In this document: positions 1 through 43,389 of the stretch, piece by piece | How positions within the stretch are numbered: position 1 is the stretch's first letter | How the letters are laid out: every line of letters begins with the position of its first letter | From: Thermodesulfobacteriota bacterium | GTDB lineage: Bacteria; Thermosulfidibacterota; Thermosulfidibacteria; Thermosulfidibacterales; B14-G1 | Reading direction: 5' to 3' | NCBI GenBank assembly: GCA_024274915.1 | Contig: JAJSAC010000047.1 | Span: 1-43,389, forward strand | DNA: 43,389 bases | The notes under the pieces: model-generated | Databases searched by the model: none | What the model was told of the DNA's origin: nothing | What the model saw: the letters and a program-made list of their open reading frames with translations, nothing else | Position numbers and translations under genes: made by a program

Positions 1-114
1 GAGTACATCGAAGGCTGGTACAATCCCCACAGGAGACACTCTATGATTGAATATCAGTCTCCCATCAATTATGAGAAAAGGCACATGAAAAAGAACCAAG
101 GACTAAAGCAGTGA
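1..114 (+). CDS. IS3-family transposase (OrfB) C-terminal fragment
   Basis: The reading frame is open at the left edge of the window and gives 37 residues before a TGA stop. It contains EGWYNPHRRHSMIEYQSP, the C-terminal signature of the IS3-family integrase-type (rve) transposase, close to the last catalytic Glu. The rest of the element lies outside the window. A terminal repeat follows one base after the stop, as expected for the 3' end of an IS3-type element. Whether the whole gene is intact cannot be judged here. Confidence 0.85.
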   Translation, partial: EYIEGWYNPHRRHSMIEYQSPINYEKRHMKKNQGLKQ

Positions 115-115
115 C

Positions 116-141
116 CTGTCCACTAAAACGGGGTAAGTCCA
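116..141 (+). repeat. terminal inverted repeat, right end of the IS3-type element
   Basis: The segment begins CTGTCCACTAAAACGGGG and ends in GTCCA. It sits just after the transposase stop codon and has the form of IS3-family terminal repeats, whose other end would start TGGACTTACCCC. The matching left end is outside the window, so the call rests on position and resemblance. The IS256 transposase ATG lies only 6 bp beyond it, which suggests the IS3 element landed in the left end of the IS256 element. Confidence 0.6.
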
Positions 142-1447
142 CTTGATATGAAAGGAGGTACCCAAGTACCACCTAGCAAAAGGATCGGCAAGGCCATGGA
201 GGAACTCTTAGAGCAGGGAACCGAGGGCTACATCCTGAGGGAGTTTTTGAGGCTGGGCAAGCAACTCTTGATTCAGGAACTCCTGGAGGAGGAAGTGAAG
301 GACTTTCTGGGCAGGGGCCACTATGAAAGGACCAAAGGCGATTTCAAGGGCTACAGAAACGGGTACGAACCCAGGAAACTCAAGGATATAGAGGGTGAGT
401 TGGAACTCATGATTCCCCAGGTTCGCCAGGCCCATGAGCCTTTCAATTCCAGGATAGCCCAGTTCTTTAAAAGCCACACGGACCTTTTGGACAGGTTGGT
501 GGTAGAGATGTATACCAGGGGCCTATCCACTAGGGACATTGAGGACACCCTGGTGATGCTCACCGGGGAGCAAGTGCTTTCCAAGGGCTCCATCAGCAGG
601 GTAACGGAAGCCCTCTGGAAAGAGTACCAGGCCTTTAGTGAGAGAGATTTGTCCCAGATCAAGGTGGAGTATCTCTTTCTGGATGCCATTTATGAAAGCT
701 TGAGGCGCTATGCAGATATGAAGGAGGCCGTTCTTTGTGCCTGGGGCATAACAGAGGACGGCCGGAAGGTTCTCATAAACTTAGGTCTTGGCAACAAGGA
801 GAGCTATGAATGCTGGCTGGAGTTTCTGAGGGATCTGGTGTCCCGGGGTTTGAGACCCCCTGTGGCTGTCACCTCGGACGGAGCCCCTGGACTCATAAAG
901 GCCATAGAGGTGGTTTTTCCCAAAAGTATCAGGATCAGGTGCTGGTACCATCGTATGAGCAATTTCAGGGGCAAAGTGCCCCAAGAGTTGTGGCCTGAGA
1001 TCAAGGCGGAGCTGGAAGGAAGCCATTAGAGACGCTGCCAATTATAAGCAGGGGGCAAGGCTGGCCAAGGAATTCATATCTCGGCACCAGGAAGAATATC
1101 CCTCTTTGATAAAGGCTTTCAAAGAAGATTTGGAGGCCCTTTTGGCCCACCTGAAGTTTCCTGTGGTGCACAGGAAGTCCATCAGGACCACCAACTTAAT
1201 AGAGCGATCCTTTGAAGAGGAGAGGAGACGAAGCAAAGTGATCCCCCGATTTCTGACGGAGAAATCGGCCCTGAAGCTGGTGTACGGGGTGTTGATAAGG
1301 GCCTCGGCGAGATGGAGGCGGGTGAAGATGGGTGAGACAGAGAAGCACCAGCTGAAACTCATCCGCGAGAGTTTGGGGATAGCAGAGAAGGAGGAAGTCC
1401 ATGTTTAGTCTGGGCTATCCGTTTTCACAGGGGAATTGGGACTTGAC
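142..1447 (+). mobile_element. IS256-family insertion sequence, left end lost, right end near 1447
   Basis: The element consists of the broken transposase gene plus about 40 bp of flank. The right boundary is estimated at about 1440-1449, because the minus-strand phosphatase-like gene reads as a recognisable protein up to about 1447 and then runs into unrelated sequence. The left boundary is not visible, because the IS3 terminal repeat directly abuts the transposase start. No target-site duplication can be confirmed. Confidence 0.6.
148..1408 (+). pseudogene. IS256-family (mutator-type) transposase, frameshifted
   Basis: Two reading frames together encode one IS256-type DDE transposase of about 420 residues. 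The first (148-1029, 293 aa) carries the N-terminal part with LLIQELLEEEVKDFLGR, the first catalytic Asp region (LFLDAIYES) and the second (TSDGAPGL), followed by CWYHRM. It then hits a premature TAG. The second frame resumes at about 1022 with AIRDAANYKQGARLAKEF and carries the last catalytic Glu region (TTNLIERSFEEERRRSK), ending at 1408. The break coincides with a direct GGAA duplication (CTGGAAGGAAGCC), a 4-bp insertion that shifts the frame. As read, neither part alone has all three catalytic acids, so the element is probably non-autonomous. A sequencing error is the alternative. Confidence 0.85.
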
Positions 1448-1594
1448 CGCCGAGCGATAAGCCTCACCAGGAGTGATGGGGTGAGAGTTGTCCTGTTTCT
1501 TTAAATACCAGAATGGAGCCGAAACGATGATGACCAGAATGATCACGGTTGCCATGACTGATCTGGCTGTTTTTTTATTGTGAAGGCGTTTCAT
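1415..1594 (-). pseudogene. dual-specificity/tyrosine phosphatase-like protein, N-terminal remnant cut by IS256
   Basis: A 59-codon frame starts with an ATG that overlaps the methyltransferase stop (ATGA). It shows a basic N-terminus (MKRLHNKKTARS), one hydrophobic segment at residues 14-31, then HPITPGEAYRSA. A membrane anchor followed by PG-x-YRSA is how DSP-type phosphatases of the fused DSP-PTPase/NAD-kinase-like group begin. After about residue 49 the sequence enters the IS256 end and stops. The HCxxGxxR catalytic loop is therefore missing. The overlap with the methyltransferase indicates it was once the last gene of that transcript. The family call rests on a short stretch and is inference; the truncation is seen directly. 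Confidence 0.55.
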
Positions 1595-2424
1595 TTCTGT
1601 TCCCTCTCGCTATGAAGCTTGGGAGCCGGGATGTCATTGCCTCTGCTGTTTGGGTCCGTGATCTGGTTGTTTTTTGTGATCTTAGCCACTCTCTTTTTCT
1701 CCGGATAGTTATAAGCTGATGGAGGTTCCAGCAGTCTAATGTTGAATCCATACTTCATCGCCAGCTCTTCAAAGTAGCTTAAGGGATACCGGAAGTTGAA
1801 TTTTATCCCTTTTCCTTTGTCCATTTTAAACTTTTTAGCGGGTTTAAAAGTGAAGAAGAAGGTGGATTCACTTCCCATTATTTTCCCTATATTTTGAAAG
1901 ATTTCTTCTATTTCTTCGGGTGGAAGATGGCAGAAGACGGAGTAGGCGAACAGAAAGTCAAAGGTCTCTCCTGAGAATTCTTTGAACTGAGAGTCAGCGG
2001 TAATTAGTAGTCTAGGCTTTCGGTCTCCTAAGTCTTCTTTAATTATTAATTGTTGGGCGATTTTGATGGCTTCTGGAGAGATATCGATCCCGGTATAATT
2101 ACCAGGATTGAGGTACTTAATGAAGTGTATTCCTCCTCTTAGAGTCCCGCATCCTATGTCCAGCAGGGAGTGTTCCGGTTTTAGTCTCTGTTGAACTAGG
2201 AATTGAAATTGCAGGTGACCTATCCTTTTCCACCGGCTTGTTTTCGGCCTCCATCTGCTTTCCGTGGGTCCTAACTTGATCTGCTTATTCATGCGTTCTC
2301 TGTATACCTCGATGTATCTTATGCGTTTTTTAAGGTACAATCTGTATAGGTAGTTTATCTTAACCGATTTCACTATTCTGGATGGAAGGTGGGCAATTTC
2401 TAACATCTGCTTCGAAAAGGTCAT
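1591..2424 (-). CDS. SAM-dependent class I methyltransferase
   Basis: This 277-residue protein has the class I methyltransferase motif LLDIGCGTLRGG (motif I), YTGIDISPEAIKIAQ (post-I acidic region) and FDFLFAYSVFCHLPPEEI (motif IV). The substrate is unknown; its place after envelope glycosyltransferases suggests a sugar or lipid-linked acceptor. A GTG at 2442 is possible, but ATG at 2424 has GAGGAAGG four bases upstream and is preferred. The gene is visibly richer in A/T and the protein richer in Lys, Asn and Ile than its neighbours. It lies 190 bp from the GT2 gene in an otherwise tightly packed string, which hints at separate acquisition. Its stop overlaps the start of the truncated phosphatase-like gene. 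Confidence 0.85.
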   Translation of the reverse strand: MTFSKQMLEIAHLPSRIVKSVKINYLYRLYLKKRIRYIEVYRERMNKQIKLGPTESRWRPKTSRWKRIGHLQFQFLVQQRLKPEHSLLDIGCGTLRGGIHFIKYLNPGNYTGIDISPEAIKIAQQLIIKEDLGDRKPRLLITADSQFKEFSGETFDFLFAYSVFCHLPPEEIEEIFQNIGKIMGSESTFFFTFKPAKKFKMDKGKGIKFNFRYPLSYFEELAMKYGFNIRLLEPPSAYNYPEKKRVAKITKNNQITDPNSRGNDIPAPKLHSEREQK

Positions 2425-2615
2425 TGCGCCTTCCTCTTTCACTTTTTCTTGAGGTTAGGTGCCGTGAGTGACGGGAGCAATGGCCGTTTTTTTGTCCTTG
2501 ATTCTTTTTGCGTGCTGGTTTCTTTTGGCTTACGATGGGCCTCTCAGATGGGTGGTACAATTTTGTTTAGTGGGGTAAAATTGGTGGTGCGGTTTTTTAC
2601 TGCTACCGTTGTGAA

Positions 2616-3506
2616 CTATTTCGCTTCTTTGATCTTAAACACCCCCTCCTCTTGGGCCTGGAGAAACCTCTCCAGATTTCTCTGGGCTACTCTGGAGAGG
2701 AGAGTTACTGCCAGGGGCAAGGGAGCAAAGTAGAATCCCCTGGGAACCCAGAAACAGAAGAGGAGATAGAAGATCAGGAGAGTCAGGCTCGTCTGGTAGC
2801 AAACCTTCAGGCAGTAGGTGCTCACTGGTTCTCCCTTCAGAATAAAGGGGATGGTGACCAGTTCCCTGAGGACCTCCAGAGTCCTGGAGAGGCCGTAGTG
2901 GGAGCTCCCCGTGAGTCGGGGCCTGTCTTTGATCCTCACTTCGGCCACCTCGTGGCCCTTCACGCCGAATATGGCTGGAATGAACCTGTGGAAACCGTGG
3001 GGTATCTGGACTTCCCTCACCACCTGGGCCCGGTAGGCTTTCAGGCTGCATCCGTTGTCATGGAGGGGAACTCCGGTGGCCTTCCCGATGAGCCAGTTTG
3101 CCACTCTGGAGGGCAGGACTCTGGTGAGGAAAGGTTCCTTCCTCTTCTTTCTCCAGCCAGAGACGGCCTTATAGCCCTCTTTCAGTTTTTCCAGTAACTG
3201 GGGGATGTAAGAGGGATCGTTTTGACCGTCCCCGTCCATGCTCACCACTATATCTCCCCGGGCATGGTGGAATCCCGCCGTGAGGGCTGCCGCTTCCCCC
3301 CGGTTCCTGTCCATTTCCAAGACCCTCACCTTGGGATCCAGGGCTCTGAGGCGATGGAGGATCTCTCCACTGGCGTCGGTGCTGCCGTCGTTGACATATA
3401 TGATCTCGTACTCCTCTCCCAGGAAGTCCATGACTTCTTCGATCTCCCTATAGAGGGGCTCAATGTTCCCCTCCTCGTTGTGGATGGGGATCACCAGGGA
3501 AATCAC
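2616..3506 (-). CDS. GT2 family glycosyltransferase, ArnC/DPM1-like (polyprenyl-phosphate sugar synthase)
   Basis: The 296-residue protein opens with SLVIPIHNEEGNIEPL, followed by IIYVNDGSTDASGEIL and the metal-binding MDGDGQNDP. These are typical of GT2 enzymes that transfer a sugar from a nucleotide to dolichyl or undecaprenyl phosphate at the inner face of the membrane. The C-terminal third holds one or two hydrophobic segments (about residues 228-270), shorter than the pair in ArnC or DPM-like proteins. The GTG start overlaps the aminotransferase stop (GTGA), with GGAGGTGAG as ribosome-binding site, so the two are translationally coupled. This is the only cytoplasmic sugar-lipid synthase in the cluster and a plausible source of donor for the ArnT-like enzymes. 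The sugar is not determined. Confidence 0.85.
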   Translation of the reverse strand: MISLVIPIHNEEGNIEPLYREIEEVMDFLGEEYEIIYVNDGSTDASGEILHRLRALDPKVRVLEMDRNRGEAAALTAGFHHARGDIVVSMDGDGQNDPSYIPQLLEKLKEGYKAVSGWRKKRKEPFLTRVLPSRVANWLIGKATGVPLHDNGCSLKAYRAQVVREVQIPHGFHRFIPAIFGVKGHEVAEVRIKDRPRLTGSSHYGLSRTLEVLRELVTIPFILKGEPVSTYCLKVCYQTSLTLLIFYLLFCFWVPRGFYFAPLPLAVTLLSRVAQRNLERFLQAQEEGVFKIKEAK

Positions 3507-4618
3507 GCCTCACCTCCGAAGAATCCTTTCACCCTTTCAATGACTTCCTGGATTTCGTCTTCCATCATCTCGGGGAAGAGGGGAATGGCCAGAATCTCCC
3601 GGGCCAGCCTCTCACTCACAGGGAAAGCACCCCGGGGATACCCTTCCCTTTCCCAGGCCCTCTGGAGGTGTAGGGGGACGGGATAGTAGATCCCTGTACC
3701 GATGCCCTTCTCCTTCAAGTAGGCTGCCAACTGGTCCCTTCTGGGTGTTCTGATGGCGTATCGGTGATAGACGCTCTTTTTCCACGGTGGGTCCAGGGGA
3801 GGAGGGGTGAGTTCCTCTATCTCCTTGAAGGCATGGTTATAAATCCGGGCGATTTCCCTCCTTCTCCGGTTTTTCTCTTCCAGCTTTTTCAGTTTTACCC
3901 TTAAAACCACAGCCTGGAGTTCGTCCAGGCGGCTGTTGAAGCCGTAAAAGTGGTGGTCGTTCTTCTTTACCTGGCCGTGGACACGTAGATAGTTGAGCCT
4001 GTGAGCCACTTCGGGGTCCTGGGTGACAGCGAAGCCTGCGTCCCCCAGGGCGTTGAGGTTCTTCACCACGCCGCAACTGAAGCAGCCCACCTTCCCAAAG
4101 GTGCCCACCTTTTTGCCCTTGTATTCGGCTCCGTGGGCATGGGAAGCGTCTTCTATGAGGAAAAGCCCATGCCTCTGACAGATCTCCAGCAGGGGATCCA
4201 TCTCTACAGGATGGCCGTACATATGGACCACCATAAGGGCCCTGCTCCGAGGGGTGATGGCTTCTTCCACCTGGTTGGGGTCGGGGCCAAAGTCTGACTC
4301 TTGGGCATCTACCGGTACAGGTCGGGCACCGGCCCATTTTATGGCCTCTACGCTGGCGGCGAAGGCATTGGCGTGGAGGATCACCTCGTTTCCCGGGCCT
4401 ATTCCGCAGGCAATGAGCCCCAAAAGCAGGGCATCGGACCCGGAGCCCATACCATAAGCGTATCGGATTTCCAGATACTCTGCTACCTCCTTCTCAAAGG
4501 CCAGGAGGTTCTCCCCGTTGAAGAGGCGCATGGTGGAAAAAACCCTTTCCCATTCCTCTTTGACCTGGGGTGCCACCTCTTCCCATTCTCTCTTAAGATC
4601 CAGCAGGGGTATGCCCAA
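3503..4618 (-). CDS. DegT/DnrJ/EryC1 sugar aminotransferase (GnnB/WbpE-like)
   Basis: This PLP enzyme of 371 residues transfers an amino group, usually from glutamate, to a keto-sugar nucleotide. IPLLDLKREWEE at the start, LIEDASHAHGA (Asp157 for the PLP ring nitrogen) and VVKNLNALGDAG (Lys186, Schiff base) are the expected family motifs. A much longer open frame extends upstream, but it runs through the preceding gene. The start chosen is TTG at 4618, with AAGGAGGA seven bases upstream, four bases after the preceding stop. Together with the Gfo/Idh oxidoreductase two genes upstream it resembles GnnA/GnnB or WbpB/WbpE pairs that make 3-amino-3-deoxy sugars. The exact product cannot be read from sequence. 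Confidence 0.88.
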   Translation of the reverse strand: MGIPLLDLKREWEEVAPQVKEEWERVFSTMRLFNGENLLAFEKEVAEYLEIRYAYGMGSGSDALLLGLIACGIGPGNEVILHANAFAASVEAIKWAGARPVPVDAQESDFGPDPNQVEEAITPRSRALMVVHMYGHPVEMDPLLEICQRHGLFLIEDASHAHGAEYKGKKVGTFGKVGCFSCGVVKNLNALGDAGFAVTQDPEVAHRLNYLRVHGQVKKNDHHFYGFNSRLDELQAVVLRVKLKKLEEKNRRRREIARIYNHAFKEIEELTPPPLDPPWKKSVYHRYAIRTPRRDQLAAYLKEKGIGTGIYYPVPLHLQRAWEREGYPRGAFPVSERLAREILAIPLFPEMMEDEIQEVIERVKGFFGGEA

Positions 4619-4622
4619 TGTC

Positions 4623-6251
4623 TTATCCTCCTTCAAAATCTTTATTGGAAAATAAGGTAAACCTGTGGCCACAGGGCTGCCTGGCCAGGGGTTTGATTCC
4701 CAGTTTTTGGCAATAGTGACGAAAGTACTTGCCCTTGGTGATGAGATAGATCTTTCCCCTTTTGGCCAGGATCCTTTTGAGGTTCTCCTCCCCTTTACCC
4801 ACCACGGGGATGGGTGCCATCCTGGTGTAGAAGTTGAACTCCCCGGCATGGGGGGTCTTGATGCCGAAGAGCATGAGGGGGGCCTTGTCCCTCCGGGAGA
4901 GTTCCACGGCTTTCTTGCAAAGGGTTTTCACGGACTTGCATGGGTCGGCCCTGGGCACCACCAGGAGAAAGGAGAAGAGGAGGGTCGCCCCCATCAAGAG
5001 GGTGATGTACTCCCTGATTGGGATGGGTTTTTCTCTCATCCCTTTGAGGCCCAGGGCCGTGAAGATCAACAGGACGCATCCCAAACCCAAGAGGGGGATG
5101 AAGAGCATCTCGAGCTTCAGGTAAGCAGCCAAGGGTGCTCCTATGCCCACAATGGGCAGGACTCCCAGAAGAAGGTAAAAGGGGTACTTCACCCCCTTTT
5201 CCATTTCCGGGAGGGCCGAGGTTCTACCCTGGAGGAGGGCCTCCTGGAGGTAGAGGGCTATCATAAGGGCTATGGCAGGGTAGAGGGGAAGTAGGTAGGT
5301 GGCCCTTTTGGTCTTGGCTATGGAGAAGAAGATGAAGTTGGCAGTAAACCACCAGAAGAGAAGGAGATAGGGTTTTTTCTTCTCCTCCGGCAATTTGAGG
5401 CCGTATAAGATAGCTCCAGGCAGGAAGAGGGACCAGGGGAAGGCGTCCAGTATAATGTGATAAAAGTAGAAGAGGGGGCCGTGGCGGTGGACCTTGGTGT
5501 GGAGAAAGAGGGCCGAGGTCTTGTAGTAGATCTGGTCCAGGGCGTAGCCACCTCCCAATTTAAGGCAGGCGGGCACCAACCACGAGAAGTAGAAGAGAAA
5601 GGATAAAGGTAGGGCCAACCAGAACTCCTTCTCCTTGAGGATGTGGATGTCCCTGGTGTGGAGGTGGTAGCAGGCCAGGGCAAGCCCCGGAACAGAGAAG
5701 GCCACAGGGCCCTTTCCCAGGGCCCCTATACCCACAGCGCTGAACCCCAGGGCGTAAAACAGGAGCTTTTTTCTTTTTTCCCTCCTGGCCACCTGATTGC
5801 CAAAGTAGAAAGCCATGATGGCCATGACGACCAGGAGAGTTAGGGGTATGTCCATCTTGGCCCTTCTGGCTTCCCAGGCGAACCAGGGGGTAGTGATGAG
5901 GATGAGGCTGCCCCAGAAGCCTACCCGGGGTGAAAAGAGGCGGGATCCAAAGTACAGGGTGGCAAGAGCGGTTATCAGGCCCATTAAGGCTACGGGTAGT
6001 CTCGCTGCCCACTCCTTCACACCAAAGAGCTTGTAAGAGAGGGCATCTAGCCAGAAGAGGAGAGGAGGTTTCTTGGTGTAGACTTCCCCGTTGAGGTGGG
6101 GAACGAGGTAATCCCCCGTTACCACCATCTCCCTGGCTACTTCAGCATAGCGGGGTTCGTCGGGGGACCAGAGGCCCCAGCCTCCCAGGTTGGTGAAAAG
6201 GAGCAGTAAGGAGACCAGAAGGACAATGATCCAGTGGAAGCCTTTCTTCAC
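4623..6251 (-). CDS. ArnT-like integral membrane glycosyltransferase (GT39/GT83 type), paralogue A
   Basis: This protein has 542 residues and about a dozen hydrophobic segments. The first periplasmic loop has WSPDEPRYAEVAREM (Asp31-Glu32) and YTKKPPLLFWL (Lys61), both hallmarks of ArnT/PMT enzymes, followed by ARRAKMDIPLTL with the second conserved Asp. The later SIAKTKRATYLLPLYPA is also typical. These enzymes transfer a sugar from polyprenyl phosphate to lipid A, protein or glycan at the outer face of the inner membrane. The open frame extends far upstream, but GTG at 6251, two bases after the preceding stop and just before the first membrane helix, is the sensible start. A soluble C-terminal segment ends with KIYLITKGKYF, a motif shared with the three other paralogues. 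Acceptor and sugar are unknown. Confidence 0.88.
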   Translation of the reverse strand: MKKGFHWIIVLLVSLLLLFTNLGGWGLWSPDEPRYAEVAREMVVTGDYLVPHLNGEVYTKKPPLLFWLDALSYKLFGVKEWAARLPVALMGLITALATLYFGSRLFSPRVGFWGSLILITTPWFAWEARRAKMDIPLTLLVVMAIMAFYFGNQVARREKRKKLLFYALGFSAVGIGALGKGPVAFSVPGLALACYHLHTRDIHILKEKEFWLALPLSFLFYFSWLVPACLKLGGGYALDQIYYKTSALFLHTKVHRHGPLFYFYHIILDAFPWSLFLPGAILYGLKLPEEKKKPYLLLFWWFTANFIFFSIAKTKRATYLLPLYPAIALMIALYLQEALLQGRTSALPEMEKGVKYPFYLLLGVLPIVGIGAPLAAYLKLEMLFIPLLGLGCVLLIFTALGLKGMREKPIPIREYITLLMGATLLFSFLLVVPRADPCKSVKTLCKKAVELSRRDKAPLMLFGIKTPHAGEFNFYTRMAPIPVVGKGEENLKRILAKRGKIYLITKGKYFRHYCQKLGIKPLARQPCGHRFTLFSNKDFEGG

Positions 6252-6253
6252 CC

Positions 6254-7327
6254 TCAGCCTACCCCCAGTCTGGATTTCTCCGGAACGAAGGGGAGGGTTA
6301 CTTCCTCTCCCCTTTCCACCGACTCGTAAGCGGCCTGGATGATCTCCAAGGCTCTGACGCCCTCTTCCCCCAGGGCCAGGCCATAGGGGAGGGTGGTTCC
6401 ATCCTTCAGGATATACTCTACCACTTTTTGGAGGTACTGGTGATGGCCGAAGCCGTACACATCTGGTGGATTCTCGTGGTATTTCTCTTGAACTATTTCG
6501 TCTTCGGGTAAGGGTTCCTCGAAGTTCCATAGGTTGATCTTGTTCATGGCGAAGCCACCCAGCTCCACAGTGCCCTTTTCTCCTATAATGGTGAGGGATC
6601 CTTCCAGGTCTTTTGGCCTGGCGCACACCGTGGCCTCTATGGTGCCCAGGGCTCCGCTTTCGAACTTCAGCACCGCGACGATGGTGTCTTCTGCTTCCAT
6701 ATTGATGAGACTTCTGTTGGCTTTAGCGAAGACACTCTTCACCGGTCCCATCATCCATTGGAGCATGTCCACGTAGTGGCATGCCTGGTTGGCCAGTACT
6801 CCCCCATCCATGGCCCAGGTACCCCTCCAGGGATCGGCCTCATAGTAGTCCTGTCTTCTGCACCAGTAGAGGCGTGCAGAGCCCAGAATGAGTTTTCCGA
6901 ACCTTCCAGCTTCCAGGGCCTTTCTTAGCTTCACCACGGGCAGATTGAAACGGTTCTGGACCACGGTGATGAGGTGGAGGCCCCTTTGGTTGGCCACTTC
7001 CACCATCTGACGGGCCTCTGAGAGAAGGAGGGCGATAGGCTTCTCCACCAGGATATGTTTGTTGAATCTCCTTATCGCTTCCAGGGCGATCTTGCCGTGG
7101 GTGCCTGACGGAGTGAGGATATCCACCACATCTATCTCTTCCCTTTCCAGCATCTTGCGGAAATCGGTGTACCAGGGGACTTCAAACTGGTGAGAAAAGG
7201 CCTTCGCCTTTTCCGGGTTGATGTCACACACGGCTGTCAGCCTGGCTTCTGGTATGCTGGTCAGGATCCTGGAGTGCCGGGAAGCGATGCGCCCGCAGCC
7301 TATTAGAGCGAACTTCAAGGTTTTCAT
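6254..7327 (-). CDS. Gfo/Idh/MocA-family NAD-dependent sugar oxidoreductase (GnnA/WbpB-like)
   Basis: The 357-residue protein begins with a Rossmann fold (FALIGCGRIASRHSRIL) and has HILVEKPIAL with Glu-Lys-Pro at about 95-97, which is diagnostic of the family. It continues with MDGGVLANQACHYVDMLQWM, a pattern frequent in WlbA/WbpB-type nucleotide-sugar dehydrogenases where the His is catalytic. Such enzymes oxidise the 3-hydroxyl of a UDP-HexNAc derivative to a 3-keto sugar, which a DegT enzyme then aminates. The gene sits 2-5 bp from its neighbours within the envelope operon. Family membership is secure; substrate assignment is inference from the partner aminotransferase. Confidence 0.85.
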   Translation of the reverse strand: MKTLKFALIGCGRIASRHSRILTSIPEARLTAVCDINPEKAKAFSHQFEVPWYTDFRKMLEREEIDVVDILTPSGTHGKIALEAIRRFNKHILVEKPIALLLSEARQMVEVANQRGLHLITVVQNRFNLPVVKLRKALEAGRFGKLILGSARLYWCRRQDYYEADPWRGTWAMDGGVLANQACHYVDMLQWMMGPVKSVFAKANRSLINMEAEDTIVAVLKFESGALGTIEATVCARPKDLEGSLTIIGEKGTVELGGFAMNKINLWNFEEPLPEDEIVQEKYHENPPDVYGFGHHQYLQKVVEYILKDGTTLPYGLALGEEGVRALEIIQAAYESVERGEEVTLPFVPEKSRLGVG

Positions 7328-7331
7328 ATCT

Positions 7332-8312
7332 CTATCCTCCTGGGGGGCTAGTCTCTTCCTTGGTTTTTCTAAATAAGGCCGCCAGGTAGGCGGGGATCCC
7401 TATAAGAAGGGAGAAGAGGAGGATGGTGAGGTGGAGGGAGAACCCCAGGGTTACGGCCCTCTTCCTGGCCATGCCCATGAACATGAAAGCCCCTGCCCAT
7501 CCCGCCTCGAACATGCCAAACTCGGCGAAGGTTTGGAGGGGAAGGGCTGCTACCAGCTCAGATGCCGTGCTTCCCAGGACCACTTTCCAGTAATTGAGGT
7601 GGAAGGTGGTGGAGATGAGGAGCTTCTTGGCTATAAGGAAAAAGGCCCCGAATTTGACCACCCATATGGCCAGGGAAAGGGCCATAAGACCCACCAGCTT
7701 CTTCCCTTTCCACAGGCGTCTGTATTGCTCCTGGGCCTGGACAAGAGGGACGCTGAACCGCTCTCTTTTAGAGGTGTTCTTCAGGGTCCACAGCACGAGA
7801 GAAAGGGCGTATGGGATGGTGAAAATCATTCCCAGGAAGACGAGAATTATCAGAAAGACCGCGGAGAACTTGGTTACAGGCATGTTGAGACAGATGAGGG
7901 AGATGAAGAAGAGGGGACCCAGACTGCAGAGGTCGGCTAGGCGGGCACTCACCAAGGTGGAGGTGGAGATGCCCACGGGGATATTGTGAAACCTCTTACA
8001 AAAGTAGGGGAAGGTCAGCTCCCCGCTCCTGAAGGGGAAGACGTTGTTGGACACGGTATGAAGGGCGACTATATGGAAGATGGAGGGGAGGGGAAAGACG
8101 CGGCCTAGGAGGAACTGCCACCTTAGGGCTCTGAGGAGGTAGGATGCGAGATAGATGAGGAAGGGGAAGAGGAGTTGTCCGGTGAGGAGGGAGGTGAGGT
8201 TCTCTTTGAGGGTAGGGATATCCAGTTGCCAGAATATGAGGAGCAGCAAGAGAACGGTTAGAAAGAAGATTCCGTAGTTTTTAACCCCCTTCGCCAGCAA
8301 TGTTTTCTCCAA
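7332..8312 (-). CDS. UPF0104/LPG-synthase transmembrane-domain protein
   Basis: This polytopic protein has 326 residues and about eight hydrophobic segments. It carries SYLLRALRWQFLLGR followed by ALHTVSNNVFPFRSGE, the pattern of the LPG_synthase_TM (UPF0104/AglD) family. Members include the membrane half of MprF, which flips lysyl-phosphatidylglycerol, and proteins linked to polyprenyl-sugar transfer. The gene lacks the soluble synthase domain of MprF, so it is the flippase-like module only. In this operon it could move a lipid-linked sugar or modified lipid across the inner membrane; that role is inferred. The start is TTG at 8312, with GGGAAAGGA a few bases upstream. The gene is packed between an ArnT-like gene and the oxidoreductase. 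Confidence 0.8.
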   Translation of the reverse strand: MEKTLLAKGVKNYGIFFLTVLLLLLIFWQLDIPTLKENLTSLLTGQLLFPFLIYLASYLLRALRWQFLLGRVFPLPSIFHIVALHTVSNNVFPFRSGELTFPYFCKRFHNIPVGISTSTLVSARLADLCSLGPLFFISLICLNMPVTKFSAVFLIILVFLGMIFTIPYALSLVLWTLKNTSKRERFSVPLVQAQEQYRRLWKGKKLVGLMALSLAIWVVKFGAFFLIAKKLLISTTFHLNYWKVVLGSTASELVAALPLQTFAEFGMFEAGWAGAFMFMGMARKRAVTLGFSLHLTILLFSLLIGIPAYLAALFRKTKEETSPPGG

Positions 8313-8333
8313 GAAATCCTTTCCCTTGAGGTT

Positions 8334-9938
8334 CTAGGGACCTGTGCCTGACTTCCAGGCCGGTTTTCTTGAGGTAGGAGACAACAGAACCAACACCAAC
8401 TTCCCGCGGGGATAGAGGTTGTCCCCTTCCTCCAATATTTTCACCTTTCCCTCCCAAGTACGGCTGATTAGTCTCAGCTTCTTTGCCTTGGTGATAAGGA
8501 AGATCCGCTGATATTTATGGGTGTCGAAAAATCTCTTCAGAGTAGCCCTTTTCTTTTCTCGGATTACCAGATGATTTGTGTAAAATACAAGACTGGGGAT
8601 GGAGAAGGGGTGGGTGACGATGAGGTCCCCTTCTCTTATTTCGGCCTGTATTTTCTGGGCAAAGGAGGGAGAGAGCTTCTTTTGCTCCAGCGGCGGTATG
8701 ATGAAGTATGGAATGGCTACCAGGAAGATGATCATAAGGGCAGCCAAGCACTTGGCCCATTTGAGGGGCAGCTCTTGGGTCAGATAAAAGCTCCAAGCAC
8801 CCAGTAGGAGAAGGGCTCCCGCTACAAGGATGAGACCTGGGGGGACAAACAGACCTTTGAGCCACATTACTCCAAGGAGGATCACCATCATGCCCACGGC
8901 GATAAGCGTTCCTGTCGTGGCTGGTTTTAGTCTTTCGCTTTTTCCACTTTCCACATACTCCCTTGCCACATCAGCCATGGAAAGGGCTAGGGCAGGGTAA
9001 ACGGGCATTATATAGTTGGGTAGTTTGGTCTTGGCCAGGGAGAAGAGGGTAAAGGGGAACAGTATCCATAGATAGGTGAATAGATAGACCCCTTTATCCT
9101 TTTTCGCCCTTTGGAAGAGGTGGTAGAGGGCTTGGGGTAAAAGGGGAGACCAGGGGATTAGGGCCAAAAGTAGCACCGCAGCATAGTAAAATACAGGGCC
9201 CCGATGCCCTCCTATAGGTCTGATAAACCTGGTGATGTTGTGGTAAAGGATGAATCCCCTGTAAAATTGGTTGTGAGTTCTCAGATCTACCAAGATGTAC
9301 CACGGGGCAGCGATGACAAAGAATGCGAGGAGGCCTGTCAGGGGAAAGGCCCTTTTTATTCCTTTTTTGCCTTGGGAGAAGAGTAGGTAAAGCACCTCTG
9401 TGCCTGAGGGAATAATGATTCCCAGAGGCCCTTTGGCAAGGACGGCCAATCCGGCAGCCCCATAGCCCCGTGTGACTTTGTTCTCCATGAAGAGGAAGAG
9501 ACTGAGGGTGAGAAAAAAGAGGAAGACGGCGTCCGGAGTTGCGGCCTTGGCTATTATGGGAAACTGGATGTTGGTGACCGTGATGAGGGAGGCTAAAAAT
9601 CCCACTTCTTTGCTCCATAGCCTGCTTCCAAAGATAAATATAAGGAGCACCGTGCCCATCGAGAAGAGAACAGAAGGTAGTCTGGCGGCAAACTCGCCTA
9701 CTCTTAGGAGTTTGTATGAAGCTATCATGGCCCAGTATTCTAGGGGAGGTTTGTCGGTTCTTAGCCTGAAGTTGAAGGTTGGAACAATGGGATCTTTTCT
9801 CTGAAGCATTTCTCTGGCACATTGGGCGTTGCAGGCCTCGTCTCTGTCCCAGAGAGACATGCCGGGTGTCCCCGGTAGAAAGACCATTAGAGAAATTAGC
9901 CCTAGAAGGGCAAGGGTGAGGAGGTTCTTATCCCTCAA
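8334..9938 (-). CDS. ArnT-like integral membrane glycosyltransferase, paralogue B
   Basis: This second ArnT/PMT-type enzyme has 534 residues from the preferred TTG start (GGAGGG five bases upstream). An upstream TTG at 9953 is possible but has no comparable ribosome-binding site. The first loop shows LWDRDEACNAQCAREM (Asp33-Glu34) and LRTDKPPLEYW (Lys63), then AKAATPDAVFLFF with the second conserved Asp. SLAKTKLPNYIMPVYPA is present in the later half, and the C-terminal domain has RIFLITKAKKL. The Pro-Arg-Tyr after Asp-Glu seen in paralogues A and C is replaced here by Ala-Cys-Asn, which suggests a different sugar or acceptor. The start lies inside the end of the PAP2 gene (11-bp overlap), so translation is coupled. 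Confidence 0.87.
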   Translation of the reverse strand: MRDKNLLTLALLGLISLMVFLPGTPGMSLWDRDEACNAQCAREMLQRKDPIVPTFNFRLRTDKPPLEYWAMIASYKLLRVGEFAARLPSVLFSMGTVLLIFIFGSRLWSKEVGFLASLITVTNIQFPIIAKAATPDAVFLFFLTLSLFLFMENKVTRGYGAAGLAVLAKGPLGIIIPSGTEVLYLLFSQGKKGIKRAFPLTGLLAFFVIAAPWYILVDLRTHNQFYRGFILYHNITRFIRPIGGHRGPVFYYAAVLLLALIPWSPLLPQALYHLFQRAKKDKGVYLFTYLWILFPFTLFSLAKTKLPNYIMPVYPALALSMADVAREYVESGKSERLKPATTGTLIAVGMMVILLGVMWLKGLFVPPGLILVAGALLLLGAWSFYLTQELPLKWAKCLAALMIIFLVAIPYFIIPPLEQKKLSPSFAQKIQAEIREGDLIVTHPFSIPSLVFYTNHLVIREKKRATLKRFFDTHKYQRIFLITKAKKLRLISRTWEGKVKILEEGDNLYPRGKLVLVLLSPTSRKPAWKSGTGP

Positions 9939-10599
9939 GGTATCCCTCCACAAATTCCGGGAGCTTCATTGTTGAGGCCCATTTCCCCAGCAAACACCCG
10001 ATGGAAATGGAGATAATGATATCAGAGGGGTAGTGATAGAGGAGTACCACCCTGGAAAGCCCTATCATCAGGGCCCCAAGCTTGAAAAGGTGTTTCCCCC
10101 TGGGAAAGAAGTGGGAAAAGATGCAGGCCAAGGCGAAGGCAGCAGTGGTATGTCCTGAGGGAGTGGAGAAGAATTTGTTCATGAGGGTAGGGCCGTGGGG
10201 CCAGTAGTGGCCTGAGAGCAGAAGGGAGGGCCTTGGCCTTCCTAGGAAGACTTTTATCGCCAGGGAGACCAGCCCTGCCATGGTCAGGCCCAACAAACCC
10301 CTTCCGAATGCTTCCCTTCTTTTGGGTATGTTAGCGGGGAGCACCAGTAAAAGGAAGATGAAAAAGAAGAGGACCTCTCCACTGCCCAAAGAGCTGACAA
10401 AGGAGGAGAGATGGTGGAACAGCCCCGATTGATGGGGTTTGAAGTAGAGATAGACGTACACATCGGCTTTACTCACGTACAGGGTGGTATACATAAAAAG
10501 GGCCAGAAGGGCCGGTACGAGATCTCGCGGGGTGAGAGCCTGGTTTTCGGTTAGGCCTTTAAGGCGAGGTTTTTTTAGTAGAGCTTTCCAGAAGGACAA
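9928..10599 (-). CDS. PAP2-family membrane phosphatase
   Basis: All three PAP2 signature motifs are present in order: KVFLGRPRP (Kx6RP), TPSGHTTAAF (PSGH) and SRVVLLYHYPSD (SRx5Hx3D). Five to six hydrophobic segments place it in the inner membrane. Relatives hydrolyse undecaprenyl pyrophosphate, phosphatidylglycerophosphate or the phosphates of lipid A. In this cluster, recycling of a polyprenyl carrier or removal of a lipid A phosphate (LpxE-like) are the two sensible roles. A TTG at 10626 also opens the frame, but TTG at 10599 has AGGAG seven bases upstream and is preferred, giving 223 residues. The gene overlaps the 3' end of ArnT paralogue C by about 40 bp, an unusually deep overlap. Confidence 0.88.
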   Translation of the reverse strand: MSFWKALLKKPRLKGLTENQALTPRDLVPALLALFMYTTLYVSKADVYVYLYFKPHQSGLFHHLSSFVSSLGSGEVLFFFIFLLLVLPANIPKRREAFGRGLLGLTMAGLVSLAIKVFLGRPRPSLLLSGHYWPHGPTLMNKFFSTPSGHTTAAFALACIFSHFFPRGKHLFKLGALMIGLSRVVLLYHYPSDIIISISIGCLLGKWASTMKLPEFVEGYLEG

Positions 10600-12160
10600 A
10601 CCTTTTTCTCCTGTTGCTGCTTTCAAGTGCCACCCTTAGCCTTGACTTCCAGGTCTTTTTTATTCTGTTCCAATACTTTTCCCTGGTTATGATGAAGAAC
10701 CCCTCGGAAGTTTCTGAGAAGGCCCTTTCAATGTCCTTTGGTCTTGAAACCTTGGGTAGGTAGGGCCTTTCCAGATAGAACTCCAGGGCTGCGTCGAAAG
10801 AGCCCATCCTGTAGAGGGGGGCGCCATCCACTATGCTCTTTATCTTGGAGGCTAGAGGCTTGGCTGAGCGGTATTGTCGGTCATATTGGGGCTGGAAGCG
10901 GAGAAAGTAGAGGCCATAGGCTGTGAAAAAAAGGAGACCCAGGGAGAGGATGATACCCGTTCTCGCCCTGGGCCTTCCAAGGAGGTGAAGGGCAAAAAGG
11001 GAGGGGGGGAGAATGGCCAAGGCAGGAATCCATTTCCCCGGATGGAGTTTAAAGAAGAAGGGTAGAAGGGGGGCTAGTGCTAAGCCCAAGGTACTCAACC
11101 CTAGCCCTAGTTGGACCAGGGTGTTGAAGACCTTGTCTGGCTCTCTTTGGAAGAACCTGGTGACCACTACGCCCGTTATCAAGGCCAGGGCAGGAGCTGT
11201 AGGCAACAGGTAGACCACCCTTTTTGCGGCTGCCATGGAGAAGAATAGCAGGGTGAAGAAGAACCAGATGAGGGGCAGGAGGAGAGGAGAATTGGGCTTG
11301 TCTTTTCCCTTCCACCAGAGCCATAGGCTGGCTGGGAAGAAGAGAAAGGCGGGAGCAAAGCTGACGGGGAGGGCATGAAAATAGAAGTACCAGGGTTTTT
11401 GATGGTCCAGCCCCGTAGAGAAGTGCTTCAGGTTGTGGAGCAGGAAGAACTTTTTGGAGAACTCTGGAGTGACTGAAAGGAACCAGGGGAGGATTAGGAT
11501 GAGGAAAAGGATGAGCCCCTGGGGAATCCGTAGTTTTTTTATCTCTTTCAGGTCCTTCCGGACCGCCAGATAGAGGAAGGCTGTGCCCCCTGGGATCAGT
11601 ACGGCCACGGGCCCTTTGGTGAGAAATCCCAGAGCAGCGGGTATGTAGGCCAGGGTGTAGTAGAGCCCCTTTTTCTTGTTCGATTGGTAGCCCTTGTAAA
11701 AAAGGAAGAGGGTGAAGAGGATGAAGAAACAGAGGGCCATGTCGGGTATAGAGCGCCTGGCGGTGATGATGTACTCCAGGGTGAAGAGGAGGGTGAAGGC
11801 GCTGATGAGACCTGCGGTGTCGTTGTATATGGCCCTGCCGAAGAGGAACGTCACCGTGATTCCCAGAATGCCCATGATGGCGAAGGGGAATCGGGCGGAA
11901 AATTCGTTCACTTCTCCATGGTTCAGAAGTTTGGCCGATGCAGCTATAAGCCAGTAGGTCAGGATGGGTTGGTCTGTGCGTAGCTTGCCTTTGTACTTGG
12001 GTGTGATCCAGTCTCCTGACTCCAGCATGTTACGGGCAGTGTGGGCGTATCGGGGTTCGTTGTTATTCCAAAGGGAGATTCTGCCCAAATTAACGAAACA
12101 GATGGAGGAGCTAGCCAGGACGAGGATGAGTAAGTAGAGCCTTAGCGGTTTTAGGACCAT
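10559..12160 (-). CDS. ArnT-like integral membrane glycosyltransferase, paralogue C (divergent active-site motifs)
   Basis: The 533-residue protein has the same architecture as paralogues A, B and D: a first helix, a long periplasmic loop, many helices and a C-terminal soluble domain with GFFIITREKYW. Its loop motif reads LWNNNEPRYAHTARNM, with Asn34 where the others have Asp, and LRTDQPILTYW, with Gln64 where the others have Lys before Pro. The later SMAAAKRVVYLLPTAPA also departs from the AKTK form. The second conserved Asp (ARRSIPDMALCFF) is kept. The enzyme may be inactive, regulatory or of altered donor specificity. The ATG start overlaps the end of the upstream 51-residue gene by 10 bp. 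Confidence 0.85.
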   Translation of the reverse strand: MVLKPLRLYLLILVLASSSICFVNLGRISLWNNNEPRYAHTARNMLESGDWITPKYKGKLRTDQPILTYWLIAASAKLLNHGEVNEFSARFPFAIMGILGITVTFLFGRAIYNDTAGLISAFTLLFTLEYIITARRSIPDMALCFFILFTLFLFYKGYQSNKKKGLYYTLAYIPAALGFLTKGPVAVLIPGGTAFLYLAVRKDLKEIKKLRIPQGLILFLILILPWFLSVTPEFSKKFFLLHNLKHFSTGLDHQKPWYFYFHALPVSFAPAFLFFPASLWLWWKGKDKPNSPLLLPLIWFFFTLLFFSMAAAKRVVYLLPTAPALALITGVVVTRFFQREPDKVFNTLVQLGLGLSTLGLALAPLLPFFFKLHPGKWIPALAILPPSLFALHLLGRPRARTGIILSLGLLFFTAYGLYFLRFQPQYDRQYRSAKPLASKIKSIVDGAPLYRMGSFDAALEFYLERPYLPKVSRPKDIERAFSETSEGFFIITREKYWNRIKKTWKSRLRVALESSNRRKRFVLLESSTKKTSP

Positions 12161-12306
12161 CTGCTAAAGACCCTGATAAAAAAGTCTACTTTGGTTAGGA
12201 AGAGAAGACCTCCTGCTGCCACTCCTGCCAGGAAGCTCAGCACGTATACTACTCCCCTCTTACCTAAGTGTTCCTTACCTTTCATGATAGATTTTTTAAA
12301 TACCAT
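12151..12306 (-). CDS. small single-span membrane protein (51 aa), first gene of the envelope operon
   Basis: This short frame begins with ATG seven bases after a strong CGGAGGA ribosome-binding site. It encodes a basic N-terminus (MVFKKSIMKGKEHLGKRG), a hydrophobic span of about 20 residues with several Gly and Ala (VVYVLSFLAGVAAGGLLFL), and a short basic tail. Its stop lies 10 bp inside the start of the ArnT-like gene, which itself has a poor ribosome-binding site, so coupled translation is likely. No family is recognised. The good start signal, TM segment, and coupling argue that it is real. It could be a small partner subunit of the glycosyltransferase or a leader peptide. Confidence 0.65.
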   Translation of the reverse strand: MVFKKSIMKGKEHLGKRGVVYVLSFLAGVAAGGLLFLTKVDFFIRVFSRWS

Positions 12307-12632
12307 AGTTCCTCCGTTTGGGAAGGGCTAACCCTGAAAAAGGGTGGAGGTCAACGCACCAGAATTGTGTCGTGTAAGGTGGGGGGGGCTAGGTATCACC
12401 GCTAAGTAGGGGGATTGGAGTTGGTGCACCAAATTTTCCCAGTGGGCAATTTAGGTACATGGTCAGATTCTCGGGTGGATGTTGGGAAGAACAATAAAGG
12501 GCGCGCTGCACCGATTTGTGCCTGGGGCCGTTTCCTTCCTCTTATTCGCGGTTTGGGAAGGGGACGCGTAAAGGACCTCACCAACCTTGTGGCATTGAAG
12601 GTCTTTGTTCAACCATAGGATAAAGGAAGACT
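12307..12632. other. divergent intergenic spacer, 326 bp, probably holding promoters for both directions
   Basis: The spacer separates the minus-strand envelope operon from the plus-strand metallophosphoesterase. Open frames of 60-67 codons occur on both strands, but they lack ribosome-binding sites and family features and look like chance. Visible structure includes a G8 run at about 12381, a perfect 12-bp palindrome at 12421, and a short stem ACCCT/AGGGT at about 12331-12345. No convincing -35/-10 pair was found by eye on either strand. Confidence 0.5.
12421..12432. repeat. perfect 12-bp palindrome, possible operator
   Basis: TTGGTGCACCAA is a perfect palindrome lying between the two divergent transcription units. 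Its length and position would suit a dimeric regulator, but a 12-bp palindrome can occur by chance and no regulator is identified. Confidence 0.3.
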
Positions 12633-13712
12633 ATGAAGAAGGTTGTGGTCACGCTGTTTTTCTTGTTGGGTGTTTTGTCAGGACTCTTCCTGATGTTCTA
12701 CCACTGCGACCGGTTTTTGGGGGATTGGTTTGCCAGAAGCAGGACTCGGATTGAGACCTCAAGCTATAAGCTGGTGGTGGAAGGTGGAATCATATCGGAG
12801 TCGAAGCTGGTCAGGGTTCATATCAGAGCCACAGCTTTGACGGTGAAGGTTCTTTATCAGAGCTTTAAGAGGCACCCGGGGGGCTCGACGGTGGTGGAAG
12901 TGGACAATCTCCCCCAGGGATTTCGGGTGACTTATAGAGGGGGAAATCCAGGGTTTGCCTCCAGGGGCAGGAACTCTTTTACCCTTCTCATTCCTTCCCG
13001 GAGGAGGGCGACGACCTTTGAGATCCTCATCACTCCTCCCCCCAGTACAGGTTCCTTCACCTTCTGGGTAGGGGGTGACAATAGGGAGAGACTGGATGTG
13101 CTCCTATCCCTTCTGAAGAGGGCTTCCCGCGAGAAGCCTTTGTTCGTGGTTCTGGGTGGCGATTTGGTAGTCCGGGGCCTTTGGTGGCAATACGAGAGGC
13201 TCCTGGAGGTGTTGGATGGCTCTTCTGTGCCCGTCTTTTCCGTGCCCGGCAATCACGATTTGGATTTTTGTGGCCGGAGACTCTTTACCCGGTATTTGGC
13301 TCCGGATCATTATTATTTTACCTATGGTAGGAGTCTCTTTGTGGTCCTCGACACCAATGGTGAGGAGAAGGGACAATTGGCCTGGTTGGGGACTCTGCTG
13401 CAGGAGACCAGGTACAGGCATCTCTTCGTCTTCGTCCACAAGCCCCCCTTTGATCCCAGACCCGGTTACCACCACTCCATGGGGGATAAGGAGTTTGCCA
13501 GGGGACTTCTGGATCTGTTGGTGAGATACAGGGCCGATGTTCTCTTCTGCTCCCACATCCACAGTTATATCCAGACAAAGTACAAGGGGTTGAAGGTGGT
13601 TATCACCGGTGGCCTGGGGGCCCATAGGAAGAAGCCTATCTTGCCCTTCCATTACGTGAAGGTGGAGGTCTCCGGGAGTAAGGTAGTTACAGAGATGGAG
13701 CGCCTTCAGTAG
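12633..13712 (+). CDS. membrane-anchored calcineurin-type metallophosphoesterase
   Basis: The 359-residue protein starts with a hydrophobic segment (residues 4-23) that is either a signal anchor or a signal peptide. A beta-rich region of about 110 residues without a recognised family follows, and then the phosphoesterase domain from about 142. Metal-binding motifs are in order: VGGDNRER (about 148-150, in place of the usual DxH), LGGDLVV (Asp177), VPGNHDLD (206-209), FVHKPP and FCSHIHSY. The catalytic domain should therefore face the periplasm or outside. The ATG start has AAGGAAG just upstream. It is the only plus-strand gene between the two ArnT-bearing units and is convergent with paralogue D. 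An envelope substrate is plausible but not shown. Confidence 0.82.
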   Translation: MKKVVVTLFFLLGVLSGLFLMFYHCDRFLGDWFARSRTRIETSSYKLVVEGGIISESKLVRVHIRATALTVKVLYQSFKRHPGGSTVVEVDNLPQGFRVTYRGGNPGFASRGRNSFTLLIPSRRRATTFEILITPPPSTGSFTFWVGGDNRERLDVLLSLLKRASREKPLFVVLGGDLVVRGLWWQYERLLEVLDGSSVPVFSVPGNHDLDFCGRRLFTRYLAPDHYYFTYGRSLFVVLDTNGEEKGQLAWLGTLLQETRYRHLFVFVHKPPFDPRPGYHHSMGDKEFARGLLDLLVRYRADVLFCSHIHSYIQTKYKGLKVVITGGLGAHRKKPILPFHYVKVEVSGSKVVTEMERLQ

Positions 13713-13723
13713 GCCTTCCTACT
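13708..13723. terminator. short convergent hairpin between phosphoesterase and ArnT paralogue D
   Basis: AGTAGG and CCTACT form a 6-bp stem with a 4-base loop exactly between two converging stop codons. There is no clear T-run on either side, so it is at best a weak terminator. Confidence 0.25.
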
Positions 13724-15143
13724 TTGCGGTAGGCTCGGAAGGCGTAGTAGATGATGGAGAGTGAAGAGAGGGAGGAGTGATCTCTACCAGAACCAGCCTG
13801 GGAGATGTTCCCATCACCTTTACAGAATAGGGAGGGGATAGGGCCAGGATGGAGGGGAGTTTGTCCCTTTTTGTCAGGATGTAGGCTTTGGATTCCTGGG
13901 GAAGGGCCTTTTTAAGCTTTTCCACGGACCTGAAGTCCTGGACTTTCTTTCCCGAGTAAAAGGCCAGGGAGTAGCTCTTTTTTGCTTTGTAAGTATAGAG
14001 GGGGGCTTTGTCATTTTGGACCATGAGGGGCACTGCAAAGGCCGCGGACTTTCTGGCGGAGTAGATAGGCATGGCCACCGTAAAGCCTAGTATATAGATG
14101 ATGAGGACTGGGATGGTCACTTTGAGGGGTGGGCCTTTGTTCCCTTTCCAAGTGCCGGCCATGAGGAGGGCCCAGGCTGGAAAGGTGGGTAGTATGTAGT
14201 GGGGCATCTTGGACTTGGACAGGGTGAAGAAGAGGGTAGGCAGTACGATCCAGGAAGCGAGAAAGAGGGTGCGATGGGGGTATAGGCGCCAGAGCGCTTT
14301 TAGCCTTGTCAGGGTCCTTGGGAGAAAGAAGGTCCATGGTAAGAGTCCCAGGATGATTACAGGAAGGTAATAGTAGAAAGGGGCCCCCCGATGGAACCGA
14401 GGGGTGAAGTATCTCAAGACGTTCTCCTCCCAGAAGAAACGGTAGCAGTAGCCCGGGTTTTTCAGCTCCGCTAGGATGAAAGGGGGGACAGCTATCACTA
14501 AGAAAACCAAGACGACCAACAGCCAAGGAATGGGGGTCTTTTCCTTATCCACCAGGGTCTTGTAGAGGATGATGGGCAGTAGGACCATGAGAGGGGTGAC
14601 TAGGCCTATGGGCCCTTTGGTGAGAAAGGCCAGGGCAGCGAGTAGGGAGGCCAGGGCCCAGCTCTTTTTCCCACCCTCCTCCAGGGCTTTCCAAGAAAAG
14701 AAGAGGGAGGCGAGGATGAAGAAGGTGAGGAGCATATCGAAAATCACTATATGGGCATAGCCCACGTAGATGAGGGAAGTGGCTTGAAGCAGGGCGGCTA
14801 TATATCCCTTCTCCCTTCCCCAAAGGTGGGTTCCCAGCAGTAAAGTGATCCACACTCCCATGATGGCTGCCAGGGCCGAGGGGAGACGTGCGGCAAATTC
14901 TCCTGGACCAATTAGCAGGAAGGTGGAAGCCACCAACCAGTAGTAGAGGGGAGGTTTCTGGTATCGGATTTCCCCCTTTAGGGTAGGGGGGATCCAGTGT
15001 CCGCTGTTGACTATCTCCAGGGCTACTTGGGCGTTTCGTCCTTCGTCGGGATCCAGTAAGGGGTACGCCCCCAGCCCTGGGAGAAAGATGGCCAGGGAGA
15101 GGAGAAAGATCAGGAGCCAGGAGTGGTTGCTCCTAAGGCACAA
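13719..15143 (-). CDS. ArnT-like integral membrane glycosyltransferase, paralogue D (distal gene of Mla operon)
   Basis: This fourth ArnT/PMT-type enzyme has 474 residues, the shortest of the set. Its motifs are LLDPDEGRNAQVALEI (Asp33-Glu34), IRYQKPPLYYW (Lys63), AHIVIFDMLLTFF (second Asp) and TLSKSKMPHYILPTFPA. The C-terminal domain is reduced but still has KAYILTKRDKL. The start is TTG at 15143, only 6 bp after the mlaC stop, with AAGGAG a little further upstream than ideal. The gene therefore appears to be co-transcribed with the Mla genes, which links a lipid-sugar transferase to outer-membrane lipid homeostasis. Lipid A modification is the simplest guess; acceptor and donor remain unknown. 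Confidence 0.87.
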   Translation of the reverse strand: MCLRSNHSWLLIFLLSLAIFLPGLGAYPLLDPDEGRNAQVALEIVNSGHWIPPTLKGEIRYQKPPLYYWLVASTFLLIGPGEFAARLPSALAAIMGVWITLLLGTHLWGREKGYIAALLQATSLIYVGYAHIVIFDMLLTFFILASLFFSWKALEEGGKKSWALASLLAALAFLTKGPIGLVTPLMVLLPIILYKTLVDKEKTPIPWLLVVLVFLVIAVPPFILAELKNPGYCYRFFWEENVLRYFTPRFHRGAPFYYYLPVIILGLLPWTFFLPRTLTRLKALWRLYPHRTLFLASWIVLPTLFFTLSKSKMPHYILPTFPAWALLMAGTWKGNKGPPLKVTIPVLIIYILGFTVAMPIYSARKSAAFAVPLMVQNDKAPLYTYKAKKSYSLAFYSGKKVQDFRSVEKLKKALPQESKAYILTKRDKLPSILALSPPYSVKVMGTSPRLVLVEITPPSLHSPSSTTPSEPTAK

Positions 15144-15149
15144 AGGGTT

Positions 15150-15758
15150 TTAGGTCTCCTTGCCGAACTTCTTTTTAACCTTTTTCTGTAGGTTTTCTAG
15201 CATCTGGTCGAAGGAGGAGTTGACCAGGATGTTGTTGATCTGGACTCGATAATTGTTCACCATGCTCACCCCTTCGATGAGGATGTCGTATACCAACCAC
15301 TTTCCCCTTTTATTAATGAGCCTGCACTCCATGGATATGGGCTTGGGCTGGGTCTTGGAGTAGATCTTGAGAAATACCCGGGCATAGGGGGTGTCAATTT
15401 CTTCCTTTTCGTAAATGATCTTCTCGCCGGAGTATCTCTCGAACTTGTCGGCGTAGTTGGCCTTGACAAACTCTTTAAAGAGTTGGGTGAACCTTTTCCT
15501 TTGCTGTTGCGTCACCCGTCTCCATCTAATGCCCAAGACCCTTTTGGCCACTTCGTGCCAGTCCACGGATTTCTCCACGATTTTCAGGATCTCGTGGCTC
15601 CTCTCTTGGGGCTTGAGTTTGGGGTTCTTCAGGATGGTGAGGGCGTCTTCGATTTCCCTTTTTACCTGGTCCATGGGGGATATAGCGAGGGTGGAAGCCG
15701 CCAGCGTGGGCAGTGCCGTTAAAAGGACCAACAAGGCTGTCAGGACCTTACCCTTCAT
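15150..15758 (-). CDS. mlaC: MlaC, periplasmic phospholipid-binding protein
   Basis: The 202-residue protein has a cleavable signal peptide (VLTALLVLLTALPTLAAS) followed by the MlaC/Ttg2D fold. VDWHEVAKRVLGIRWRRVT and the region FTQLFKEFVKANYADKF are the family's characteristic stretch. MlaC shuttles phospholipids between the outer-membrane MlaA complex and the inner-membrane MlaFED transporter. The gene sits 10 bp after mlaA, at normal length for the family. It is followed almost directly by an ArnT-like gene. Confidence 0.92.
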   Translation of the reverse strand: MKGKVLTALLVLLTALPTLAASTLAISPMDQVKREIEDALTILKNPKLKPQERSHEILKIVEKSVDWHEVAKRVLGIRWRRVTQQQRKRFTQLFKEFVKANYADKFERYSGEKIIYEKEEIDTPYARVFLKIYSKTQPKPISMECRLINKRGKWLVYDILIEGVSMVNNYRVQINNILVNSSFDQMLENLQKKVKKKFGKET

Positions 15759-15768
15759 ACCTTCACCT

Positions 15769-16617
15769 CTATTTTTGGATGAGTTCCCTTCTATACTGAT
15801 AGTATGCGTTTCTAACAGCGATGTAGGGGTCTATGGCTGACTCTATCAAACTCTCGTAGCTTCCCAGGGTGAGGGAGGTCTCGTTCAGCTTGTTTAATGC
15901 ATAAAGCCCGGCGTAAACCCATCCATTCACAAGGTAATAAATGGGATCCATCAGGGTGTCGGCTATGGTGCCAAGGGAATCCCTGACACAGGATGTTCCA
16001 AAGATGGGCCAGTCTATATAGGCCACTTCTTTTAGACCGTATACCCCAAGGGTTTGGCCGGCATCTTCATCTATCCTTTTCAGTCCTATTTGGGATGCGG
16101 GGTCCAGAAGCCCTGCCAGGCCCACGGTGGAGTTGATGACGAATCGACAGAGAACTATGCCAGCTTTCTCTATCTTCAGCTGGAGGAGGGAATTGGCGAA
16201 GCGTACGGGAGCGTGGAGGTTTAAAATGGCCTGTCTCACTCCGATTCTCACATCTTCGGGGAGAATGAAGCCGTAAACCCTAGCCAAGGGTTTGAGGGCA
16301 TTGAAGTAGAGTTTGTCGTTCACCCAGAAGAAACCCCTGTTCACAGGTTGGAAGGGATCAGGCATGGTACCCTGGATCACTTTCCCCTTTTCCCTGGCTT
16401 CCCGGGCCTTTTCCTCCGCTTCCCACTTCTGGGCCAGCCTGATTCTGTCGGAGTCTATATTGTTCTTGTAAGGGCACACTTGTGCCCCTTCTTTGGGGTC
16501 TGTCGGTGAGTACTGGGCAGATGCCAGGACCAGGGGGAGGGGTTCTGACGCCATGGAAACGGTGGCCCAAGCCATTACTACCACTACCGCTAGGAGAGTT
16601 TTAGCTGTATTTCTCAT
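15769..16617 (-). CDS. mlaA: MlaA (VacJ) outer-membrane lipid asymmetry protein
   Basis: The 282-residue protein carries MPDPFQPVNRGFFWVNDKLY, the VacJ/MlaA signature, and later DEDAGQTLGVYGL with YIDWPIFGTSCVRDSLG. MlaA removes phospholipids from the outer leaflet of the outer membrane and passes them to MlaC. The N-terminus has a signal peptide (LLAVVVVMAWATVSMAS), but no lipobox Cys follows it; the first Cys is near residue 48. Unlike E. coli MlaA it is therefore probably not a lipoprotein. Between signal and domain lies a charged linker (about 50-85). AAGGAGG lies upstream of the ATG. The gene is third-last in the Mla operon, counting paralogue D. Confidence 0.92.
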   Translation of the reverse strand: MRNTAKTLLAVVVVMAWATVSMASEPLPLVLASAQYSPTDPKEGAQVCPYKNNIDSDRIRLAQKWEAEEKAREAREKGKVIQGTMPDPFQPVNRGFFWVNDKLYFNALKPLARVYGFILPEDVRIGVRQAILNLHAPVRFANSLLQLKIEKAGIVLCRFVINSTVGLAGLLDPASQIGLKRIDEDAGQTLGVYGLKEVAYIDWPIFGTSCVRDSLGTIADTLMDPIYYLVNGWVYAGLYALNKLNETSLTLGSYESLIESAIDPYIAVRNAYYQYRRELIQK

Positions 16618-16632
16618 CCCTTCGTATCCTCC

Positions 16633-17085
16633 TTATTTCCCAGGACTTCCGTAGATCATCCGGCCGATAGCGTCACTTAAGTCGAAGGGGGGCTGGGTTT
16701 CCCGAATACGCCCCCCTGGTGGGATCGCTTTCTCTGATGCCCCGGGGGTTATGGACACGTATTTTTCGCCAATGAGTCCCTTGGTCTTTACCGCAGCGAT
16801 GGAATCGTCGGGGAGTTTTATTCCAGGGTTGAGCAGAAAAGTGACAACGGCTGTAAAGTCCTCAGGGTCCAATTTTATGTTTTTTACCCTTCCCACTTCC
16901 ACTCCTCCTATTTCCACGCTGGCGCCTTTTTTCAATCCGCCTACGTTGGAGAATTTAGCGTACACCGTGTAACCCTTGTGGCCTATGACTTCCATTCTGC
17001 CCAGCTTGATGGATAGATAGGCCAGACAGGCTATGCCTATCAAAAAGAATACCCCAACGGCAAGTTCTAAATCAAACCTTTTCAT
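16633..17085 (-). CDS. mlaD: MlaD, MCE-domain substrate-binding subunit of the phospholipid transporter
   Basis: At 150 residues it matches the usual MlaD length: one N-terminal membrane helix ([17 protein letters not shown]) and a single MCE domain ([20 protein letters not shown] through the [13 protein letters not shown] region). MlaD hexamers bridge the inner-membrane ABC core and periplasmic MlaC. The ATG start overlaps the end of mlaF by 14 bp, so the two are coupled. Confidence 0.93.
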
Positions 17086-17896
17086 TTTTCCTCTCCTGAA
17101 GACATTTGCTCTTCTCTGTAGATTCCCTCTCCAGCTTTTCCATAATAGGTTTTAACACGTCCTCCATCTCTTTTCTCCCCCCGGTGATGAACTGGCGTAC
17201 TATGGGATGAGGGGACCGCATAATGTCCAGGGGGCTTCCAAAGGCCACGATTTTGCCCTCATGGAGCATGGCCACCTTGTCCACCAGGAAGAAGATGTCA
17301 GGGATCTCATGGGAGACCATGATGCCCGTGAAGCACGCCCTTTCGTGGGTTCGTTTAATCAACTCGTTGATGGAGTGGGCGGTGATGGGGTCCAGCCCTG
17401 TAGTGGGTTCATCAAAGAGCATAATCTCTGGGGTGGTCACCATGCAACGGGCTAGGGCTGCCCTTTTTCTCATGCCGCCGCTGAGTTCTGCCGGGAATTT
17501 GTGTTCCATACCTTTCAGACCCACCTGTTCCAGTTCGAATAGCACCTTCTCCTTTATCTCCCGTTCCGTCATTTTGGTCTTTTCCCTAAGGGGAAAGGCC
17601 ACGTTGTCGAAGAGGGTGAGGGAGTCGAAGAGGGCCCCTCCCTGGAAGAGAAATCCTATCCGGCTCCTCAGTTCCTCCAATTTGCGTCCCTTTGCGGTGG
17701 TGATGTCCTCCCCGTCTATGAGCACTCTGCCCTTTTGCCCTTTCATGAGGGCTACCACGTGCTTAAGGAGTACGCTCTTCCCCACACCGCTTTTACCGAT
17801 GAGTGCCAGGACTTCACCCGTTCCCACCTTTAAGGTGACCCCGTCCAGGACCTTTTGCTTTCCTAGAGTGCTGTGTAGGTCTATAACTTGGATCAC
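17072..17896 (-). CDS. mlaF: MlaF, ATPase subunit of the phospholipid ABC transporter
   Basis: This cytoplasmic ABC ATPase has 274 residues, with Walker [11 protein letters not shown]-loop [18 protein letters not shown], signature [14 protein letters not shown], Walker [15 protein letters not shown] and switch VSHE. The run after the Q-loop is typical of the Ttg2A/MlaF group. An open frame of 533 codons extends upstream through mlaE in another phase and is not real there. The start taken is GTG at 17896, with AAAGGAG five bases upstream and 11 bp after the mlaE stop. Confidence 0.93.
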
Positions 17897-17907
17897 GCCC
17901 ACTCCTT

Positions 17908-18690
17908 TCAGAAGAGCAAAGAGGTGATTACATAGTCGCACACGAGGATCAGTACGCAAGATGCCACAACGGCCCTGGTGGTAGCCTTGCTCACACCTTC
18001 TGCCCCATAGCCCGTTGTGTAACCGAAGTAGCAGCAGATCCAGGTCACCACAAGTCCGAAGGTTGTGGCCTTGTATAGGCCGTGGAGGATTTCCGTTAAA
18101 TCTATGTATTGGGGCATTTCTCCAAAGAAGGTGCCTGCACTTACTCCTAGGAGCTTGACCCCCACTACATATCCCCCGTAGATGCCCACCACGTTGAACA
18201 GGGAGGCCAGGAGGGGAAAGGAGATGATGCCGGCCAGCAGATTGGGGACGATCAGGTATCTGAAGGGATTGAGTCCCATCATTTCTAGGGCATCGATCTG
18301 CTCGGTGATGCGCATGATTCCGATCTCTGCCGTTAAGGCCGATCCTGCTCGGGCAGTGATCATGAAAGCAGAGATGACGGGACCAAGTTCTCGTATCATG
18401 GAGAGGGCTACAGCGGGTCCCAGGAGGGCATCGGCCCCGAACCTTTGAAGGGCATAGTAAGACTCTAAAGTGAGAACCATTCCAGTGAAAGCCCCGGTGA
18501 GGGCTACTATGGTGATGGATTTTGCTCCTATGAAGTTGATCTGCCGAACGAGGCGTCCTACCTTGAGGGGGGGCACAAATGCCCAGAAGATGGCCGTGGC
18601 CAGGAAGAGGCCCACGTTGCCCAAGATCCTCACGGGGGAGAGGACGGTCCTTCCTATCCACCTGATTCCCCAAATGGCCGAATCCAACAT
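17908..18690 (-). CDS. mlaE: MlaE, permease subunit of the phospholipid ABC transporter
   Basis: This polytopic permease of the MlaE/DUF140 family has 260 residues. GAFTGMVLTLESYYAL, IRELGPVISAFMITARAGSA and EIGIMRITEQIDALEMMG are the conserved blocks. It forms the membrane core of MlaFEDB at the head of the operon; no mlaB is present here. A TTG at 18726 also opens the frame, but ATG at 18690, just after AAGGGTG, gives the usual family length and is preferred. Confidence 0.92.
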   Translation of the reverse strand: MLDSAIWGIRWIGRTVLSPVRILGNVGLFLATAIFWAFVPPLKVGRLVRQINFIGAKSITIVALTGAFTGMVLTLESYYALQRFGADALLGPAVALSMIRELGPVISAFMITARAGSALTAEIGIMRITEQIDALEMMGLNPFRYLIVPNLLAGIISFPLLASLFNVVGIYGGYVVGVKLLGVSAGTFFGEMPQYIDLTEILHGLYKATTFGLVVTWICCYFGYTTGYGAEGVSKATTRAVVASCVLILVCDYVITSLLF

Positions 18691-18702
18691 TTTCACCCTT
18701 GG

Positions 18703-18717
18703 ACCCTTTTGAAGGGT
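18703..18717. repeat. inverted repeat in the mlaE leader
   Basis: ACCCTT and AAGGGT flank a 3-base centre immediately upstream of the preferred mlaE start. It could be a small leader hairpin affecting initiation or an operator half-site pair. It is short and may be incidental. Confidence 0.25.
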
Positions 18718-18906
18718 TACGAACAAAGTTATTCTGATATGCTAATACACTAAGGAGCAGACGGGATGCAAGGGTTTAGCGGTTTTTTTGTGGAATCGTG
18801 TTTAACAAAGAACAACATTAGGTTCCAGCGGTTAAAGGACTTTTCTCCCTTTACCTTGTGGTGGGGTTGGGCTAGATTCTTCTGAGACACGGAGGAGGTG
18901 GGAGCT

Positions 18907-19662
18907 TTGCTGGCTAAAAGGATTATTCCCTGCCTGGATGTCATGGAGGGCCGGGTGGTGAAGGGGATCAATTTTGTGGACTTGAGGGACGCAGGGGACC
19001 CTGTGGAGAACGCTCGTTTTTACGATGAAGAGATGGCTGACGAGCTGGTTTTCCTGGATATCACGGCCTCCTACGAGAAGCGTAACATCATGATAGACGT
19101 GGTTCGACGCACCGCCGAGCAAGTCTTTATGCCCCTCACTGTAGGGGGTGGGGTACGGAATTTGGAGGACATGAGGAACCTCCTGGTGGCAGGGGCGGAC
19201 AAGGTGTCCGTCAACACCGCGGCGGTGAATAACCCCTCCCTGGTGGCCGAAGCCAGCAGGGCCTTTGGTTCTCAATGCATAGTGGTGGCCATAGACGCCA
19301 AGAGGAGAGGGGATTCCTGGGAGGTTTACATCCACGGGGGTAGGACCCCTACGGGTATGGACGCCATGGAGTGGGCCCGGAAGGTGGAGGAGTTGGGGGC
19401 AGGGGAGATACTCCTCACCAGTATGGACAGGGACGGCACAAAGGACGGATACGATATACCCCTCACCCGCACCATTGCCGAGGCCGTTTCCATACCAGTT
19501 ATCGCCTCAGGGGGGGCAGGGAGCCCTCAACATCTTTATGAGGGGTTGGTGGAGGGGAAGGCCGATGCCGTTTTGGCAGCCTCCATCTTCCATTACAGGG
19601 AGTATTCTATCAGAGAGGTGAAAGAGTATCTCAGGGAGAGGGGAGTGAGGGTGAGGTTATAG
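18907..19662 (+). CDS. hisF: HisF, imidazole glycerol phosphate synthase cyclase subunit
   Basis: This (beta/alpha)8 barrel of 251 residues opens with [12 protein letters not shown], where Asp11 is the catalytic base; VVAIDAKR places the second catalytic acid at Asp130. Phosphate-binding loops (GGGVRN, ASGGAG) are in place. HisF uses ammonia from HisH to convert PRFAR to imidazole glycerol phosphate and AICAR. A GTG at 18898 also opens the frame, but it abuts the GGAGGAGG sequence. TTG at 18907 is eight bases downstream and reproduces the canonical N-terminus. No hisH or other his gene is nearby. The lnt gene starts one base after the stop, so they share a transcript. Confidence 0.95.
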
Positions 19663-19663
19663 G

Positions 19664-21151
19664 ATGCTCTTATCGGCCTTCCTTCTCTCTTTGGCCCTAT
19701 ATTTCTTTTCCTTTTCCCCATTTAGTCTCTTCTTTCTCGCCTGGGTGGCGCCCTTGCCCTTGGTTTTGGCCGAGACTTCCCTTTCTCGAAAGAAAGGTTT
19801 TCTCCTTTGGTGGTTATGGGGCGCCCTTTTCTTCCTGGCGGCTCTTTACTGGTTGCCTGGAACCATGAAGGCTTACGCCCCAGTCGCCTGGTGGCAGGCC
19901 TGGGGTGCCCTGGTGGTGTTGGCCCTTTACCTTGGTCTGTACTGGGGTTTGTGGGGGTGGTGGTCTGGGTTCCTGGTGGAGAGGGGGGTACCTCCCTTTC
20001 TGGCTTTCTCCACTGTTTTGTCCTTTCTTGAGCTGGTCCGGGGCCATGTGCTGACTGGCTTTCCCTGGCTCTTGGCCGCCCATACCCAGGCGCCTTTTCT
20101 GCCCTTCGTTCAGGGGGCGGCTTTGGTAGGGGTTTATGGTCTCTCCTTCCTCCTGGCCTGGGGATGGGGAGGGGTGGTGGACCTGGTTAGAGGAGGGACC
20201 AGGCTTAGAGGGGCGTTGGCCCTACTTTTGCCCGTGGTGCTGGTGGGCTGGGGATGGGCGAGGATGGAGAGGATTCCCCGAGGTAAAGCCATAAAGGTGG
20301 CCTTGGTTCAGCCCAATGTTCCAGCCCAAGTGAAGTGGGACCCTGCCAAGGCCCGGGACCAGGTGAAGCTTTTGGTGGGAATGTTGAAGAGGGCCTGTCA
20401 GGGAGAGGACCTGGTGGTCTTTCCCGAGACAGCCTATCCCTACAACCTTTTCCAGGATCTTGCCAGGACTCGCCCTTTTTTGGACGCTGTGGAGGGGTGT
20501 TCAGCCTATGTGTTGGTGGGCACCAACCACGTGGTTATGAAAGGGGAGCGTATCTACTACAGGAACCGGGTCTATCTCCTTTCCAAAACGGGGGTCTTGG
20601 GTTTCTACGACAAGGTCCACCTGGTGCCGTTTGGAGAGTATGTTCCACTGGGGCATCGCTTTCCCTTTCTCTACAACCTGGCGGGTTATCGGAGGGGGTT
20701 TCTACCGGGGAAGGACCTGTCTCCCCTCCCTATGCCTTCTTGTCCTTTGGGAGTGGATATCTGTTATGAGGCCATTTTCCCGTTTCTGGCTCGTGTCCAG
20801 GTGAAGAGAGGGGCTGGACTTATTGTCAATGTCACCAACGACGCTTGGTTCGGCAGGAGTCTGGCTCCTTATCAGCACTTTACTGCTGGCCTTTTCCGGG
20901 CCGTGGAGAATGGGAGATGGCTGGTTCGTAGCGCCAATACGGGGATCTCGGCCTTGGTCTCCCCTGCAGGGCGGGTGGTAGCCAAAACATCCCTCTTTAC
21001 CAAGGGAATTCTTCGGGGGGATGTGGAAGTGGTGTCCAGTGTAACCCCTTATACCCTCTTGGGGGATTGGTTGCCCCTCTTATCGGGTTTTCTCGCCTTA
21101 CTTTTTCTCGCTGTGGGATACTTTAAACCGGGGTATTTTTCTGATAGATAA
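19664..21151 (+). CDS. lnt: Lnt, apolipoprotein N-acyltransferase
   Basis: The 495-residue protein has six to seven N-terminal membrane helices and a nitrilase-fold domain facing the periplasm. The catalytic triad is visible: Glu255 in VVFPETAYP, Lys317 in FYDKVHLVPFGEYVP and Cys367 in GVDICYEAIFP. It adds the third acyl chain to the N-terminal Cys of lipoproteins at the inner membrane. TNDAWFG and NTGIS are further family motifs. It is coupled to hisF (start one base beyond its stop). Confidence 0.95.
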   Translation: MLLSAFLLSLALYFFSFSPFSLFFLAWVAPLPLVLAETSLSRKKGFLLWWLWGALFFLAALYWLPGTMKAYAPVAWWQAWGALVVLALYLGLYWGLWGWWSGFLVERGVPPFLAFSTVLSFLELVRGHVLTGFPWLLAAHTQAPFLPFVQGAALVGVYGLSFLLAWGWGGVVDLVRGGTRLRGALALLLPVVLVGWGWARMERIPRGKAIKVALVQPNVPAQVKWDPAKARDQVKLLVGMLKRACQGEDLVVFPETAYPYNLFQDLARTRPFLDAVEGCSAYVLVGTNHVVMKGERIYYRNRVYLLSKTGVLGFYDKVHLVPFGEYVPLGHRFPFLYNLAGYRRGFLPGKDLSPLPMPSCPLGVDICYEAIFPFLARVQVKRGAGLIVNVTNDAWFGRSLAPYQHFTAGLFRAVENGRWLVRSANTGISALVSPAGRVVAKTSLFTKGILRGDVEVVSSVTPYTLLGDWLPLLSGFLALLFLAVGYFKPGYFSDR

Positions 21152-21178
21152 AGATCAGTAGGCTATGAGGAGGCTTCT

Positions 21179-21538
21179 TTGACCGATTTGGTGGAGGTGT
21201 TTAAGGCCCTGAGTGACGAGACTAGGCTCAGGATAATGAAGCTCCTGGAGGATGAAGCTCTCTGTGTTTGTGAGATCATGGCTGTGCTGGACATGATTCA
21301 GTCTCGGGTTTCCCGGCATCTGGATATCCTGAGGAGGGCGGGGTTTCTGGTGGCCCGGCGGGAGAAGAAGTGGGTGATCTACACCTGGAACAGGGAGAAG
21401 CTGAACCCTTATCACTTGCCCCTTCAGGAGATGCTTCGCCTTTGGCTCAACGACAACGAAAGGGTGAGAAGGGATAGGGAGAGACTCAAAGAGGTGAAGT
21501 CCCTGGGTTTGAGGGATAACAAGAGCTGTTGTCGTTGA
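21179..21538 (+). CDS. ArsR/SmtB-family metal(loid)-responsive repressor
   Basis: This winged-helix protein has 119 residues: [16 protein letters not shown], then [25 protein letters not shown], where the recognition helix region follows a Cys-x-Cys pair. The CVC motif corresponds to ELCVCDL of As(III)/Sb(III)-sensing ArsR proteins. The C-terminus ends in SCCR, adding a vicinal Cys pair. The start is TTG at 21179, with GAGGAGG upstream. No arsenite pump, arsenate reductase or other target gene lies nearby, so its regulon is elsewhere or it controls its neighbours. It lies between lnt and glyQ. Confidence 0.88.
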
Positions 21539-21590
21539 CGGAGGGGGGTGCCCGGGTTACAAAGACCAAAATTGTCAGGGAGGTAGAGGG

Positions 21591-22493
<903 letters not shown>

Positions 22494-22589
22494 TGGGAAA
22501 GGGGAATTGGGGGAGAAGGTTTGCCTATTTCCCATTGGGACTGGTGTGGGGCCCCGACTTTTCCTTATTGAGCCTCTTTGGGGAGTGAG

Positions 22590-23867
22590 GTGAGGGTGAA
22601 TTTATCCGGTGTGGAGCTGGTTTTGGTGGTCCTATCCCTTCTCTTGCTGTTGTTAGAAGCCTTCTTCTCCGGTTCGGAGATTGCCCTTCTGAGCTCGGAT
22701 CTTGTTAAGATAAGGGAGTTGGCCCGGGAAGGCGATGGCCGGGCCCGAATGGTGGATTTCTTTCTTAAGCACCCCGATAGGCTTCTGGGCACCACCCTTT
22801 TGGGCACCAACCTTTGCGTGGTGCTGAACGCCTCTTTAATAACCTATCTCCTATCTGGGAGGATGGGGGGGGGACACTCCGAGTGGATCACCACCCTCAT
22901 CCTCTCTCCCATGGTCCTGGTCTTTGGGGAGGCTATTCCCAAAAGCCTGTCCCAGAGGAGACCTACGTCACTGGCCTTGAAGTTGGTTACCCCTTTAACC
23001 TGGGCCTACTTTGCTTTCAGGCCATTTTCCACTTCCCTCCTGGCCTTGGCCCGAATGGTGGTCCCTGGATGGGAGGGGATAGACCAGCGTTTTTACTTTA
23101 CCAGAGACGATCTGGCCCTTTTGGTGGAACAGGAGGAGGGAGTTGCGGATCTGGAGGATGGTGAGAAAGAGATCATTTATAAGGTCATTTCTTTGCCCAA
23201 AGTGAGGGTGAGGGAGACCATGAAACCCATCAATCAGGTGGTAGTTTTGGAAGAGGGGGAGTCGGTTCTCAGGGCTGTGGAAATTTTTCATAAGTGGGGT
23301 TACTCCAGGGTCCCTGTCTATTCTGATCACGTCTACAATGTGGTAGGTGTGGTTACCATTTATGATCTCCTTAAGGTGGAAGATCCCTCCCTTCCCGTTG
23401 GTGAAGTGAAAAGGCCTGCCCTCTTTGTCCCAGAATATAAGCGGGTAGACGAGCTCCTCCAGGAGATGAAAGAGGAACGGGTGCCCATGGCAGTGGTGGT
23501 GGATGAATACGGTGCTGCCATAGGAATCACCACCGTGGAGGATCTGGTGGAAGAGCTAGTGGGGGAGATAGAGGATGATTTTGACCGTTCCCTTCCTCAG
23601 GTAGGAGAGGTGCTGGAGGAGGGAGGGGGGTATCTGGTGGATGCCAGGATAGAGCTGGATTTGCTCAGGGAGGAGTGGGGAATAGATCTGCCCAAAGAGG
23701 ATCTCTATGAGACCCTGGCGGGGTTTATCCTCTACCGCCTGGGCCGGGTCCCCCACGAAGGGGAGGAAGTTGTTCTAGAGGGTTGGCGGATTCGCATTGT
23801 GGAGGCAGACTCTAGGAGCGTTAAGAAGGTGTGGTTAGGAAAGACCGAGGATGAGGGGGAAGGCTGA
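22590..23867 (+). CDS. CNNM/CorC-HlyC family membrane protein with CBS pair
   Basis: The protein has about 425 residues. An N-terminal DUF21/CNNM transmembrane domain (about 1-185) begins LLLLLEAFFSGSEIALLSSD and includes GEAIPKSLSQRRP. Two CBS domains follow (about 205-325; GYSRVPVYSDHVYNVVGVV and VPMAVVVDEYGAAIGITTVEDLVEELVG in part), and a C-terminal CorC_HlyC domain ends the chain. Relatives act in Mg2+ or Co2+ transport and are often annotated hemolysin C-like. Three in-frame starts compete (22578, 22590, 22596); GTG at 22590 has GGGAG upstream. The stop codon lies inside a heptamer tandem repeat. Confidence 0.88.
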   Translation: MRVNLSGVELVLVVLSLLLLLLEAFFSGSEIALLSSDLVKIRELAREGDGRARMVDFFLKHPDRLLGTTLLGTNLCVVLNASLITYLLSGRMGGGHSEWITTLILSPMVLVFGEAIPKSLSQRRPTSLALKLVTPLTWAYFAFRPFSTSLLALARMVVPGWEGIDQRFYFTRDDLALLVEQEEGVADLEDGEKEIIYKVISLPKVRVRETMKPINQVVVLEEGESVLRAVEIFHKWGYSRVPVYSDHVYNVVGVVTIYDLLKVEDPSLPVGEVKRPALFVPEYKRVDELLQEMKEERVPMAVVVDEYGAAIGITTVEDLVEELVGEIEDDFDRSLPQVGEVLEEGGGYLVDARIELDLLREEWGIDLPKEDLYETLAGFILYRLGRVPHEGEEVVLEGWRIRIVEADSRSVKKVWLGKTEDEGEG

Positions 23868-23908
23868 AGGCTAAGGGCTAAGGGCTAAGGGCTAAGGGCT
23901 AAGGGCTA
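23861..23908 (+). repeat. heptamer tandem repeat (GGGCTAA, about 7 copies)
   Basis: Consecutive 7-base units run AGGCTGA, AGGCTAA, four perfect GGGCTAA and a partial last unit. The array spans the stop codon of the CNNM gene and most of the spacer before the nuclease pair. It has no spacers of the CRISPR kind. Simple arrays like this arise by replication slippage and can vary in copy number between strains. Confidence 0.95.
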
Positions 23909-23942
23909 TTTCATTCTTCATCCCTTAGACAGGCGGGTGTGT

Positions 23943-25154
23943 ATGAAGGTAACTTTTATTCACGCTGCTGATCTCCACCTGGGGACCCCTTTCAAGGGTT
24001 TGGGAGAGGTGTCTCCCTGGCTGAGAAAGAGGCTGATCTGGGCCAATTTTGAGGCCTTCAGGAGGCTGGCTAGTCTGGCCCGAGAGGCAGATATGCTCTT
24101 ACTGGCTGGTGACTTGCTGGAGACCGGGTTGCCCCATCTCCGGGCCCGGCTGGAGTTGGTTCGGGCCTTTGAAGCTTTAGCTGGAGAGGGGACTAGGGTC
24201 TTTCTGGTGGCTGGGAACCACGATCCCTATTCCTTTTGGCGGACGATATCTTTGCCTGCGGGGGTTTATCTCTTTTCTCCCCAGGGGGAGACGGTGGAGG
24301 TGATCTTGGGGGGGAGCCGGGTGAGCATTAGCGGTATCAGCCATGGGGGAAAGGGGGTTAGAGAGAATCTGGTCTTTAGAATGGCCCCTGCAGAAGGTGA
24401 TCTGCGTTTGGCTTTGCTTCATGCATATCTTCAGGGCCAAGAGGGCCATGACCCCTACGCTCCTTGTTCCTTGGGGGACCTGGTTTCCCGGGATTTTAAC
24501 TACTGGGCATTGGGCCATGTCCATGGGGTGCAGGTGGTGATGGAGGACCCCTGGGTGGTCTATCCCGGGAACCTCCAGGGACGCCATCCCGGTGAAGAGG
24601 GCCAAAAGGGCTGCTATCGAGTGGTGTGGGATGGAGGGGACTTTGGGGTGGAATTTTGCCCCCTCTCCCCTGTGGTTTGGACTACCCGGACTCTCTCTCC
24701 AGAAGGGGTGGAAGACTCCGAGGGTTTGGTGGACCTCCTTGAGGCTTTGAAGGAGGAGGTGAGGTGGAGAGGGGGTACCCTTCTTCGGGTGATTTTGGAG
24801 GGCCCTTCTCCTCTCCATTCCGTGGGTGATGAGGGGTGGAACCAGCTGGAAGAGATGCTCAACGAGGCTGAAGACCGGGAGGATTTTGTCTGGATTACCC
24901 TGGAGGATAGGCTTTTGCCTCCCCTGGATCTGGAGGAGTTGGTGCGTCAGGAGGAGTTCATTGCCCAGCTGGTGAGGGAGGCTGGGGTGCTGAAAGGTAT
25001 GGTGAAGGAGGTCTCTTTGGAGGGAGAGTTGGGACTCCTGTGGCGTAGGAGGGACGTGACACGTTGGCTGGGAGAGTTGGGGGAAGAGGTAGGGACTGAG
25101 CTTGTGGATGAGGCACTGAGAAAGGCCCTAGTTTTCATGTTGGGGGAGAGGTGA
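23943..25154 (+). CDS. YhaO/SbcD-like DNA repair exonuclease subunit
   Basis: This 403-residue Mre11-type metallophosphoesterase carries FIHAADLHLGTPF (Asp10, His12), LLLAGDLLETG, LVAGNHDPYS, LLHAYLQG and WALGHVHG, which covers the metal ligands of the Mre11/SbcD fold in order. The GHVHGVQ and the YPGNLQGRH stretch favour the YhaO type over classical SbcD. It should cut DNA ends in complex with the ATPase encoded next; the GTGA overlap of stop and start supports one complex. ATG at 23943 (MKVTFIHAADLH) is preferred over GTG at 23937. Confidence 0.88.
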   Translation: MKVTFIHAADLHLGTPFKGLGEVSPWLRKRLIWANFEAFRRLASLAREADMLLLAGDLLETGLPHLRARLELVRAFEALAGEGTRVFLVAGNHDPYSFWRTISLPAGVYLFSPQGETVEVILGGSRVSISGISHGGKGVRENLVFRMAPAEGDLRLALLHAYLQGQEGHDPYAPCSLGDLVSRDFNYWALGHVHGVQVVMEDPWVVYPGNLQGRHPGEEGQKGCYRVVWDGGDFGVEFCPLSPVVWTTRTLSPEGVEDSEGLVDLLEALKEEVRWRGGTLLRVILEGPSPLHSVGDEGWNQLEEMLNEAEDREDFVWITLEDRLLPPLDLEELVRQEEFIAQLVREAGVLKGMVKEVSLEGELGLLWRRRDVTRWLGELGEEVGTELVDEALRKALVFMLGER

Positions 25155-28063
25155 AGATAAGAGAACTCCACGTGGAGGGCTTTGGAGGACTGGGCCCCCT
25201 GTCCCTCTCCTTTGCTCCCGGGCTCAATCTCATTTTAGGCCCCAACGAGGCGGGCAAGACGTGCCTTATGGAGTTTATCCGAGCTGCCCTCTTCGGGCTA
25301 ACCAAGAGGGACAGGGCTTACCAGCTTTACTGCCCTTTGGACGGAAGACCTTTTGGAGGCAGGTTGGTGGTGGAGAAGGGTGGAAGGTCGCTAACCCTGG
25401 TGGCTCGTTTCCCAGGTCTGCCCCGGTTGGAAAGGGAAAGGGAGGAGTGGATATTTCCTAGAGAGACTGGTGCTTTGCTCTACTCCAGGGTCTTCTCCCT
25501 GGGCTTGGCCCAGGTGAGCAACTTGGCCCTTCTCAGCGGGGAGGAGATGGCCCAGCATCTCTACTCTACCGCCTTGGGTCCTTTGGGGAAGTCCTATGCC
25601 CGGGCCGTAGAAGCCCTGGAGAGGAGGAGGGAGGATCTCTTCAAGGCCAAGGGGCAAAAACCCCTCATTAACCAACTCGCGAGGGAGATTAAAGGGGTAG
25701 ATGGGGAGCTAGCTCGACTTAAGATTCTTCCTGGCAGGTACGAGGAGCTCTTGAGAGAGTTGGAAACCTTGGGGGAAGAGCTAAAGATGGTGACGGAGGA
25801 GTGGACCCGGGTGAGAAGGGAGAGGGAGAAGTGGGATATATTGGCCAGGGCCCATCCCCTCTTTTCCCAACTGGAAGAGATCCAGAGGTTGTTGGAGGAG
25901 GAGGATCTGCCCTCCTCCTTCCCTCCCCGGGGTTTGGAGCGTCTGGAGGCCTTGGAGAAGGAGCTGGAGCAGTTGGAGGGTGAGTTGGAGGAAGTGAGGC
26001 TTATCCTGGAGCCCGTGGAGGGGGCTTTGGCCCAGCCTTTCCAAGGGGGGGATGTCTTGTCCAGGGAGGGGGAGATAATGGCCCTCCGGGAGGAGTGGGC
26101 CCTCATAAAGGAGAAGAAACGTCGACTTCTGGAAGTGGATGGACGCTTATCTGTCCTGGAGGGGAAGATAGAGGAGGGCTTGGCCTACCTGGAGTTGGAG
26201 GCCTTACCTCCGAGACCCACGGGAGTGGTTTGGGAGAGACTCAAAGGATTTATGGAGGGCTTCTCTATCCTGGACAAGGAGCGCCTCGCTTTGGAGAAAG
26301 AGTTGGAACTTAGGGAAGAGGAACGGGAGAGGAGGGAGGGGGAACTGGAGACCTTGAGGGGGATGGCCCCCCAGAAACCCCCCCTTCCCAGGGATGAGGT
26401 GATGACCAGGCAGGAGTTCGTAAGCCAGGCCAGAGACCACATACTGGCTGCTCCATCCCTCTGGCAGGCGGCCGTTTCCATCTTCTTCATCCTTTTGGGA
26501 GCAGGGGGGTTTTGGGCAGGGGAACAATACGGCTGGCCCCTCCTCAAGTGGGGAGGTGGGGCCGTGGCCTTGGCGGGCCTGGGAGGGGTGGCGGCAGCGT
26601 GGTACCGGAAGGGCAAGTGGTTGATGGAGGCCAAGAGACTAAGTCGTCGCCTGGATCTTAAAGAGTTCACCTTTTTCTCCTTGGATGGCTTGGGCAAGGG
26701 CCTCAAGGAAATGGAGGAGGCCTGGAAAGAGGTAGACCGATGGAGGATGAAGTGCAGTGAGGTGGAAAGGGCTCTGGGTATGGTTGCCAGGGAGATGGAG
26801 AGGCTTCGTGGTTCACTGGAGTCTTTAAAGATCAGGGAGGAGGCTTTCAGGGGGGAGTGGCAGGAGTGGATGAAAGGGTTGGGGTTGTCCCCTCTTTCCT
26901 CTCCCCAGGGGGCCCAGGAGCTTTTGCGCAGACTGGAGGAGGTCCATCGGGCTCACCAGGAGAAGGGGGTCCTTTGCCAGGAGAGGGAGAAGTTGACCCG
27001 GGCTGTAGAGGGCTTCGGCCATAGATTGAAGGGGCTTTTGGCCGAGTTGGACATAGGGTTCGATTCCCTGGAAGAGGGGATGGTGGCCCTTACAGGGGCC
27101 TTGGAGGGCGCTCGGAGGGAGGCAGAGGAGAGAGGGGCTTTGGAGGCCAGGGCTGGTCCTTTGAGGGAAAAAGCCAGACTTCTGGAAGAAAGGCTGAAAA
27201 AGAGGAAAGGGGAGATGAAGGCCCTTTTGGAAGAGGGGGGTGTGGCTTCCCCCCGTCAGTTCCGGGAGAAGGCCCAGAAGTGGGAGAGGCGTGAGACCCT
27301 GGAGAGGGATGCCAGGGGGTTGCGTCTTCAATTGGCGGCTATTTTGGGCGGGAACTGGGAGGGCTGGACTTCCAAATTGGTGAACTTAGCTACTGGAGAG
27401 GCCATGAAAAAGGCTGGGGAGTTGAGGGAGGAGGAGGAGAGGCTAGGGAAGGAGAGGGATGGCCTCATTGAGGCCAAGACCCGCCTCCAGAAAGAGAAGG
27501 AGGAACTGGAGGGAGAGGATAAAGAGCAGGAGTTGGCCCAGCGGAGGGAAGAACTCTTGGATAGGCTCAGGGATGCGGCCCTAAGGTGGACGGTGGATAC
27601 TTTGGCCTTGGTCCTGTTCAGAAGGACCAGGGAGGTGTACGAAAGGGAAAATCAGCCCCGGGTTCTCAAGGAGGCGTCCCATTTCTTTTCCACCATGACC
27701 GGGGGAAGGTATGGGAGGGTTTTTCTTCCCATGGGGGTGAGGGAGCTGTGGGTGGAACGGCATGACGGCCAGCGGCTTTCTTCTCGTTTTCTCAGTCGAG
27801 GTACTGGGGAACAGCTTTACCTCTCCCTCAGTATGGCCATTATGCTGGAGGTGGCGGAGAGAGGGATGGTTTTTCCCGTGGCTCTGGATGACATTCTGGT
27901 CAATTTCGATCCTGCCAGGGCTTCCAGGGCCGTCGAGGCTATACAGTCTCTCTCCTCCAGGCTCCAGGTCCTCTTCTTCACCTGCCATCCCCATGTTAAA
28001 GAGCTTTTCGCCTCCATGGGGGGGGCTACTGTGGAGATCCTTTCTCTTTCAGCAGGTAGTTGA
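25151..28063 (+). CDS. YhaN/SbcC-like SMC-type ATPase with central membrane segments
   Basis: The 970-residue protein has Walker A LILGPNEAGKTCLM (30-37) at the N-terminus. Long heptad-rich coiled coils follow, then a central pair of hydrophobic segments at about 433-482, and more coiled coil. The signature SRGTGEQLYLSLSMAI (about 881-896) and Walker B PVALDDILVNFDPARA (about 909-924) close the head. This is the Rad50/SbcC plan, but the two membrane segments replace the zinc hook, as in YhaN. It should power the adjacent nuclease, perhaps held at the membrane. The start is GTG at 25151, overlapping the nuclease stop. Its last 38 bp overlap a convergent gene. Confidence 0.88.
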   Translation: MKIRELHVEGFGGLGPLSLSFAPGLNLILGPNEAGKTCLMEFIRAALFGLTKRDRAYQLYCPLDGRPFGGRLVVEKGGRSLTLVARFPGLPRLEREREEWIFPRETGALLYSRVFSLGLAQVSNLALLSGEEMAQHLYSTALGPLGKSYARAVEALERRREDLFKAKGQKPLINQLAREIKGVDGELARLKILPGRYEELLRELETLGEELKMVTEEWTRVRREREKWDILARAHPLFSQLEEIQRLLEEEDLPSSFPPRGLERLEALEKELEQLEGELEEVRLILEPVEGALAQPFQGGDVLSREGEIMALREEWALIKEKKRRLLEVDGRLSVLEGKIEEGLAYLELEALPPRPTGVVWERLKGFMEGFSILDKERLALEKELELREEERERREGELETLRGMAPQKPPLPRDEVMTRQEFVSQARDHILAAPSLWQAAVSIFFILLGAGGFWAGEQYGWPLLKWGGGAVALAGLGGVAAAWYRKGKWLMEAKRLSRRLDLKEFTFFSLDGLGKGLKEMEEAWKEVDRWRMKCSEVERALGMVAREMERLRGSLESLKIREEAFRGEWQEWMKGLGLSPLSSPQGAQELLRRLEEVHRAHQEKGVLCQEREKLTRAVEGFGHRLKGLLAELDIGFDSLEEGMVALTGALEGARREAEERGALEARAGPLREKARLLEERLKKRKGEMKALLEEGGVASPRQFREKAQKWERRETLERDARGLRLQLAAILGGNWEGWTSKLVNLATGEAMKKAGELREEEERLGKERDGLIEAKTRLQKEKEELEGEDKEQELAQRREELLDRLRDAALRWTVDTLALVLFRRTREVYERENQPRVLKEASHFFSTMTGGRYGRVFLPMGVRELWVERHDGQRLSSRFLSRGTGEQLYLSLSMAIMLEVAERGMVFPVALDDILVNFDPARASRAVEAIQSLSSRLQVLFFTCHPHVKELFASMGGATVEILSLSAGS

Positions 28064-28562
28064 AGTACCCCCTCACTTTATAGTGGATCCTGTGGAGGAT
28101 GTCTCTGTTGGGGTTGACTATGATCCCCGGTTGGGAGATGGCTTTCAGAAGGAGTTGGGCCATTTCCACGGGGTCACCCCAGTGGTAGGGATCATATCCT
28201 GGGAGGAGGAAGGCCACAGGTTTCATGTTTATGGCCTTGAGGTCGGAGTCCAGTTGGCGAAGTTCTTCCAGGATCACTTCTTTCGAGAGTTGTTCTTTGT
28301 CTCCGAGACCGTAAAGAAGAACCCATGGAGCCTTCCATCGGCTTATGGTGGATATGAGAACCCTCTCGCCCCGTTTCCCCTCTATTCCTTCTCCCACCCT
28401 GTCAAGGATGAGATCTAGGGTGTGATTAAGGTAGCCCAGGGCCCCCTGCTGGCTGAAGGGGTGGAGGATGCCCACGGTCACCAGTTCCGCTGGGACCTGG
28501 GAGAGCATGAAATCCGACAAGATCCAGGGTGATGGTGTTTTTATGCCCTTCTCTTTCCCCAT
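28026..28562 (-). CDS. isolated M17 leucyl-aminopeptidase N-terminal-domain-like protein
   Basis: The 178-residue soluble protein carries [22 protein letters not shown], then [20 protein letters not shown] and [14 protein letters not shown]. This order (acidic lead-in, G-GE-LL, then LVGLGxKEE) resembles the N-terminal macro-like domain of M17 leucyl aminopeptidases. The catalytic metal-binding domain is absent and the length matches the N-domain alone. Its function is therefore unlikely to be peptidolysis; regulation or nucleotide/ADP-ribose binding are conceivable. ATG at 28562 has AAGGA four bases upstream. The 3' end overlaps the nuclease ATPase gene by 38 bp in convergent orientation. The family link is by eye only. 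Confidence 0.6.
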
Positions 28563-28607
28563 GGAGTCCTTCTATACCTTTTCCTTTCCTTTTGTGCCAG
28601 GGGTTAT

Positions 28608-29681
28608 TTGTTGAAAGGCGGGGAAGTTGGAGATAAGCTTTCTATCGTGGGGGATTTACCTACCATAAGGGAGTTGTTGGAAGAAAGGGAGGAGCAGGAG
28701 CTCCATCCCAAGGCGTCCAAAAGCAGACACACTCGGGGTAGACTGAACCCCGAGGATCAGTGCCCCGTGAGGACGGCCTACCAGAGGGACCGGGACCGAA
28801 TTATCCATTCTAAGGCCTTTCGTAGGCTGAAACACAAGACCCAGGTCTTTTTGGCCCCCGAGGGGGATCACTATCGCACCCGTCTAACCCATACCCTGGA
28901 AGTGGCCCAGATTGCTAGGACCATTGCCCGGGCCTTGGGTCTCAATGAGGACCTCACAGAGGCCATTGCCTTGGGCCATGACCTGGGTCACACTCCCTTC
29001 GGCCATGCGGGGGAGGCGGTGCTCAAGGAAATTCACCCTGGTGGATTTAGCCATCCTCGGCAGAGCCTCCGGGTGGTGGATCTGTTGGAGAAGGGGGGGA
29101 CGGGGCTTAACCTCACTTATGAAGTGAGGGACGGCATCCTCAAACACTCCAAGGGCATGGGTAGCATTTTGCCTGGCGAAGGGGAGGAAGCCATCACCTT
29201 GGAGGGACAGGTGGTGAGAATTTCCGACGGCATCGCTTACATCAATCACGATCTGGACGATGCCTTGAGGGCTGGTATCATCACCATAGAAGAGGTGCCT
29301 TCTCCATGTCTGGAGGTTTTAGGGAATAGCCATTCTGCCCGTATAAACACCATGGTGGTGGACGTCATAGGGTCTTCCCTGGAGACGGATCTAGAAAGGA
29401 TAGTCTTTTCCCCCTCGATTCTGGAGGCTATGACAGAGTTGAGGGATTTTCTTTACGAGAAGGTCTACTCTAACCCTTTGGTTTATGGGGAATTTGTCAA
29501 GGCTTCCAAAGTGGTGAGGGAGCTTTACCACCATTTTCTTGAGCATCCCCAGGAGTTGCCTCCTCTGCCTGGGGGGGACCGGGCTCAGAGAGTATGTGAC
29601 TTCATCGCGGGCATGACAGATAGATACGCCTTGCATCTCTACACGGAGATCTTCATGCCTCATCCCTGGGAAGGGTTCTAA
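28608..29681 (+). CDS. dgt: dGTPase-like HD-domain triphosphohydrolase
   Basis: The 357-residue protein has [20 protein letters not shown] and [17 protein letters not shown] (His95), then [16 protein letters not shown] (His124-Asp125), and a later DGIAYINHD carrying the final Asp. This is the COG0232 HD phosphohydrolase that converts dGTP or other dNTPs to the nucleoside and triphosphate. It is shorter than E. coli Dgt, as in the type 2 group. The start is uncertain: TTG at 28608 or 28611 follows AGGGG, and a GTG further in is possible. The stop shares a base with the next start (TAATG). Confidence 0.9.
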
Positions 29682-30943
29682 TGGATAGGGAGCTTCTGGC
29701 CTGGCTTTATTGGAAGGGGGTGGAGGGGGTAATGCCCCGGCCCCTGGTGAGGGATTTTCTCTCGGGTTTTGAGTGGGATGGTCCTGTGAAGCTTTTGGCT
29801 GTGGGTAAAGGAGCGGGATCCATGGCTCAGGGTGCTTGGGAGGCGTGTAGGGAGAGGGTGGGAGAGGCTCTGGTGGTTCTACCACCAGGGATGGAATGCC
29901 CCGTGCCCTGGCGGAAGGTGGAAGGCTCCCATCCCATTCCTTCAGAGGGCTCCCTGGAGGCAGGCGAGGCGGCTTTGGGTCTTGCCCGGGAAGCAGGGGA
30001 GGGGGACCTCTTATTGGTTCTTCTATCGGGAGGGGCTTCAGCCCTCCTGGAAGTGCCCTGGCCGGGGATCACCCTGGAGGACCTGATGGATGTGAATAGG
30101 CAGCTCATCAAGTCGGGGGCTACCATCCGGGAGATGAACGCGGTAAGGAAGCATCTCTCAAGGGTTAAAGGGGGGCGACTTGCCCAGGTGGCTTGGCCTG
30201 CCCAGGTAGTAGTCCTGGTTCTTTCCGATGTGGTGGGGGATTTCCTGGATGTTATAGGCTCTGGCCCTTTCTACCCTGATCCCACCACCTTTGCCGGTGC
30301 CCTGGAGGTGTTGGAGAGGAGAGGACTCCTTTCGTTCCTACCTCTCCGGGTGGTGGATCATCTCCGCAGAGGGATGGCAGGAGAGATACCCGAGACCCCC
30401 AAGGGGGATGAACCCTTATGGTGGAGGGTGCAACACAACATTTTGGGTAACAACAGGAAGGCCCTGGAATCCATGGCCTTGATGGCTAGGGAGGAGGGGA
30501 TCAAGGCCATCATTTATACGTCCAGGGTGAAAGGGGAGGCTCGTGAGGTGGCCCAGGTATTGGCTGGAGTGGCTTGGGAGGAGGCTCATTGTGGGAGAGG
30601 GCCTCTCTTGCTTCTATGGGGTGGTGAACCCACCGTCACAGTTAAGGGTAAGGGGCAGGGGGGACGGGCCCAGGAGATGGCCCTGGCCCTGGCCTTGGAG
30701 TTGGAGGGCTGGCCCGGGTCCTTCTTGGTGGCGGGCACCGATGGTATCGATGGAATGACCCCAGCGGCCGGTGCTTTTGGTGATGGGACAACAGTGGAGC
30801 GGGCCAGGAAGAAGGGACTCGACCCCTTGGACTATTTGGACGATAACGACTCCCACTCTTTCTTCGAGGCCCTGGGTGACCTCTTTATTCCAGGCCCCAC
30901 GGGGACCAATGTTATGGACGTGGCCCTCTTTTATCTGCCGTGA
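29681..30943 (+). CDS. glycerate 2-kinase (GckA type, MOFRL family)
   Basis: The 420-residue protein has VKLLAVGKGAGSMAQGAWE, LLSGGASALLEVPWPGITLED, NAVRKHLSRVKGGRLA and VLSDVVGDFLDVIGSGP of the N-terminal DUF4147 domain. GGEPTVTVKGKGQGGRAQEM, then AGTDGIDGMTPAAGAFGDG, belong to the C-terminal MOFRL domain. It phosphorylates D-glycerate with ATP to 2-phosphoglycerate, linking serine or glyoxylate breakdown to glycolysis. Start ATG overlaps the stop of the dGTPase-like gene by one base, so the two share a transcript despite unrelated chemistry. Confidence 0.92.
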   Translation: MDRELLAWLYWKGVEGVMPRPLVRDFLSGFEWDGPVKLLAVGKGAGSMAQGAWEACRERVGEALVVLPPGMECPVPWRKVEGSHPIPSEGSLEAGEAALGLAREAGEGDLLLVLLSGGASALLEVPWPGITLEDLMDVNRQLIKSGATIREMNAVRKHLSRVKGGRLAQVAWPAQVVVLVLSDVVGDFLDVIGSGPFYPDPTTFAGALEVLERRGLLSFLPLRVVDHLRRGMAGEIPETPKGDEPLWWRVQHNILGNNRKALESMALMAREEGIKAIIYTSRVKGEAREVAQVLAGVAWEEAHCGRGPLLLLWGGEPTVTVKGKGQGGRAQEMALALALELEGWPGSFLVAGTDGIDGMTPAAGAFGDGTTVERARKKGLDPLDYLDDNDSHSFFEALGDLFIPGPTGTNVMDVALFYLP

Positions 30944-30950
30944 GGGAGCC

Positions 30951-31715
30951 ATGGATATTGGGGTTTTCAGGATCTTTGATAGCCACTTTCACATCATCGA
31001 CAGGCGTTTTCCCCTGGTACCCAACCAGGGCTATTTGCCTCCGGATTTCACTGTCCGGGATTACTTTAAGGCTGTTAGGGGCCTGAAGGTTGCTGGAGGG
31101 GCTGTGGTCTCCGGTTCCTTCCATGCCTTCGACCATGCCTACATGTTGGATGCCCTGGAGGGATTGGGCCCAGGCTTTGTGGGGGTGGTTAACCTCAGGG
31201 CCACCGCTTCTGACCAGGAGATACTGGACCTACACCGGGCAGGGGTTCGGGCCGTGCGCTTCAACCTGTATCGGGGAGGGTCTGAGACCCTAGAGCACCT
31301 GGAGATCCTGGCCCGTCGAGTCCGCGATCTGGTGGGTTGGCATGTGGAGCTGTATGTACACTCCCGGCACCTGGAAGAGCTTTACCCTCTGCTGGTTTCT
31401 TTGCCTGCCGTGAGTATTGACCATCTGGGTCTCTCTAGAGAGGGATTTCCCACCCTTCTGAAGCTGGTGGATCGGGGAGTGAGGGTGAAGGCCACGGGTT
31501 TTGGTAGGGTGGATATGGGCGTGAGAGAGGCCCTCCAGGCCGTTTGTGAGGTGGATCCTGGTGCCCTCATGTTTGGTACTGATTTGCCTTCCACACGGGC
31601 TTCTAGGCCCTTCCGGAAGGAGGACGTGTTGCTGGTGATGGAGGCCTTAGGGGAGGAACTGGCCCAGCGGGTCCTTTGGGATAACGCAGTGGGGTTTTAT
31701 CGCCCCTTTTGTTGA
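30951..31715 (+). CDS. amidohydrolase-2 family TIM-barrel hydrolase
   Basis: The 254-residue protein opens with IFDSHFHIIDRRFPL (His12-x-His14, metal ligands). It continues with GVRAVRFNLYRGG, HVELYVHSRHLEEL, VSIDHLGLS and LMFGTDLPSTRA, where the Asp is the expected late metal or catalytic acid. This is the arrangement of COG3618-type hydrolases related to 2-pyrone-4,6-dicarboxylate lactonase. The substrate is unknown. A longer open frame extends into the kinase gene, but ATG at 30951 with GAGGGAG two bases upstream is the real start, 7 bp after the kinase stop. Confidence 0.85.
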   Translation: MDIGVFRIFDSHFHIIDRRFPLVPNQGYLPPDFTVRDYFKAVRGLKVAGGAVVSGSFHAFDHAYMLDALEGLGPGFVGVVNLRATASDQEILDLHRAGVRAVRFNLYRGGSETLEHLEILARRVRDLVGWHVELYVHSRHLEELYPLLVSLPAVSIDHLGLSREGFPTLLKLVDRGVRVKATGFGRVDMGVREALQAVCEVDPGALMFGTDLPSTRASRPFRKEDVLLVMEALGEELAQRVLWDNAVGFYRPFC

Positions 31716-31779
31716 TATGCCGGCGTAGGTTCTAATAATCTGATCACTCCAAGTTTTCGAGGTTTGGAGGGAGGTTGAG

Positions 31780-33066
31780 ATGGGCAAAAGGTCGGAAGAT
31801 CTCTATAGGGAAGCCTGCAAATACTTGCCGGGGGGAGTGAACAGCCCTGTTCGGGCCTTTAAGGCCGTAGGGGGTACGCCCTTCTTTGTAGCCAGAGGCC
31901 AGGGTTCCAGGCTGTGGGACGTGGATGGCAAAGAGTACATAGACTACGTGGCCTCATGGGGTCCCCTCATCCTGGGCCACGCTCCCCCCGAGGTAGTGGA
32001 GTTCGTCTCCCAGGTGGCCGCCAAGGGCACCAGTTTTGGTGCTCCTACGGAGCTGGAGGTGGAGCTGGCCAAGAGGGTTGTGGAGGCTGTGCCCTCCATG
32101 GAGATGGTCCGTTTCGTCAACTCGGGTACCGAGGCCACCATGAGTGTCCTGCGCTTGGCCCGGGGCTACACAGGCAGGGACAAGATCGTTAAGTTCGAGG
32201 GTTGTTACCACGGTCATGTGGACTATCTCCTGGCCAAGGCGGGCTCGGGGGTTCTCACCTTCTCCCTGCCCGGCACCCCTGGCGTACCCAGGGATTTCAC
32301 TCAGCACACCCTGCTGGCCACTTTCAATGATCTGGAATCGGTGAAGGGGCTCTTCGGGGAGGTGGGGGAGGAGATCGCCGCAGTCATCGTGGAGCCCATC
32401 ATGGGCAACGCGGGGGTGATACCGCCCAGTCCCGGTTTCCTGGAGGGCCTGAGGGCCATCACCCAGGAGTACGGTGCCCTCCTCATCTTCGATGAAGTGA
32501 TCACGGGTTTTCGGGTCTCCTATGGGGGAGCTCAGGAGCTCTATGGCGTCATCCCCGACCTCACCTGCCTGGGCAAGGTGATCGGGGGAGGTCTGCCTGT
32601 GGGGGCCTATGGCGGCAAGAGGGAGATTATGGAACATATAGCTCCCCTGGGTCCTGTTTATCAGGCAGGCACCCTTTCGGGTAATCCCCTGGCCATGGCC
32701 GCTGGTCTCAAGACCCTGGAGGTTTTGGCCCGTCCCGGTACTTACGAACAGCTGGAGGAGCGAGCGACCGCCTTGGAATCAGGTGTGAAGGAGGCCCTGA
32801 GACGAAAAGGTGTTTCCGGCGTGGTGAATCGGGTAGGCTCCATGATGTGCCTTTTCTTTACTGAACAGGAAGGGGTGGAGACCTATGCCCAGGCCCTTAC
32901 CAGTGATACCCGGCGCTACTCTGAGTACTTTTGGGCTATGCTAGAGGGCGGAGTGAATCTGGCTCCCTCCCAGTTCGAGGCAACCTTTGTTTCCACTGCC
33001 CATAGTCCAGAGGATATAGAGCGGACCTTGGAAGCGGGGGAGAAGGCCCTGGGCACTTTGGTGTAG
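31780..33066 (+). CDS. hemL: HemL, glutamate-1-semialdehyde 2,1-aminomutase
   Basis: The 428-residue PLP enzyme of the C5 tetrapyrrole route makes 5-aminolevulinate from glutamate-1-semialdehyde. [18 protein letters not shown] at the N-terminus, [30 protein letters not shown] and [16 protein letters not shown] (Lys266, Schiff base) are all in place. The ATG follows GGAGGGAGGTTGAG. It uses the tRNA-Glu-dependent route, so hemA is expected elsewhere. hemD lies about 6 kb downstream, separate from this gene. Confidence 0.96.
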
Positions 33067-33263
33067 TTGGTACATTCGAATTGAGGGGGCATCAGGAGGC
33101 AGGTAAAACGGTGGGGTTTTTTCTCTCCAATCCATGAGTTCGCCCCGGGGAAGGGGGAAAGGTGGATGCGCCTGAGGACCCCATGTATGCTTATACTCGT
33201 CTACACTTTTACTCTCCTTCACCTTCCATAAACGGGGTTTGTTATATTTTTGGGGTGAGAGCA

Positions 33264-33291
33264 TTGACGGTCTAACCCTCGCCTGTTAAAT
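33264..33291 (+). promoter_or_regulatory. candidate sigma-70-type promoter of the atp operon
   Basis: TTGACG (33264-33269) and TTAAAT (33286-33291) are separated by 16 bases and lie 29 bp upstream of the first atp start. The rest of the 254-bp spacer after hemL shows no gene and no convincing terminator hairpin. Confidence 0.45.
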
Positions 33292-33320
33292 AGGGTGCCG
33301 ATTTTGAGATTTTGAGAACA

Positions 33321-33580
33321 ATGGGACCTGTCAAATATAAAAGGGATTCGGGATGGTTGAAGCGGGTAATCTCCCTCAGCGCTTTGGGAATGACTTTGGT
33401 TATTGCCACCATGATAGGTTTTGCGTTGGGCTATTACCTCGATTCTCGCTTTGGCACCGGACCGTGGTTAACACTGGCTTTTTTTTTGTAGGGGTGGTTT
33501 CGGGCTTTTATACGGTGTTTAAAGAGGTTTTTAAAGAGATCAAGAGGGAAGAGAGAGAATCCAGGGATGAGAGTGATTAA
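33321..33580 (+). pseudogene. atpZ: AtpZ/AtpI-like ATP synthase accessory protein, frameshifted in a T9 run
   Basis: The first frame (ATG 33321) reads a charged start then LKRVISLSALGMTLVIATMIG and FALGYYLDSRFGTGPWLTL, a two-helix AtpZ-type protein. It meets TAG at 33489 right after a run of nine T. The second frame continues without a gap as GVVSGFYTVFKEVFKEIKREE, ending at 33580. One more T would join them into an ordinary protein of about 86 residues (AFFFVGVVSGF). Members of this family sit first in atp operons and are implicated in Mg2+/Ca2+ supply or assembly of the ATP synthase. The break may be a real mutation, transcriptional slippage, or a homopolymer sequencing error. Confidence 0.8.
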
Positions 33581-33926
33581 GAAAATGGAGCGCAGGGGAT
33601 GGCTACTCTTAGCCTCTATGGTTTTGGTGAGTCTCTTCTGGAGGGACGCCAGGGTGACCCTGGGGGTGTTGCTGGGGGGAGGAATAGCCCTGGCCGATGT
33701 ATGGCTGATGAGGACCCTCTTCTCCGAACTGGTGAAGGGGGGTAGGGGAAAGGCCCTTTTCTTGGTACAGATCGTCAAGTATCTGGTTATTGCCATCGTG
33801 TTGGGTACCCTCTTCTTCTTTAGACTGGTCAGTCCCCTGGCAGTTCTGGCAGGGCTCTCTCTTCTGGTGTTCATGCCTCTCATGGGGCTTCCCCGTTTAG
33901 AGAGAGAGCTGGAGGAGGTGGCTTAA
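33567..33926 (+). CDS. atpI: AtpI, ATP synthase subunit I-like membrane protein
   Basis: This 119-residue protein has four hydrophobic segments, including [21 protein letters not shown] and [20 protein letters not shown] in part. Small four-helix proteins of this pattern belong to the ATP-synt_I group encoded just before atpB and thought to help assemble the c-ring. The ATG at 33567 overlaps the end of the preceding atpZ frame by 14 bp; a second ATG at 33585 is possible. The stop is two bases before the atpB start. Confidence 0.82.
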
Positions 33927-33928
33927 CC

Positions 33929-34594
33929 ATGTACGAACCTTATGCCTTTAACCTTTTGCCTGAACACTACAAGTATATTTTTCTCACGTGGGTGGTCATG
34001 GCCATCATGGTGGTGTTGGCTTTGATGGCTCGCAGAGGTCTCACCCTGATCCCCAAAGGATGGCAGAACTTCATGGAGTCTTATGTGGAGGGGATGCTGA
34101 GTTTCATGAGCGATATTATGGGGGGACACGATGCTAGGCCTTATTTCCCTCTTATAGGTACCCTCTTTCTGTTCATCCTCTTATGCAATTGGATAGGCCT
34201 GGTGCCGGGTTTCATTGCACCCACCTCCAATTGGAACACCACCATAGCACCGGCCATAGTGGTGTTCTTTTATTACCATTATGTGGGCATCAGGAAGCAG
34301 GGGGTGTTGAAGTACTTCAAGCACTTTGGAGGTCCGGTGTGGTGGTTGTCTCCTTTGATCTTTGTCCTGGAGACCATAGGACACTTCGCCAGGGTTCTCT
34401 CCCTCTCCATTCGTCTATTTGGCAACATCTTCGGTGAAGAAAGTCTGTTTGTGGTCCTTTTTTCCCTGGTGCCCCTATTGGTTCCTGTCCCTATCATGTT
34501 TCTGTCTATCTTCTTTGGGTTTATCCAGGCTCTGGTCTTTACCATGCTGTCTATCGTTTACATAGCGTTGGCTGTGGAAGAGGAGGAGCACTGA
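33929..34594 (+). CDS. atpB: AtpB, ATP synthase Fo subunit a
   Basis: The 221-residue protein has five to six membrane helices. [15 protein letters not shown] contains the essential stator Arg that faces the c-ring, and [20 protein letters not shown] is the final helix. [21 protein letters not shown] is the conserved central block. It forms the proton half-channels of the Fo motor. The gene follows atpI by two bases and precedes atpE; atpF and the F1 genes are not nearby, a split known in several Desulfobacterota. Confidence 0.95.
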
Positions 34595-34644
34595 TGTCGA
34601 GAGTAAAGAGAGAAAGAATCATTATCAAGAAAGGGGGGAATTGG

Positions 34645-35016
34645 ATGTCGAAGAAGGTGTTTTACGGGATTTTTGCTTCGCTTATGGTTCTTCTGGCGGT
34701 CTCTCCTGCCATGGCCCAGGAAGCGGCGGCTAGTTTGGAGCTGAAGTTGGCGGCTTTTGGCATGCTTAGATACGCTGCTATAGCTGCCGGTTTTGGCCTC
34801 GGTTTTGCAGCTGGTCTCTGCGGTATTGGTCAGGGTCTCAGCGTGAAGAGTGCCATGGAAGGTATTGCTAGAAATCCTGAGGCCTCTGGTAAGATCACCG
34901 TGGGCATGATCATCGGTTTGGCCATGATCGAGGCACTTACCATTTATTCCTTGGTTGTGGCTCTTATCATTTTGTTTGCCGATCCATTCAAGGCAGTACA
35001 CATCCTTTTGGGATAA
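34645..35016 (+). CDS. atpE: AtpE, ATP synthase Fo subunit c
   Basis: This is a two-helix c subunit of 123 residues. Helix 1 carries [24 protein letters not shown]. Helix 2 carries [21 protein letters not shown], with the ion-carrying Glu in an EALTIY context like that of cyanobacterial and chloroplast H+ rings. The Ser of sodium-type rings is Ala here, so proton coupling is favoured. A hydrophobic leader ending AMAQEAAAS precedes helix 1 and looks like a signal peptide, making the precursor longer than usual (about 80). ATG at 34645 has AAGGGGGG upstream; a frame start at 34594 is open but lacks a site. Confidence 0.95.
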
Positions 35017-35035
35017 TCTTCAAAATTTAGTTCTT

Positions 35036-35079
35036 GAATAGAAAGGGGGATTGACATCCCCCTTTCTATTCATTACTTT
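35036..35079 (+). terminator. strong intrinsic terminator of the atp operon
   Basis: A perfect 16-bp stem (GAATAGAAAGGGGGAT pairing with 35056-35071) with a 4-base TGAC loop follows the atpE stop by 19 bp. A short T-rich tail (TTACTTTTT) comes after it. The loop and 3' arm also contain the -35 element proposed for rex. Confidence 0.85.
35051..35079 (+). promoter_or_regulatory. candidate rex promoter embedded in the atp terminator hairpin
   Basis: A consensus TTGACA (35051-35056) lies across the hairpin loop, followed by a 17-base spacer and TACTTT (35074-35079). Transcription would start within the putative Rex operator. The -10 is weak. Confidence 0.4.
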
Positions 35080-35080
35080 T

Positions 35081-35096
35081 TGTGAAAGTTACCACA
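35081..35096. promoter_or_regulatory. rex: putative Rex operator upstream of rex
   Basis: TGTGAAAGTTACCACA has the TGTG-N8-CACA layout of Rex (ROP) sites and begins 29 bases before the rex start codon. The left inner half (GAA) matches the consensus; the right half does not have the mirrored TTC. Autoregulation of rex by its product in response to NADH/NAD+ is common in this family. Confidence 0.55.
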
Positions 35097-35109
35097 TAGG
35101 GGGATGTTC

Positions 35110-35742
35110 ATGCGGAGATTCAAGATTCCTGAGGTGACCGTTGGGAGGCTTTCCCTCTACTTGCGTTGTCTCAATGAGCTGGAGGAGGAGGGAATAGAGG
35201 TAGTCTCATCGGCGGAGTTGGGGAGGCGTTGCGGTGTGAACCCAGCCCAGATCAGGAAGGATCTGGCCTATTTTGGAGAGTTCGGCACCAGGGGCGTGGG
35301 CTATTATGTGAAAGAGCTGAAGGAAGATATCAAGCGGGTTATGGGCCTCAATAAAACCTGGGAAGTGGCCCTGGTGGGGGTGGGCAATTTGGGAACGGCT
35401 CTCCTGCGCTACAAAGGTTTTCAGCGGCATGGTTTCAAACTTTCGGTGGCTTTTGATCATCAACCGGAGGGGAAGGACGTTCCTGAGGGATGCGAGATCT
35501 ATCACTCCTCGGAGATGGAGCGGGTAATCAAGGAGAGGGGCATAAAGCTGGCCGTCATCACTGTTCACTACTCCCAGGCCCAGGATGTGGCTGAGAAACT
35601 GGCCAGGGCGGGTATCAAAGGGATTCTCAACTTCGCCCCTGTCAGGATTCACCTTTCCAAAGGGGTGGTGGTCCGCAATGTGGATATGGGCACGGAGCTG
35701 GAGATCCTCACCTTTTATCTCACCATGAAGGGTGCCAGATGA
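35110..35742 (+). CDS. rex: Rex, redox-sensing transcriptional repressor
   Basis: The 210-residue protein has an N-terminal winged helix ([37 protein letters not shown], about 42-62) and a C-terminal Rossmann domain with [12 protein letters not shown] (about 87-98). Rex binds DNA when NAD+ is high and leaves it when NADH rises, controlling fermentative and respiratory genes. ATG at 35110 is six bases after AGGGGG; ATG at 35104 is too close to that site. It follows the atp operon terminator and has its own putative promoter and operator. Confidence 0.95.
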
Positions 35743-35743
35743 G

Positions 35744-35780
35744 AGAAGGCCCCACCCCATGAGGTGAGGCCTTCTTTTTT
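35744..35780 (+). terminator. intrinsic terminator of rex
   Basis: GAAGGCC and GGCCTTC form the outer stem, CCACC/GGTG extends it imperfectly, and six T residues follow directly. It starts two bases after the rex stop. On the opposite strand it lacks a T-run. Confidence 0.8.
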
Positions 35781-35810
35781 ATTTTGTGGTCCAGGGCGCC
35801 TGGAGAAGTC

Positions 35811-36203
35811 CTAGCGTTTTCTCCACTGGAAGCCCTTACGGGCCTTGTGGCGACCATATTTCTTTCTTTCTACGATCCTCGCGTCTCTTGTACAGAGGCC
35901 AGCCTTCTTTAGAGTGGGTCTCAGGTTTATGTCGTAGGTGATGAGGGCCCTGGCGATGCCGTACCTCACTGCATCGGCCTGGCCTGAGACGCCACCACCC
36001 TTTACGTTCACTTTTATATCGAATTGCCCCTCGGTTCCCGTTAGTCTGAGGGGTTGAAAGACCAGGGCCCGGAGGGTTTCCCTGGGGAAATAGTTCTCCA
36101 GGGGTCTGTTGTTGATGGTGATCTCTCCCGTGCCCGGCTTCATCCACACCCGGGCTATGGCGCTCTTTCTTTTGCCTACACCGTGGTAGATCTCTATGGA
36201 CAT
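35811..36203 (-). CDS. rpsI: 30S ribosomal protein S9
   Basis: This 130-residue protein carries [17 protein letters not shown] at the N-terminus, [19 protein letters not shown] in the middle, and the basic tail [17 protein letters not shown] that reaches the P-site tRNA. Length and sequence are typical. It lies 12 bp after rplM, the usual pairing. Confidence 0.97.
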
Positions 36204-36215
36204 CTATCCTCCTCC

Positions 36216-36653
36216 TTAGATTTCCAGCTTGGCAGGTTTTTGGGCTTCGTGGGGGTGGCTTTCTCCTGGATAGATTTTCAGTTTCTTCAGGAGTCTGCGT
36301 CCCAGGTGGTTCTTGGGTAACATCCCTCTGACAGCGTGTCTGAGGATTTCCTCGGGCTTTTTCTCCAAGAGGTCTTTGGCTCTCCTCACTTTAAGCCCTC
36401 CGGGATAACCCGAGTGACGGTAATAGCACTTCTGCTCCCATTTTCTCCCTGTGAACCTCACCCGGGAAGCGTTTATAACTACCACAAAATCCCCCGTGTC
36501 CACATGGGGGGTGTAATGGGGCTTGTGCTTGCCCATGAGGATCATGGCGATTCTGCTGGCAAGGCGTCCCACCACCTTATCCTTGGCATCCACCACGTAC
36601 CACCGTCTCTCTATCTCCCCAGGCTTGGCCATGTAGGTCTTTGGTGTCCTCAT
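36216..36653 (-). CDS. rplM: 50S ribosomal protein L13
   Basis: This 145-residue protein carries [44 protein letters not shown] and [25 protein letters not shown] further upstream opens the frame, but ATG at 36653 with AGGAG seven bases upstream gives normal length. It is the first gene of the rplM-rpsI unit. Confidence 0.97.
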
Positions 36654-36690
36654 CTCTTGACTCCTCAAGTGTCATCATCAAAGCAGGGAG

Positions 36691-36719
36691 GATATATATA
36701 ATCGCCTCCACCCTGTCAA
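36691..36719 (-). promoter_or_regulatory. candidate sigma-70-type promoter for rplM-rpsI
   Basis: On the minus strand a consensus TTGACA (36719-36714) is followed by 17 bases and TATATC (36696-36691), within an alternating TA stretch. It lies 38 bp from the rplM start. Confidence 0.6.
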
Positions 36720-36731
36720 GGCCAGTAGCCA

Positions 36732-36760
36732 TTGACACTTGGGACGGGTGAGAATAAATT
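36732..36760 (+). promoter_or_regulatory. candidate sigma-70-type promoter for lepA, overlapped by an inverted repeat
   Basis: A consensus TTGACA (36732-36737), a 17-base spacer and TAAATT (36755-36760) precede the lepA start by 27 bp. GGGTGA (36746-36751) and TCACCC (36760-36765) form an inverted repeat that brackets the -10, a position suited to repression. Confidence 0.55.
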
Positions 36761-36787
36761 CACCCTCGTTTGAAGGAGGAGAGGTCT

Positions 36788-38587
36788 TTGATAGACATTG
36801 ATAGAATCCGTAACTTCTCCATTATAGCCCACATAGACCACGGCAAATCCACCCTGGCCGATCGCCTCTTGGAATTTACGGACGCAGTGCCCAGCTACAA
36901 GATGCGGGATCAGTTTCTAGACAGGATGGACCTGGAGAGGGAGCGGGGCATTACCATAAAGGCCCAAACGGTGCGATTGAAGTATAAGGCTCAGGATGGG
37001 GAAGAGTATGTCTTGAATCTCATAGACACCCCTGGCCATGTGGATTTCACCTATGAGGTGTCCAGAAGCCTGGCGGCTTGTGAAGGGGCACTCCTCCTGG
37101 TGGATGCCAGCCAGGGGGTGGAAGCCCAGACCATTGCCAATGTTTATCTGGCCATGGAAAACAATCTGGAAATTATTCCCGTCATCAACAAGATAGATCT
37201 CCCCAGTGCCGATCCAGATCGGGTTTTGCTGGAGATAGAAGAAGTGATCGGGCTGGACACTTCCCATGCTATTTTCACCAGTGCCAAACTGGGTACGGGC
37301 ACCCAGGAGGTGCTCGAGGCTATTGTGAAGAGGGTGCCTCCTCCCAAGGGTGACCCACATAGATCCTTAAAGGCCCTCATCTTCGACTCCTGGTTCGATT
37401 CCTACCGGGGTGTGGTGACCACCATAAGGGTGGTGGAGGGGATGTTGCGCAGGGGAATGGAAATTATCCTCATGTCCACGGGCAAGGCCTTTGAGGTGGA
37501 GGAGGTGGGTGTGTTTTTCCCTGATCTCCAGCCGATGGAGGAACTGGGTCCTGGAGAGGTGGGCTACCTCATGGCCAACATCAAGAACGTGAGGGACGCC
37601 CGGGTGGGAGATACCATCACCGATGCTAAACGTCCCGCCAAGAGGCCGTTGCCGGGTTTCAACCCTGCCAAGCCAATGGTCTTCTGTGGTTTTTACCCCT
37701 TGGATCCGGGGGAGTACGCCTTCCTCAAGGACGCCCTGGAGAAGCTGTGGCTCAACGATGCAGCCTTCAGCTTTGAGCCCGAAAGCTCCGCTGCCTTGGG
37801 TTACGGGTTCCGCTGTGGTTTTTTGGGAATGCTCCACATGGACATAGTGAAGGAGCGTTTGGAGAGGGAATTTGGCCTTCAATTGGTGGCTACGGCGCCC
37901 ACAGTGGTTTACAGGGTGGTGAAGACCAATGGGGAGGTTCTAATGGTAGATAACCCCGCCAGGCTTCCACCCCAAACGGAGACGGACAGGATTGAGGAGC
38001 CTTACGTCAGGGCCACCATTATCACTCCGTCTGAGTATCTGGGAGCCCTTCTCACCCTTCTGACCGATCGGCGGGGGGAACAGCAGGGTATGGAATATAT
38101 AGAAGGGGGAAGGGTGATGCTCCACTACCTTCTGCCCATGAATGAGATCCTCAGCGACTTCTACGATAAGCTCAAGTCCATCACCCGGGGCTATGCCTCC
38201 TTTGACTACGAACTGGCGGGGTATCGGAAGTCGGACTTGGCGAAGTTGGACATCCTTCTAAACGGCCAGCCTGTGGATGCCCTTTCGGTTATTGTCCATA
38301 GGGAAAAGGCTTACTACAAGGGAAGGGAGTTGGCCAGGAAGTTGAAGGAGCTTATCCCCAGGCAGCTCTTTGAGGTGGCTATCCAGGCGGCTATAGGCCG
38401 TAAAGTGATCGCAAGGGAGACGGTGAGGCCCTTGAGGAAGAACGTGACGGCCAAATGTTACGGCGGAGACATCACGCGGAAGAGAAAGCTCTTGGAGAGA
38501 CAGAGGGAAGGGAAAAAGCGGATGAAGCAGATAGGTAGGGTGGAAGTACCCCAGGAGGCCTTCCTGGCTGTGTTGAAGAGGGATTGA
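36788..38587 (+). CDS. lepA: LepA (EF4), ribosomal elongation factor 4
   Basis: This translational GTPase has 599 residues, the same as E. coli LepA. G1 is [19 protein letters not shown]2 lies around [15 protein letters not shown]3 is [10 protein letters not shown] and G4 is [12 protein letters not shown]. The C-terminus carries the LepA-specific [24 protein letters not shown] in part. The open frame begins at 36770, but that TTG lies before the AAGGAGGAG site. TTG at 36788 follows it by six bases and gives the canonical N-terminus ([18 protein letters not shown]). lepB follows directly, as in many bacteria. Confidence 0.97.
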
Positions 38588-38589
38588 CC

Positions 38590-39201
38590 ATGGAAGAGAA
38601 GCTCATAAAAGAGACACCCACTTTTTGGTCCAAGGTTTGGGAATATGCCAAGTCCATCCTTATAGCGCTATTTATCGCTCTTTTGATAAGGACCTTCATA
38701 GTCCAGGCTTTTCGTATCCCTTCGGGTTCCATGATTCCCACCCTCCTTGTGGGAGACCATATCCTGGTGAACAAGCTGGCCTATCGTTTTGGCGAGCCTC
38801 ATAGGCTGGACGTGGTGGTTTTCAGGTTTCCCCTTGACCACAAGAAGGATTACATAAAGCGGGTGGTCGGTCTGCCTGGAGATCGCTTGAAGATTGTGAA
38901 CAAGGTGGTCTTCATCAACGGCAGACCTTTGAAGGAGCCTTATGTTCAGCATACCGATCCCAGGATAATTCCCCGGGGCGTTCAACCTCGAGACAACTAC
39001 GGGCCGGTGGTGGTGCCGCCCGGCCACTACTTCGTTATGGGGGATAACCGGGACAGCAGCTATGATAGCCGCTTCTGGGGGTTTGTTTCCCGCAAGGCCC
39101 TCATAGGGAAGGCTCTCATCATCTATTTCTCCTGGAACCCCCATGGAGCCAATCCCCTTCGCTGGGTGAGGTGGAAGAGGATGGGCAAGATCATTCATTA
39201 G
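38590..39201 (+). CDS. lepB: signal peptidase I
   Basis: The 203-residue protein has one N-terminal membrane helix (SILIALFIALLIRTFIV), then FRIPSGSMIPTL with the nucleophile Ser47. DYIKRVVGLPGD carries the general-base Lys90, and VMGDNRDSSYDSRFWG is box E. It removes signal peptides at the outer face of the inner membrane. ATG at 38590 is two bases after the lepA stop; a TTG at 38584 is less likely. Confidence 0.96.
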   Translation: MEEKLIKETPTFWSKVWEYAKSILIALFIALLIRTFIVQAFRIPSGSMIPTLLVGDHILVNKLAYRFGEPHRLDVVVFRFPLDHKKDYIKRVVGLPGDRLKIVNKVVFINGRPLKEPYVQHTDPRIIPRGVQPRDNYGPVVVPPGHYFVMGDNRDSSYDSRFWGFVSRKALIGKALIIYFSWNPHGANPLRWVRWKRMGKIIH

Positions 39202-39211
39202 GCGGGCCTTG

Positions 39212-39976
39212 ATGGATCTCAAGGGTAAAAGGGTGGTGGTGACCAGGGCAAGGAACCAGGCAGGGGAGATGCTGGCACTGCTCCGGGAAAGGGGGGCTTC
39301 GCCCATACTCTTCCCCACCATAGAGCTGATGCCCCCTGAGGACTGGGGACCGGTGGACGCTGCCCTGGATGGGATAGGTGCCTATCAGTGGGTGGTATTT
39401 ACCAGTGCCAACGGGGTGAGGTTCTTCTCTGGCAGGGCCCGGGTCTTGGGTCTGGATCTGAAGAGCTTGTTGGTGAATAAAGAGGTGTGTGCCATAGGAC
39501 CTGCCACGGCCCGGGCCTTGGAGAGGGAAGGAGTGTTCCCTTCCCTGGTACCTTCCCGATTCGTGGCGGAGGAAGTGCTGAAGGCCCTGAAGGACAGGGG
39601 GGTGGATGGTAAGAGGGTCCTCATCCCCCGGGCCCAGATTGCAAGGGATATCCTTCCTCGGGGATTGGAAGAGGCCGGTGCCAGGGTGGATGTGGTGGTG
39701 GTTTACCGTACCGTGGTGCCCCAGGTGGACCCTACCCTCAGGGAAGAGGTCTTGAAGGCCGACATCCTCACCTTCACCAGTCCCAGCACTGCCCAGAACT
39801 TCCTGAAGGTGATGGGCAGGGATCTCCCTCCGGGGTTCTGGAAAGGGAAGGTGGTGGCTTCCATTGGACCTGTCACTACCAGGGCCCTGAAGGACCTGGG
39901 GGTTGTGGTAGATCTGGAGGCCGGGGAGTACACCGTTAGAGGCCTTATCAAAGCCTTGGAAGATTTTCAGCCCTAG
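39212..39976 (+). CDS. hemD: uroporphyrinogen-III synthase
   Basis: This 254-residue two-lobed protein carries [76 protein letters not shown] and [17 protein letters not shown]. These are conserved HemD blocks although the family varies widely. It cyclises hydroxymethylbilane with inversion of ring D. It is separated from hemL by about 6 kb and follows lepB by about 10 bp; it converges with coaD, with a 4-bp overlap of stop codons. Confidence 0.9.
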
Positions 39977-40479
39977 TCGGTTTTGCCCGGGTTGCCAAAT
40001 TTCTCCCGGAGTTTCCTTGCAACGGGTGGTGTCACCAAGCAGTCAATGTCTCCTCCATAGTAGGCGATCTCTTTGACGATGCGGGAGCTGAGATAGGTGT
40101 ACTGCTCGCTGGGCATCATAAAGAGGGTTTCCACTGAGTCTTCCAATTTTCTGTTCATAAGGGCCATTTGGAACTCGTATTCAAAGTCCGATACCGCTCG
40201 CAATCCCCTCACTATAGCGGTGGCCCCCTTGCTTTTGGCATAGGAGATGAGGAGGGACGAGAAGGTTTCTACTTCGACGTTGGGTAAGTCGAGGGGGGCT
40301 AGGGACTCCCGGATCATTTCTGTTCTTTCTTCCAGGCTAAAGATGGGGTGTTTCCCGGGGTTGTGGGCTACGGCCACAATGAGCCGGTGAAAGATTTTGG
40401 ATGCCCTTTGGATTATATCTATATGTCCCCTGGTGATGGGATCGAAGGTGCCAGGGTAGATGGCCGTTTTCTCTTCCAT
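39973..40479 (-). CDS. coaD: pantetheine-phosphate adenylyltransferase
   Basis: The 168-residue nucleotidyltransferase has [18 protein letters not shown] with the TxGH motif (His19) and [12 protein letters not shown], the SSxxVKE motif. It makes dephospho-CoA from 4'-phosphopantetheine and ATP. The ATG directly follows the rsmD stop, with GGGGGAGG upstream inside rsmD. Confidence 0.97.
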
Positions 40480-41022
40480 TTATTCCTCCCCCGTAACCAG
40501 TGTGAGAAGGTGTTCTCCAACCTCCCTCCCTTTTATAGAAAAGCCGGGAGGTAGGGCAAGGGAAAAGGCCTTTGAATGCTGGATGACCAGGGTTCCCCCC
40601 TTTTCCACTAGGGGAAGGTAAAGGGAGAGTAGCTTTTGATAGTCTTGGAAGGTGTAGGGTGGATCGGCAAAGATGATACCAAAGGGGCCCAGTGGAACCA
40701 ACTTTTGGGCTATTCTCATGGCGTCTCCCTGGAGGATGCGCACCCTGTCCTGGTAGCCTAGCAGAGAGACGTTTTCTCTGATGATGCGGACCATGCTTTC
40801 CTTCCTTTCCACCAGGACGGCTTTGGACGCTCCTCGGCTTAGGGCTTCCAGGGCCACTATCCCGGTGCCTGCAAAGAGATCCAGGAAGGACGTTCCCTGC
40901 ACTTCTCTCTGGAGGAGGTCAAAGAGGACTTGGCGGATGCGCCCCAGAGTGGGTCTGGTCTCCTGTCCCCGGGGGGCTTTCAGTTTTCGGCCTTTGGCCT
41001 CACCCCCGATGATGCGAATCAC
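40480..41022 (-). CDS. rsmD: 16S rRNA (guanine-N2)-methyltransferase RsmD
   Basis: This 180-residue enzyme methylates G966 of 16S rRNA. It begins [18 protein letters not shown] with [16 protein letters not shown], carries the SAM motif [21 protein letters not shown] and the catalytic motif [10 protein letters not shown]. The GTG start overlaps the hfq stop by 4 bp. The pairing with coaD is widely conserved. Confidence 0.95.
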
Positions 41023-41276
41023 GGTATAAGGCTCTTCTCTGCGGCTTCGGGGGTGAAGTTGATCACCTCTTGGGGTCTGACAGGTGAGATACTGGAAATG
41101 GCGTGTTTAAAGACCAGCTGCTGTCCCATGTCGCTGGTGAGGATGACGGTGAAGTTGTCAAAGCCCCCAATCCGTCCGTTGAGCTTCACTCCGTTGACCA
41201 GGTAGACATAGACTGGCGTCCGAGACTTCCGGAGCTGGTTCAGGAATGCGTCCTGGAGGTTGAGTTTCCCTTTCAT
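41019..41276 (-). CDS. hfq: Hfq RNA chaperone
   Basis: This 85-residue protein carries [20 protein letters not shown], the Sm1 motif [20 protein letters not shown] and the Sm2 motif [13 protein letters not shown]. The hexamer pairs small RNAs with mRNAs. It lies 33 bp after miaA, the common order. It has only a short C-terminal tail, so no long disordered extension as in Enterobacteria. Its stop overlaps the rsmD start. Confidence 0.96.
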
Positions 41277-41309
41277 AAAATCTCCTCTTTTTGGCTTTAT
41301 TTACCACCA

Positions 41310-42221
41310 TTAGAGTTGGGCTTCAATCCAGTCTTCTACCATTTCAAGGATTTTGTGGGGGTGTGGTGGGAGCCACAGGAATCCCTCTTTTTTGAACCAT
41401 GTGATCTGTCTCTTGGCATAGTTTTTGGTTTTTCTCTGGATCTCTTTTATCATATCCTCTTTGGAGAGTTGGCCTTGGAGGTAGATGAGGGCTTCCCTGT
41501 AGCCTATGGCTTGAAGAGGTTTGATGGTGGGAGGATAACCCATTTCCAAAACCTTCTGGGTTTCTTCTACCACTCCTTTTTCCACCATCTTCACGGCCCT
41601 GGCATCTATTCTGGCGTAGAGTTCTTCTCTGGGGAGGTGTAGGGCTATCTTTAAAAATGAAGCCTCCAGCGGGGGCCTTCTGTCTCTCCATACCTGGTGG
41701 GGGGGACGCCCTGTGAGGCGGAAGATCTCCAGAGCCCTCACCAGTCTCACCTTGTCTCTGGGGTGGATGCGGGCGGCAGCCTGGGGATCTATCTCTTGGA
41801 GTCTGGCATGGAGGGTGCCGGGTTTGGTTTCCTCCTCTTCTAAGAGCCTTTTCCTGAGAGAGTAGTTTTTATCCACCATTGGTGGGAGCCCCTCCACAAG
41901 GGCCTTCATGTAGAAGCCTGTTCCTCCCACCACGATGGGAAGTTTTCCCCTGGACCACACTTCTTGTATCACCTGGCGTGCTGTTTGGGAGTACCTGTAG
42001 GCGTCAAACTCTTGGTCAGGGTCCAGGATGTCTATGAGGTGGTGGGGCACTCGGTTCCTTTCCTGGGGGGAAGGCTTGGCAGTTCCAATGTCCAGATGGC
42101 GATAGAAGAGGAGGGAATCGGCATTGATCACTTCTCCTGGTAAGACCTCAGCCACTTCTATGGCCAGGGCACTTTTGCCCGTGGCCGTGGGCCCTCCCAG
42201 AAGCAGTACCTTGCCCTTCAT
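41310..42221 (-). CDS. miaA: tRNA dimethylallyltransferase
   Basis: This 303-residue protein carries the P-loop GGPTATGKSALAIEVA, INADSLLFYRHLDIGTAKP, HHLIDILDP and VVGGTGFYMKALVEG. It adds dimethylallyl to A37 of tRNAs reading UNN codons. ATGs at 42263 and 42236 also open the frame, but ATG at 42221, with GGAGAGGA five bases upstream, fits the family start. It is the first gene of a miaA-hfq-rsmD-coaD string. Confidence 0.96.
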   Translation of the reverse strand: MKGKVLLLGGPTATGKSALAIEVAEVLPGEVINADSLLFYRHLDIGTAKPSPQERNRVPHHLIDILDPDQEFDAYRYSQTARQVIQEVWSRGKLPIVVGGTGFYMKALVEGLPPMVDKNYSLRKRLLEEEETKPGTLHARLQEIDPQAAARIHPRDKVRLVRALEIFRLTGRPPHQVWRDRRPPLEASFLKIALHLPREELYARIDARAVKMVEKGVVEETQKVLEMGYPPTIKPLQAIGYREALIYLQGQLSKEDMIKEIQRKTKNYAKRQITWFKKEGFLWLPPHPHKILEMVEDWIEAQL

Positions 42222-42358
42222 CTCGTTCCTCTCCATCGTTCGCAGTAAATGGGTTCTACCCATGAACTCATCACTCGTTTACCTATTTGTTGCCTGCTCA
42301 TTTCCCCTATGTTAAATCACATTGGGCCTCAATTTCCAGCATCCTAGGAGGAAAAGCA

Positions 42359-43389
42359 ATGGAGAAATACGACCCCGAGGCTGTAGAGCTCAAGTGGCAG
42401 AAATACTGGGAGGAGAGAGACCTATACCGGGTGAGGGAAGAGCCCGGCAGGGCCAAGTATTACTGCCTGGAGATGTTTCCCTATCCTTCGGGTAGGATCC
42501 ATATGGGCCATGTGCGCAACTACTCCATAGGGGATGTGGTGGCCCGTTTTATGTCCATGAGGGGCTACAATGTCCTCCATCCCATGGGGTGGGACGCCTT
42601 TGGCCTTCCCGCCGAGAACGCAGCCATTCAGCATGGCGTTCATCCTGCCAGGTGGACCTACGAAAATATCGAGTATATGAAAAGGCAGCTTAAGAGGCTG
42701 GGCTTCAGTTACGACTGGTCCCGGGAGCTGGCCACCTGTGACGAGGAGTACTACAAGTGGGAGCAGAAGGTCTTTATCCAGATGTTGGAGAAGGGCCTGG
42801 CCTATAGGAAGAAGTCTCATGTCAACTGGTGTGAGCATTGCCACACCGTGTTGGCCAACGAACAGGTGGAGGGAGGCTGTTGCTGGCGTTGTGGCAATGA
42901 AGTGGTGGAGAAGGAACTTGAGCAGTGGTTCTTCAAGACCACCCACTATGCAGAAGAGCTTTTAGAGGGTCTGGAGAAACTGAAGGGGCATTGGCCTGAG
43001 AGTGTTCTAACCATGCAGAAGAATTGGATAGGGCGCTCCGAAGGTGCCCTTATACGCTTTCCATTAGAGGCAGGAAAGGAACCCATGGAGGTCTTCACCA
43101 CCCGCCCTGACACGGTTTACGGTGTCACCTTCATGAGTGTGGCTCCCGAGTACCCTAGGTTGGAGGAGCTTGTGGAGGTAAGTCCCCATAAAGACCAGGT
43201 CCTGGCCTTTGTAGAGCGGGTGAAGAAACAGTCCCAGCGGGAACGTACTTTGGAGGAGACGGAAAAGGAGGGGATTTTCACTGGTTCCTATTGCATAAAC
43301 CCCTTCACTGGAGAGCGGGTCCCCGTCTATGTGGCCAATTTCGTTCTGGTGGAGTATGGAACGGGGGCTGTCATGGCAGTACCTGCCCA
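42359..43389 (+). CDS. leuS: leucyl-tRNA synthetase, N-terminal part (runs off the window)
   Basis: The first 343 codons of a class I aminoacyl-tRNA synthetase are present. HIGH appears as HMGH (48-51) in [21 protein letters not shown] zinc-type knuckle ([14 protein letters not shown] and CCWRCGNE, about 158-180) and the start of the CP1 editing domain with [11 protein letters not shown] follow. KMSKS lies beyond the window. ATG at 42359 has AGGAGG seven bases upstream. Nothing resembling a T-box or leucine attenuator is visible in the 137-bp leader. Confidence 0.97.

Follow-up and report, generated by a model that had tools for sequence, protein, structure and literature searches.

A possible variant of lipid A sugar-tagging pathways in an uncultured relative of heat-loving vent bacteria

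The locus described here raises the question of which sugar a set of ArnT-like membrane glycosyltransferases, encoded together with sugar-modifying enzymes and a membrane phosphatase, could be transferring, and onto which acceptor. It lies on contig JAJSAC010000047.1 of a Thermodesulfobacteriota assembly (GCA_024274915.1), of which the whole stretch analysed, hereafter the window, covers 43,389 nucleotides. The host is an uncultured bacterium whose relatives are heat-loving vent bacteria. Beyond the window, the genome was covered by searches and by selected stretches. Our reading, to which we give a probability of roughly 0.45, is that an operon running from position 12160 to 1591 specifies a pathway for a lipid-linked 3-amino sugar, built on the ArnC/ArnT (GT2 plus GT83) plan and targeting lipid A/LPS. 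It appears to be a variant of pathways already known to tag lipid A with sugars. The sequences establish the genes, the families they belong to, their shared order and the joint recurrence of Gfo, DegT and GT2 across lineages; which sugar is made, the role of the flippase, what the PAP2 enzyme acts on and the acceptor are inferred.

Gene content and organization of the locus

Nine minus-strand genes between 1591 and 12160 form one co-directional set with tight or overlapping spacing and, judged from the sequence, are a single operon that starts with GT83c and ends with a methyltransferase gene. These genes and their neighbours are as follows:

1591..2442, minus: class I SAM-dependent methyltransferase that closes the operon (Pfam Methyltransf_12, 5.9e-14)
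2616..3506, minus: GT2, predicted ArnC/DPM1-like polyprenyl-phosphate sugar synthase (Glycos_transf_2, 3.2e-32)
3503..4618, minus: DegT/DnrJ/EryC1/StrS sugar aminotransferase (family match, 1.6e-107)
4623..6251, minus: GT83a, ArnT-like glycosyltransferase, member of the core cassette (PMT_2, 2.5e-18; ArnT model, 9.6e-43, below cut-off)
6254..7327, minus: Gfo/Idh, predicted WlbA-like UDP-sugar 3-dehydrogenase (match to 3q2k, 1.7e-80; WlbA segment; tree)
7332..8312, minus: UPF0104/LPG_synthase_TM membrane protein, candidate flippase (family match, 9.9e-29)
8334..9953, minus: GT83b, ArnT-like glycosyltransferase, window's family only (PMT_2, 1.6e-14; ArnT model, 4.9e-49, below cut-off)
9928..10626, minus: PAP2 membrane phosphatase, LpxE-like (family match, 1.1e-21; motifs; LpxE 6ebu, 2.2e-9)
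10559..12160, minus: GT83c, ArnT-like glycosyltransferase that opens the operon (PMT_2, 1.1e-20)
12633..13712, plus: calcineurin-like metallophosphoesterase, neighbour (Metallophos, 8.5e-15, profile positions 2-191 of 191)
13719..15143, minus: GT83d, neighbour in a separate unit, terminal gene of the mla operon (PMT_2, 3.5e-21)
15150..18726, minus: mlaC, mlaA, mlaD, mlaF and mlaE, neighbours (MlaC, MlaA, MlaD and ABC_tran matches; MlaE assigned by position and by conservation with the mla set in relatives)

The family matches of the block have E-values from 1e-14 to 1e-107 which, together with the gene order kept in relatives, indicate that this parts list is not due to chance. They confirm the GT2, Gfo/Idh, DegT, PAP2, UPF0104 and methyltransferase assignments of an initial annotation, as well as its four ArnT/PMT-type glycosyltransferases, all of which (4623-6251, 8334-9953, 10559-12160 and 13719-15143) score above the Pfam cut-off for PMT_2, a family with eight matches in the whole genome. 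The DegT gene starts at 4618 with a TTG codon preceded by AAGGAGG, and its stop is overlapped by the start of the GT2 gene. The methyltransferase gene is loosely tied to the operon, adjoining the GT2 gene in one relative (G003) and lying on a separate contig in another (G004). The block contains no acetyltransferase gene.

The initial annotation had treated about 13 kb as one island, which is better described as two operons. GT83d follows mlaC and is the terminal gene of the mlaEFDAC operon in G001, G002 and G004, placing it in a unit separate from the nine-gene operon and leading us to reject a single island of four transferases; a search of the available papers for a link between Mla and a glycosyltransferase found nothing relevant. 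The metallophosphoesterase gene, on the opposite strand to the operon, carries a complete Pfam domain and looks intact, contrary to the "phosphatase remnant" reported earlier, if that is the gene that was meant; copies adjoin the block in G002 and, in partial form, in G003. A foreign island was likewise rejected, there being no sharp step in base composition and the gene order being kept across the family.

Conservation and spread of the operon

Conservation of gene order had been set beforehand as a check on the block, and it is borne out. The order of the operon recurs in three relatives from the window's family (G002, G003 and G004), and a reduced core, GT83-Gfo-DegT-GT2, is found in more distant thermophiles, namely G006 and Thermodesulfobacteria. 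GT83c is kept in G006 too, GT83b is limited to the window's family, and the PAP2, GT83b and UPF0104 genes lie outside the core cassette. Gfo, DegT and GT2 occur together both in the window's family and in another family of its order; among 395 sampled Thermodesulfobacteriota genomes, a close Gfo was found in 21, and DegT and GT2 adjoin it in 10 (10/395, or 10/21 of the Gfo holders). Core cassettes are also present in Thermosulfurimonas and Thermodesulfatator MAGs. Both have cultured members, in which the prediction made here could be checked.

In phylogenetic analysis the cassette Gfos cluster together, separate from the WlbA of C. violaceum (89/95), with moderate clade support. The Gfo of G006 clusters with those of Thermodesulfobacteria; the core cassette may thus have been transferred.

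The co-travel of Gfo, DegT and GT2 points to one C3-aminated sugar on polyprenyl phosphate, which makes the several sugars of the initial annotation unnecessary: one 3-amino sugar could be handled by several transferases, and several GT83 enzymes can indeed use one lipid-linked donor, as the Rgt enzymes of Rhizobium do. One island handling different sugars might explain why the four GT83s are just 29-35% or so identical to one another and why the genome holds a second ArnC-like GT2 elsewhere, but with GT83d belonging to the mla operon in relatives, and one GT2 and one sugar-modifying pair in the block, we consider it highly improbable.

The predicted sugar and its lipid carrier

The window Gfo matches WlbA (3q2k) at 1.7e-80, the next best match being at about 1e-28, and shares with WlbA the segment R-x2-YY-x4-WRGTW-x-DGG. 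By sequence it is a WlbA-like protein that may act on UDP-GlcNAcA, as WlbA does. The same two enzyme families also include GnnA and GnnB, and both pairs aminate C3, so that the window pair might be thought to supply the lipid A backbone with UDP-GlcNAc3N. However, a GnnA-like Gfo gene (match to 7bvj; nearest to UDP-GlcNAc 3-dehydrogenase) already lies beside lpxA, following it, its product being 29% identical to the window Gfo and devoid of the WlbA segment, and a second DegT gene adjoins lptD. These observations argue that the window Gfo is not the backbone enzyme and led us to reject GnnA/GnnB identity for the pair, an explanation to which we attach hardly any weight.

The nearest solved relatives of the DegT protein are 7b0d, DesV (2oga) and QdtB (3frk); it is closest to 3-ketosugar aminotransferases, shares 34% identity with E. 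coli ArnB, and probably acts on a 3-keto sugar. A UDP-glucose-dehydrogenase-type gene is present in 7/7 genomes of the order that were examined and, being common to the carriers examined, favours a 3-amino-hexuronic acid as the sugar, though this is unproven. G000 encodes a 6-dehydrogenase of the UDP-GlcNAc/UDP-ManNAc type, making UDP-GlcNAcA a possible substrate.

In the proposed pathway the cytoplasmic steps would begin with the Gfo oxidising a UDP-sugar (a UDP-hexuronate being the likeliest) at C3; the DegT protein would aminate the resulting 3-keto group, and the GT2, whose best solved relatives are ArnC (4.6e-37; 34% identity to E. coli ArnC), would load the 3-amino sugar onto polyprenyl phosphate. 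The UPF0104 protein, a likely flippase, may assist the flipping of the lipid-linked sugar. In G000 and G003 a UPF0104 paralogue adjoins the second ArnC-like GT2, so the pairing of the two families is recurrent.

Proposed periplasmic transfer and acceptor

GT83a and GT83c, joined by GT83b in the window's family, would then pass the sugar to LPS, the most likely acceptor. We rejected ArnT orthology for the four GT83s: their ArnT model scores (138-184 bits) fall short of the NCBIfam equivalog cut-off (567 bits), and none has the ArnT motif pair RYA and YFEKP (PMC5377068), the corresponding residues being RYA and YTKKP in GT83a, CNA and RTDKP in GT83b, RYA and RTDQP in GT83c, and RNA and RYQKP in GT83d. 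The match to the NCBIfam ArnT model is independent evidence of relationship; the ArnT hit of another profile is not, as that profile contained E. coli ArnT. In a Foldseek search with GT83a, ArnT was the sole confident match (3e-11), obtained with a poor AlphaFold model (pLDDT 54) and at a TM of 0.39.

The PAP2 gene lies between two GT83 genes in the window's family, and its product, for which the AlphaFold model is poor (pLDDT 63), has LpxE (6ebu, 2.2e-9) as its best solved relative. All three PAP2 motifs (KX6RP, PSGH and SRX5HX3D) are intact, although LpxE cannot be told apart by them from the remaining PAP2 lipid phosphatases. In the proposed pathway the enzyme would free a lipid A position that formerly bore a phosphate. 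LpxE also dephosphorylates C55-PP and PGP (PMC6581854), so the PAP2 protein may instead serve the carrier lipid.

This leads to a rather doubtful alternative, in which the lipid-linked 3-amino sugar decorates the LPS core or O-antigen instead of lipid A and the PAP2 enzyme only recycles the carrier. The core cassette lacks PAP2, and a Wzy_C/O-antigen-ligase-like gene and a GT4 gene are among the neighbours of the Thermodesulfobacteria cassettes, as would fit such a target. The position of PAP2 in the window's family and its resemblance to LpxE argue against it, as does the closeness of the GT83s to ArnT, a lipid A enzyme.

The lipid A reading can be made more specific, in a form that we regard as unlikely to hold in full: polyprenyl-phosphate-linked 3-amino-3-deoxy-hexuronic acid, formed through oxidation and transamination at C3 and flipped by the UPF0104 protein, would take the place of lipid A phosphates as a zwitterionic tag in thermophiles that branch deeply. 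Searches of the available papers for lipid A analyses of Thermodesulfobacteria and for 3-amino-3-deoxyuronic acid on lipid A found nothing relevant. If true, our main reading would bring a C3-amination route into the set of lipid-linked sugar pathways by which Gram-negative surface charge is changed, in vent lineages whose lipid A is not analysed in any of the papers searched, and would give UPF0104 proteins a testable substrate.

Comparison with known systems

The PMT_2 family includes protein mannosyltransferases, and a protein or phospholipid acceptor, reached by periplasmic glycosylation or by formation of an aminoglycolipid, would have some precedent. In the gpgSDF system of P. aeruginosa, which makes glucosaminyl phosphatidylglycerol, a sugar-lipid synthase likewise accompanies a UPF0104 protein, the predicted flippase (PMC12713373). 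GpgS, however, is a GT4 acting with a deacetylase and without any GT83 (PMC12713373), whereas the operon has an ArnC-like GT2 and GT83s whose nearest relative is ArnT, and we find such an acceptor quite improbable.

The Arn pathway (arnBCADTEF) shares with the lipid A/LPS pathway proposed here a DegT aminotransferase, an ArnC-like GT2 and an ArnT-like GT83, but the operon has no ArnE/F, and its Gfo and DegT indicate amination at C3 and not C4. The earlier view of ArnC/ArnT-like sugar transfer outside the aminoarabinose pathway is supported. Its claim that canonical arn genes are missing stands for bifunctional ArnA, the E. coli query matching separate Fmt-like and epimerase-like proteins only; for ArnD it amounts to no match in a search run without a positive control.

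The Lgm (Bordetella) and Flm/NaxD (Francisella) systems use a GT2 and a GT83 to add an amino sugar to lipid A, as proposed here, but obtain the amine by deacetylating a carrier-bound N-acetyl sugar, whereas oxidation and transamination are predicted for the window. These two steps recall the Wlb/Wbp pathways (UDP-GlcNAc3NAcA, UDP-ManNAc3NAcA), in which a WlbA/WbpB-type 3-dehydrogenase is followed by an aminotransferase (PMC10622841); the operon differs in lacking the WbpD acetyltransferase and the WbpI epimerase, and its product would enter the GT2/GT83 route.

The Rgt/LpxE/LpxF systems of Rhizobium, Mesorhizobium and Aquifex combine one RgtE-like GT2, several GT83s and an LpxE-type PAP2, and this trio is found in the operon. 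The same kinds of genes (rgtE, rgtF and lpxE) are clustered in M. loti (PMC5644692), and in Aquifex the lipid A, whose backbone is GlcN3N, bears GalA (PMC5644692, PMC7663294). The GT2 might thus simply make polyprenyl-P-GalA for GT83s that add GalA to lipid A, with Gfo and DegT serving an unrelated sugar such as O-antigen GlcNAc3NAcA. That is improbable, as Gfo and DegT sit inside the operon and travel with the GT2 across lineages, and the block is without an acetyltransferase. The C3 dehydrogenase/aminotransferase pair and the UPF0104 protein set the operon apart from the Rgt systems; compared by parts list, its design appears closest to Rgt/LpxE galacturonosylation of lipid A, with a C3-amination branch added.

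Organization of the gene block and its separation from the mla operon

The window is the entire contig C40 of a 2.03 Mb genome (77 contigs, 93% complete), and the gene classes listed in the initial annotation are all present in it. On the minus strand, GT83c, PAP2, GT83b, UPF0104, Gfo (a WlbA-like dehydrogenase), GT83a, DegT (a sugar aminotransferase) and GT2 follow one another in this order, each pair overlapping or no more than about 21 bases apart, and a methyltransferase gene 173 bases beyond GT2 closes the series. Judging from these coordinates, the nine genes would form an operon.

148-1408, plus strand: IS256/Mutator-type transposase divided between the ORFs 148-1029 and 1106-1408; this element at the contig's left end is probably broken
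3503-4618, minus strand: DegT, limits corrected from the sequence (TTG start preceded by AAGGAGG)
4623-6251, minus strand: GT83a, limits corrected from the sequence (GTG just past the Gfo stop)

The single island of about 13 kb originally proposed, with a fourth ArnT-like enzyme (GT83d) and a phosphatase remnant, is not borne out. GT83d lies directly after mlaE-F-D-A-C in three relatives from the same family (G001, G002 and G004), as it does in the window (13719-18726), and is the end of an mla unit found on a different contig from the nine-gene block in both G002 and G004. The supposed remnant, between the two units and on the opposite strand, is a metallophosphoesterase with a complete domain, copies of which adjoin GT83c in G002 and (partial copy) G003.

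An mlaEFDAC phospholipid-transport operon ending in an ArnT-like GT83 is found in at least four genomes of the family, the window's included (13719-18726 in the window; L117, L118, L119). A GT83d relative (48-49% identity) is also the first gene of a group that includes a TolC-type outer-membrane protein and another gene (L024:9188-15973, contig C63 of the window's genome; L124:3710-10539, contig C114 of G004); the L024 group also holds an AcrB-type pump, and the L124 group a large gene.

Conservation of the block and its core

Gene order across relatives held up: all nine genes occur in the same order in G003, the order is the same in G002 as far as the contig end inside GT83a, and eight genes keep it in G004, where a methyltransferase relative is on a different contig (52-85% identity in these three genomes). 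G006, from another family of the order, retains GT83a-Gfo-DegT-GT2-GT83c, and among named relatives from a Gfo profile search, GT83-Gfo-DegT-GT2 is found in Thermosulfurimonas and Thermodesulfatator MAGs. A close Gfo was found in 21 of 395 sampled Thermodesulfobacteriota genomes, with DegT and GT2 adjoining it in 10 of the 21 (in one, with an extra gene between Gfo and DegT). In a maximum-likelihood tree, cassette Gfos cluster together, apart from C. violaceum WlbA and Gfos from other contexts, with moderate support (89/95) and with two Gfos lacking an adjacent GT2 in the cluster. The simplest reading is that GT2 would use the product of Gfo and DegT. The G006 Gfo (L029) groups with those of Thermodesulfobacteria (L132-L135; support 99/97), not with the window's family, and a cassette transfer is possible.

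Which sugar may be made

Among solved relatives, DegT is closest to 7b0d, DesV and QdtB (the latter two being 3-ketosugar aminotransferases) and more distant from WbpE and ArnB. The closest solved structures to Gfo are 3q2k and 3q2i (E 1.7e-80), which we take to be the WlbAs of B. pertussis and C. violaceum, the next best being a glucuronide 3-dehydrogenase (about 1e-28). Gfo and WlbA, whose pathway has been described (PMC10622841), have in common the segment R-x2-YY-x4-WRGTW-x-DGG, which may recognise a uronate. A UDP-glucose-dehydrogenase-type gene is present in all seven genomes of the order examined, as typed by Pfam score only outside the window's genome, whose copy scores highest with TuaD, a UDP-glucose 6-dehydrogenase. 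UDP-GlcA would therefore be the most widely available substrate among cassette carriers, and a 3-amino-hexuronic acid is the favoured sugar. UDP-GlcNAcA is a possible substrate of Gfo instead, as the window's genome also has a UDP-GlcNAc/UDP-ManNAc-type dehydrogenase, and second or partial dehydrogenase matches occur in G004 and G044.

The cassette Gfo and DegT were rejected as a lipid A backbone pair, since separate candidates adjoin lpxA and lptD. Another Gfo comes right after lpxA on contig C76 (L023:9651-10628); its score with the model for archaeal UDP-GlcNAc 3-dehydrogenase is 245 bits, under the 450-bit cut-off, and it matches PDB 7bvj at 1.8e-48 and is a GnnA-like candidate. A second DegT, a GnnB-like candidate, adjoins lptD close to glmM (L109:5736-9030, contig C7 of the window's genome), and gene sizes suggest the same neighbours in G002 and G003. 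These two candidates make it plausible that the lipid A has a GlcN3N backbone, as in Aquifex (PMC5644692, PMC7663294).

Proposed transfer steps and acceptor

The best solved relatives of GT2 are ArnC. All four GT83s match the ArnT model (1e-40 to 1e-54), yet their scores of 138-184 bits fall below its cut-off of 567, and they keep the ArnT motifs RYA and YFEKP (PMC5377068) only in part; they probably work like ArnT but are therefore not classed as such. For GT83a, as represented by a low-confidence predicted model (pLDDT 54), ArnT is the sole confident fold match.

All three active-site motifs are present in PAP2. Among solved relatives it comes closest to LpxE (6ebu), presumably the Aquifex aeolicus enzyme of PMC6581854, and it is a candidate for acting on lipid A. 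Another substrate is possible, LpxE being also active on C55-PP and PGP (PMC6581854). The UPF0104 protein of the operon is a candidate flippase, because a second ArnC-like GT2 followed by a UPF0104 protein recurs as a pair (L212:7576-9671 on contig C46 of the window's genome; L213:7860-9823 on contig C30 of G003) and because the UPF0104 protein of gpgSDF is a predicted, unverified flippase (PMC12713373). The L212 pair lies downstream of mreB-C-D.

The acceptor is the weakest step of the proposed pathway: at L134, one Thermodesulfobacteria locus examined, an O-antigen-ligase-like gene and a GT4 come after the cassette, neighbours that would suit core or O-antigen as well as lipid A.

Comparison with known systems

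The operon is alike in parts to the Rgt/LpxE galacturonosylation sets, such as the clustered rgtE, rgtF and lpxE of M. loti (PMC5644692). It differs from them in its extra C3-amination pair and UPF0104 protein. The logic of a GT2 combined with a GT83 is common to the operon and Arn, as well as to Lgm and Flm/NaxD, which are likewise GT2 and GT83 systems.
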